NCBI RefSeq assembly: GCF_026914265.1
Contig: NC_069126.1
Span: 77,069,232 to 77,133,231 of the forward strand
Length of the DNA stretch: 64,000 nucleotides
Reading direction: 5' to 3'
Source of the DNA: Mya arenaria
Taxonomy: Eukaryota > Mollusca > Bivalvia > Myida > Myidae
Part shown: one piece after another, positions 1-64,000 of the stretch
How positions within the stretch are numbered: position 1 is the first letter of the stretch
Layout of the letters: each line of letters starts with the position of its first letter
The notes under the pieces: model-generated
Databases searched by the model: none
What the model saw: only the letters and a program-made list of their open reading frames with translations
What the model was told of the DNA's origin: nothing
Program-made: the position numbers and the translations under genes

Positions 1-1849
1 ACAAGACTGATTCAATTGCAGATGTAAATAAAGACATAAATTGGACCCAAATGTTTTGGATTTGGTGCTTTTATGGATTTTGGATGTGTCAAATGTTCGT
101 TATCTCAATTTTTTCCTACATCCCGACCATTTCGTTACATAACAATTTTCAACTGTACATGTATACACAAATGAACAATGGGCACCAGTTTATACCTATA
201 CTAATTACAGCTATGATTAGGCCAAGAGGTACATATGAAGTAGGCCATCAAATATGACAAGTGGGTTCATTAGTTTAAGTATGATTTGTCCCTGTATTAG
301 TTTGGATTGCATTTCTGTGACATGATGCTCTTCAACTTAGGACAGATTTAATGGTATTTTATTCATGTACATATACTATTATGATATACATGTATCCCAT
401 ATTTCATCTGGGATGTGTCTCCTTTTCTATTGAACTTTTTTATTCTCCACAAATGTATAGTATGTACGCATAGTTACAGCACAGTTTATTGTCTTTGTGC
501 ATTCCCATCTTTTTTTCAAGATATTTCAAACAAATAATACATGGGAGCTTTATACAGGGACAGGACAAAAAACTTAGTTGAAATTGATATGTGGCAAGAT
601 GCTCATTCTTTATTCTCGGTTGGCAAAGGCAGAATAACACATGAAAGACATATTGGATATCCGTGTACATCTTTAATGTTTGTGGTTTAACAATGTTAAC
701 AAAGTTTCAGTACAAAGCAATCATCTTATAACTAAGACTACAACAATGATTGTTACATGGCAATGCTACAACTTTTTCACAAAGACAGTAATGTACCATT
801 CACAATCAAATACGCTCCTAGTCAGACAGTTTTAATTAATTACTCCAATTGCTATAATGCATGACCTTGATTGAATTGAACCAAACTGTATTGTATGCAT
901 GCATGTATTGCAAAATACATACTTCTAAAAAATGCCCTTAAAATATCTTTACTATTTGCTTTGACAATTAATAAAAGATCATAGTTCTAGTTGTTAACAT
1001 ATCTAACAGACTTGCCAAGTTCATGACACAATTATTACAATGGCATAATGTTATGAGAGAAGATTGTAACAATAATTGTCCTAAATTTTAACTTAATGGC
1101 TTAGTGCTTAACTGGCATTTCAAACTGAAGTATTAATTTCCACTACATACCTCACACTTTGAATTTCAATAGAATTTATGTAGAGATAAGCAGTGATATA
1201 AAAAATAAATTTAATATCAGACTCATGGTCATTCAATATGCAAATTATTACGGTAATCTCCTTTATGCCATGTATTTTTTTTGCCAATATATAATATATC
1301 CCGGCTGTCAATTTTTTTTAACAGGAATTAATTTTGATAAATATAATTGAAATATGTGTCTGTTACAAAAGCAAATATCAAAATGTTAATTTTTTGTCGG
1401 CAGGGCTACTAAACTCCATATTGAACGACCATGAATGTAATATTTTCCATGTTCTTGTCATATTGCTATATCAAAGAAGCATCAACATTTATTATTCAAC
1501 AGTCAAATGTTGTGTAATAGATAGCAAAAAATCAGAATCAGAAAAATTCAATTTTTGGGTCACTGGGTTACATGACCTTATGATGTCAACAGTGATATCA
1601 AGAAGCAATTTCACATCTATATAGCTGTTGCAAAATGAGTTTCAGTGGGACAAAAAGATCTAACACTTCATCAGGTTTTTTTTTTATCATGCATGATAAT
1701 GTATAACAATTAGATACAGTATCATTTTCAAATAAAATGACCTCAGCAATTGTTCGACCTAAACTGATAATTAATCTTTTTTTTGCTCCACAAAGTATCA
1801 TTGCCTCATATTGTTTTATTTCAGCAGAAGAAGCATAATGTATATAAAA
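1..1849. other. AT-rich stretch without recognised feature
   Basis: No coding exon, RNA gene or repeat family was recognised. Short open frames on both strands have AT-driven composition, no flanking splice signals and no recognisable motif. It could be intron of a gene whose exons lie outside the window. Confidence 0.4.
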
Positions 1850-3015
1850 CAAGAGGCCCAAAAGGGCCTATGCTCTACTGGCATGGCTTTTGTGGTCATA
1901 TCAAGAGCATGTATGTATGGGTAAAAGGCAACAGACATATGGTTTATGTTTTGTGTTTGGCTTACCTGAAAACGTAGCACGTTCAACATCTGAGCCCAGA
2001 AAGTATTGTAAGGAGATTAGTTCCATGAACTATTTTAATATGTGCCAAGTAAAAGTCATCTGACAAAAAAAAAAATGCTTTCAAAACTGTACTCATAGTA
2101 AAAATTTCTGTAGTTTTAAAAGTTAAAAAAAGTTGGTCAAAAGGTCAAAGTCAAGGGCATCCTAGGACAACATTGATCAATTTGAACAAACATTCACAAT
2201 CAATTGTGCTGAGATGGATGCACGAACACACAAAAAGATTGTCAAACCTTTCCAGATTTATGTTTACCAAACCTGTGAACCCTGGGTGTGGCCAGTAATG
2301 ACACCAGGTGCATAACTTTAACATTCACAACCAATTTTGTTAAGATGAATGCGCAAACTACAGAACTTAAAGCTAAAAAATGGCCTTTGGGCTTTCAACA
2401 AGAACAAGGCAGAGTAATTCACAAAATCAGCTGCAGAAGCAAAAAGCAAATTGTCTCTCAAAATCCTAGACTTGCAAATTGTCTCCCTTAACTCTAGACT
2501 TGAATTTACATGTACATGTAAACTTGGCTAAAAATAGAATTAGCTCATGCAGACCTGGCTAAAAATAGAGAGCATTTCTTTAAAACTTTCATGGCCCATA
2601 ATCTAGGCATTCATGGGCGGATCTGGCTGGTTTTCGAAAGGAACCGAGCTCTAATGGATATCTAGATACTGTACAAGTTTCATTGAGATACAATAAAAAC
2701 TGAAGACTGTATCGTGTTCACAACCAATTGTTTACAACCAATTGTTTACACAATAGCATTTTTTTTATACTATCAAGGGCCATAATCTAGGCATGCATGG
2801 GCGGATCTGGCTGGTTTTCGAAAGGAACCCAGCTCTAATGGATATCTAAATACTGTACAAGTTTCATCGAGATACAATCAAAACTGAAGACTGTATCGTG
2901 TTCACAAGCAATTGTTTACAGACGCACGAACGCACGACCGCACGGACGCACGGATGCACATACTACGTACACATTACCATCGCATAAGCTCTTCTGGCCT
3001 TTGGCCAGTAGAGCT
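1850..3015. repeat. Non-autonomous DNA element with TIRs and an internal duplication
   Basis: The 11-mer gctctactggc (1872-1882) is repeated in perfect inverted form as gccagtagagc (3004-3014), which marks the element ends. Inside, about 135 bp starting 'catgggcggatctggctgg' occurs twice in direct orientation (about 2610-2745 and 2795-2925). Near the right end lies a string of 'gcacgnacgcac' steps (2921-2960), then 'cgcataagctcttctggcc'. There is no transposase frame, so it must have moved with enzyme from elsewhere. The end motif is, from memory, a very common bivalve interspersed repeat. The exact left boundary (1850-1872) is uncertain. Confidence 0.65.
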
Positions 3016-3280
3016 AAAAATTGCGTGGAGATAGGACTAATATCCAAAGCAATCGAAGGCCATGCAACTTTGTTTTTTTAGTTAAGTGTCCTTGTGTGCT
3101 TAAGGTTTTGAGCTCCGAAAGCACACGTTTCTTGAAAGCGACAAGAATCATGCAGGTGTTGACCTCTGACAACAAGATGAGTATTGGAATAAGTTTTATC
3201 AATACATCAGTCAGAATGCTTGATACCAATAAAATGAAAAATCTCCATCGCAGTGTTCTCCCTTGAGGAGCTGACTCCCA
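3014..3280 (-). pseudogene. Possible fragment of a rhodopsin-like GPCR (TM5 to TM6)
   Basis: Read on the minus strand, an open frame begins with a hydrophobic stretch (WRFFILLVSS, then LIKLIPILILL), followed by NTCMI and basic AFKKR, a short polar loop, TKKTKLHGLRL and a second hydrophobic start LLWILVL before it stops. This is the pattern of the fifth helix, third intracellular loop and start of the sixth helix in rhodopsin-family receptors. The frame ends exactly at the right end of the neighbouring repeat element, so the receptor sequence seems cut by that insertion. No other helices were found nearby. Chance hydrophobicity in AT-rich DNA is the main alternative. Confidence 0.28.
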
Positions 3281-3719
3281 TCACCATGTACGAAATTAGC
3301 TTGATTCCAGCTGTTACGATTTTATGAAATCATGTATTTTTCCATTTCCATTAAATACCGTTGATTGCCAGCGCCTTCGTTGGAGTCATATAGGGGCCGC
3401 ACTACTAACGGTAAGTTCAATGTCATGGGTTTGATTGATTTTAAGAGCCCAATCCTTATCTGTAGTAGTTGTGTCAAGAGTTCATGGATTGGAAATGAAA
3501 AGTAGGTGGAATATTCCTATATTAACATGTAATATGGCTGCAGGGAAATGGACCGTTATGAATGTTGGATATAAGTTTGAGTTTGTTTGGAATTATTTGA
3601 AATAAATGTTTTGTATATAGAGTAACATTTGTAATAGTTTCTATGAATTTAAATGATTTCAAAGTGAAAGTTCAGATATGTCTGAAGTGATAACAGTAAA
3701 TAGTGGAAAATGACATTTT
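3281..3719. other. No feature recognised
   Basis: AT-rich non-coding sequence between the GPCR-like fragment and the next repeat cluster. No splice-flanked open frame or repeat was recognised. Confidence 0.4.
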
Positions 3720-4440
3720 AAGTTACCTGTGGGGACATTCTGACCGAGTTTAAACATCATTTGACTAATTCATACCAGGATATGGTACCAGACAGAAAAC
3801 AATGTGACAGACCGACGAAAGTACGGATGGAATGACAGACGGACGGACAACACCAAAACAATATACCCCTTCCATAGTGGCTTGATGACAAAGGCTCATT
3901 AAAGTCACAAAAAATAATTTCAACTAGCCAAAATTATATTTTATACATACTTGAAAATGTATATTATCAATATAATACATTGCCATAAACATTAAAGAGA
4001 TTTGACAAAATTCAAAAATACCCTATACTGTAATGTTTCAGATTACAATTAAATTTTTGAATTTTGTACATCCTGACCAAGTTTAAACCTAATCTGACCA
4101 ATTATTACCATGATATGGTTCCTGAAAAGACTTTTCTAAGATTTGACCTAGTGACCTAATTTTCGATGATATGTGACCCAGTTTTATATACGTCTAAGAT
4201 TCCATCAAGGAAAACATTTTGAATAAGTTTCATGAATATTTGACCATGTATAATGCCTCTAGTTTGTTCCAAAGATTTTTCTAAGATTGGACCTAGTGAC
4301 CTAGTTTTGACCCCATGTGACCCACTTTTACACGTGGTTGAGATTTGATCAAGGAGAACATTCTGACCAAGTATGAACATTTTCTGATCAATGCCTACCA
4401 AGATATGGTTCCAGACAGATGGACGGATGTTCTCCCATAT
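3720..4440. repeat. Degenerate interspersed repeat, 'gacctagtgacctag' family
   Basis: The phrase 'ctgaccaagttt..aacat..tctgacca.tt..taccaagatatggt' occurs three times (about 3735-3795, 4073-4122, 4358-4412), with 'ttggacctagtgacctag' and 'tgtgacccagtttta' between copies. The third copy is followed by gacagatggacggatg. Molluscan interspersed repeats often show this wording. It is non-coding; the open frame on the minus strand here is an accident of the repeat. Confidence 0.6.
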
Positions 4441-4481
4441 CAACCTTTGTTAGGTGTTTTTCCATTACTCCCATTATAACT

Positions 4482-5416
4482 AGAAGCACCGCAATGCGAC
4501 GAAACCAGGTTTTTGTTATGGGCAATCAGAAATTATAGCCAATTAATTTGTTGTATGAGTTTATCTTTACTTTTATCAAAAAGAGACGTAACTGAAAATT
4601 ACTGTTGGCGGAAACCATTTTTCTATTTTTAGTAGTAGTGACCATGACCGTAGCCCCTCCCAACTCAAAAGCAATTCCAAGCTAGCTCTTCACATAAGCT
4701 ACCTACACACTAAGTTTCATCAATATCTATCAATGCTAACTTATGTTATTGGGCAGAAACCATTTTTCTATTTTTAGTAACAGGCGACCTTATCTTTAGC
4801 CCCACCCCCTCAAAAGCAATCCCAAGCTAGCTCTGTACATAAGCTACCTACACACCAAGTTTCATCAATATCGGTCAATGCAAACTAAAGTTATTGGGCA
4901 GAAACCATTTTTCTATTTTAAGTAACAGTGACCTTGACCGTAGCCCCTCCCCACTCAAAAGCAATCCCAAGCTAGCTCTTCACATAAGCAACTTACACAC
5001 CAAGTTTCATCAATATCGGTCAATGCTAACTAAAGTTATTGGGCAGAAACCATTTTTCTATTTTAAGTAACAGTGACCTTGACCTTAGCCCCTCCCCCCT
5101 CAATAGCAATCCCAAGCTAGCTCTTCACATAATCTACCTACAAACCAACTTTCATCAATATCTATCAATCCTAACTAAAGTTATTGGGCAGAAACCATTT
5201 TTCTATTTTTAGTAACAGGCGACCTTGACCTTAGCCCAAACACCCCTCAAAAGCAATCCCAAGCTAGCTCTTCACATAAGCTACCTACACACCAAGTTTC
5301 ATCAATATCTATCTATGCTAACTTAAGTTACTGAACAGAAACCAATGTTTGACGCCCGCCCGCCCGCCCAACAACAACCTCATTCTAATAACCCGGTTTT
5401 CGTTGAAAACCTGGTT
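4482..5416. repeat. TIR element containing five 145-bp tandem units
   Basis: Five direct units of 145 bp begin with 'gaaaccatttttctatttt' at 4611, 4756, 4901, 5046 and 5191; a truncated sixth starts near 5338. Each unit carries a 'gtgaccttgacc(g/t)tagcccc' stretch and 'aagctagctcttcacataag'. The array lies between inverted 11-mers aaccaggtttt (4503-4513) and aaaacctggtt (5406-5416), so the whole is probably one non-autonomous element whose core has been tandemly amplified. The left flank 'agaagcaccgcaatgcgac' (4482-4500) recurs inverted near 22308-22335. No protein is encoded. Confidence 0.7.
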
Positions 5417-6449
5417 AAAAATATACCCACTAATGCCCTACTAACCCTAACCAACAAGCGCTACCTAACAAAAATTTATTTTCTATAAGGAATGAAGGAA
5501 TTAGTACCCAATATGTACCCATTCATGTGTGCGTCCGGACGGAGGGAATGACGGACAACGCCAAAACAATATCCCCCTCCCAAAACCTTTCATTCGGAGG
5601 GGAATAATTAAAGGAAAGCTATACAAAAACATGTCACATCAAGCTGTCTGCATCAGCAAAATGGTAACATATTTCATGTTGTTATACTAGTATATTGAGG
5701 GTCAGACAAATGAAGGTTTCCACCAGTATATCAATTGCTGTACATGTACCAGTTCTCTCAAACATCAATATCAGAATGGATCACCTAATAAGCTGTTTTA
5801 CACTGACAGTATATGTATATATTTTCATCTATTGAGCAAAAGTGAAATTTGATTTCTTTATCAGATTGTACATTCAGTGAGGATATCTCATACATAAGTT
5901 ATCAATATCAGATTGGAGACCAACAAGCATAAATCTTAAAATAAATGTATTGTGTACATGTATTTGATTTCAACATTCAAACAAAGGCAGCACAATAAAA
6001 CCTGAATGTTGACCAAGCCTTACCAAGTATCTACCATTTCTGCTGGGCTTGCGGCTATGTGCTTATTGTGCCAACCCCATATAAACACTTACTAAGAATG
6101 ATCGATCATCAGATGTAAAGGGTACACCCACACACATGATAGTGTCTAATACATTAGTGTATTCTTTCTGTGGACAATACTATGAAAGCCAACTGTTCAC
6201 CAATACACCAGTATAATTGCTTGACAATAATGTTCAGCAATTTGACGAGGGAACAACTATTGACCAAAGTACAATGACTTGTACTAAAATGGTAATAAAC
6301 ATTTGATGTCTGACACTAGTCTCTTCCATATTAATGTTCATGTAGATATGAAATTTCAATACAATGTTCTTTGGAAAACTGAAAACTTATACCAACTTTA
6401 ACCTGTCACCCTAAAATATACAGAATGTAAGTATATTATTATAACTATA
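5417..6449. other. No feature recognised
   Basis: AT-rich non-coding DNA. A short 'gtgcgtccggacggagggaatgacggacaac' style tail near 5525-5590 is residue of the repeat family seen at 3.8 kb. Nothing else could be supported. Confidence 0.4.
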
Positions 6450-6800
6450 AGCTCTGAGCACTCTCACAGATTGACAGTTTTGACAACTTTTTATCTTTGA
6501 ATGAGCCATTTTTTGTATTCATGTCTGGAACCCAGTGATACAAGGCTGCTGACAAACGATCAGATTGCAGTTTTTCATATTTACATTTTAAAATCCATGT
6601 TTTATGGCTTATTTAAGCATTACGAAAAATGAAAGTTTCAGCAGTTTTCCAAACACCTGAGATCTACGTTCTTATAATCGTGATTTATCTTTATAATTAC
6701 TGATTTGAAGGCATTGATACCAAAATCAGCTGACTCTGAGACAAGAGCTGAACATAAAAAGTCAAAACTTACAGTCCATCTGCGAGAGTGCAGCTTTTAA
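6450..6800. repeat. MITE with 'gcactctcacaga' terminal inverted repeats (copy 1)
   Basis: The left end reads gagcactctcacagattg and the right end gcgagagtgcagcttttaa, which are inverted matches of each other. The inside is non-coding and contains 'tctttgaatgagccattttt' and 'ttttcatattt'. The same ends and the same internal words occur at 25788-26143. The right end abuts TTAA, suggesting a TTAA-targeting (piggyBac- or Kolobok-type) parent; the left target site is altered in this copy. Confidence 0.65.
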
Positions 6801-7205
6801 TATAGTTGTTGTTCATTTTTGCTATACTTAACCATTCAATAATTTGGAACAAGCCCAGCAAATAAAACTTCATGTAGCAAGCATGCATACACAAACTGCT
6901 TAATAACTCGCTTAAAACAACTAATTAATGACTTCATGGAAATTTAAGTTGTTTGTTTTTGTGAGTGGCTTTCTTAATGAATTAATCAGAATTTTGTTTA
7001 GCAAGCCCTTTGGCAGAGTCATGAGCTTAAACACTAAATCTACGAAACTGCTTCATTATAAATGCAAAAAATAACATAGATAAATGTGAAAGGTCAAGAG
7101 GGTCAAGACCGCTTGTGCCCAGATTAGGCGAGGAAACAAACATATCTATATCTATTTTATGGCGTCTTGTGTCATTTTGTTTATGTAAAAGTCACTTCAA
7201 TCATC
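6801..7205. other. No feature recognised
   Basis: AT-rich non-coding sequence between a MITE and a local duplication. No coding potential recognised. Confidence 0.4.
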
Positions 7206-7314
7206 ATAATCCCCCATCCCCATGCATTTAATGATACAATGCATGCCCCTTTCAATCGTTTCTAAGGGGTTATTTTAGCTTTGATTGGATATCATACAAT
7301 AGGAAAGTGTAATA

Positions 7315-7372
<58 letters not shown>

Positions 7373-7670
7373 TTTCGTTTTATGCACATACACGTTTAAG
7401 GAAAATCATTTTTTTACAAACAACTTCAGCAATAATTCCATTCAAAATGCACCGCTTATCACTTCAGTCGACATATCCCCCATCCCCATGTATTTTAAGT
7501 TATAATGCATGCCCCTTTTAATGGCTTCTAAAGGTTTTTCGGTGCTTTGATTAGATATTATACATTAGGCAAGTTTTATGAACATACATTTTTTAATTGT
7601 TTAAGGAAAATGATTAATTTTACAAACAACTTTAGCAATGATTCCTTTCAAAATGCAGAGCTTATCAGAT
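7206..7670. repeat. Local direct duplication of about 200 bp
   Basis: 'cccccatccccatg(c/t)attt..atgcatgcccctttnaatng' occurs at about 7208-7255 and 7478-7522, and 'gtttaaggaaaatnatt...acaaacaactt(c/t)agcaatnattcc' at about 7394-7440 and 7600-7650. The two copies are in direct orientation and moderately diverged. The first has been lengthened by an (AT)n tract. No function is visible. Confidence 0.6.
7319..7370. repeat. (AT)n microsatellite
   Basis: About 26 uninterrupted AT dinucleotides, lying inside the left copy of the local duplication and absent from the right copy. Confidence 0.95.
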
Positions 7671-8965
7671 GGTCGTTTTCCCGTGGTGAGGACAAACATG
7701 TGGTCAGTTAATGTATGTAGAAACTATTTTTAGAATATTGGTCAGTTGAAACTATTTTTATATTATCGGAAATTGTCTGTTCTAAGAATGAGAATTAATG
7801 ATTGTGCCTTTTCAAGTTTTATTGATAAATAAATGTTTTTTATGTTTTATTTAAGTATCTGTGTAGAAATAGTACTAGTGCTGTTATGAATACTTCACAC
7901 TCTTTTCTCAATTGTTAAAGCATGCGCAGATAGTCTAATAATGACATAACTGACAGGACCAAATGTGTAAGACTTTATTTGGCATTTTGCCTGCAATTAA
8001 ATCCAGGTGTTTGTGTGAGACCCATTTATTAACTACAGGTTCAGTAATGGTAATGTTTTATCTGCTGAATAGATGTAGACTTTAAAAAACATTTTGTGTC
8101 TTTTCTGCTTGAAAAAAACCAAATAAAAGCAAATGTGGAAGATTCACTTAATTTGGGGTGCTAAATATACGACTACATTACAACATGTACATGATATAAC
8201 ATCTGTGCAGGGTAGTACAGTTTCAGTTATAATAATGGGACCAAACTGTACACCCAAATAACTACAGCATACAAATCCTTCCACTTGGGTAACCATGACA
8301 AAAATAAATTTGCATTAACTTTCTAAAGATTAAGAAATAAGGAAAACATTCAAACTATATAAAGTTAATGAGTCTTCAGCAAGCAGTCGTGCACATTTCA
8401 TGACGCTTATTAAACTTTTGATGTTTCAACCTTATAAATTATTCATTAGGTAATACAAATTATTTTTTCTAAAAACAAGGTCACCATACCAGGGATGTCT
8501 GTCCACAGTTTACACGCAATCTAAACAGAATTATCAGAACACTAATAAACTATAGATTTAGAAAAATCTGAAAATACTACTGCTAAATATTTGGGAGATA
8601 TACAGACGCCTTAGTCTCTGTAGGAGCTCTCACAATCATTATACAATAAAATATATCTATATTTGTCTATATAATATATATCATACATATGAAGACTTTC
8701 ACAATTATACCCTTTAATTACATATGATAAATAAACCAAGTAATCTTCATGTAATTACAGACTTGAAACTCTAAAAAATCTGGAATAACTGTAAGATAAC
8801 TTATAGATAAAGAAGTATTTTTATAAAAATAATCATTGTTCCCCTGTCAGTGTGCCTCACTTAAAGCTTTAACATTGAGGTGTATTATATAAAAAAATGT
8901 AAAAATATTTTGTTGATGTAAGGGGGAGGGGGGGAGGGGGGCAGGGGTCATGTTTATCTCTACTT
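7671..8965. other. No feature recognised
   Basis: AT-rich non-coding DNA without recognisable exons. It ends in a G-rich run (about 8920-8946) just before the minisatellite. Confidence 0.4.
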
Positions 8966-8969
8966 AGTG

Positions 8970-9960
8970 ACATAAACCACGTGGTCTTCGTCTGGTGTGA
9001 TGGGGGTATCAGTGACATAAACCATGGTCTTTGTCTGGTGTGATGGGGTATCAGTGACATCAACCATGGTCTTCATGGTCTTCGTCTGGTGTGATGGGGG
9101 TATCAATGACATAAACCATGGTCTTCGTCTGGTGTGATGGGGTATCAGTGACATAAACCATGATCTTCGTCTGGTGTGATGGGGTATCAGTGACATAAAC
9201 CATGGTCTTCATGGTCTTCGTCTGGTGTGATGGGGGTATAAGTGACATAAACCATGGTCTTCATGGTCTTCGTCTGGTGTGATGGGGGTATCAGTGACGT
9301 AAACCATGGTCTTCATGGTCTTCGTCTGGTGTGATGGGGGTATAAGTGACGTAAACCATGGTCTTCGTCTGGTGAGATGGGGGTATCAGTGACATAAACC
9401 ATGGTCTTCATGGTGTTTGTCTGGTGTGATGGGGGTATCAGTGACATAAACCATGGTCTTCATGGTGTTCGTCTGGTGTGATGGGGGTATAAGTGACGTA
9501 AACCATGGTCTTCATGGTGTGATGGGGGTATCAGTGACGTAAACCATGATCTTCATGGTCTTCGTCTGGTGTGATGGGGGTATAAGTGACGTAAACCATG
9601 GTCTTCATGGTGTTCGTCTGGTGTGATGGGGGTATCAGTGACATAAACCATGGTCTTCATGGTCTTCGTCTGGTGTGATGGGGGTATAAGTGACGTAAAC
9701 CATGATCTTCATGGTCTTCGTCTGGTGTGATGGGGGTATCAGTGACATAAACCATGGTCTTCATGGTCTTCGTCTGGTGTGATGGGGGTATAAGTGACGT
9801 AAACCATGGTCTTCATGGTGTTCGTCTGGTGTGATGGGGGTATCAGTGATGTAAACCATGGTCTTCATGGTGTTCGTCTGGTGTGATGGGGGTATCAGTG
9901 ACATAAGCCATGGTCTTCATGGTGTTTGTCTGGTGTGATGGGGGTATCAGTGACGTAAAT
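8970..9960. repeat. Minisatellite of 42-52-bp units
   Basis: Roughly 20 direct copies of 'gtctggtgtgatggggg' + 'tatcagtgacataaacc' + 'atggtcttc', some with a second 'atggtcttc' or 'atggtgttc'. The unit is therefore about 42-43 bp in its short form and 52 bp in its long form. Two alternating variants (tatcagtgacataaa and tataagtgacgtaaa) suggest a two-unit higher-order period in the middle of the array. Short minus-strand frames through it (peptides with SHQTKT) change frame between units and are not genes. Confidence 0.95.
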
Positions 9961-12350
9961 CCAATAACTAAGTCAAATGTTGAAGCCGATTTTATACTGT
10001 GATCAGAACAGTTAGAATCTATACTCACCCTTTTGCTCCTTTATTAATATGGCTGCCCACTGTTATACATGTAGAATGGTTATTTTTAGCATATTTTGAT
10101 GTATTTTGGGCCATTCATTAAAAAAACATGATTATTTCAATTCGCTTAGGTATGGCCAATGAAGGTTTAATAAATTTAAAGTACCGGTATGCTTCGCTTA
10201 AAACTAGCTCTTTTCAGATACCTACAATATGCAACAGTGTGATGATATTGAACATCAAATAAAGGATGTCTTTGAATGAAAAAAATCTCTAAAAATTCAC
10301 GTATGTAGAGCTGGAACATAAATAAAGGCACGATTACCTAATTTAATATTTGCATATTGTGCAATAAAAAATAGGCAGATTCATATATTTCTATATTGAC
10401 CAGGGTCGTTCAGATTACATCGTAACTCAGGTGATCTTGGCATCTTGAAATCTGCATTTATTACTGATCATATCTGAAAGAAGTTTCAAAGATATGGTTG
10501 TATGTGGCAATATTTTGTCATCTGATCCGATCAAACTACTGTAAGTGAAGATATGTACATTGTACTAGCATATCTTGTATCAATGATGTCAAGTGTTTAT
10601 CGCTTCATTAAAATCAAATCTGGTTATTTAACAACATGATTATTTGAACAGAGAGTATTGATAATCATATAGTCGCAGGATGTCAGGCAACAGTTTTATC
10701 TTCATCATCAATACAATGAACCTTCGCAGTTATTGTCTGATAATAACAACATGTCTCATCAGTTTCATATAAGATACCATTCCCTGAATTCCTCCTACCA
10801 ATCCCATAATATCAAACACTTTTTAATCACATTAAGTCTTCTTTGACATTGTGTTCCTTTGTTAAGAATGCATGTGCGCCTAGGTCTATCGAGCTCCATG
10901 AGCAAAAAGATAATTTTGGTATTGAAGCCAAAATAAACCTAACTTTTTTTGATTTCCGATGCCTCTTGAAAGACAACAATGATCCATACCGCAGTCAAAC
11001 ATACTCAATTCCAATGATATTCTTGAAAAGGTAAGCGTAAAGTGACCCTTGGCTATCCTTTTGCCATTGAACACAGTGCCATTCATGATTCAATGGTATC
11101 ACAATGATTTTTGGGGGAAACAGGTTTACCATAATTATACCAATAAAATGGTAACATTCAACACAGGTTACATGTTTTTGTGTGGAGCAATTTCTCTGGC
11201 AACCAAATATTTTGCTGCTAGGGTCCAAAAGGGCTATAAAAATGCCCTTCATTGGTAGACATTGCAATTTGACTCAGAAGCAACTTTCCCATCACTCTCT
11301 GGAAAAGTTGTCCAAGCCAGTTTTAAAGAGTCGTCACCTGGCATAGGATTTTAACATCCTATTGATCAGAAAGATTTCAATAACATAATAAAATCAATAA
11401 TGTTACCTCAGTTACCACTCAAAATGTTCTGACAATGTCAGAATGGGATGTGTTTTTTATTTAATACTGTTTGGTGTTTCTTTCATTTAAAGACCTGAAA
11501 TTGTTTTGACAAGTTTTTTTAATAAGAATTTATAAAATGTATCAAATGTTTTAAGTTACCCAAAGACTGTGAGATAAAAGTCTGACTTATATTATCTTTC
11601 AAATTTCGATTATTTGACAACCTTACCTAAAATTTCTTCCTGTTTATGACTCGATCTCGAAACAAAATATTTGCTCGTATTTTGGAAATTTCATGAAGCA
11701 AATTGTTTTTTCTTCATATTTGTCAATTAGGAAAAAGCCCTGCGAAGTTAACCAATTTCACAAGTTATTTTCATTTAACTTACACATGTCCATTTTCTTA
11801 CTGCGAACTACTTTTGTACAGATTGATCATATCATGCACAGGTAGCAACCTTTAAATATGGCCTAAATCACAACCCTGAACTCAAACAACTTTTTTCATC
11901 AATAAACCATAAGGCCCCAACACAGGGTACATTTAGTCTAAAATAATAGACGTGTTATACGGGATTCTTCCAATCCCTAACGTCTAAACAGGTTTGTGCA
12001 AAAAACGGGGGGATTTGAAAAATATTGAAATTGTATTAAGTGAAGTATTTTATGGTTGAAATTGATAATAAAGGTTTATATTCATATTTTACCATGGAAG
12101 TGCAAAGCTACTTTGCAAAAAAACAAGCATTTAATGCATTAAAACACATTATTTACCTTTCCAATAAAACAAAAGTTGACTGACACAGACAACAATTATG
12201 CCAAGCGGAACAACTCGATCCAATAGTAATAACTCGGCCACCTCCGACAAGCTTCGAGATAGACCTCGTAAATACAATCGTAACGACTCAGCCATGGACG
12301 GAATGTTCGGATTGTTGTAAAATTGTGAACTGCAGCTTCATGTATACATC
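9961..12350. other. Long non-coding stretch
   Basis: No gene was recognised. Around 10843-11034 (plus strand) an open frame ends at a fair donor (aaaag|gtaagc), but the peptide matches nothing known and has no partner exon. 12180-12345 is richer in GC and looks like an old repeat piece. If the minus-strand ABCG-like exon at 13147 is real, this stretch would be part of its first intron. Confidence 0.35.
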
Positions 12351-12785
12351 CAGTGTTTTTTTTCAATTTTAGGGGAATGGGGCCAGGGCCCGTCAGGAGG
12401 GGAAAATCGCGTCGTAAAAGGGCAAAAAGGGGAAAATGTATAAATGCAAAAATCATTAAAGCTTTGCCTTCCTCTTTAATAAATTGATCATGGGACGCTT
12501 GTTTTTTCGTATAATCGTAATATAATTAATTTTCCGAGCGCTTGAACGATACCGATCAATCAAGGGAGACTAGCACGTATGATCACTACGTGTAAAATGC
12601 GGCGCCAAACTGCGTTTACCGTATTGAAAAGTGCCGTAATTACGATCGGCAAAGTTATTTTAGAGGACGATTTTGACATCGTCGGGAGGGGAATTTTTTT
12701 ACTGAAATAGGGGAAAAATATATACTTTTTGGAGAGGGGAATGGGGCCGAATTTCGGCCCCAAATCAGGCCTAAAAAAAACACTG
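12351..12785. repeat. MITE with CAGTG ends and a 5-bp target duplication (hAT5-like)
   Basis: The left end cagtgttttttt (12351-12362) and right end aaaaaaaacactg (12773-12785) are inverted repeats. Both sides are flanked by the same five bases, acatc (12346-12350 and 12786-12790). G-rich 'ggggaatggggcc' blocks lie near both ends. CAGTG-type termini are typical of hAT transposons; a 5-bp rather than 8-bp duplication points to the hAT5 group. No transposase is present, and the minus-strand frames overlapping it are incidental. Confidence 0.75.
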
Positions 12786-12790
12786 ACATC

Positions 12791-13146
12791 GTTATGTTTT
12801 GACAGAATGAAATGAAGAAAACCCCGTCAACCACATAATTATTCGTTGAATATTTCTTTTTTGTGTACGGAACTAATATAAAAAAATAACCTAATCTGGT
12901 AACATTTCTTGTTTTTATGATATTTAATAGACGCAATATCGGAATAACTACCCACTTTTCTTACAAAACAATTTGTACGTGAAGGATTTGCCAAATCAAA
13001 AATCGTAAAAAAATTCGTCAACGTACAATTATTTGGACTAAGGGTACATTATGCTTGCATTTGCAAAAGGGTTAAGTATTAAAATAAAGGTGCAATATAT
13101 GGATACTAAATGAAGATGAAAAATATTCCAAAACATTTAAATATAC
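12791..13146. other. No feature recognised; likely intron
   Basis: Non-coding AT-rich sequence directly downstream (in minus-strand sense) of the ABCG-like exon donor, so probably intronic. Confidence 0.35.
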
Positions 13147-13351
13147 CTTTATGGTGTCCATCCTTGACTGAGTATTTCAGATCTCTAAATTCAATATCAA
13201 AATGTCTTTTCTTAGGAAGGTCATATTTGCTTTTAGGTCCAATGTTTAGACTTTGATCATTTGGTTTCGAAAATCCAGCACTTTTGGACTGCCTTAAAAT
13301 TTTGTCATTATTCAAAGGTATATGACAATGAACTGATAATAGTTCAGCCAT
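13147..13351 (-). CDS. First coding exon of an ABCG1/ABCG4-like half-transporter (partial gene)
   Basis: The minus-strand frame starts at the ATG at 13351-13349 and runs 68 codons to a donor (aaag|gtatat, exon end 13147, phase 1). The N-terminal half is variable and polar, as in ABCG proteins. Residues about 50-64 read HFDIEFRDLKYSVKD, closely resembling the conserved segment that opens the nucleotide-binding domain of ABCG1/ABCG4 (IEFRDLSYSV in the human protein, from memory), about 35 residues before Walker A. Such proteins are dimeric membrane sterol/lipid exporters. The next exon, with Walker A, was looked for on the minus strand to position 1 and not found, so the intron must leave the window or the gene is broken. 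The exon faces RBM7 head to head with about 0.5 kb between start codons. Confidence 0.5.
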
Positions 13352-13857
13352 TCTTAAAGAAATGGCTTACACAGTAATAGATCTATTCTAACACCAAATA
13401 TGTCATTCTCTTTTGTTCATCACATCAGGTCAGCCATTATTCAATTGATTTCCTCTTCTATTTATGGACAAATCCATCTTTCACGGGGTACATAATGCAT
13501 GTTTTTGTATCATTGTTTAAAGATAATCTTAAATAATGTGTATAATTCACTACTACATTGATGTGGAAACATAAAGTTCTACATAAACCATACCCGACTA
13601 TGCAAATTTTATTAAAACATATGTTGTGTATTTGTTTACTTAATATTGTCTCCCCTCTTTAATTTGGATTCACCCAAAAACGTAAACACTGCCATGTGAC
13701 AGGAAGCTCATGGTTCCCTGCGAAAATTGGGAACCAACTAACATACGGATATCATTTGTTTTTGTCCCAAGAAAATAACTGGCGAATATTTTCGGTTTTG
13801 TTTTGTTACAAAAACATTAAATCTTTTAAAACTATCTGGTAATGCAAAAAGTCCACC
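13352..13857. promoter_or_regulatory. Shared intergenic region of a divergent gene pair
   Basis: The 506 bp between the minus-strand ABCG-like start codon and the plus-strand RBM7 start codon must hold the RBM7 promoter, and probably both promoters if the ABCG exon is the true first coding exon. No TATA box at a convincing distance was recognised. The RBM7 start has a good Kozak context (gtccaccATGt). Confidence 0.35.
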
Positions 13858-16566
13858 ATGTCTGTTGATGTTGACAGAACTCTGTGGGTGGGTAATTTAT
13901 CTGAGAAGGTGACAGACGAACTCCTATATGAACTTTTTCTTCAGGTAGGAATCTAGGTTACATTTGAGGTTACACACCACTAACTCTCACCAAAATGTTG
14001 AGGAATCAAACGTATTATTACATAAAATGTGTAAAATGCTTCTATATTTGAAAAAGTGGATAACATTTACTTATGTTATAACATGAATACATGGCTGTTT
14101 TTGGCTATTTCGTTACTAAAAACTTAGATGTCATGTGTACATGCAAACAGCTTTTTCCAAGCCAACTGCAATTGCAAACAAGACTTGCCAACTTGTCATC
14201 CAAGTTCATGTTCACTGAAGAAACCAGAAGCTCAACATCTACTCATTTTGAAAGAAACTTTGCTGGCGCTGTTATGGTACAAAAGAAGAAATATGTAAAA
14301 TATGTAACTTTCAAATGATAGCAGTTATATAAATACAACTTCAAGCATTCACAGGAAAACTACGTCAATATGTCACCACACAGTAACTGTTATAGTTTAA
14401 AAACAGAGTAATTAATAACATTAAATTTGAGGTATATATATAGAAGCAATTGACTGTTGCATTCGTATAAAAACAGCCCAAAAACAATCTTGAGTAAATG
14501 ATGTATAAATGTGAACTTATAACAGAGTAGACATTTACATTGGTCAAGGTAGTTACAAGTACAGCTGCTCTTTGTTCTGATCTAGACTATCTATCTTGAT
14601 CTTTCTTCCATTAATGTGAAACACTTTCATGGTCATAAACATTTGCCAATGAACAGCAGAGTTGAAGAAACAGAGTGAGATACATGAAGATCTGGGTGCT
14701 ATACTCTAGCCTTTCATCCTCACCTAAGGCTTTGGGAACAGCTCTTTGTAGTCCACTCTGCTCTTTTTTCTGTTTTCAGGCTGGACCGCTTGAGAAAGTC
14801 TCCATTGCAAAGGAAAGAGATGGGAGATTGAAGGGGTTTGCATTCATCACCTTCCAACACAATGCTTCAGTGCCCTATACCATACAGCTTTTTGAAGGCT
14901 CCCAGCTTCATGGCAGGCCACTTAAACTGCAGTGCAGACCAGGTAAACTCCATTCTCCTGCATGTTTTATGGTAAAGCTACACTCAAAGTAGTTGTTTAT
15001 GTGAGATGTTCATCTGCATTTTAAGGACGAGGACTTAAAGATGCACTCTTACTCCCAAATAAGATTTACTGAAATTAATAATATTGTTTTAATATTCCAA
15101 AAAGGATGAATAAATATCAAAAACAATGGGTCTTATGAAGGATACCGAGTTTAATTTGAAAGAAATGAGCATAAAACACGGTATTGCTACCTTATAAGAC
15201 TATAATAGACCACAGTAAATCTTTTAGCATTCACCAATCATTTAATATTTTTGTGATTTCTGCTATCGAATACACGGTTACAATCTTGTAATCAGTAATT
15301 AATACTTTCCATAAATGCATTATTTAGTAAGTAGTTAAAGTTTAGTCAGTCAAATTGAATGTTTGTTATACATGTGTATGTAATGATTTTGAATAAGTGT
15401 GTCACTTTAATTTGTAAGTTACCTACAAAATCATGCTGTTTGGCATTCCTTCTAACACAGAAATTTCAAATTTAAGTTTTTTTGATTAACAGTAATAATA
15501 TCTTTGAAATTTCATCGGTTGTTTAAACAAAATCTCAGAAATATTACTTCTGTTGCACCATTCTGGGACTGATGCTGTAGCCTTTCTGATCAGGAACAAC
15601 ACTTCTTTTTAAAAAAAAATGACTAGAACAAAATGCATAGAAATGAACAGGAATGCTTTAAAAAATATGAGACATGAGAATGTGATCAAGTTTGTTCCTG
15701 AATACATTTATGATGAACTCTTCCATAATACAGGAACAGTTTGAGGGTCCAATTTGTTCATAATACAATTAAAAAGGATCTTTTTTTTCAAAATTTAAGT
15801 TGGGCATTATATTTTTACAGACTAGTTTGAGGAAAAGTATATGTTTTAGCATTTGGATGGGGCAAAACTTCGCCCGTAAATTGGTCAAAACCCTTACTTT
15901 ACTTCATTCATGGAAGAAGCATGTTTTGTTCTATTCTTTAATTTCATTTAATATAACAATTATAAGGCTGTATGCTTCTTTACGTTTTTTTCAGGCTCTA
16001 TACATCAGCAACAACAGCAACAACAGCAGCAACTGATGATGAACATGAGAAACCCCTACCAGCAGAGCTCTCCAATTCCACAGAACCCGTACATGAACCC
16101 AAACATGCCCATGATGCGCATTAATAGCCGGCCACAGAACCCGTACATTGGCAACCAGTCACCAATCCCACCCCAGCCAAACTTTCAGCGCTCACATACA
16201 TGGCACGGTGGTGAGATGAACTCCCTGTCTGATAACGAGCAATCTGGTACCCGGGATGGGAGGGACGGGTCGCGAGATCGGGACAATGGAAGTAGTAGAG
16301 AACGTCACACCGATAGAGGCAGACATAGGCATACTGACAGGGATCGAGATAATTCTGGTCGAGACAGGTCAGGCAGCAGGAACTGGAATGAGGATTATAG
16401 AGGGTCACAGAGCCCCAGTAGTTACAGGGATGGATATGACAATAGTGGTCATGACCTGCAAGCCAAGAGACAACGAGTGTTGGAAAAGACTGACAGACTG
16501 AAGGAAAGTTATCACCGGGGAAACAGACACCAGCATGGTCATGATAGAAAGAGGGGAAGATATTGA
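13858..16566 (+). CDS. RBM7: RBM7, RNA-binding subunit of the NEXT complex
   Basis: Three coding exons: 13858-13944, 14780-14942 and 15995-16566, all with GT/AG junctions (phases 0 and 1), giving 273 aa (human RBM7 has 266). The RRM spans residues about 7-84: RNP2 is LWVGNL (residues 9-14) and RNP1 is KGFAFITF (47-54). The flanking VTDELLYELF, QAGPLEKV and HGRPLKLQ are near-textbook RBM7. After the RRM come a nine-glutamine run (start of exon 3), an Asn/Pro/Met-rich stretch, and an Arg/Asp/Ser-rich tail ending HDRKRGRY. RBM7 works in the nucleus with ZCCHC8 and the helicase MTR4, binding U-rich nascent RNA and delivering promoter-upstream and 3'-extended transcripts to the exosome. The start is fixed by the Kozak match and family alignment. 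RBM11 is the only close alternative; the long Arg/Asp tail and single-copy context favour RBM7. Confidence 0.93.
15034..15420. repeat. Probable MITE remnant in RBM7 intron 2
   Basis: Starts 'cttaaagatgcactcttact', a phrase I know as the end of a common bivalve TTAA-type MITE. A matching inverted right end was not found clearly, so the element is truncated or decayed and the right limit is a guess. Confidence 0.35.
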
Positions 16567-16779
16567 GTTTGCAATGTAAAAGTGTATCCTGATATATGTG
16601 TTCATTATTTTGTAAGGTGTACAATTGTTTTTAACATTCTTCCTTTCGTGAAGTGAGCCAAAATTAGTTCGATAACTTTGACTACATGTCACAAACAAAC
16701 TTCATTTAAAACAGAAATTGATCATGCCAAATAGAACAGGGAAAACAATGTTGAAATGTGTGTTTCGGTATACTTCTCC

Positions 16780-16785
16780 AATAAA
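16780..16785 (+). promoter_or_regulatory. Polyadenylation signal of RBM7
   Basis: Canonical AATAAA about 215 bp after the RBM7 stop codon, followed by T-rich sequence ('gattttgcttcatgcacactttttgc'). It is the first good signal downstream. Confidence 0.6.
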
Positions 16786-17339
16786 AGTGATTTTGCTTCA
16801 TGCACACTTTTTGCACAAGGAACTGCATGGCAAATTTTAAACAAGATTTTACCAACTTATCAATTCAGTGATCCTCTATGAAAGTTATTGGAAAATTGTT
16901 ATCTTGGTTAATTTCCCCAACAATACCAGTATATGGAAAAAGGCTCATAGTTATGAAAGCCCAGTTATACAACATTGACATTTTGTCACCACTGCTTTAT
17001 TTGATAAGCTGCAGGATGTTGTCATATGTTTTCTGACTAAGTAAGACTTTTTCATATAATTTATTCAACCATATTACAAAACCGAGGAGGAGCTGTAAAG
17101 TGGCCCCTTTACCTGCCTGTTTGAAGATGATGTTACATGTGTACAAATGCCTCTGGTTTTGAGAAAATACAATAATTATCTTACAAAGAACACCTAACTT
17201 TTTAGCACTATTATTATTATTATCAGTTTTTTATTTTAATATAACTTAATAATACATCCTTATTACGGGTATCACATTTTGTCTTTTGTGGCATTTATAG
17301 TTAACATTTTATCTAGATAATGTTACACACAGAAATAAT
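16786..17339. other. No feature recognised
   Basis: Non-coding sequence downstream of RBM7. Contains a short (TTA)n run near 17210-17225; otherwise nothing. Confidence 0.4.
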
Positions 17340-17640
17340 ATTGCAGCAGTGATTAGCATAAGATGACGAAAAGTGTCATGCCCATGAACTGGGTCTTCAG
17401 CTTTCAAGGTCAAGGTCACTATGTACCACAGATTTTTTCAGTTATGTAAATATGTTTGGAAATAATTTAGCTCCTTATTGTGATGACCATAAGATTATAA
17501 CGCCCACATGACTAGGGTCTCTAGCTTCAATGTCATGGTCAGTGCGCATCTCAGAACTTTGTCAGATTTGCTATATAAGCCTTACTGATTACTGTGGTTT
17601 GTGTCTTCACAGGTCCATAATGTTAATAAGGGTCTGGATT
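17340..17640. repeat. Interspersed repeat piece ('caaggtcaaggtcacta')
   Basis: Two related halves: 'aactgggtcttcagctttcaaggtcaaggtcac' near 17388 and 'actagggtctctagcttcaatgtcatggtcag' near 17510, about 120 bp apart in direct orientation. Non-coding; wording typical of molluscan tandem-derived repeats. Confidence 0.5.
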
Positions 17641-17811
17641 TCACATATCCTCCATAAGATCAGGAAATGTTGTATCAGGTGAGATATATTGCGACCTTAC
17701 ACTGAAAGCAACAATTTGATTGTAGATTTTCGAAAAACCTACCAAAGTCTTAATGCGAACATAACATCATGACGTTGTTGAAAAGTTATTTCACTGTTTG
17801 AAGCATTGAAG

Positions 17812-18463
17812 CATACATGCCATATTTTCAGGAGACCATTCAGGGGGATTTGTTCAGAAAGGCTGAAAATTCAGGCGGATTTTGGTAGTATTCAGGGTGA
17901 TTTTTTAGCAGGTTTAAGTTGGTGAAATTTCTTAGTATTTTTAAACGCGAAAGTATGAAAAAAATTATTAACATATATTTTGCTATGAAAACCTCTAACT
18001 TTTTCATTATACAGAATTATTTTATGTCATGATTTATCATATTCTTATGATACACTGTCATGTCATACTGTAATACTGTAAATTAAATTTAACTTCCTGA
18101 GACACTAAGAGAATGGAATGAAAATTATTAATTTCTTCCTTTTCCAAAATAATAATATTTCTTTGCCTTTGATCATTACTTCAAATTAATTGATCACTTG
18201 TTGTTAAGGTTTTCTTTTGGCATTTATCAAACCTTTTTTTAAACAGTTTTACCCATGCATAGTTGTTTCTTTACATTCAGTTTTACTCACATACTGTGGT
18301 TTCACTTTGTCATTATTGCCTGATGTAAAATATAAAAAAAATAATATTTTAATTTTTTTTTTTAAATTCCGGGGGATTTTTATCTCCCGCCGGGAGACCG
18401 GGGAATGGATCGAAATTCCGGGGTTTTTTCCCCCCCCCCCCGCCGGGGGATATGGCATGTATG
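17812..18463. repeat. MITE with perfect 14-bp TIRs and a 7-bp target duplication
   Basis: catacatgccatat (17812-17825) and its exact reverse complement (18450-18463) bound the element. It is immediately flanked on both sides by attgaag (17805-17811 and 18464-18470). Inside are 'ttcaggagaccattcaggggga'-like G-rich blocks near the left end and their C/G-rich counterparts near the right end (18370-18450). No transposase. Superfamily not certain; a 7- or imperfect 8-9-bp duplication leaves Merlin- or Mutator-like parents possible. Confidence 0.75.
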
Positions 18464-18479
18464 ATTGAAGTATCATTTT

Positions 18480-19395
18480 TGGCTTGACTATTTGAAGAAT
18501 AAGGAGGCTTTACTTCTTGCACCTGTGTCAGCGTTGGGTTCAAGTCTTAGAGCAAGTTGGAATTTTCACTTATTACTCCAATACCTTTCATTCAATTCAC
18601 TTATTATTTCACAAAGTTGTTCAGGAGCATCATACAATGAGGTTACACACCTCCATACTATCCTTAATACAAATTATGGCCCCTGATTGACCTGAGTTAG
18701 AGTTTTAGGACACACTGTGTCAGGTTAAAATTTTAGGATAAGTTGGGATTTTTACTTAAAACGTTTGTACCCTTCATTCTATTGCATTAATACTTAACAC
18801 AATGATTAAAACCATCTTACAATATGAATAAGGAAACATAACACCATTTCATCCTAAATACAAATTATGGCCCCTGGTTGATTTAGGAACTTGGGCTTGA
18901 GTTTAAGGGCACATTTTGTGTGTTTAAAGGTAAGGGCAAGTAGGGATTTTCACTAACTACTTCTATGCCCTTGATTCAATTTACTTAATACTTCACATAG
19001 TTACCCATATTATTACCCATAACACCGTATTAACCCTAATTATAGATTATGGCCCTTGATTGACTTTTTAGCTCGACTTTTCGAAAAATAAGGAGGGCTT
19101 TTTCACTTATAAGTCCAATACCCTTCATTCAATTCCCTTAATACTTCACACAGTTGTTCATGGCCATCACATAATGAGGTTAGTTAACTAGATATTATCC
19201 TTTATACAAATTATGGCCCCTGATTGACTTTGGAACTTGGGTTAAAGTTTAAGGGCAGGTTGTGATATTTATTAATAACTTCTATACCCTTCATTCAATT
19301 GACTTAAAACTTGCACAATTAATGATGACCATCTTACAATAAGGGTACATAACTCCATTTAAAGCCTAAATACCAGTTATGGCCCTTGATTTACT
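18480..19395. repeat. Tandem array of about 165-190-bp units
   Basis: Five diverged direct units, each with 'cccttcattcaatt.acttaatacttcacac' and ending '.acaaattatggcccctgattga' (ends near 18690, 18883, 19063, 19229, 19393). Some units add 'gaataaggaggctttt'. Non-coding. Confidence 0.75.
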
Positions 19396-19399
19396 TTTT

Positions 19400-22300
19400 T
19401 TTTAAATTTTCTTTTGATTTCTTTTGACAAGCATATTTTTATATTCTAAACCAGATTTTCACAAAGGGATAACAAGTTTTAAGAATGACTTGTGTCATTG
19501 TTTGGGCTGGCTGGTGGGAGGGCAGCGTCACAGTCACCTTGTGTATTGAATAAATTTAGCTAGGTTTGACATCTATTGACCAAACTTGGTATATAGGAAG
19601 AGGTTATAGAGACCTTTCATGAGATTGCGTTTGAGGCCCACAGGATCAAGGTCAAGGTCAAAGTTATTATTAATAGAAAAATGGTTGGTATTGAATAACT
19701 TAAGGAAGTTGTTATATTGCGAGCGAACTTGGTATATATAAAAAAGTTTAAAGAGACCTTTCATGGGATTGTGTAATGGTCACTGTTTAGTTTTTAATTT
19801 GATTTTTATTGCTTTTGACAGGCACATACATCAATATTGTATTCACCTCTAAGTCAAAGCGGCGTAGTCGAGCGCGCTGTCTTACGACAGCTCTTGTTTC
19901 TTATTTCTTCTTTGATTGCTTTTAACAAGCACATTTTTTATATTTTGAACCAAAGTGAAACCTGGCTATTAGAATGATGAACGCCATGTTAAGGGGCAGG
20001 CTGGCATGAGGGTGGCGTCAAACCTATGATATAGAATAATATTAGTTGGGTTTGAAAAATGGTGACCAAACTTGGTATATAGGAAGAGTTTACGGAGACC
20101 TTTCATGGGAATGTGTTTGGGGCCTCTTAAGTTTCAAGGTCAAGATCACTGTTATTAAAAGTAGAAAAGTGGTGGGTACTGAATATCTTTAGTAAGGGTT
20201 GACATATTGCCTCTAAAATTGGTATATAGGAATAGTTTATAGAGACCTTTCATGGGATTGTGTTGGGGGCTCCGAGAGTCATGGTCAAGGTCAAGGTCAC
20301 TGTTCCTAAAATAGAAAAAAAAATGTTGAGTACTGAATATTTTTAGTAAGGGGTTGACATATTTTGACCAATACTTATGTGAAAAACTACAGAAACAAGC
20401 TCAGTAGCAAAAAGCTTAAACATAAAGCTGGTTTAATGGCACTGGGTAAAGGCCAAAGATATAGAACATTAAAGCAAAAACAAACAAAAACACAAACAAA
20501 AAACATAGAAGAACGGCACAAAATATCGACAAAAATCATGGGACGTCGCCCAGGCTTTATATCATTAGATAACAGAAATATCGCTTTAGGATTGCTGGAA
20601 GCCGGTATACGCCCAGCTGACGTCGCACGTAGTTTTGGTGTTCACGAACGGACTATTTTTCGTCCGCAAGTACGATTTATTCAAACAGGCAGCATTACGG
20701 ACAGGTCGCGGGCAGGCAGACCTCGTAAAACGACGCCACGCGAAGATCGGTACATAGTGACGTCATCTCGACGTCATCGTTTCATGGTTGCCTGGAAGAT
20801 CACAAATCAATTGAGAACTGCCACAGGAACCAGAATTTCGGTTTTCACTGCACTTATTCGTTTGAAGGCCGCACGACTTCGCGCTCGTCGCCCTTACGTT
20901 AGCATTCCGCTGAGTGCGCGTCACCGTATAGCATGTCTCTCCAAGTTTCAATCTGCAAGGGGCAGATGGCAGGGTGTGTGTATGGAGACGCAAAGGTGAA
21001 CGGCTGGATCCTGCTAACGTCATCCAACGTGATCGATACGGTGGTGGAACAGTTATGATATGGGGCGGGATTTCATACAGTGGAAAAAAATAAAACAATA
21101 CGTGGAAATCGACATGCTGTTCGCTATTGTGATGACATCATTGTTCTCGTCGTTGCACCGTACATAGCCAACCGTCATGCTGACGTTCTACAGCAGGATA
21201 ACGCTCTTTCCCACACTGTACGTTACACACAAAACGTTCTGGCTGGACACAACATCGACACCCTTGATTGGCCTGCAAAATCACCTCATTTCTCACCAAT
21301 CGAGCATATGGGATTACCTTGGACGTAAAGTACGTAGCAGAGATGACGTCAATAACGTTGCAGACCTTGAGGAGTGGGCGAGAATACCACTTGAGACGTC
21401 GGTGTGATGCAGTTATGGAAGCGAGGGGTGACCACACTAGATATTGGCATGGACATAATCTTTTTTCATTTGGACCCTTATGCTAAATATGAAGTGTAAA
21501 ATACTGGAATCAGCTGGTATTGTGTGTTGTTTAAATTGTTAACAAATGTTGGATATTAAATCAACTATGTGATAAGTCAAATGGTTTTACGTTATAGTTT
21601 TATTTCCGAAAATTATTTTACAAAGTAGAAGTACGGACTAAACTTTTTCTTCTGAGCATATATATATATAAAACTAGGTATGTTTATTAAGGATTATTAG
21701 GTAACACCTTGGAACGGTCAGTAAAATGTAAATTTACTGGGAGGTTAAACCAGTTGACGTGCACAAACCTCACTCTTATCCCAACAATCATAAATAAAGA
21801 AAACATGTAAAAGGTATTTCTTATCAAAGTATGCATTTACTTGAGGATCTATTTTTTTAATAATAAAACTTGGTATAAAGGAAGAGTTTATGAAGACCTC
21901 TCATTGGACTGCGTTTGGAACCCCTAGGGTTATGGTTACTTTTTCTATAAATAGAAAAAAACTGTTGGTTCTGAATAACTTAAATGTTGGGTTGACATTT
22001 TGCGACCAAGCTTTGTATATAGGAATAGTTTGTGGAGACCTTTTATGAAATTGGGGCCCCTAGGGTCAAGGTCACTTTTACTGAAAACAGATAACCGTCA
22101 AACGGTTTGGTAATGAATAACTTTAGTTAGAGTAAACATATTGTGACCAAATTCGGTATATAGGAAGTGTTAAAAGAGTACGTCCATGGGATTGCATTTG
22201 GGGCCTCTAGGGTCAAGGTCAATGTCACTGTTAATAAAAATAGAAACAAACTAGTTAAAACAGAATCACACAACAAAGGCTGAAGTTCTTCTGTCAATTA

Positions 22301-22460
22301 TTGAAATCCTGGTTTTGTCGCATTGCGGCGTTTCTGGTTTACTTTTTTATTTGTCTTTTTTTATTGCTTTTGACAGGCACACATTAAATTATTATTGAAT
22401 TAATTTCTGAGAAAAAGCGGCGTAAAGTCGAGCACGCTTTTCTACGACAACTCTTGTTAT
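19400..22460. repeat. Tandemly organised element of about 143-bp units, split by a Tc1 insertion
   Basis: The unit 'accaaacttggtatataggaagagttta.agagacctttcatgggattgtg.ttgggg.ct..agggtcaaggtcaaggtcactgtta' occurs near 19570, 19725, 20060 and 20200, then after the Tc1 element near 21867, 22005 and 22145. A boundary sequence with a hairpin (ctgtc-ttac-gacag) in 'gcggcgtagtcgagcgcgctgtc' occurs at 19858-19900, with a diverged copy at 22420-22456. A repeat end shared with the 4.5-kb element lies at 22308-22335. Minus-strand frames inside are incidental. Confidence 0.7.
20364..21490 (+). mobile_element. Broken Tc1/mariner transposon (DD34E family)
   Basis: Transposase similarity starts at the ATG at 20538 (MGRRPGF). 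An N-terminal helix-turn-helix region follows (ADVARSFGVHERTI, then GRPRKTT). The middle is deleted: the sequence jumps from SKFQSARGRWQ straight to VCVWRRKGERLDP, removing the segment that should carry the first catalytic Asp. It then continues through VMIWGGISYSG, VAPYIANRHADVLQQDNA (second Asp codon 21197-21199) and DWPAKSPHFSPIEHM (Glu codon 21302-21304). The Asp-to-Glu spacing is 34 residues, the DD34E signature. At least two frame changes separate the pieces, so it cannot make an enzyme. It interrupts a tandem repeat whose sequence breaks near 20373 and resumes near 21867, so the insertion is about 1.5 kb. A clear TIR pair was not recognised. Confidence 0.85.
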
Positions 22461-23640
22461 TTCACTGATAGATGTCCATAAACCACCGGAAGCATATAAT
22501 GAACAATATTCTATAAATTTCTACCTATAAGATCCAAAAAGGGCAGTCCCTTTCTTCCATTTTACTATAAACATACCACTAGATATGTTATACCTCGACC
22601 ACGTAGCGGTTTGGGCTATAGAGGAATCACATTGTCCCGTCCGTCTGTTCGTCCGTCCGTCTTTGGATATCGAGGCAAGTCGACTATTCTCCATTACTCC
22701 ATAATGAGCCGCGTCGTGCGATTTCGGGCCTTAGGACAAAAAAGTACTGAAAAGTAATAGCACCTGTGTGGACTTTCCGTCGACAAGTATGTGAATAGTT
22801 TTATTGTTTAATGAAATAGCACTGTACATTATACAAACGAAACGGACCCATTCGAGGTAAGTACTAACTCTAAATTTGATTTAATTATTATTTTGAAAAC
22901 AAGTAGTCGTAAATTAATACATTTTTTTTAAAAAGATCAATCTAGATACTCTACCAAACGCTTTTTCTTGATTTAGGTTAGCTGTTCTTGGAACAAGCAT
23001 CGATATATCCATTCAATTTAATGTATCAGGTTTCCAATTAAGTGAACATTATCAAACATGGAACGACTTTCAACATAACATGTTTGACTTATACCAATAT
23101 ACTAGGGAGAACATTGCTTAATCTATAAATTACATTGTTTGATTATCTCTTTTTGTTCTTTCTAAATACGGCAGGTCTATAATTGTTCATAGCTGATGCA
23201 TTATCTTCTATTGGTGAGCACGCTTGCGGTGAGCTCGACATAGTTGTCTCAACGGCGTTGAGACCCAGCAACAAGACCCAGGGTCTTTACCTCAAAGGTC
23301 AAGGTCACACTTAAAGGTTAAATGTCAAAATGACAGTTGATAGTACTGGTCTGTACAAGACCTTGTACGTGTTGTATTTTTACCATGCATTATAAGATCT
23401 AAAAAAAACTTTCTATGAAGGTTTACAATGACGAGGCCACGTTTCATACAAAAGACCCAGGGGTGTACCTCAAAAGGTCACGGTGTCACTTAAAGGGTTA
23501 ATTTCAAAACAATGGGAAAGTGGTTGAAGCGATTTAAGAGATTTAGGTTTGCATCATGGTAAGGAGAAACAGACGGAGAAGTGCAAGTTTGCAACATATT
23601 CAATGGGACCAGAAGGAGAAGAAATTTGCACCCTGGTCAC
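22461..23640. other. Non-coding stretch with repeat fragments
   Basis: 22590-22760 contains a 'cgtccgtctgttcgtccgtccgtct' run preceded by 'ggctatagaggaatcacattg', part of a familiar bivalve repeat. 23220-23520 has two copies of 'acaagacccaggg.gt.tacctcaaaggtcaaggt'. No gene is seen. Confidence 0.45.
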
Positions 23641-25110
23641 CCATAAAGATATTGGATAATACAATGATACATTAAATAAAAAATGCAACTGGAATAGATC
23701 TGTTTCTTCCAAAAATCATAATTGCTGGCAAAGATACTCTAGAAGTTCCCGTCCGAAACATGGCCAATGAAATCATAAACCAAGATCATTTCCAAATTGT
23801 CTTAATCTACAAGAAGTTACCCCTATTTTCAAGAAAGATAGCCCTTTATAGAAACGAACTATAGACCTGTCAGTATTTTACCATCATTGTCCTAATTATA
23901 TGAACTTGTCATAAGTGAGCTACTGATTAGTCATTTTGATAACATTTTTTATCCTTTCCTTGCATTATCCTTTCCTTGCAGCTTCCAGAACATCATTTGG
24001 ATGTCTAACTACCCTATTAAGTCTGGTGGAAGACTGGAAAAAGCCTTTAATGAGAACAAATATGTAGGTGCAGTTCTAATGGACCTCGCTAAAGCATTCG
24101 ACTGCCTGCCCCATGATCTCATCTTAGACAGGCTTAATGCATATATGGTCTCTCAGCTCCAGCATGTAAACTTAAGCACAGCTTTCTTACAAATAAAAAA
24201 GACCGTGTCAAACGTGGTCAAATTTCCAGTGAGTGGGACTCCATCCTAAAAGGCGTGCCACAAGGATCAATATTAGGGCGTCTAGTCTTCAACATCGATC
24301 TCAATAACATATTCTACACTATCAATAATGCAGCCTTGTATAATTATGCAGATGTGATTAAAATCCTGATGTTGTAAAGGCCACTCATGAAGAAGAAATT
24401 ATGTAACATTTTGATAAACATTTTGCTAAACTGGTTTACTTCCAATCAAAAACAGGCTTACTCTGACAAATTTAAAGCCATTTCAATTGGCTCAAAATCT
24501 GTTATAAAAGAAATAAAACAATTTACAGCATTGTTTGTTTTGTTTAGAGCAAGTTAAACATAGGCGTTGAGTAGATAGTTTATTAAATTTGGATGGCCAG
24601 ATTTCTTAAATGTGCAAAAAATCAGCTAAGCAACTGAATATCCTTAAAAAATAAGCACATTTTTGACAATCTAAGCTTATATTATCTTAAAATATTTTAT
24701 CAGATCCAATGACTAAAGTTCTGTTGTTTGACAAGATCAACACAGAAAAAAATTGAAACGATTCAATACAGAACATTAAAATGTTTTAATGATCACACCT
24801 CAACTTACGAAAATCTTCTTCATGGAGTTGAATTGCCAACATTGCATCTGAGCAGGGTAAGATACACCGCTATTGAAACCTACAAATGTCAGTACGGTAT
24901 CTCACCAGAATATGTTTAAAACCTTGTAGCTTTAAAGACATGTAATTTTAATCTCAGATATGAAAACTGTGTATATGTGCCATAAGTAAGGTCGACTCAA
25001 TATGGGGAGAACTTTATCCGCTTTGATGCCAGTCAGGTATGGAACAGTCTCCAAAAGGAAATAAGGTTCCATCAAAACTACCTGGAGTTTAAAAGGCTGA
25101 TCCGTTCCTT
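23640..25110 (+). mobile_element. Broken non-LTR retrotransposon (LINE, CR1/Jockey-like), reverse transcriptase part
   Basis: Pieces of a reverse transcriptase in order: ATGIDLFLPKII (about 23683), a fingers-region piece, then VGAVLMDLAKAFDCLPHD (motif A, about 24066-24120), GVPQGSILG (motif B, about 24252) and YNYADV where YADD is expected (motif C, about 24341). The second catalytic Asp is changed to Val. Downstream are the C-terminal phrases TLHLSRVRYTAIETYKC, SPEYV and finally FRFDASQVWNSL (about 25018). Several stops and frameshifts lie between these, no endonuclease or ORF1 was found upstream, so it is 5'-truncated and dead. Clade assignment beyond CR1/Jockey-like is not safe. Confidence 0.8.
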
Positions 25111-25735
25111 GATAGGTAGGAGTTGAAACGTCTTTGAAATAGGGGTTGAAAGTTTAGAGGGCTGATCCGTTCCTTGACTGGTTGGCTTTGAAATAGGGGT
25201 TGAAAGTTTAGAGGGCTGATCCGTTCCTTGACAGGTAGGCTTTGAAAAGTCTTTGAAATAGGGGTTGAAAGTTTAGAGGGCTGATCCGTTCCTTGACAGG
25301 TAGGCGTTGATAAGTCTTTGAAATAGGGGTTGGAAGTTTAGAAGGCTGGTCCGTTCCTTGACAGGTAGGCGTTGAAATGTCTTTGAAATAGGGGTTGGAA
25401 GTTTAGAAGGCTGGTCCGTTCCTTGACAGGTAGGCATTGAAAAGTCTTTGAAATAGGGGTTGGAAGTTTAGAAGGCTGGTCCGTTCCTTGACAGGTAGGC
25501 GTTGATAAGTCTTTGAAATAGGGGTTGAAAGTTTAGAAGGCTGGTCCGTTCCTTGACAGGTAGGCGTTGATAAGTCTTTGAAATAGGGGTTGAAAGTTTA
25601 GAAGGCTGGTCCGTTCCTTGACAGGTAGGCGTTGAAAAGTCTTTGAAATAGGGGTTGAAAGTTTAGAAGGCTGGTCCGTTTCTTGACAGGTAGGCTTTGA
25701 AATAGGGGTTGAAATTCTTGTGGTTGAAAAGTTCT
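25085..25735. repeat. Minisatellite of 65-bp units grown from the LINE 3' end
   Basis: About ten direct copies of 'gtttagaaggctggtccgttccttgacaggtaggcgttga(a/t)aagtctttgaaataggggttg(a/g)aa'. The unit is 65 bp (for example starts at 25531 and 25596), with two shorter units near 25150-25215. The first unit is the last coding stretch of the LINE itself (phrase EFKRLIRSL at 25086-25112), so the array arose by tandem amplification of the LINE terminus. Minus-strand frames through it are incidental. Confidence 0.9.
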
Positions 25736-25787
25736 GCACACCTTATGACCACATGGTAATTTTTCTGTGTTCCATTTATTAAGTGTT

Positions 25788-26143
25788 TTAAAACTGCACT
25801 CTCACAGATTTACCGTTTAGGCAAGGTTTTAATTGTTTTGTCTTTGAATGAGCCAATTTCTGCGTAATTAAAATACCTACAATCAATCAATATAAGTCAG
25901 AATATCAGATAGCAGAAGATCAGATCTCAGATTTTTATATTTCGGTTCGAAATGGTTAAAAGCGTTACTAACGGATGAATAAAACGTCATTTCTTGAACT
26001 TAAATATGAAAATCTGCGATCCGATGTTTTGTCAGCAGTCTAATATTACTGGTTTTCCTGCCTTTTCGCATAAATTACTCGCTCGAAAACAAAACAATAA
26101 AACAGATGTCAAAATGTTTAATGTGTGAGAGTGCAGCTTTAAG
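25788..26143. repeat. MITE with 'ctgcactctcacagatt' TIRs and TTAA flanks (copy 2)
   Basis: The left end is TTAA|aactgcactctcacagatt and the right end tgtgagagtgcagct|TTAA: the termini are inverted repeats with TTAA on both sides. Internal words 'gtctttgaatgagccaattt' and 'tttttatatttcgg' match the copy at 6450-6800. Non-coding. TTAA duplication points to a piggyBac- or Kolobok-type parent. Confidence 0.75.
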
Positions 26144-27359
26144 GAATGTTTCGAGATTTTTATAAATATTTTTGTCTATTGGTTTTTGTCTTTGGCCGTA
26201 AGGTCTTATGCCTAGAGCTGCCGAACATTCCAAATAAAAGAGACTTATATAAATTTGCAAAATTTCAATATGTATGGTATTTTTAATATACCAACTTTCA
26301 AAATTATTGACTTGTTCGTGTTGAGGTTTAGACTAGGACATTTTGAAAATGAGTCTTATCTGTTAATTAAAGTTCAAACGATATTTTCAAACCTTTATAA
26401 AAGAAGGGTGTGTCACCAGCAAACAGCGATTGTTTGATTTCCGTGTTGCCAACATCTATCCATTTTTTTTATCTGAGTTTGGATTTATCTATATAGCCTG
26501 AAAGTATTTGTAGGCAAATGTTAAAACCTATTGAAGACGATGGGCATCCGTGTCGTTCTCTCATGTAGATGGCCTTTGATAAGTGCCCATTGTTTGTAAC
26601 AAAACTTCGTATATCGTAGTGTCGCAGGTTCCGCATATTATTCGACTACATGTCATTCTGTGTTTCATATGTATGGAAAACCTTTATGTCTGTGTAAAAG
26701 TCTCTATTAACGGGCTCTTCATCTTGCCATTTGGCGTCTAGTCTTTAAATAACAATTTATATTTAAGTACAAAAGTTTTTCATGGGTTTTCAATATAACC
26801 AAGGGACATTCAAACATGAAATATAATATTCTTTATGTTCCGGCAAGAAAACCGATTGAACCAGTCCATTTTAAGCAATGTGTGAACGTTACGGATGATT
26901 AATCAATTTGTCAAGTTTCCGTGCCTGGAATTAACAATATAGTCATTTCAATAGATTCATGTTTGCACATAATGCTTATAGATTTACACGCTATTTTTTC
27001 AGTGCGTATTTTACGTAAACGTGTTCAAAAGGATACCATAAACTAGTACTATGAATGTTCATAGGGGTGTGTGCGTAGGGTGCGCCCCAATAAACGTTCG
27101 AGCTTACTTTTTATTTCAATATAAGAGAAAAAGTAATAGAATACGCCCTATATACACCATTTCCGACCAGTAATTGTAAACATTTTTTTAGGGGAGTAAA
27201 GCTCCTATCCAACACTTTATACCAAATAATTTTGTTTCGAGGGGGGGGGGGGGGGCGCAAATCAAAAGCTTATGCCCCTATGTTACGCCCCTTCTACCGT
27301 AAAATTATGGATCCGCCCCTGGTGTCAATATGTTGGTATTTATTAAAGCTTAAATTATA
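26144..27359. other. Non-coding stretch before the receptor cluster
   Basis: No exon was recognised. A G homopolymer (27241-27256) followed by 'gcgcaaatc' and, 50 bp on, 'ttatggatccgcccctgg' belongs to a degraded interspersed repeat. Similarity to the upstream regions of the two later receptor copies begins at about 27360. Confidence 0.4.
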
Positions 27360-27518
27360 TTGGCGCCCGGAGAACACTTTCTGTTTCTTTTGCATTGTTC
27401 TTTTTAATTATTATTGAGCTACTTAGAGTTTGAAGTATGTTTTTTATAAAAGGCAATAAAATAACAATCAAACGCCAAGCCTTTGTGATTCATGGCAATC
27501 AACTGTTTTCAAAGAGCA

Positions 27519-27553
27519 ATCTCGGGATGTGAAAGTAGTAAATTTCCGTGAAT
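27519..27553 (+). promoter_or_regulatory. Conserved upstream block of receptor A
   Basis: 'aatctcgggatgtgaaag' followed by 'tagtaaatttccgtg', about 100 bp before the start codon. The same block stands about 100-110 bp before the start codons of receptors B and C, where it reads 'aacttccgt', an ETS-type core on the minus strand (aCGGAAgt). No TATA box is evident. Promoter function is inferred from conservation and position. Confidence 0.35.
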
Positions 27554-27653
27554 AGAAGACTCTGTATCAGTCGTCACAAATACGGCACATATATATTTGA
27601 TCATTATGATAATACTTATGAAAAAGTTTTGAATTAAAAAAAGTGCGTTCAAA

Positions 27654-30600
27654 ATGGACGCCAGGATTTACGTTCCATTATGTTGCACTGGTAAGCGCTT
27701 TAGATATGTATAGATATGTGTTACCTTTGATGATCTTTTAAATTTCTTCTCGTACTTCTATCCCTTCATATTCGTATATATATATGTATTGAATTATACA
27801 CACGAATATGAAGGGATAGTATTACTGTAATTTATATATTACACGAGATAACATAAAAATAAATATAGATTTGCTTTCGACTTTGCTTTTTTGGTTTCCT
27901 GGTTTAAATAATATCCAGTTTTTTAGCAAACGAAATCTGTATACTGTGTTGTTTATGTCTTTATATTATTTGTTTATTTTTTTATAATGTAGTACTTGTA
28001 GTGTTCGTTGGAGATGCATCTGGCTCATGTGGTTCATTGGCAATAATAAAGCCTACGTTTGTGAACAGAACCGTTACCTTGAAATTTATCCCTCGTCATC
28101 GAGGGATCTCAAACATTGCCTGGAAGTACACTAATGAGCGGGATGTAACAAGAGAACATACAGTAAAATGCGTCGAGGAACATTTTCAACAACATGTTGA
28201 GGACGGGCCATACTATCATACTATGATTTTCATTGCAAATAAACATCACAATAATTCGAAATTTCATGTTCAATGTAGCGATGCAAAAGGCAACTCTTCA
28301 TCAAACACTGTGAAGCTACACTTGAATGGTATGTCTAGATATGCATATTACTTTAAGTATATATTTATGCTTATTGGTAATTTTTAAACGTCTAATGTGT
28401 ATAATTGCATCGCATTTAAAGTAAAATGATGTGCATACGCGTAGGTCAAGGATTCCTCATTAGCCTTCTGTCTTCATTTATGAAACTCTGCATCTAAAGT
28501 AAAGAAATACGGATACGTTGAAATATTCTTAATTTCAGAAATCAGGTCTGCGTGTGGCAATCTGGTGCTACTTTCCCCGGAAATAAAATATGGAACAAAT
28601 GTTGAAATAGCTTATTACCCTTCTGACCTTACATTGGCCAAAGAAAACCCTTCGTACAATGAACGTTCATGGTTGAAGTTGAAAGGGTTCTTAAGAGAGG
28701 CCGTGCATCTTCGAAACGACACTTATGAAGAGAGGAAAATATCTGATTATTTGTACACTCTAACCATCTACAATTTTATTGAGAATAAAGCTGGGCCTTA
28801 CGCTTTAAAATGTGGATATACACTTGAAGACACCACAAACCGGTTAGACATACATGTGACAGGTAAGTCTCGATTATTTTTGTTGTATAAGACTGAGCGA
28901 TCACATGCGTACTTTGCTAACTAGCACTTCATTCATGTTTTAAGATAAGCCGCTTATTGGACCAATATTGGATGATTGCGTTTACGGCAATGCAGACACT
29001 ATCATATATTGCAACACAAGTCGTACGACAGGAAAACCCCGTGTGACCTTTTCCATTGGAAGCAAAGTAGTTACAATGCTAGAGAACGAAAAACATCGAG
29101 GAGTATATACAGTTGTACTAGACTCAGACACTTGGAGGGACAATGACGATCATATTGTAACTTGCAAGGTCTCTAACGATGATTATGTACACGACCTGAA
29201 CAGTTCAGCAAAATTGTGTTACATGGGTAATGGCTTCTTTTTCTCAAAGAATATAGCTGAGTATTAAAACATTTGTGCTTAAAGCATAAATCAATATTAG
29301 TTATTTTTAAATAACATCATTTCTAACGTTAACTGTCTAGTTCACATGTGATACTTTTCCCCATATATTGTGTTTGGGTCAATAAGCACTCGAAATCAGT
29401 GCTATTTCGCGTATATAGGAAATGTATTTAGTACTCTGTTACCATAAGTCGTCTCTGTACGTTGTGGTATGAATGGATCAAATGTTGTTTTCTAATTATT
29501 AGAGAAAGGCTCGGACCCTTTTTTGATCATGCCAGAATACATCTACGATGAAAATACAACAGTTGGTTGCGAGGTGTCAAATGTACGACCACCGGAGGTG
29601 ATTGAAATATTGGTAGACAACCAAGCCATTGATGCTATTCAAAAAGACTTATTAAACGAAACGTCAAAAACATTCGTCAGTAAAGCCTCTATATCTATGA
29701 TAGACAAGCATTGGAATGGAAAAGAAATATGTTGCCGTCGAAAATCTACAATTTACGGAAATGTGGAAGCCACCTGTAAAACATTCAACATAAAGTGTAA
29801 GTTCATGTATGGTGAATAATTCCATTCATAAGATTCATTGTGCGTTCGGAGCTTAACATTTTTCCCTATCCATAACTATTTATTCAGTTGCTCTACATTT
29901 CTGTTATTAGATTCGCCGACTGAACTGATCATGAAAGCCACATCAGCTTCATCTAACTCCACCAGACAGTCCATTAATGTTTCTTGTTTTACAACGGAAT
30001 CTAATCCTCCTTGTGGTGTGAATTTGTCAACCAATACCACACAGTTGGTGAACGAATCCTCAAAGGTTTGGAAAGAAAATACGACTATTGGATTCAAGAG
30101 CTATATAAATGCTACTTTTTCGGCCGCAATGATGGTTGGCATAGGAATAATCAATTGCTTTACAACTTGCGACGAAAACTTGTCCAATTTGGACACTAAC
30201 CTTACAATAGATCTTCCAAGTAAGTTACGCCACTTTACAACTTAGAATAATGGAAAGGTTTGAATACCTTTGTTCTTACCCATGTTGTGGCACAAACACA
30301 TAATGTTGCTTATAAACAATTCTCATATGTTTTTGATGATATATTTGTAATGATCTAATTCCATTCCTTTAGGGCAAGGTCAAACTCTTAATATTTCCAT
30401 TTATAAAGTAAGGAATGGCACAACGTATTTTGATTGCACAACGGGCGAAACCCGTGGCATATGCAACGAGAAGAAATGCCCGCGAAATACAACTGAAGCG
30501 ACCGACGACTGGATAATTAAATGCGAACGAACTAATGCTTCTGAAAATGGAACTAAACCACGCCATGAGTCTGTTGCAGGTATGAGTATTTTTGAAAAGA

Positions 30601-32856
30601 AAAATCGCATTTTTTCGTATAACCTTAACATTGGATTTACCATTTGAAAGTGTATATTTTTTCTGGGTTGAATTCTTGTGACTTGATTATGTTTTGGAAT
30701 GTAATAAATGTTAATGTAATGGTTTATTGATCGCTATTGCAGGCGACATCAGTACCCGGTCGTTCAAGCTTCCACTGCAACCAATATTGATAGGAACTGG
30801 AGCGTTTGTTGCTCTCGGTCTATTCGTTGCGTTAGCAAGTAAGTATCTGAGTATCTTAAACTATATAAGTATTTTATTGAGCTTGTTTGTTCGACAGTAT
30901 GTCACACTGCTTTTGACCATGGCACAGTCTGATTCAACACAGTCATGATCCCAGGACACGTTTCAGCGGTATTCTATTTTCAAGAATTCAATATCCCAAA
31001 CGAAGAAAAATATGTTAAGTGCATAAGTACTAATATTGTGCGAAGTACGGGTAACGTTTTCGGTCATTTCATACCATCTAACGCCTGTTTTAGTTAGTAA
31101 ACATATTTTATAAATTAAGATAAGCCTAACGTATGATCTTGTATCGATGTTCCATTAAAGGAACACTGGTCGGGTGGCGTAAAGGTAAAGGTGGCATCAG
31201 GTAAGAACTACGGTAACAACTCGTCTTATAACATTGTCTCAAACGTATTATGAACGTTGTTCTTAATTCATTGATTGAAATTCATTCTAAATTGTTTGAT
31301 AACTTGATATTTTCATGCTCGGATGTAAATTAAGTGCATCTGTTTTATATAGGACTCTGGACAATAAAGATGGTAAGTTAATCTTGTTTTTCAATATGCT
31401 ACAGTGCGAAATCATCAACTCATACATAAAGTATTTGTTTTTTAATTTTAGCGAAATCAAAATAATTATTTCAACCGAACATAAATGTGTCTTTATGTTA
31501 CTTTAGAGGATCCGTTCTTTATCATATGAATACAAATTTAACTTTCAAATGAATCAATACGGTTGAGTTTGAGTTTCATATCACTTGAATTTTGACCCTT
31601 AGTATATACATTTTGATAAAAGAAATATAATGAAATACAGTATCTGTCAAAGTAACGTAGACAATGTTATGAAAATCAGGTAGCCAGAATAACAACATCA
31701 AACCATTATATTATATTACAGTCACACCATCAGCGATCGAAGCTGCCCACTCTCTTGATACAAATGAATATGTAGAAATGCCTGAAACATCAATGCATAT
31801 GAATGCCTCTCACGATTTGGAAGATGATTATGTGGAATTGAAGACACGGGAAGACTCCACGATGGCGCGGAAGCCAATCACAGCTATTGAGGTATTCCAT
31901 AGAAATTGGAGAATCGTAATAAGTTTTCTGCTGTACTTATAGTTTATCATTTTTAAGATAAATAGGTCCATAAATGTAGTACTTTAACTGGCTGCAAACA
32001 TCAACGCAATTTTTAAATTTATTTTGAAAGGAAATAGTTGTTTCCATAAGAATTTCATTCCACTTGCTGTTTAACAGCCTGCATAAACACAGCGGTAGCG
32101 TCTCTCAAAAACAAACGCCCAGAACATTATGTATGAATGGCCCCAATCAAATGAGTTTAAGTCCCTTTAAACATGATGAACTAAAGCTAACTATTTTTAA
32201 AATATCATTTGAGAGACATTCTCCTTCTAACGAGTTTTAAAACGTTGAAAGGAAACTATTTAGATCATCACGATGAACTTTGTGTTTGTTTGTAATTGAG
32301 ATAAAGCTTGTGATCATCACACGTGTGTGCGTACGTGTGTATGTGTGCTAGTATGTATTCGAGTGTGTGTTTACCTGATTTAATGCGTGCGCATTGGTGT
32401 GTGCGCGCGCGCGCGGGCGTGCGTGCGGGCGTGTGTGTGTGTGAATGCTTATCTTGACAGTAGGATTGTTGTACAAGTTTCGAATTCAGAAAGGAGAACA
32501 AAATAAGCTTGTAACTTGGTAAAATAAAACATGATTCTTCAGTCTGTTATGCTTAAAACATGTGCCAGGCTACGTTCTGTTATCAAAAGATTAGTATTTG
32601 TAAACTCTAACATATATGTTTGTTGATAATTCCTAACTCAATCATATATATCACGTTAACATATATGTATAGTTAACAATACCTCTTACAGTCAAAGCAT
32701 GCGAAAAGCGGTCTGATTTACGCGGATCTGGACATTGACCATCTACAGAAAGCCTTTGTCGGTCCGATACCTGGCCCACGACCAAACAGACGAAAAGAAG
32801 CAACGGTGTATCAAGATATAGACTTTTCTAACACAAAACCTGCGAGGCCTCACTAA
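27654..32856 (+). CDS. Receptor A: Ig-like type I membrane receptor with ITIM and ITSM-like tail
   Basis: Twelve coding exons with GT/AG borders: 27654-27690, 27993-28328, 28539-28862, 28945-29226, 29503-29796, 29911-30219, 30373-30579, 30743-30838, 31161-31200, 31353-31372, 31722-31891 and 32692-32856; 759 aa. The signal peptide is split over exons 1-2 (hydrophobic YVPLCCTVLVVFVG). Exons 2-6 (residues about 13-124, 125-232, 233-326, 327-424, 425-527) each carry one Ig-like or Ig-derived domain with phase-1 ends. The clearest are exons 4 and 5 (TIIYC..IVTCKVSN; VGCEVSN..GKEICC). N-glycosylation sites are many. Exon 7 is a Cys-containing stalk and exon 8 the single membrane helix (PILIGTGAFVALGLFVALA). 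The tail has Y665VEM, Y685VEL, L713IYADL (consensus ITIM) and T743VYQDI (ITSM-like), plus a Pro-rich GPIPGPRP. Phosphorylated ITIM/ITSM sites in this class bind SHP-type phosphatases; YxxM can bind PI3K p85. The ligand is unknown. The start is conserved in all three copies. Confidence 0.88.
32310..32450. repeat. (TG)n/(CG)n microsatellite in receptor A intron 11
   Basis: Interrupted gtgtgt/gcgcgc tract in the last intron, including a pure 'gcgcgcgcgcgc' core near 32404. The same intron of receptor B carries a longer homologous tract. Confidence 0.9.
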
Positions 32857-32869
32857 ATGTATTAAGATA

Positions 32870-34310
32870 CGTGTAGTAATGCGTAGATTGTGTCATGACT
32901 CTGGCGAAACAAGATGACTTACATTGCTTAAAAGTATATGGCGTAGATTGTGTTATGACTGTTGCAAAATAGGATGACTTTATTGCTAATATGTATATGG
33001 CGTAGATTGTAATATGGCTGTTGTAAAACAGGATGCCTTTATTGCTTATATGTATATGGCGTAGATTGTGTTATGATTGTTGCAAAAGAGGATTACCCCA
33101 TTGATAATAATATGTATATGGCATATATTGTGTAATGACTGTTGCAAAACAAGATGACTTACATTGCTTTTAAGTATATGGCATAGATTGTGTAATATCT
33201 ATTGTAAAACAGGATGACTTCATTGCTTACATGTAACTCGTGTAGATTGTGTAATAGACTAATGACAATTGCAGAACAGAATGACTTCATGGCTTATATG
33301 TAAATCAGGTAGAGTGTATTATGACTTATGCAGAACAAGATGACAACATTTCTAATATGTTAATCGTGTGGATTGCATTTTGACTGATGCAAAGCAATAT
33401 GAAAACATTGATTATACGTTAATCGCCTAGATTGTCAAATGACTGTTGCAAAAACCGGTGGACTTTATTCCTTATAATATTATGTTAACCGCTTAAATTT
33501 TGAAATGACTGTTGCAAATAGGTGAATCGCTTATATTGTGTAATGACTGTTGTGAACAGGAGGATCGCACTACTTATATATAAACCGCTTATATTGTGTA
33601 ATGACTGTAGCAAGCAGTTGGACCGCACTACTTATATGTGTACCGCTTATAATGTGAAATGGCTGTTGCAAACAGGAGAATCGCACTATTTATATGTACA
33701 CCGCTTATATTGTGTAATGACTGTAGCAAGCAGTTAGACCGCACTACTTATATGTAAACCGCTTATATTGTGTGACGGCTGTTGCAAACATGAGGATCGC
33801 ACTACTTATATGTAAACCGCTTATATTGTGTAATGACTGTTGTAAACATGAGGAGCGCACTACTTATATGTAAATCGCTTATATTGTGTAATGACTGTTG
33901 TAAACATGAGGAGCGCACTACTTATATGTAAACCACTTATATTGTGTGACGGCTGTTGCAAACATGAGGATCGCACTACTTATATGTAAACCGCTTATAT
34001 TGTGTAATGACTGTTGTAAACATGAGGAGCGCACTACTTATATGTAAATCGCTTATATTGTGTAATGACTGTTGTAAACATGAGGAGCGCACTACTTATA
34101 TGTAAACCACTTATATTGTGTGACGGCTGTTGCAAGCAGGAGAAAAGCACTACTTATATGTAAATCGCTTATATTGTGAAATGACTGTTGCAAAAAGGAG
34201 GCTCGCACTGCTAGTATGTATATAAACAAATTATGATGACTATATTGCTTATAAGTAAAACGCGTAGATTGCGTGTTGACTGATGCACAGCAGCATGACT
34301 TCAATGCTTA
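32870..34310. repeat. 58/60-bp minisatellite directly after receptor A (about 24 units)
   Basis: The array begins within about 20 bp of the receptor stop codon. Its first half uses a variant unit 'ggcgtagattgtgttatgac' + 'tgttgcaaaataggatgac' + 'tttattgcttatatgtatat'; the second half uses 'cgcttatattgtgtaatgac' + 'tgttgtaaacatgaggagcg' + 'cactacttatatgtaaa'. It ends in 'gctagtatgtatataaacaa' (34211), a terminal phrase also seen in block B. It probably overlaps the 3' UTR, since no AATAAA comes before it. Not coding. Confidence 0.9.
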
Positions 34311-36552
34311 CAAAGTTAAACCCAAACATTGTGTAATGCACGTGAATACATATGTCTATAGTTAAGATTGCGTAATGACTGTTGCAATCCAGGAAGACAA
34401 AATTGTTTATATGACAAACGATCGTAGATTGGGATTCTACTGTGGCAAAACAATTAGGACTGGCTACCTGAGAAAACGTGTTAAATGTGTATTAACGGAC
34501 ACGTGGAAGTACAGGTTATATAATCTTCAGGATGCATACTATAATATCTAAACTCATTATCAAAATCATTATTTAGTAAAAAAATTAGATTTTATTTGAT
34601 TGAATTTCACTAATTTAATAAAGTTTCTCGAATTATCTAAAACCTCATGCAACGTCACGCTCCGGTATTCACTGTTACCCTTAAAGTGTTGAAATAATAG
34701 TTTTTTACGTCCCCTTTAGTTCGTTGATGAATATCTTTTTTGTGATAATTGCTGTATTATATGCTTGTTTCTACTTTTTACAAGTATGCACATTGTAATA
34801 AAAGTATATTACAAATTGTGGAGTTTGAAAATTGTTCAACTGGTATTGATGAGATTAAATTATGACAATAATATACTATTTGCCAATAAGTCATTATTAG
34901 TTACTCCTGTTTTTTCGTACTAGTATTGATTGAGTGTGACAAAAGTACGAGCTCTGAAATCCTTAATGTTATGGCAGTTTAAAAAAGTATTGTATTTGGC
35001 TTGTTAAATAGTAGCAAACATGTATAATTAAGAGTTGAAGGGTTTCAGTTAGTTCTCTTCCCTTTTGTATGTTTAATTTCCTTAGTTTTGTACTTGAACT
35101 TGCTACATCATTCTGTGAAAGTTCATAAGGAAATTAACAAAATTGAACCCTGAATATAGCCATCTGGTGCAATTTTACTGAAAACTGAGTTTGATATCAA
35201 TGCTTTTGCATGTACTCGTACATGTACTTTGATTTTGTAGGAGTTAAGAGTATGACTGATGATTATCAAGAATACAATTCTAGTATTGTACTTGCACTAA
35301 AATATATGCCTTTCCACCAATGTATGACGAAATAATGTGGCAACATTAATTCTATTCCATGTATATATTACATCATATTTTCATAGCATAAGTGAAACTG
35401 ACATCATTTATAAAATGATGCATATATAGAGTATTGCTTTTTCTTATTGAGCTACAGACATTTAGAACGGAAACGTTTTAGCTTTGGTGTCTTCAGGCGG
35501 ACAATCTTCCTTGTTGTCTCCAGATGACCCATCAAATTGGGAAGGCGAACCTCTGACGTTGACGTTTGTGAGCAGCGCGTATGATATCATTTAAATTTGA
35601 TGGTTTACGAGAAATAAGTCTTACATCTGTTGGTTCCAGCTAATCTTCAGATATGTCGCATACATGACCTGCGCGTCTGTGGCGGCTAATTGGGTAACAA
35701 GCGGTACTCTTTATTGCTATACATAATTGCTTTCTATGTACAAATCGTTCACTGACTTGAAACATTTTTTACAGATTACAGATTAAATTCACATACCCTA
35801 GCAGTATTCCGTTTTTAGGGCTCATTTTAAAACAGATAAGAGTCACACACATTGGATTATTCTTAGCACTTTACGAGAATGCAGAAAATTAGATTATTAT
35901 TATTGTACGATAATTAGAAGAAAAAATGAAATAAAATACATGTAGTCATTGTTCATTGTCATCTTTTTCAGACATCTTTCCTTGAACAAGCCGCCCAAAA
36001 TTCTCCTAAAAGTGTTTCTTCACTATCACATTGTCACATTTTACATAAGTCGACAATATATATTTCGTGCAATCCAATGATTGCCGTTGTTCTGTTCTAT
36101 GAAGGGGTTTACTATCGCTTGCGTGCAAAATAAATCAAAAGCTAACGTCAAACGTTTAGATCAGTTATATGAATGCTTCCTGGTCAATATTGGAGTAGAA
36201 GAGGTTTCTGTTACTTAGAACTTGTTTTTTGATACACAGGTAATACAGTTTCGAATGGCAAGCTAAATAGAACTGCACATTTATTTATACATTGTTCTCT
36301 GAGTCTATGCACGTCATTAAAATAAAAGCAGAAAATAAGCACGTAAGCGGCATTGTCAATACATTGTATTTGCGGTGCTATATTATTGCTAACAATATAA
36401 AGTAAGTTTTATTGTGTGCACATAATTGAATACAAATATCAGAGGTGTTAGATGTGGTACGAATTCAGGCAAAAGGTATTAGGAAAAATGTTAGAACTTA
36501 CTAAGATCGTTAGTGAAACAATGATTTCCTAATTAAAATGTGAAATAAACCT
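34311..36552. other. Intergenic part of block A, paralogous to about 52.2-54.4 kb
   Basis: No gene recognised. Long stretches match block B (for example 'ccggtattcactgttaccctta' at 34662 and 52420). AATAAA signals occur near 34617 and 34797, with equivalents at 52375 and 52556. One of these could serve the upstream receptor if its 3' UTR crosses the minisatellite. Confidence 0.45.
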
Positions 36553-36556
36553 TTAA

Positions 36557-37061
36557 AGGGACTGTACACAAGAACCAAAACAAAAGTTTTTTTCTGTAAC
36601 GAACCTCGGGACAATTATCTAATAGAATGTGTTACGCTTTGATATCATATTTGTAATAAAAGTATCAAAATGTAAAAATAAATTTGTGTCGGAGACCGGG
36701 TTCGAACCCGTGTCGCCAAAATTGCAGTCCAGCGGCGTATCCACTGAGCCACCACGGCTTACTTTTAATTGGTGACATAATTAAATTATACACCTACCTC
36801 GGTAAAATAATGTGATAACACTGACTAGCCAATCACACATAAGGAATACTAGTAAATTCTACCTGCTAGACATACCCAGTTATCTTTTTTAATGGAAATA
36901 ATAAGAAATAACTGCTAAACTTAAATAAACTGTAAACTATGTGGTACTTCAGTTAATAAGTTTCAATGCATTGTACACATCGATGCCAAGTTTATGTCAG
37001 TTTTCGACAATTTTCTCTTTTTTTCGCTATGTTATCATATCATATATGGAGTACAGCCCCT
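36557..37061. repeat. TTAA-flanked MITE carrying a tRNA-like promoter
   Basis: The left end TTAA|agggactgtac (36553-36567) and right end gtacagcccct|TTAA (37051-37065) form an 11-bp inverted repeat with one mismatch, inside a TTAA duplication. In the matching place of block B (about 54440-54460) the flanks are joined without the element, so it inserted into block A after the duplication or was lost precisely. The interior holds a tRNA-like region on the minus strand. No transposase is present. Confidence 0.8.
36688..36758 (-). ncRNA. tRNA-like sequence with A and B boxes inside the MITE
   Basis: On the minus strand: gccgtggtggctcagtggat (A-box-like tggctcagtgg) and, about 35 bp on, a perfect B box ggttcgaaccc. 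The putative anticodon loop ctgcaat would give GCA (Cys), but the stem relies on G-T pairs and the acceptor ends do not pair. It is therefore a tRNA-derived Pol III promoter of SINE type, not a working tRNA gene. Confidence 0.55.
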
Positions 37062-37065
37062 TTAA

Positions 37066-39119
37066 CCACACCGTAAATATCACCAACAGCACACACGATT
37101 AAATGGGCATGTTGTGGGCATCGTATACCTTACATACATTATTTAACTGTAATAAGTATCTATTGCACATCAAAGATTTATGAAAGTTGCGGATAAAAAG
37201 AACTAATGCAGATAAAAAGCCAAGCATTTACAAATTGTACAGCATAATATATGGTATGTGTATAATCGATTTCATTTTTCATTTGTTTTGTATATCTTAT
37301 CAATATTTTACATTCCAATCGTCCACGAACACAACATACCGCTGAATGACAATCCAACTTCACAAACTAGGCCAGATTTAAAACACTTCGGCCCAATTAT
37401 AAAAATTCAAATGACCTGGAAAACTGTACCAACTTCACCATTGCAACGAGTATGAACAAGCAATGTGCTAAAGCAATGTATTTTCAATATTGACATTGAT
37501 AGCAACATCCACATTGATAGATAATGTAAGGGTATATTTATCAGCTTTTTATTTTACCAAAAAAGCAGTTCTGAATTCGGGCAAAACGACGTATCCGATG
37601 ATGGAAATCTTGGGATTCGGAATGTAAATTATTTATGTCATGAGTTCTGACGGCGTCCACATCATCCATTCAAAACAACCATTTGTCTAACTCAACCGTT
37701 TTCGTAACAAAGGCGATGACGAAACTGAAATGCTTGTTTCAAATGAAACGAAACTAATTTTAACCATTGTTAGACTATCTCTATATGATTAGCTTGCATA
37801 TTACCGATATGTAACGTTCTATTAGTTGTCTTTCTCTGCACTGTGTACCTTAAGGTATTTAGAAAACATCAGTGTTAACGTGTACGGTTGCCAGTCTTAT
37901 TTGTTTTAACGAGAATCATCAACGGTGTTTTGCCTGTAATACTAAAAAGCCCTTCGTGTATATTATTAAAAAACATTTTAATCTATAAATCCTCATCGTA
38001 CAAGGGCGGTCAATTTGGGTAAATACATAAACGCTATCGTAGCTAAATGAAAGCATTATCAAGTCTTGAACTTCGCCGTAAACTATCTTATAAACCACAG
38101 CAAGAAAAACCCCATCCATTCCCGCCAATATCCTTCCGCCAATCAATTGTCAACATCGTCTCGCAATTTATACATAAATAGGTTATTGGTCATATGCTTA
38201 TTTGAGGTATCGGAAAGAAATGTTAGACGATGCTCACTCTTATCCAATCAATCGACATTCGGTATTTCATTTCTCATAAACATATTGTTTATTATCACCA
38301 CAAGTACCTTTAAACATCCTAAAACACGATTCCCTCGAGACAAAATGGATCACTTCAAAACAGCCAAACCTGAAATTGTTTTAATATACATTAATTTGTA
38401 AGCTTCTTAGGCACAAAGTGTGTTCGACAAAGTGCCTAACTTATTTCATGGTCTAATTATAATAATTTAATATACTTTCAATGACGTGTCTTGGTTAAAT
38501 ACATTTTAAACCAACCTGTTAATAATTTTTCACACTGGAACAAAAGTTAAAATGGGATGAAAAGAAGCGAATACAGCAGTACCGTAGTTACTAAACATTA
38601 TTTTAGTTGCCCCTTATCATTTCTTTGCCCAACATGTCAAACGTCATGTTCAAGTCAACATTTTTTGAAAACGTTGTTCGCACAGCTTATTGTTAGTCAG
38701 TTGGTCAAGGCTGTGGTAACCTTTATTCGACGGGTTTCTTATAAACAAGATTTTTTAATCTATGGTCCCCAAACCTAGAATATCGGTCACAAACAAAAGA
38801 TGACCGCCATAAATTTCAGATCAGTCCGTCAAAAGTCAAGATGGAAGATACCCATTTAATATTTAAATTGGTAATGCATTAGTTTCCAAAAGGCGGTCAA
38901 CACATTCAATTCCATGGACTCCTTGCTATTTGAGTGGTTAACAGGTCAAATTTCGAGATAACTGCCACATTTAATACTTTGCTGACATTTATGCCTTCAT
39001 GTTCATGTTTCTGACAAAGCCACGTCCAGTTACATGCATCACTTCAGTGAATAATGAGTAGATTACGTACAATTACCAATTGTACATAAATAACAAAAAC
39101 AAATACAAACATCCAGTTC
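37066..39119. other. Intergenic part of block A, paralogous to about 54.45-55.89 kb
   Basis: No intact gene. A 111-codon open frame at 38066-38401 is not preserved in the block B copy, so it is probably not coding. 38557-38990 is shared with block B and looks like an old repeat ('gatgaccgccataaattt', 'aaaggcggtcaacac'). Confidence 0.4.
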
Positions 39120-40720
39120 AGATGCATAATTGTTAACCATAACCTCTCTATTTAGCAGTATAACAAAAGGCTCGTCATTGCGATTTGCCTGCTCCTACAA
39201 TGGCAGTGACAATGGCATTGTAAACTACTCGTGTATCTGGTACCAAAACAGGCGAAGTGTTGTAACCATTCAGCTGTCACCTTGCAAGTCATATGGAAGA
39301 CCGGCACTTGCCGCAGACACGTTTGATCTTGCTTGTGGCACGTTTACTTGCAGAAATATTACCCGAGAAATCCTAAAGACGAACTCTCCTGTGCTGCAAT
39401 CATTGGAGTGGGACATATGCCTAGTCAAAATTTAATAACAGTGGATGTTCTATGTAAAAGCTGCAATAATGATTTACAGTATCGTTTTCAGAATATTTTT
39501 ATGAGAATAAGATTTCTCAAACATTTTGCAGTGCTTTCGCCATCCTCATTCAAATGTTTACCACCATTAGCACCGGTTGACCTTCTTCAGTTGGACAATA
39601 GTTTTCTAACCTAACGACCAGGATACAGAGTTTATTATATGGGAAATGTCATCGCGATTAGAACGTTAGTTATGAGAAAGATTGTGTCGAACATAAGTGA
39701 TCCACCGTTTGTTGGCCTTCAGCCAGATCCTGCTGTGAATGATTTTTACTGTGATTCTATAATTAATTTCAATTCAGCATCAGGAATGTCACTTTATATC
39801 TAAATGGGAATAAGTGGAAGTCTACTGTCAAAGCTGAAGGTCAAGAATGTCATAGCAATGTAATAACGATTGATGTAGATGGTTATGACTTAAATGATTC
39901 TTAAATGGTCTCATGGGTTGTCTTTTATTTGTCAAGCTTTTTATGACTGACTGGGATCGACTGCATTATATACCCCAAAAGCGTTGTTGCCTTTTAACAT
40001 GTGTTATTAACAATGAATTATCGTTTCTCTTGTTTAAAATATGTGTTGGGTACACATGAGTATACAAATTAATTATTTGTTTGACTCAGAACTCTGTGAA
40101 CGACAAATCATTTTCACGATGGGTATCGAAGAAATTATTTTTTTAGCTATTGACACTAGCGTGTAAGTGCAAACGTAAAATGTTAAGGTTTTGGATGGGT
40201 TTTCGAATTAGCCCGGCGTGCAACATTATAACATGTTGAAGATGTTTATTTAAACGGATCATCCAGTGTCTGCTCATCTTATGACGCTTTCCTAGGACCT
40301 AATATGACAATGTACACCTATGGATGTTTAAACCTGACAAAGATTGTATTACCAATCCTAAAAATCATGCTTCAGAACACAGGCATTCGTTGATTTTTCC
40401 AAAATTGAATTCATTTCCATTTTTTTTGGTTTTTAGTTTCTTTCTTTTATTCATCACGGATCTTTTCTTTTTACAGTGCAAGCTATTTCTGTGGTATTAT
40501 GACTTCCGGTGATGGACGCATTTACTGTTTTAGAGAACAGCTCGTTTCTTCTAGAATGCATCGTACCAAATTCACTGCCACACCAGAGTTTATCAGCAAA
40601 TCATTGTTTGCGTATAATAACTGTAAAATCTGTCACTAAAATAAAATACTATAAAAATTGTCAGAACGGTCAATCATTTAACAGAGACTATATGATATTT
40701 TATGTTTTAGAGTCTGTAAA
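39120..40720 (+). pseudogene. Decayed Ig-like gene relic, block A
   Basis: The first piece (about 39140-39460) reads as an Ig V-like domain: RFACSYNG, then YSCIWYQNRR (core Cys and Trp), LSPCKSYG, DLACGTFTCRN. A one-base deletion shifts the frame before ELSCAAIIGVG-like sequence. Further homologous pieces (about 39540-39900, 40090-40400, 40480-40720) contain several stops. A second copy of the same relic is at 55890-57610 with different lesions. It does not match the exons of receptors A-C closely, so it is a separate Ig-superfamily gene that died in, or before, the duplications. No transmembrane or tail exon was found. Confidence 0.6.
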
Positions 40721-41930
40721 GAGTTAACGCTTTTGCTTTATTATACATATGGTTTCCATTTACATGTTATTAGACCTGTTTAGACATCATTTTTGAAGCA
40801 TTTTCATTGATTTAAAGAAAAATGATTCGAAAATTGATTTAAATAGTAAAAAAATGTACTCTCAAAACCAGCATAAAAATCTGGTCATAGTTCCACAAAA
40901 TGTATCAGTGTTACAATATATTGGTCATTTCTTCTCATGATTTGTGATTGAAAAGTGTTGTGGTATCTTTTAGGTTTATGAACTCACTGTTATTGTAATA
41001 TCAACCACAACACTGACCTCCAGATAAGACATGTTTACAGGGAAACTGAAGAGTTGGTATAAATGCGAAGGACTTGTTTATAAAAGTTCACAAATCTTGA
41101 CTGGGATTTATTACATGTTTTTAGCACATTTAGATATAAATAGTAAAACATGATTAAATCCTTTCAATGAAAATTAGTGTATCTAACTAAGGATATTAAA
41201 CAAATGGTTAAACATTATTTAATCCTTTAATAAAATATTAGTTTAAAATAATTTGAACATAAAGGTAAAATTAATCAAGATGCACAGTTTACATCAAGTC
41301 AATGTAAGAATATAAAATGTATTCCTCAGTGCTGTGTGTTATGAACGTTTTATGTTTATTTCAATGTGGTTAAGCTGTATGGTAGTGTCACCAGAAGTGA
41401 CCCATATACGCAAATTGTATATCAATTCCAAACTTACTAAATACTATTTCGATTTAAATGTTTATTAATAATTCTGATGATCTATTTCCCAGGTTTAAAC
41501 TTGTCCCGGAAATTATCTCCATCGAGTCATGTAAACTATATATTTGTTTATGTTCTTTATTTTGCGCCATATTTTCTTATTCCTCAAATAGGGTAGATCT
41601 GTTTTCTAGTTATCAATTTAGATTTAACTTTAATCATCGTAAACCTGTATAAAGATTAACAATACATGTACATTGATTATTTTTATTTACTCAACTTGGT
41701 GTTCATTTTAAATGCTGACTCGAGTTCAATTCACTCAAAAATGTAACAAAATAATGAAACTATGACACTAAGATAATTTCAATTTACGCTAAAAATCTTT
41801 ATTGAAATGCACCCCAGACCAGCTATTACATTCCCGCAAGTGGCATTTGATAATCAATTAAAGGTGTCAACTCTATTTGAATTATGTTTTTGCAGACTTA
41901 AGAAAGGACTTGTTTAAAATTTGGTAAATT
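40721..41930. other. No gene recognised; paralogous to about 57.6-59.25 kb
   Basis: AT-rich sequence with scattered homology to block B (for example 'ggaaactga(a/g)gagttggta' at 41041 and 58445). No coding potential recognised. Confidence 0.4.
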
Positions 41931-41939
41931 TGGACACCT

Positions 41940-42350
41940 TGAAAACGCATTGCAGTGGCCCTGAAGTCGACCGGGTAGGAATTATGATTCGAAATTTAGG
42001 AGGCTAGTATCTTCCACTACCTTGCTGCCATGCTCCCTAAATCTTTGCGATGTCCTTCACGAAGCGTCTGTAAAACGACCCTGTCGTTTCGGGCAGTTGT
42101 AGCATTTTACGCTCTGACCCCTCCACTGCGTCGATTTTGTTCGGCCGCCTCCTCCAGCCTCTCAATCCTTTGAAGCAAGCGATTAATTAGCACGCGCTGG
42201 TATCCCGTACCTGCTTTCATTGTCTTCTTCCGGCTGCTCACCGTCACACGTACATCATACTGATTGGCGCCCATTTCCGCATCTTGTCCCACTCATCATC
42301 AGGATCTAGTTCACGGTATAATACACAGCGTCGTCGACATTCCTAGGCTT
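41940..42350 (-). mobile_element. Fossil of an LTR retrotransposon (gag-like, Ty3/gypsy type), block A
   Basis: A GC-richer island whose minus-strand sequence resembles the gag region of molluscan Ty3/gypsy elements, including a zinc-knuckle-like stretch. It is broken several times, with no LTRs or polymerase visible. A homologous fossil sits at the same place in block B, so the insertion is older than that duplication. Assignment is tentative. Confidence 0.35.
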
Positions 42351-42788
42351 CTAGCTAAACTTCACGGCAACTTGTGCCTCCTGGTCTAGAATAACATCAT
42401 AAAACCTAATTAGAATGTCATGCTCCCTTTCGACAATTTCATTTAATTAAATAAAAACTTTCTGTCATATGCAAGATGACATACGATTCGGTATATAATA
42501 TCGGCTACAAATATTTTATGTTAAAAGGGATTTATGTTGGTTCAAATCATGACTTAGGGTTGGCAGGGTTCCATTCTGTATTATGCTTATCCCATCCTAT
42601 AGCCCCACCATTATGCTTTTTACTTAGGCTTTAATTATTATTGCGTCAGGAGAACATGTCTGTGTTCTTGTTTAGAAATTTTAAATTAATCTTGAGCTTT
42701 TAAAAAATATCAAACAAAATGTCTATATCAGGCAAACAATCAAACGCCAATCCCCCATTACTCATAGTCAGCAACAGTTTTCAATGAA
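42351..42788. other. Upstream region of receptor B
   Basis: Non-coding; strongly similar to the region upstream of receptor C (59820-60170) and weakly to that of receptor A. Confidence 0.4.
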
Positions 42789-42822
42789 CAATCTCGGAAT
42801 GTGAAAGTGGTAAACTTCCGTA
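42789..42822 (+). promoter_or_regulatory. Conserved upstream block of receptor B
   Basis: 'aatctcggaatgtgaaagtg' followed by 'gtaaacttccgt', about 105 bp before the start codon. It contains ACTTCCGT, an ETS-type core. Shared with the other two copies in sequence and distance. Confidence 0.4.
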
Positions 42823-42925
42823 AATTAATAAAGTTGTTTAAGTCATTTTTTTATTCTGTTCATATATAATTGTTCCTGATAATGATACTGCATCTTTGTA
42901 TTTAAGCAATCAATGCACGTACAAA

Positions 42926-45900
42926 ATGGATGCCAGTTTTTACGTTATTTTATGTTGCCTTGGTAAGCATTTTCAATATATAAACAAGTATGTGTTACTT
43001 TTGACAAAGTATAACATTTGTTTATTTTCTTGAAGAACATCAAATTAAAACTCTCTATGTTTAATGAAAATATGTCTTAGAATTTGCAGCTTTGCTATGT
43101 GTTAAATAATCTCAGACGATATCAGTCTTAATGACCTTGATATTAAAATGTGCTAGTCGATAACTTTGTTTATTTCCTAAAATATGTATATATATTTATT
43201 AAATAAATAGTATCTAAGATATATACATAGTTTTATATATATTTATATTCATAATGCTTAGAGGAAATACACGTCGTCAATTGATCCCGTGTGGATCAAG
43301 AACAATAACGAAACAGATTGAGAACAGAAACGCAACCTTCAAATAACACCATTATTCATCATTTTGCCATAAAATGAAATGGTGTACTATATTTATTATG
43401 CTTTTTCAATTTAATTCCAGTTCTTGTCGGAGAGGGTCTTCTGCTACCAAATTCCTGTGGAACACTTACCGTTATGAAACCAACGTTTATGAATAGAAAC
43501 GTCACCTTGAAATTTGTCGCTCAACATCGATGGATTTCAAACATTGTCTGGAAGTATGCTTTGGAGTTTGGTGCCGGGTTACAAACGTTATATGGCTTGG
43601 AGGAACGATCAACTTTTGACGATGGGGTCTACTATGATACTATGTCGTTCGTCGCTTATAAACATTGCAATAATTCGAAATTTCATGTTCAATGCAGCCA
43701 TGAGAATATAACATCAAACACTGTGAAGCTACACTTACAAGGTATGTATACACATACATATCTTTATTTACCGGTACTTTTTATACCGGTAAACGAAACC
43801 ATTCCTTTTGCATTATTCCGTTTATTTGTCTTAAAAAATATATCTCCGTCTTGAAATATCTAAAATTTCAGAAATCAGTCCAAACTGTGGCAATCTAGTG
43901 CTGTTATCCCCTGAAGTAAAATATGGAAAACATGTTGCAATCGGTTATTATCCTCCTGATACATTGGTCAAAGAGAACGATTTGTACCATGAACGTACAT
44001 GGCTGAATGGGCTTGAACATCCCGTACATCTTCGAAATGACACTTACAAAGAGAGAAAAATGTCTGATTATTTGTACACTCTAAACATATACAATTTCAC
44101 GGAGAGCAAAGCTGGGCGTTACGCTTTGAAGTGTGATGAATCAATTGTATCAAGCACAAACTGGTTACACAAACATGCTACAGGTAAGTCTCGGCTCCTT
44201 TTTTCTATTCAATTTAGCGATAATTACAGATGGAACATATTTTTACTTTTCCTGATTTTCTTTGGCATATTGACTTGGATAAGAGTGAGGTTGTGCACAC
44301 ATACTGGTTTAAACCCCCAGTACATTTACATTTTACTGACCGTTACAAGGCGGTACCTAACAATCCTTGATAAACATACCTAGTTTTTTTTTATATATAG
44401 TATGTATACATTGTGCTGTTTGTTGAGTTTTGTGCTGTTCTTCCATGTTTCTTGTTGTTTTTTTATGTTCTATGTCTTTGGCGTTTACTCAGTGCAATTA
44501 AACCGGGTTTATGTTTAAACGTTTTTGCTACTGAGCTTGTTTCTGTAGTTTTTCGCATAAATATTGTTATTTTAACTAGCATTTCACTCATGTTTCAGAT
44601 AAGCAGCTAATTGGACCCATACGGGATGAATGTGTTTACGGCAATGCAAACACTACCATTTATTGCAACACAAGTCGTACGACAGGAAAAACTCATGTGA
44701 CCCTTTCCATTGGGAGTGAAGCAATTACAATGACAGAAGACGAAAGTCAGCCCGGGTTATATGCGGTTGGACTCGACGTAAACACTTGGAGGGACCATGA
44801 CGGTGATATTGTAACTTGCAATGTCTCTAACGATAATTATATACACGACCAGAAAAGTTCAGCAAAATTATTTTACATGGGTAATTTCTATTTTTATTTT
44901 GCTCAAAGAGGAATGTGGCTGCGCATATATATTTTTGTGATAAGAGCAGAACTGAGTAATAGTCATTTCTCAATAGTTTGTATTAGTTCAAATCACACCA
45001 GTTGTTTTTTATAATGTGTATAAAGTATTTAAAAGAAGCAAGAGTTCTGATATGTAATCCTTTGTAAATCATTTTACAAGTTGAAATAAGTTGTATCTGT
45101 ATGCCATGGCATGCATGGATACAATGTTGTTGTCTTTAATTAGAGAAAGGTTCGGATCCTATTTTGAACATGCCAGAATACATCCACGATGAAAATACGA
45201 CAGTCAGTTGCGAAGTGTCTAATGCACGACCACCTGCGTCGATTGAAATATTGGTAGACAATCAAGCCATCATTGAAGCTGTTAAAAGTGATATATTGGA
45301 CGAAACGTCAAAACCATTCGCTTGTAAAGCTTCGATATTGAAGATAGACAAGAATTGGAATGGAAAGGAAATATGTTGTCGTAAAAATTCTGTGTTTAAC
45401 GGACTTTTAGAAGCCACCTGTAAAACATTAAACATAAAGTGTAAGTTCATGTATGGTGTACAATTCAATTCATACATTTAATCATGCAGTTTTCCCTATA
45501 CATGTTTATTATCATTATTATTTTTTATTTATTTGTTCTTCATATTTTTATAAGATTCTCAAATGAAATTGATTATTAAGTCTTTGCGCTTCAAATGACC
45601 AAATATTCAATTAAAGCAACTTGTTTTACGAGCATCCAATCCTCCATATGTAATAACCTTAACATAAATCTTCCAAATAAATATCACTTCTTTACAACAT
45701 TGGGACGCTTGAAAAAGTTTATTCTGAAACAAGATGTGTCACATAAACACAAACAAATGTAACTAATAAGTAATACATATTTGTTTTTAAAGTTTCTTTG
45801 TAATGATCTGTTTCCATCATTTCAGTGCTTACTCAACCCTTGACCTTTTCCCTCGATGAAGTACAGAATAGTACTCCGTATTTTGATTCCACGACAGGCG

Positions 45901-48337
45901 AAACCGATCTAAAAGGTAGTTCAATGAATAAAATACGTGCAAATGGTCTATGTAACGGGACGAAATGCGGGTCAAGTACAAATATAGCGACAAAAGGTGG
46001 GATAAAGAAAGAAAAACCAACAAATTCTAGGGAAAATGGAACTAAATTCCGCCAAGAATATATGTCTGCTGCAAGTATGGAGTATTTCAAACTTTTTCAT
46101 ATAACCTAAGTCCATAATATTTGACATTGTTTATTTTCTGTGTTGATTAAGTTTGATTTAAAGATATTTTCGACACTGGTGCCTTTTCAAGTCATGTTTC
46201 TTTCAAGTCATGTTTCTTGATCGCTATTACAGGCGACAACAGTACACGGTCGTTCAAGTTTTCGTTGGAGCCAATTTTGATAGGAACAGTAGCATTTGTT
46301 GTTCTCTGTATTTTCGTTGCGTCAGCAAGTAAGTAGTATAGTGTCTTTAATTATTTAAGAATTTTATTGAGGACGTTTGTTCGTCTGTTTCTCATATCAC
46401 TCAAATCGCATAGGTAAGTACCATTTTCAGTGGTTCTCTATTTTCTATTTTGAATTATTCTGAATAAGAAGAACATTAATTAGTACTATGAGTGGGCAAG
46501 GTACGTGTCGACGCGTAAGACTATTCTTTACAATCTAACGCATGTATTAGTGAATACATGTAAATCTATTTTGGAAATATTGATTATTTTAACAGAAGAT
46601 CACATATCCATACCACATTTCAGGAACACTGGCACCGTGGCTTAAAGGAAGAAGCAGAACCAGGTTAGTACTACGATTACAACTCGTCTTTTTACTTTGT
46701 CCCAAACAAACTATGAACTTTCGTTTTTATTCATTTGTTGAAATTCATTTCATAAACTAGACAATTTCATATACGAATGTAATTGTGTGTGAAATTTGTA
46801 TTACATAGTGATCCGGGCAAAGCAGAAGGTAAGTTATTCTTTTTTGAAATACTATTCAGTATAAAATAATATTAATTTATATGCTAAGTTTTGGGCGTGA
46901 TAGATTTCCATTTATTTCAACCAAATATATATGTGTGTTTTATGTCACTTATTTCTCATTTAAAAACAAATTTTTCTTCGATGTAAACAAATATTTTGAT
47001 TTTTGTTTTCATTCTGAACGATTTCTCAGTATATTGAAAGCATTTCAATTTTGCTATGAAGGATATGAATTTTGATAAAAGGAAATAAAATGAATAATAA
47101 TCTGTCTACGTAGCTCATAAAATTTAATGAACACTATGTGGCTAGACTAACAACTTCAACCGATTATATTTTATAACAGTAACATCAGCGATCGAAGCCA
47201 CCCACTCTCATGATACAAATGAATATGTGGATATGCCTGAGGGATCAATGCATATGAATGCGGCTCACGATTTCGAAGACAATTATGTCGAATTGAAGAT
47301 ACGGGAAGACTCAATGATGGCCCGGAAGCCAATCACAGCTATGAAGGTATTCCAGAGCAAATGAACAGTCGTAATTAGTTTTCTGTTGTACTTATTGTTT
47401 ATCATTATGTAGTTAATTAGGTCCATAAATGTAGTATTTTAGCTGGAGGCAAACATCAACGCAATTTAAAAAAAAATAATTTTGAAAGGAAATAGTTACT
47501 ATTATAAGAATTTCATTCCACTTACTGTTTTACAGCCTACATAAACACAGCGGTAGAGCTTAAGCTTACAATTCTCCTTTTAATGAGTTTTAAGACTTTT
47601 AAAGGAAATTAATTTATAGATCATCACGATGAACTTTGTGTTTGTTTATAATTGAGATAAAGCTTGTGATCATCATAGGTACGTGTGTGCGTGCGTGTGT
47701 ATTGTGTGCGTGTATGTATACGCGTGTGTGTTTGCGTGATTTTATGCTTGCACTTTGGTGTGTGTGAGCGCGCGCGCGTGTGTAAGTGTGTGTGCGTGCT
47801 AGTGCTAGTGCGTGTGTGTGTGTGTGTGTGTGTATGTGTGCGTTCGTATGTGTGTGTTTGTGTGCGAGTGTGTGTGTTTGTGTTTTGTATACATGCTTAT
47901 CTTAACAGTAGGATTGTTATACGGGTTTAGAATTCAGAACTAATGTTGATATGTACATTTTGTGAAAAATAAATGAGAACAAAATAAGCTTGTAACTTGG
48001 CAAAATGAATCCTGATTCTTAAACCTGTTATGCTTAAAACAGGGCCAGGCTAAGTACTGCTATCAAAAGCTTTTGTATTAGTATACTCTGACATCTATAT
48101 TTGTTGATAATTCCTAATTCAATCATATTTATCACGTTAACATGTATGTATAGTTAACAATAACTTTTACAGTCAAAGCATGCGAAAAGCAGTCTGATTT
48201 ACGCGGATCTGGACATTAACCATCTACAGAAAGCCTGTGTCGGTCCGATACCTGAACCACGCCCAAAAAGACAAAATGAAGCAACGGTGTATCAAGATAT
48301 AAACTTTTCTAACACAAGACCTGCGGTGCCTCACTAA
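42926..48337 (+). CDS. Receptor B: Ig-like type I membrane receptor with ITIM and ITSM-like tail
   Basis: Eleven coding exons: 42926-42962, 43421-43741, 43872-44183, 44599-44880, 45144-45440, 45826-46074, 46233-46328, 46624-46663, 46809-46828, 47180-47346 and 48173-48337; 661 aa. Same plan as receptor A, but without the fifth Ig-like domain: exon 5 (phase 1) joins directly to the stalk exon (phase 1), so the frame holds. Signal peptide FYVILCCLVLVG; Ig-like domains at residues about 13-119, 120-223, 224-317 and 318-416 (the last with VSCEVSN, IEILVDNQ and GKEICC); Asn/Thr/Lys-rich stalk 417-499; membrane helix PILIGTVAFVVLCIFVASA within 500-531. All four tail tyrosines are kept: Y567VDM, Y587VEL, L615IYADL and T645VYQDI. 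The tail is better conserved with A than the ectodomain, which suggests constraint on signalling and freedom in ligand binding (by eye, not measured). It is most similar to receptor C. Confidence 0.88.
43184..43245. repeat. Short AT-rich microsatellite in receptor B intron 1
   Basis: Interrupted 'tatatatatt' tracts at the place where receptor C intron 1 has two long pure (AT)n runs. Confidence 0.7.
44278..44566. repeat. Repeat insertion in receptor B intron 3
   Basis: Receptor C intron 3 runs 'tattgacttg|ttattttaac' without a break; receptor B has about 289 bp at that junction. The insert contains 'ggtttaaacccccagtac', 'gtgctgtttgttgagttttg' and 'aaaccgggtttatgtttaaa', phrases of a common bivalve short interspersed element. 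It arrived after B and C separated, or was lost from C. It does not touch the splice sites. Confidence 0.65.
45555..45676 (+). pseudogene. Relic of exon 6 (fifth Ig-like domain) in receptor B
   Basis: Aligns with the two ends of receptor A exon 6 (309 bp): the left part still matches around 'tcttgttttac' and 'tccaatcctcc', and the right end keeps 'aatcttccaa'. About 190 bp are missing from the middle, an in-frame stop follows the start, and the donor gtaagt has become ataaat. The exon can no longer be spliced or translated. Because it was phase 1 at both ends, skipping it leaves the receptor in frame. Confidence 0.8.
47675..47885. repeat. (TG)n-rich microsatellite in receptor B intron 11
   Basis: About 210 bp of interrupted gtgtgt/gcgcgc, longer than the homologous tract of receptor A. 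An open plus-strand frame through it is an artefact of the dinucleotide repeat. The intron number follows the receptor A exon numbering. Confidence 0.9.
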
Positions 48338-48349
48338 AAATAATAAGAT

Positions 48350-51300
48350 ACGTGTAGAAACGCGTAGATTGTGTCATGAAACAGGATGACAACATTGCTT
48401 ATGTGTAACTCGTGTAGATTGTGTTATGACTGTTGCAAAATAGGATGACTTTATAGCTAATATGCATATGGCGTAGATTGTGTTACGACTGTTGCAAAAT
48501 AGGATGACTTTATAGCTTATATGTATATGGCGTAGATTGTGTTATGACTGTTGCAAAACAGGAAATCTTCATGATTTAGATGTAAATCAGGTAGATTGTC
48601 TTATGAATTAAGCAAATCAAGATTGACAACATTGATTATGTGTTAATCGCGTAAATTGTAAAATGACTATTGCAAAAACCGTTGGACTGCATTGTTATAT
48701 GTGAACCGTATATAATGTGTAATGATTTTTATAAATAACAAAAACACACACCATTTGTATGTAAACCGCTTATACTGTGTAATGACTCTGTTGCAAGCAG
48801 GAGAACGCAATACTTATAGTTACCCGCTTAAACTGTGTAATGACTGTTGCAAACATGAGTACCGCACTACTTATATGTAAACGGCTTATATTGTGTAATG
48901 ACTGTTTTAAGCAGGAGGATCGCACTACTTTTATGTAAAACGAATATATTGTGAAATGACTGTTGCATGCAGGAGGATCGCACTACTTATATGTAAATCG
49001 CTTATATTGTGTAATGACTGTTGCAAGCAGGAGGATCGCACTACTTATATGTAAACCGCTTATATTGTGAAATAACTGTTGCAAGCAGGAGGATCGCACT
49101 ACTTATATGTAAACCGCTTATATTGTGTAATGACTCTGTTGCAAGCAGGAGGATCGCACTACTTATATGTAAAATGCTTATATTGTGAAATGACTCTGTT
49201 GCAATCAGGAGGATCGCACTACTTATATGTCAATCGCTTATATTGTGTAATGACTGTTGCAAGCAGGAGGATCGCACTACTTATATGTAGACCGCTTATA
49301 TTGTGTAATGACTGTTGCAAGCAGGAGGATCGCACTACTTATATGTAGACCGCTTATATTGTGTAATGACTGTTGCAAGCAGGAGGATCGCACTACTTAT
49401 ATGTAGACCGCTTATATTGTGTAATGACTGTAGCAAGTAGGAGGATCGCACTACTTATATGTAAAATGCTTATATTGTGAAATGACTCTGTTGCAAGCAG
49501 GAGGATCGCACTACTTATATGTAAACCGCTTATATTGTGTAATGACTCTGTTGCAAGTAGGAGGATCGCACTACTTATATGTAAATCGCTTATATTGTGA
49601 AATGACTGTTGCAAGTAGGAGGATCGCACTACTTATATGTAAATCGCTTATATTGTGTAATGACTGTTGCAAGCAGGGGGATCGCACAACTTATATGTAA
49701 ACCGCTTATATTGTGAAATGACTCTGTTGCAATCAGGAGGATCGCACTACTTACATGTAAATCGCTTATAGTGTGTAATGACTGTTGCAAGCAGGAGGAT
49801 CGCACTACTTATATGTAAATCGCTTATATTGTGTAATGACTGTTGCAAGTAGGAGGATTGCACTACTTATATGTAAACCGCATATATTGTGAAATGACTG
49901 TTGCAAGTAGGAGGATCGCACTACTTATATGTAAATCGCTTCTATTATGTAATGACTGTTGCAAGCAGGAGGATCGCACTACTTATATGTAAATCGCTTA
50001 TATTGTGAAATGACTGTTGCAAGTAGGAGGATCGCTCTACTTATATGTAAATCGCTTAATTGTGTAATGACTGTTGCAAGCAGGTGGATCGCACTACTTA
50101 TATGTAAATCGCTTAAATTGTGTAATGACTCTTTTGCAAGCAAAAGGACCGCACTACTTATATGTAAACCGCTTATATTGTGTAATGACTCTTTTGCATG
50201 CAGGAGGATCGCACTACTTAAATGTAAATCGCTTATATTGTGTAATGACTCTGTTGCAAGCAGGAGGATCGCACTACTTATATGTAAAACGCTTATATTG
50301 TGAAATGACTGTTGCAAGTAGGAGGATCGCACTACTTATATGTAAATCGCTTATATTGTGAAATGACTGTTGCAAGTAGGAGGATCGCTCTACTTATATG
50401 TAAATCGCTTATATTGTGTAATGACTATGTTGCAAGTAGGAGGATCGCACTACTTATATGTAAATCGCTTAAATTGTGTAATGACTCTTTTGCAAGCAAA
50501 AGGACCGCACTACTTATATGTAAACCGCTTATATTGTGTAATGACTCTTTTGCATGCAGGAGGATCGCACTACTTAAATGTAAATCGCTTATATTGTGTA
50601 ATGACTCTGTTGCAAGCAGGAGGATCGCACTACTTATATGTAAACCGCTTATATTGTGAAATGACTGTTGCATGCAGGAGGAACGCACTACTTATATGTT
50701 AACCGCTTATGTTGTGTAATGACTCTGTTGCAAGCAGGAGGATCGCACTACTTATATGTAAACGGCTTATATTGTGTAATGACTCTTTTGCAAGCAGGAG
50801 GACCGCACTACTTATATGTAAACCGCTTATATTGTGTAATGACTCTTTTGCATGCAGGAGGATCGCACTACTTAAATGTAAATCGCTTATATTGTGTAAT
50901 GACTCTGTTGCAAGCAGGAGGATCGCACTACTTATATGTAAACGGCTTATATTGTGAAATGACTGTTGCATGCAGGAGGATCGCACTACTTATATGTAAA
51001 CCGCTTATATTGTGTAATGACTCTTTTGCATGCAGGAGGATCGCACTACTTAAATGTAAACCGCTTATATTGTGTAATGACTCTTTTGCATGCAGGAGGA
51101 TCGCACTACTTATATGTAAATCGCTTATATTGTGTAATGACTCTATTGCATGCAGGAGGATCGCACTACTTATATGTAAACGGCTTATATTGTGAAATGA
51201 CTCTGTTGCATGCAGGAGGATCGCACTACTAATATGTAAACCGCTTATATTGTGTAATGACTGTTGCATGCAGGAGGAACGCACTACTTATATGTAAACC

Positions 51301-52160
51301 GCTTATATTGTGTAATGACTCTGTTGTAAGCAGGAGGACCACAGTACTTATATGTAAACGGCTTATATTGTGTAATGACTCTTTTGCATGCAGGAGGATC
51401 GCACTACTTATATGTAAACCGCTTATATTGTGTAATGACTCTTTTGCAAGCAGGAGGACCGCACTACTTATATGTAAACCGCTTATATTGTGTAATGACT
51501 CTTTTGCATGCAGGAGGATCGCACTACTTAAATGTAAATCGCTTATATTGTGTAATGACTCTGTTGCAAGCAGGAGGATCGCACTACTTATATGTAAATC
51601 GATTATATTTTTAAATGACTGTTGCAAGCAGGTGGATCGCACTACTTATATGTAAACGGCTTTTATTGTGTTATGACTGTTGAAAGCAGGAGGACCAAAC
51701 TACTTATATGTAGACCGCTTATATTATTTTATAAATGTGGCAAGGAGGAGGATCGCACTACTTATATGTAAATCGCTTATATGATGTAATGACTGTTGCA
51801 AAAAGGAGGCCCGTACTGCTAGTATGTATATAAACAAACATGATGACTATATGTCTTATAATTAAAACGCGTAAATTGTGTAATGACTGATGCAAGCAGG
51901 AGGATCGAACTACTTATATGTAAATCGCTTATATTATGTAATGACTGTTGCAAAAAGGAGGCCTGTACTGCTAGTATGTATATAAACAAACATGATGACT
52001 ATATTGCTTATAAGTAAAACGCGTAAATTGTGTAATGACTGATGCAAAGCAGCATGACTTAAATGCTTACAAGTTAAACGCATGTATTTTGTAATGCATG
52101 TGACTACATATGTCAATAGTTAAGTTTGTGTAATGACTGTAGCAAAACAGGAGGACCAAA
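48350..52160. repeat. Expanded 58/60-bp minisatellite after receptor B (about 60 units)
   Basis: Starts right after the receptor stop codon, as in block A, but is about 2.4 kb longer. Units are 'cgcttatattgtgtaatgac' + 'tgttgcaagcaggaggatcg' + 'cactacttatatgtaaat' (58 bp), or 60 bp where 'tgactgttgc' becomes 'tgactctgttgc'. Sixty-base units are multiples of three, so runs of them stay open in several frames on both strands (for example plus 50668-51195). A roughly 357-bp higher-order unit, marked by 'cactacttaaatgtaaatcg' and 'cttttgcaagcaaaaggacc', repeats at about 50.1 and 50.5 kb. The terminal phrase 'gctagtatgtatataaacaa' occurs twice (51820 and 51970). Non-coding. Confidence 0.93.
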
Positions 52161-55100
52161 TTGTTTATATGACAAACGTTTGTAGATTGGGATTCTAATG
52201 TGGCAAAACAATTAGGACCGGTTACCTAAGAAAACGTGTTAATTGTGTATAAACGGGAACTTGGAAGTTTACTTTATATGATCTTCAGGATGCATAATAT
52301 AATATCCAAACTCATTATCAAAATCATTATTTGGTAAAAAATAAAAGATTTTTTTTATTGCATTTCACTAATTCAATAAAGTTTCTCGAATTTTCTAAAA
52401 ACTCCTGTAACGTCACGCTCCGGTATTCACTGTTACCCTTAAAATGTCGAAATAATAGTTAGCATATTTCCCATTATTTGCGTTAATACATATCTTTTAT
52501 TTAATAATTGCTGTACAATATGCTTGTTTCTACTTTTTACAAGTATGCACATTGTAATAAAAGGATATAAAAATTGTGGAGTTTGAAAGTTGTTCAACTG
52601 GCATTGATAAGATTAAAATGATGACAATAATATACAATTTGCCAATACGTCATTGTTAGTTCCCTCTCTTCTTTTCGTACTGGTATTCATTGAGTGTGAC
52701 AAAATGACGAAATCTAAAATCCCTTATGTTATGACAGCATTGTATTTGGCTTGCTAAAAAGTAGCAAACACATATTAAGAGTTGAAGGGTCTGATTAAGT
52801 GTATTCATCTTTGATTTAAACATATTTTATTCAACATATACAAACAAACTACACAGAATATACACACACACACAAGTTGTCTATAATATTGAAATGGATT
52901 GGAACGAAAGCAAAGCTTATAGAGTTCTTCATATTCATCTTTTATGTTTAATTTCCTTAGTTTTGTACTTCAACTTGCTACACTGACATTATGTGAAAGT
53001 TGATAAGGAAGTAAACAACATTAAACGTGCATATAGCCAACTGGTGCGATTTTACTGAAAACTGAGTTTGACATTCATGCTTTTGTATGTAAATGTATTT
53101 TGATTTTGTAGGATTACCTTTAGGAATATGACTGATGATTATCAAATGATACACTTCTAGTTTTGCACTTGCGCTAGAATGTATGCCTTTCCATCAATGG
53201 ATGACGAAATAATATGGCGACATTAATTCTATTTTATGTAAATATTACATCACATTTTCATTGCATTAGTGAAACGGGCAACCATTATAAAACAATGCAT
53301 TAGTGTATTGCTTATTCAGCTAAAGGCATTAAGAACTGGTAAACGTTCCAGCTATGGTGTCTTCAGGCGGACAATCTACCGTGTTGTCCCCAGAAGTCCC
53401 AGTATGATGGGAAGGCGAACCTCTGCCTTTGACGTACGAGATGATATCGTTTAATTTTGATGGAATACGAGACATAAGTCTAACAGCAATTGGTTCCAGC
53501 TAATCTCCAATGATCTTGTAGATCTGACACTCTTAATTGTTGTACATGTATTTTTTTCTCTGTACAAATCATTAATTGACCTTGAAGCATTGAAATTCCG
53601 ACAACCATTGGGAAGAGTTGAAGCGTAGATTATATTTACATACAATTTTAGCAGTATTGCTTCAATTTCTACCGATTCCGTTTTCATGGCTAATTTTAAA
53701 ACATATAATAGACGCACACATTGAATTATTCCAGATACTTTTGATCAGCTATACCAGAAAACAGAACTTTGAACATCAAGATTCACGTTTAGCAAATTAG
53801 ACGAATATTATTATGTATGCTTATTTGAAGAAAACATAAAATAAAATACATTTAGTCATCGTGCAATGTCATCTATTTCAGATCTTTTTTCTTGAATAAG
53901 TCGCCCAAAATGCTCCCGAAAGTGATTTACATTATCACAATGTAACCTTGTACATTAGTCGAAAAAATATATTTGATGCAATGCAATGATTGCTGTTGTT
54001 CTAAGAAGAATCTTTAAAACTTCTATTTACTATCGCTTGCGTGCAAAATAAATCAAAAGCTAACATCAAACGTTTAGATCAGTTATATGAGTGCATCCGG
54101 GTCAATATTGGAATAGAAGAGGTTTCCGCTACTTCGAACTTGTTTGTTGATACACAGGTAATACAGTTTCGAATGGCAAACTAAATAGTGCGCATATATT
54201 GATACATTTTTTCTCTGTGTCTGTGCACGACATTAAAATAAAATCAGAAAATACGCACATCAGCGGCATTGTCAATACACTGCATTTGCGGTGCTATATT
54301 AATGCTAACATTATAAAGTAAGTTGTATTGTGTGCAAAAAGGAATAAAAATATCGGTGTCAGATGTGGTACGAATTCAGGCAATAGGTATTAGTAAAAAT
54401 GTTAGAACTCACTAAGATCGTGAGTAAAACAATAAATGTGAAATAAACCTTTCACCACACCGTAAATATCAACAACAGCACACACGATGAAATGGGCTTG
54501 TTGTGGGCATCGTAAACCAACGAAGCAGATCTAAATTCTGGCAAAGTGACGTATCCGATGATGGAAATCTTGAGGATCGGGATGGCTATCATATATGGCA
54601 TGAGTTCTGACGGCGTCTACGCCATCCATTCAAAACCGCACAACACAACCGTTTCCGTCAAAAAGGCGATGACGAAACTGAAATGCTTGATTGAACTGAA
54701 ACGAAACTAATTTTAACCATTGTTAGACTATTTCTATATGATTAGCTTGCATATTACCGATATGTAACATTCTGTTATTTGTCTTCCTCTGCATTGTGCA
54801 CCAGATATATATTATTCAAAACCATTTTAATCTATAAATCCTCATCGTACAAGGGCGGGCAGTTGGATAAAAAACATAAACGCTATCGTAGCGAAATAAA
54901 AGCTTCGAGTCTCAAACCTCGCCGTTAATCTTATTATATACGACAAGCAAGAAAACCCCGTCAATTCCCGCCAATATCCCTCCGCCAATCGATTGTAACC
55001 ATCGTCTCGCAGTTTATGCATAAATACTTTCTTTAATGATCATGTGTTTATTTGAGTAATCGAAAATGAAATGTTAGACCATGCTCACTCTAATCCAAAA

Positions 55101-55889
55101 AATTGCCATTCGCTATTTTATTTCTCATATACATATTGTTTATTACCACACGTACTTTTACACATCCTAAAACACGATTCCCACGAGACAAAATGGATCA
55201 CTTTTGATAAACAGCCAAATTTGAAATTGTTTTAATAGACAATTGTTAGCTTCTCAGGCACATATTGTGGGGGACAAAGTGCCTTACTTATTTCATTGTC
55301 TTAAAATAATATGATAATATACTTTGAATAAACGTGTTTTGGTTTAATACATTTTAAACAAAACTGTTAATATTTTTTCACACTGGAACAAGAGTTAAAA
55401 TCGGATGAAAATAAGCGAATACAGCAGTACCGGAGTTACTAAACATTATGTTAGTTGTCAAACGTCATGTTCAAAGTCAGCATTTTTTAAAACTTTGTTC
55501 GCACAGCTCATTGTTAGTCAGTTGGTCAAGGTTGTGGTAACCTTTATTCGACGGGTTTCGCTTATATACAATGTTCTTAAATCTATGGTCCTCAAACCTG
55601 GAATATTGATCACAAACAATAGATGACCGCCATAAATTTTAGATCAGTTCGTCAAAAGTCAAGATGGAAGTTACCCCTTTGATATTTAAATTGGTAATGA
55701 TAAGTTTTAAAAAGGCGGTCAGCACATTCAATTTTATAGACTTCTTGCTGTTTTATGGGTTAGAAGGTAATATTTCAAGATTACTGGCACAGTCAATACT
55801 TTGCTGACATTTATGCATTCATGTCCATGTTTCTCACATTACTTCAGTGATTAATGAGTAGATAATGTACAATATGAATGCAAACATCC
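52161..55889. other. Intergenic part of block B
   Basis: Paralogous to 34.3-39.1 kb without the MITE of block A. No gene recognised. Short (CA)n near 52861. Open frames here are short and not preserved in block A. Confidence 0.45.
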
Positions 55890-57610
55890 ATTTCAGAGGC
55901 GGAATTATTAACCATAACCTCTCTATTAAGCCGTGTAACGAAAGGCTTGTCAACGCAATTTGCTTGCTCCTACAATGGCATTTGCAATTGCATTTTAAAC
56001 TACTATTGTATCTGGTATCAAAACAGGCGAAAAAATAACAAATAATTAACAAATGTTAACGCAAACATTCATTTTAGATGCAGAATTGTTAACCATAAAC
56101 TCTCTATCAAGCCGTGTAACAAAAGGCTTGTCAACGCAATTTGCTTGCTCCTACAATGGCAATGATAACGACATTGTAAACTACTATTGTACCATTAAGC
56201 TGTCACCTTGCAAGTCATTTGGAAGACTAGCACTTGCCGCAGACGTTTGATTTTATTTGTGGTACGTTAACCTGCAGAAATATTACCCAAGAAATCATAA
56301 AAGACGAACTCTCCTGTGCTGCAATCATTGGAGTGGGATTAATGCCTAGTCAGAATTCCATAACAGTGGATGCCCTATGTAAGAACCACAATATGATTTA
56401 CAGTATCGTTTTCACAATATATTTTTATCAGAAAAGCTTTTTCAAACATTTGTATTTTGCAGTGCCTTTGTCACTCTCATTCAAATGTTTACCACCGTAA
56501 GCACCGACTGACCTTGATCAGTTGGACAATAGTTATCTAACTTTACGACCAGGATACAGAGTAAATTATATGTGAAAAGTCATCGCTATTGGAACGTTAG
56601 TTGTGATGAAGATTGTGTCGAACATAAGTGATCCACTGTTTGCTGGCCTACAGCCAGATCCTGCGATTTACTGCGATTCTATAATCAATTAAGCATCAGG
56701 AATATCACTTTATACTTTTATGGGAGTAATTGGAAGTCTACTGTCCATGCTGAAGATTACGACTTTTATATCAATGTAATAACGATTGATGTAAATGGTT
56801 ATGACTTAAATGCTATTAAATGGTCTCATGAGTTATCTTTTATTTGTCACGCTTTGTTTAACTGACTGGGATCGACTGCATTATATACCCAATAAGCGTT
56901 GTTGCCTTTTAAAATTTGTTATTAACAATGAATTATCGTTTATTTTGTTTAAAATATGTGTTGGGTACACATGAGTATACAAATTAATTATTTGTTTGAC
57001 TCAGAACTCTGTGAAAGACCAATCATTTTCACGATGGGTAGCGAAGAAAGAAATGTCCAGCCATTGACACCAGCGTGTAAGAGCAAACGTACCGATGTCA
57101 AAGGTTTTGGATGGTTTTTCGGATTAGCCCGGCGTACAACCTTACAACATGGTGAAGATGTTTATTTAAACGGATCATCCAGTGTCTGCTCATCTTATGA
57201 CACTTTCATAGAACCTAACATGACAATGTACATCTACGAATTTTTAAACCTGACAATGATTGTATTACCGATCCGAAATATTATGCTTCAGAACACAGGC
57301 ATTCGTTGATTATTCCAAAATTGAAATCATTTCCATTTGTTAGGTTTTTAGTTTCTTTCTTTTATTCATCATTGATCTTTTCTTTTTACAGTGCAAGCTA
57401 TTTCTATGGTATTATGACTTCTTGTGATGGACGCATATACTGTTTTAGAGAACAGATGGTTTCTTCTAGAATGCATCGTACCAAATTCAATGCCACGCAG
57501 TGTAGCAGACGGTATGCCATCCTATAAAATACCACAGCTATGTGAATTTATATCATGGACCTACTGGAATTCAGCAAGAGCTTATCAGCAAATTATTGAT
57601 TGTGTATAAT
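55890..57610 (+). pseudogene. Decayed Ig-like gene relic, block B
   Basis: Homologue of the relic at 39120-40720. The V-like domain start is present twice in direct tandem (about 55890-56035 and 56065-56230: KGLSTQFACSYNG, then NYYC). In the second copy the segment with the core Trp is missing and the frame shifts before DFICGTLTCRN (about 56238). The later piece at 57005-57309 keeps one open frame with CERPIIFTMGSEERN and SSSVCSSYDTFIEPNM behind a good acceptor (gactcag), in better shape than in block A. A last piece is at 57424-57607. Stops and frameshifts make the whole unlikely to be translated, though a short spliced remnant cannot be excluded. Confidence 0.6.
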
Positions 57611-59269
57611 AACTGTAAAATCTGTCACTAAAATGAAATACTATTAAAATTGTCAGAACGGTCAATCATTTAACAGAGACTATATGATATGTTATGTTTT
57701 AGAGTCCAGAAAGAGTTAACGTTTTTGGTTTATTATATTTATGGTTTCCATTTACATGTTATAAAACATAGTCATCAGTTTTTTTAAACATTTTCATTGA
57801 TTTAAAAACAAAATGACTCGAAAATTGATTTTGATAGTTAATAATGTACTCTCAAAAACAGCATAAAACTTTGGGAAATAACTATTCTATTAAAATTAAA
57901 ATAGAACCGTCACAGGAACCGTTTGGGCATGGGCTGATTGATAGTAATATATATGTTGTATAAAGTGTTACATAATATGAGAGCACACATATCATACGCT
58001 GCTGTGGCCTAATATTATACATATCTTAAACAACAATAGTTTTGGCGGTAAAGATTAATTGCTACGAAATCTGTTTTTACGTTGACTTCCATGTAAAATT
58101 TACCATATAGTTAAGAACACATAGTTTATGCGTAACACATGGTGCTAATCAATTCTATAAAGTTTGAATAAAACAACCGAGAAAATGTTGTAACTGACGC
58201 AAAGACGGACAAAGGATGCTAATGAGTTTTGGTACGTGTGTGTTAAGTTTGTATCCAACAGTTATTAATCTGGCCCTGACTTCAAAGTTCCAGAAAATGT
58301 ATCAGTGTTACAATATATTGGTCATTTCTTCTCAGTCAAGACAGTTATTTGTGACTCAATTGTGGTGGGGGTATCTTCTAGGTTTATGAACTCACTGCTA
58401 TTGTAATATCAACCACAACCCCTACAGATAATACATGTTTAGGGGGAAACTGAGGAGTTGGTATAAATGCGAAGGACTGGATTGTAAAAGTTCACAGATC
58501 TTGATTTATTAAACATGTTTTTAGCACATTTAGATATAGTAAAACATTATTAAATCCTTTAAATACAGATTAGTTTAAAATATTTAGGGTTTGAACATAA
58601 AGGTAAGATGAAGATGCACATTGAACATCAAGTCAATGTAAGCATATAAATGTATTCTTAAGTACTGTGTGTTAATGAAGTTATATGTTTATATTAATAT
58701 GCGTAAGCTGTATGGTAGTGTCACCAGAAATGACCATATACGCAACTTTCTTTGGGTTTGAATATAATTTGTTGGATAACACACTCAAGCATACTGTTAT
58801 TTCCACACGTCCATAATGCATAAATCTTTCTTTTCTTTGCAAATATGTATTATGTATCCACAGTCCTCGGCTGTCTAAAATTTCTAGCATTTTACGTCTT
58901 AAATCATTACCAGGAAACTTTGGAGCTCCATTCCCAAGGCATGCCTGTGGATTTGTTGTGATAAAAGGTGAACTTGTGGACAATGGATGAAGATATCATC
59001 AGGTTCATATATTATATTTACATTGTATCTATTTGTATTGTTTTTTTTATAATATGAACAATATTTCGATTTAAATGTTTATTGATAATTCTGATGATTT
59101 ATTTCCCAGGTTTATAATTGACCCGCAAATTATCTCCATCTGTTCCTCAGTCATGTAAACTATATATTTGTTTTTGTCCTTAATTTTTGCGCCATATTTT
59201 CGTCTTCCTCAAATAGTATATATTTGTTTTTTAGTTATCAATAAAAAACAGCTATTACATTCCCGACAG
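57611..59269. other. No gene recognised
   Basis: Non-coding, paralogous in part to 40.7-41.9 kb. 57880-58270 has no counterpart in block A and may be an insertion; its ends were not defined. Confidence 0.4.
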
Positions 59270-59770
59270 TGGCATTTGGTAAATTTGGACACCTTGACAA
59301 CGCATTGCAGTGGCCCTGAAGTCGACCGGGTAGGAATTATGTTTCGACATTTAGGAGGCTAGTATCTTCCACTACCTTGATGCCGTGCTCCCTAAAGGGA
59401 GCGGTTTATATTTGCGATGTCCTTCACGAAGCGTCTGTAAAACGACCCTGTCGCTACCGGCAGTTGTAGCATTTTACGCTCTGACTACTCCACTGCGGTC
59501 CATCTTGTTCGGCCGCCTCCTCCAGCCTCTCCATCCTTTGTATCAAGCGCTTAAATAGCACGCGCTGGTATCCCGTACCTGCTTTCATCAGCTTCTTCCG
59601 GCTGCTCGCCGTCACACGTGCGCCGTGCGATTAGTGCAAATTTCCACAACTTGTCCAACTCATCATCAGGTCCAGTTGACGGTGTTATACACGACATCGT
59701 CGACATTCCTAAGCTTCTTGCTAAACTCCATGGCAACTTGTGCCTCCTAGTCTAGAATAACGTCATAAAA
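59270..59770 (-). mobile_element. Fossil of an LTR retrotransposon (gag-like, Ty3/gypsy type), block B
   Basis: Homologue of the fossil at 41940-42350, same orientation and same flanks. Broken several times; only a gag-like part is seen. Its presence in both blocks means it was carried along by the segmental duplication, not inserted twice. Confidence 0.35.
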
Positions 59771-60176
59771 CCTCCTTAGAAGGTCATCCTCCCTATCTCT
59801 GTGACGGTGGTTTTCCCTTTCGACAATTTCATTTAATTAAATAAAAACTTTCTGTCATATGCAAGATGACATACCATTCTGTTTATAATATCGGATTCAA
59901 ATAGTTTATGTTAGAAGGGATTTATGTTGGTTCAAATCATGACTCAGGGTTGGCAGGGTTCCATTCTGTATTATGCCTATTCCATCCTATTGCCCCACTA
60001 TTATGCTTTCTACTTAAGCTTTAATTATTATTGCGTCCGGAGAACATGACTGTGTTCTTGTTTAGATATTTTCAATTAATCTTGGGGTTTTAAAAAATCA
60101 AATGAAATGTCTATATAAGGCAAACAACCAAACGTCAATCCCCCGTTACTCATAGCAAGAAACTGTTGTCAATGAA

Positions 60177-60210
60177 CAATCTCGGAAAGTGAAAGTGGTT
60201 AACTTCCGTC
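60177..60210 (+). promoter_or_regulatory. Conserved upstream block of receptor C
   Basis: 'aatctcggaaagtgaaagtg' followed by 'gttaacttccgt', about 108 bp before the start codon. Contains ACTTCCGT as in receptor B. Confidence 0.4.
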
Positions 60211-60316
60211 AATTGATAAAGTTTCTTAAGTCATTGTTAATACTGTTCATATATAATTGTTCCTGATAATGATACTGCATTAATATTTGTATTTTAGCGA
60301 TCAATGCACGTACAAA

Positions 60317-60591
60317 ATGGATGTCAGCTTTTATGCTATTTTATGTTGCCTTGGTAAGCACTTTCAATATATAAACAGAAATGTGTTACTTTTGACAAAG
60401 TATTACATTTGTTTATTTTCTCGAATAGCATCAAGGGTTAAAACTATCTAACTTAAATATGTTTTTGAGTTTGCCGCTTTGCCATGTGTTAAATAGTCTC
60501 AGCGATATCAATCTTAATGACTTGGTATTATAATGTGCTAGCCGTTAACTATGTTCATTTCCCGAAATATATATATATATTTATATATACG

Positions 60592-60659
<68 letters not shown>

Positions 60660-60691
60660 TAAATTACAGCTAAGATAAACACATTTAATTC

Positions 60692-60782
<91 letters not shown>

Positions 60783-63700
60783 CATAATGCTTCGAGGAAA
60801 TACACGTCGTCAATTGATCCCGTGTGCAACAATTACAAAAATGAAACCATCGATTGGAAACAGAAACGCAACCGTCAAATAGGAATGATAGGAATGAATT
60901 AATTAAACTAGCTTTGTATATTAAAGAAGCTCTTGTTATTCGAAATAATTTGTTGAATGTTGAAAGATAAATGTTTAGTTCAACCTCCAATTTTTGTAAC
61001 ACATAGTATGCTGCTTTTGTCACACATAGTATGTTGTGTTATTTAAAAAAAGTATTTACCATTACATGTTGTATATACACGTTGACATGCTATATGAACA
61101 TATATATGTTTATGTAGACGATGCACATTATACAAGTCTTAATACAAATCTCTGTATGTCTTTAAATCTCATCATTTCGTCATAAAATGAAATGTTGTAC
61201 TAATTTTTTTATGCCTTTTCATTTTTATTCAAGTTCTTGTCGGAGAGGGTCGTGCGCTACCCAATTCATGTGGAACACTTACCGTTATGAAGCCAGCGTT
61301 TATGAATAGAAACGTCACCTTGAAATTTGTTGCTCAACATCGATGGATTTCAAACATTGTCTGGAAGTATGCTTTGGAGGATGGCGCCGGGTTACAAACG
61401 TTACATGGCTTAGACGAACGATCAACTTTTCACGATGGGGTCTACTATGATACTATGTCATTCGTCGCCAATAGACGTTGGAATAATTCGAAAGTTCATG
61501 TTCGATGCAACCATAAGAATGAAATATCAAACACTGTAAAACTACACTTACAAGGTGTGTATGCATATGCTTTGTTACTTTAGCGATACTTTTTATACCG
61601 GTTAACGTTACCTTGCCTTTTGCATTATTTCTTTTATCTATCTTTGGATATCTATTTCTACGTCTTACAATAATAAGCGATACGTTAATATATCTTTACT
61701 TTCAGAAATCCGTCCAATTTGTGGCAATCTGGTGCTGCTATCCCCTGAAATAAAATATGGAAAAAATGTTGAAATCGCTTATTACCCTTCTGATACAGTG
61801 GTCAAAGAGAACAATTTGTATCATAAACGTACGTTGCTGAATGGTCTTTTACAGCCCGTGCATTTTCAAAATGACACTTACAATGAGAGAAAAATGTCTG
61901 ATTATTTGTACATTCTAAAGATATACAATTTCATGGAGAGCAAAGCTCGACGATACGGTTTGAACTGTGGTAAATCAATTGTATCAATCACAAACTGGTT
62001 ACACATACATGCAACAGGTAAGTCTCGGCTCCTTTTTTCTATACAATTTAGCGATAATTACAGATGGAACATATGTTTACTATTCCTGGTTTTCTTTGAC
62101 ATATTGACTTGTTATTTTAACTAGCATTTCACTCATGTTTCAGATAAGCAGCTAATTGGGCCCAAAAGGGGTGGATGTGTTTACGGCAATTCAAACACTA
62201 CCATTTATTGCAACACAAGTCGAACGACAGGAAAAGCTCATGTGACCCTTTCCATTGGGAGTGAAGAAGTTTTAATGACAGAAGACGAAAGTCAGACCGG
62301 TGTATATGCGGTTAAACTGGACGTAAACACTTGGAGGGACCATGACGGTGAGGTTGTAACTTGCAAGGTCTCTAACGATCATTATAAACACGACCAGAAA
62401 AGTTCAGCTAAATTATTTTACATGGGTAATTTTTTCTTTTTATTTTTCTCAAAGCGGAATGTGGCTGCGCGTATATATTTTTGTGATTAGAGCAGATGTA
62501 AATAATAGTCATATCTCAATAACGAAGTTTGTATTAGTTCAAAACACACCAATTGTTGTTTTATAATGCGTTTAAAAGAAGCAAGAGTTCTGATATATAA
62601 TCCTTTGTAAATCATACTTAACAGTTTTACAAGTTGAAATAAGTTGTATCTGTATGTCATGGCTTGCATGGATACAATGTTGTTGTCTTTAATTAGAGAA
62701 AGGTTCGGATCCTATTTTGAACATGCCAGAATACATCCACGATGAAAATACGACAGTCAGTTGCGAAGTGTCTAATGCACGACCACCTGCGTCGATTGAA
62801 ATATTGGTAGACAACCAAGCCATCAGTGAAGCTGTTAAAACAGATGTATTAGACGAAGCGTCAAAAACATTCGCTAGTAAAGCTTCGATATTGAAGATAG
62901 ACAAGAATTGGAATGGAAAGGAAATATGTTGTCGTAAAAAATCTGTATTTAACGGACTTTTAGAAGCCACCTGTAAGACATTAAACATAAAGTGTAAGTT
63001 CATGTATGGTGTACAATTTAATTCATACATTTTATCATGCAGTTTTCCCTATACATGTTTATTATCATTTTTATTTTTTATTCATTTGTTCTTCATTTTT
63101 TTATATAAGATTCTCAAATGAAATTGATTATAAAGTTTTTGCGCTTCAAATTACCAAATATTCAGTTAATGTAACTTGTTTTACGATCATATCCAATCCT
63201 CCATATGTAATAACCTTTACATAAATCTTCCAAATAAATATCACTTCTATACAACATTGGGACGCTTGAAAAAGTTTATTCTGAAACAAGATGTGTCACA
63301 TAAACACAAACAAATGTAACTAATAAGTAATACATATTTGTTTTTAAAAGTTTCTCTGTAATGATCTGTATCCATCATTTCAGTGCTTACTCAACCCTTG
63401 ACCTTTTCCCTCGATGAAGTACAGAATAGTACACCGTATTTTGATTCCACTACAGGCGAAACCGATCTAAAAGGTAGTTCAATGAATAAAATACGTGCAA
63501 ATGGTTTATGTAACGGGACGAAATGCGAGTCAAGTACAAATATAGCGACAAAAGGCGGGATAAAGAAAGACAAAACAACAAATTCTAGGGAAAATGGAAC
63601 TAAATTCCGCCAAGAATATACGTCTGCTGCAAGTATGGAGTATTTCAAACTTTTTCATATAACCTATGTCCATAACATTTGACATTGTTTATTTTCTGTG

Positions 63701-63870
63701 TTGATTAAGTTTGATTTAAAGATATTTTCGACACTGACGCCTTTTCAAGTCATGTTTCTTGATCGCTATTACAGGCGACAACAGTACACGGTCGTTCAAG
63801 TTTTCATTGGAGCCAATTTTGATAGGAACAGGAGCATTTGTTGTTCTCTGTATTTTCGTTGCGTCAGCAA
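60317..63870 (+). CDS. Receptor C: Ig-like membrane receptor, 5' part (runs off the window)
   Basis: Exons in the window: 60317-60353, 61234-61554, 61706-62017, 62144-62425, 62697-62993, 63384-63632 and 63775-63870, with the same lengths and phases as the first seven of receptor B (531 codons seen). Signal peptide FYAILCCLVLVG, four Ig-like domains, the same stalk (YFDSTTGETDLKG) and membrane helix (PILIGTGAFVVLCIFVASA). Exons 5 and 7 are nearly identical to B; exons 2-3 show more amino-acid changes (for example KARRYGLNCGKS for KAGRYALKCDES). All splice sites are intact and no stop is seen, so it looks functional so far. The cytoplasmic exons with the tyrosine motifs lie to the right of the window and are expected, not seen. 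Confidence 0.85.
60567..60779. repeat. Two (AT)n microsatellites in receptor C intron 1
   Basis: Nearly pure AT runs at about 60567-60653 and 60697-60779, separated by a 40-bp unique piece. Much longer than in receptor B. Minus-strand frames of IYIYIY peptide are artefacts. Confidence 0.95.
63110..63233 (+). pseudogene. Relic of exon 6 (fifth Ig-like domain) in receptor C
   Basis: Same shortened remnant as in receptor B, with the same internal loss and the same destroyed donor (ccaa|ataaat). The decay therefore happened once, in the ancestor of B and C, after it split from A. Confidence 0.8.
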
Positions 63871-64000
63871 GTAAGAAGTATAGTGTCTTTAATTATTTAA
63901 GAATTTTATTGAGGACTTTTGTTTCTCATATTACTCAAATCGCATAGACAAGTACCGTTTTCAGTGATTCTCTTTTTTTCTATTTTCAATTATTCTGAAT

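Follow-up and report, generated by a model that had tools for sequence, protein, structure and literature searches.

A tandem cluster of Ig-like receptor genes with ITIM/ITSM-type tails in the bivalve Mya arenaria

What kind of receptor is encoded by the tandemly repeated genes in this stretch of the Mya arenaria genome, and are their products inhibitory immune receptors? We examined a window of 64,000 nucleotides, this term denoting the whole stretch of DNA that was analysed; coordinates are positions within it, and all the receptor genes lie on the + strand. The window carries three tandem receptor genes (A, B and C) with one common exon plan, and we think that they probably constitute a small, expanding family of germline-encoded, single-pass inhibitory (checkpoint-like) Ig receptors. 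Their features are given below, where D1 to D5 are the ectodomain exons and t1 to t4 the tail exons.

27654-32856, + strand: gene A, 12 exons, 759 aa, unbroken frame, GT-AG introns
27654-27690, + strand: A exon 1, start of the hydrophobic leader (counterparts at 42926 in B and 60317 in C)
27993-28328, + strand: A exon D1, Ig-like, with a Cys before strand A and a Trp at the strand C position (B-copy model, alignment)
28539-28862, + strand: A exon D2, with a CGxL...P pattern common with D1 (alignment)
28945-29226, + strand: A exon D3, C2-set-like (Pfam C2-set_2, E 0.012, under the curated cut-off)
29503-29796, + strand: A exon D4, C1/C2-set-like Ig (Pfam C1-set; three-row profile against PDB)
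29911-30219, + strand: A exon D5, judged Ig-like from its position alone; B and C have no intact copy
30373-30579, + strand: A stalk exon
30743-30838, + strand: A transmembrane exon, hydropathy 2.21, 19-residue uncharged span
31161-31372, + strand: A tail exons t1 (31161-31200) and t2 (31353-31372)
31722-31891, + strand: A tail exon t3, with NEYVEM and DDYVEL
32692-32856, + strand: A tail exon t4, with the ITIM LIYADL and the ITSM TVYQDI, then the stop
42926-48337, + strand: gene B, 11 exons, 661 aa
42926-42962, 43421-43741, 43872-44183, 44599-44880, 45144-45440, 45826-46074, + strand: B exons 1-6
46233-46328, 46624-46663, 46809-46828, 47180-47346, 48173-48337, + strand: B exons 7-11
45525-45707, + strand: relic of the D5 exon in B, without its middle (blastn)
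60317-64000, + strand: gene C, first 7 exons, 531 aa up to the window edge
60317-60353, 61234-61554, 61706-62017, 62144-62425, 62697-62993, 63384-63632, 63775-63870, + strand: C exons
63078-63237, + strand: relic of the D5 exon in C, without its middle (blastn, tblastn)

The first-pass annotation of this DNA had described three adjacent copies with intact splice sites and frames in A, B and the visible part of C, and the gene models agree with it, the introns being GT-AG and the frames open over 759, 661 and at least 531 aa, respectively. It had opened gene A at 27360; the start lies at 27654. Its proposal of one domain per phase-1 exon was likewise confirmed, since exons D1-D5, the stalk and the membrane exon are in phase 1 at both ends and each domain occupies a single exon. 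The short exons t1 (40 bases) and t2 (20 bases) shift the phase and then restore it, and t3 ends in phase 0, which is compatible with t4. The count of four to five domain exons also stands, with five in A and four in B and C, as D5 persists in the latter two only as a two-ended relic. The leader exon of gene C (60317-60353) was detected by tblastn 880 bases upstream of its D1 exon; a short stretch resembling the start of D1 (60823-60879, tblastn E 0.026) precedes the true D1 exon of this gene.

Elsewhere in the window we found HTH and DDE_3 pieces of a Tc/mariner-like transposase, split over two open frames (20358-21325), an open frame with an RRM_1 match above the Pfam cut-off (14666-14989, E 1.1e-5) that probably represents an exon from an adjacent gene, and a minus-strand tRNA-Cys (GCA) between A and B (36686-36758). 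A duplicated Ig-like coding remnant lies between the receptor genes (39100-39500 and 56040-56440), one frame of which gave a weak match to Pfam Ig_2 (E 0.079). A second gene at this place was considered and rejected: the Ig-like stretch differs in indels and frames between its two occurrences and resembles an IgSF fragment in decay. The Pfam scan of other open frames covered 108 of the 155 listed; most of the other 47 overlap or adjoin the receptor genes.

Evidence that the receptor ectodomains are genuine coding sequence came from the substitution pattern, for which Fisher tests were run on rounded NG86 counts. With D1-D4 pooled, nonsynonymous change was lower than synonymous change in A-B (Ka/Ks 0.51, p 4e-6), A-C (0.47, p 1e-7) and B-C (0.60, p 0.017), and the ratio was below 1 in 12 of 12 single-domain comparisons (range 0.39-0.80). 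The four domain exons of A and B are 70-83% identical; the introns between them and the leader intron reach 54-65%. On the substitution pattern, a chance origin of the ectodomain is rejected. Positive selection is unsupported, given the 12 domain ratios below 1 and a ratio of 2.3 in t4 that derives from 1.5 synonymous changes.

The younger pair behaved differently at D2 and D3. Between B and C these exons are 87.8% and 91.5% identical, and the D2-D3 and D3-D4 introns 96.0% and 92.2%; no departure from neutrality was detected for B-C D2 (p 0.29) or B-C D3 (p 0.61), nor for the A-B stalk (p 0.37). As D2 and D3 change at the rate of the neighbouring introns, diversification or relaxed constraint is possible in this pair, and the intron-like rate could reflect either of these or patchy gene conversion. 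The same observation bears on a sceptical explanation, namely that the genes are decaying or unexpressed duplicates whose frames are open merely because the duplication is recent. The loss of exon D5 in B and C, the decaying Ig-like fragment held in the same tandem unit between the genes, and a conservation of B-C D2 and D3 no higher than that of the introns beside them would all fit such decay. It is nonetheless very improbable in our estimation, since the pooled D1-D4 exons are constrained in three of three pairs and no stop occurs in the modelled exons of the three genes.

In each receptor a hydrophobic leader precedes the Ig-type domains, four in B and C and five in A, which are followed by a stalk and a single membrane span. 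In A the span, PILIGTGAFVALGLFVALA, has a hydropathy of 2.21 and no charged residue, and a type I, single-span topology with an uncharged span was assigned from hydropathy and reading of the sequence only.

The tail was analysed in A and B, that of C lying beyond the window edge. It is 131 aa long in A and 130 aa in B and contains four tyrosines in each, all within Yxx[hydrophobic] motifs: NEYVEM (NEYVDM in B) and DDYVEL (DNYVEL in B) in t3, followed by LIYADL and TVYQDI in t4, the last two at 32713 and 32803 in A and at 48194 and 48284 in B. The consensus ITIM and the ITSM-like motif that had been noted before are present in both tails; the two t3 motifs had gone unmentioned. Neither exact string, LIYADL or TVYQDI, recurs elsewhere in the window in any of the six frames. 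By the definitions given in PMC8631942, LIYADL conforms to the ITIM consensus [SIVL]xYxx[ILV] and TVYQDI to the ITSM consensus TxYxx[VI]. The same paper describes the alanine after the ITIM tyrosine as conserved in several SHP1-recruiting receptors, BTLA (IVYASL) being an example, and LIYADL has Ala at this same pY+1 position. The ITIM and ITSM tyrosines are 30 residues apart; a switch motif of the ITSM type accompanies the ITIM in many ITIM-bearing receptors, though not in all. When the tails were shuffled (100,000 times each), an ITIM and an ITSM occurred together in 0.3% of cases for A and 0.2% for B, and at least four YxxPhi motifs in 0.1%.

The YxxM motif binds PI3-kinase. YVEM may add a docking site for this enzyme, so the tail is perhaps mixed and not purely inhibitory. 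Selection on the tail is uneven: Ka/Ks between A and B is 0.85 for the whole tail; t3 is the exon with detectable constraint (0.34, p 0.036), and t4 showed none (changes at roughly 12 of its 128 nonsynonymous sites and at 2 of its 38 synonymous ones, p 0.53). Taken further, the receptors might be mixed or activating, with the YVEM/YVDM and YVEL motifs of t3 recruiting PI3-kinase or other SH2 proteins and dominating the signal, and t4 being dispensable or missing, as when the t3 donor is read through. The constraint on t3 is in line with this, as is the fact that read-through would add 16 codons in A (31892-31942) and five in B (47347-47364) before a stop, with AATAAA or ATTAAA found at 32523 in A and 47968 in B. 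These extensions, however, end differently in the two genes and include neither an ITIM nor an ITSM, whereas t4 keeps both motifs letter-identical in A and B over 165 bases free of indels. We regard a predominantly mixed or activating receptor as quite improbable.

The inhibitory reading depends on t4, which in our judgement is very probably a real exon. In its favour are a proper acceptor and phase in both genes, a GC content among the highest 4-7% of windows, and a codon score that places the A copy within the best 6% among 5004 open frames. Against it, the codon score of the B copy is middling (top 18%), and the A-B identity of 92.1% barely exceeds the 87.9% of the flanks. An ITIM plus ITSM pair by itself is not rare, as eight stop-free stretches of at least 30 codons in the window contain one, two of these eight being the tail exons; 40 order-1 Markov simulations gave a mean of 2.0 such stretches and a maximum of 5. 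Also on the negative side, no AATAAA or ATTAAA was found in the 1444 bases past t4 of A or the 663 bases past t4 of B. Furthermore, A and B are not independent witnesses for t4, since homogenisation has affected this portion of the tail, and a chance origin of the exon keeps a small residual probability.

The history of the copies explains what is meant by homogenised. With a D1-D4 Ks of 0.135, B and C form the younger pair; A is older, its D1-D4 Ks relative to the other copies being 0.44-0.51 (0.44 for A-B). The synonymous divergence of t4 between A and B is 0.04 against 0.44 for D1-D4 (p 0.0002), the t3-t4 intron is 85% identical, and, the tandem repeat apart, the DNA further downstream aligns piecewise at 75-93% identity. 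The tails of A and B are much more similar than their ectodomains, and the simplest reading is that they were exchanged or underwent unequal crossing-over during duplication. A tandem repeat of 58-60 bases directly follows A (32881-34220) and B (48379-52052), the stretch after B being far longer.

An Ig-like ectodomain had been proposed for these receptors as a whole; membership of the IgSF was recovered by sequence for D4 only, and is weak for D3 and modelled for D1. The three-row D4 profile matched beta-2-microglobulin (E 0.00043) and SYG-2 (E 0.0013) in PDB, followed by weaker matches to other beta-2-microglobulins (0.015-0.083), Dscam (0.32) and an antibody chain (0.36), and in Pfam D4 matched C1-set under the curated cut-off (E 0.0074). 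The whole A protein gave a single PDB match, that of beta-2-microglobulin onto D4 (E 0.13). For D3 the sole Pfam match was C2-set_2, under the curated cut-off (E 0.012 in A, 0.017 in B), and the best PDB profile match was a TCR alpha chain (E 0.031).

D1 of A and B matched no Pfam Ig model, V-set included, and no sequence match of D1 to Ig was obtained. The structure model of its B copy is an eight-strand beta sandwich with a mean pLDDT of 75 (62-67 in the other four models). In Foldseek this model returned nothing at E <= 0.001; among the 50 matches listed, the first was the sandwich domain of a purple acid phosphatase (E 0.0073), then came mostly MHC class II, MHC class I and CD147 chains, and TM scores to the query were 0.40-0.54. 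The D2 model (pLDDT 45) is too poor for a judgement of its fold, and D5 had no Pfam match. The PDB search gave nothing notable for D1 (best E 0.23), D2 (0.64) or the tail (0.67), and NCBIfam returned no match to either the ectodomain of B or the tail of A.

In all three copies D1 and D2 have a Cys in the CGxL...P pattern near the start and a second one about 80 residues on, which in the D1 model falls at the end of strand F; neither domain has a Cys at the strand B place. From these positions, the early Cys and the strand F Cys would form a pair. The common CGxL...P pattern, seen by alignment, hinted that D1 and D2 arose by duplication of one another, an idea that we rejected after hhalign (P 0.047) and shuffle tests in which two of nine pairs stood out (Z 3.9 and 3.0) and the rest reached 0.9-1.5. 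D3 and D4 look related by the shuffle test (Z 0.2 to 5.5 over nine pairs), the profile comparison extending over 11 aligned columns only.

Together, these results support in part the earlier proposal of an expanding inhibitory receptor family: intact, duplicated type I receptors, Ig-type domains and the ITIM/ITSM tail all stand, and inhibition itself is a prediction from sequence. In such receptors the copy-divergent ectodomain would bind a self, allogeneic or microbial ligand, after which Src-type kinases would phosphorylate the tail tyrosines. The ITIM/ITSM pair, with its 30-residue spacing and the Ala after the ITIM tyrosine, could then recruit an SHP-2/corkscrew-type phosphatase with tandem SH2 domains that would damp immune-cell activation, for instance in haemocytes. 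Tandem duplication would supply new copies, while tail exchange or unequal crossing-over would keep the signalling exons of A and B alike as the ectodomains diverge. More tentatively, and as a possibility that we hold with considerable doubt, this may be a lineage-specific checkpoint family in which the outer two domains are a new Ig variant, with a pre-strand-A/strand-F Cys pair and no strand B Cys, joined to a compound YVEM/ITIM/ITSM tail that is homogenised even as the exons for recognition diversify, those of the youngest pair at the intron rate.

If the inhibitory reading is correct, the locus would represent a tandemly expanding family of inhibitory receptors in an invertebrate without adaptive immunity, and a case of signalling exons kept alike while recognition exons diverge, which is the pattern of vertebrate paired receptors. 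It predicts haemocyte expression, recruitment of SHP-2 and copy-number variation.

Has such a receptor been described? A full-text search of the open-licence literature did not recognise this exact family. Relatives of the B leader plus D1-D4 were sought in viral contigs (3 pattern matches, 0 confirmed) and prokaryotic genome contigs (23 pattern matches, 0 confirmed); the missing relatives tell little, as these collections are viral and prokaryotic. In the oyster Crassostrea gigas, CgIgIT2 has five Ig domains and a membrane span according to PMC11999971, a review of 2025. Titles cited there present it as an inhibitory receptor and IgIT signalling as inhibiting the haemocyte antimicrobial response, while the text of the review names its motif an ITAM, at odds with the cited title. 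By these descriptions, CgIgIT and CgIgIT2 resemble the Mya receptors as IgSF receptors with several Ig domains, a membrane span and a tail bearing tyrosine motifs. CgSiglec-1, which according to PMC5877582 binds sialic acid, LPS and PGN and has an inhibitory role, is similarly an invertebrate Ig-domain protein with a reported inhibitory function, but it has two I-set domains in place of the four to five domains found here. Tandem expansion of oyster innate immune genes is reported in PMC4346834, in whose main text the term ITIM does not appear.

IgSF families with ITIM-type tails also occur at allorecognition loci, those of Botryllus (FcoR, 53 loci so far) and Hydractinia (Alr), as reported in PMC12065747; by description, both are comparable to the Mya genes as invertebrate IgSF families with tails of the ITIM type. 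This precedent lends weight to the idea that the Mya genes encode adhesion or allorecognition receptors, whose Ig ectodomains would bind themselves or allelic ligands and whose tails would report contact in the style of PECAM-1, Alr or FcoR instead of restraining antimicrobial responses. FcoR differs in its domains, which are V, sushi and two C2; among the ectodomain exons scanned with Pfam, D1-D5 from A and D1-D4 from B, none matched sushi. Sequence separates neither account from the other, and their mechanisms overlap; we consider a role in adhesion or allorecognition rather unlikely and continue to favour inhibition.

The Siglecs, PECAM-1/CD31, BTLA and PD-1 of vertebrates share with the Mya receptors an Ig ectodomain, one span and an ITIM followed by an ITSM, and the IVYASL of BTLA resembles LIYADL. 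In contrast to these vertebrate receptors, with which no sequence evidence of common descent was obtained, the Mya tails carry the additional YVEM and YVEL motifs, and D1 has no V-set match, which in the comparison of A and B with Siglecs, characterised by an arginine that binds sialic acid within an N-terminal V-set domain, must be read with the fact that D1 is too divergent for any Pfam Ig model. PD-1 differs further in having a single V-type domain against the four to five ectodomain exons of A, B and C. In summary, the design of these receptors is precedented in invertebrates, the oyster included, by CgIgIT, CgIgIT2, CgSiglec-1, Botryllus FcoR and Hydractinia Alr, and what may be novel in Mya are the domains with displaced Cys, the compound homogenised tail and the fast change of the recognition exons in the youngest pair.
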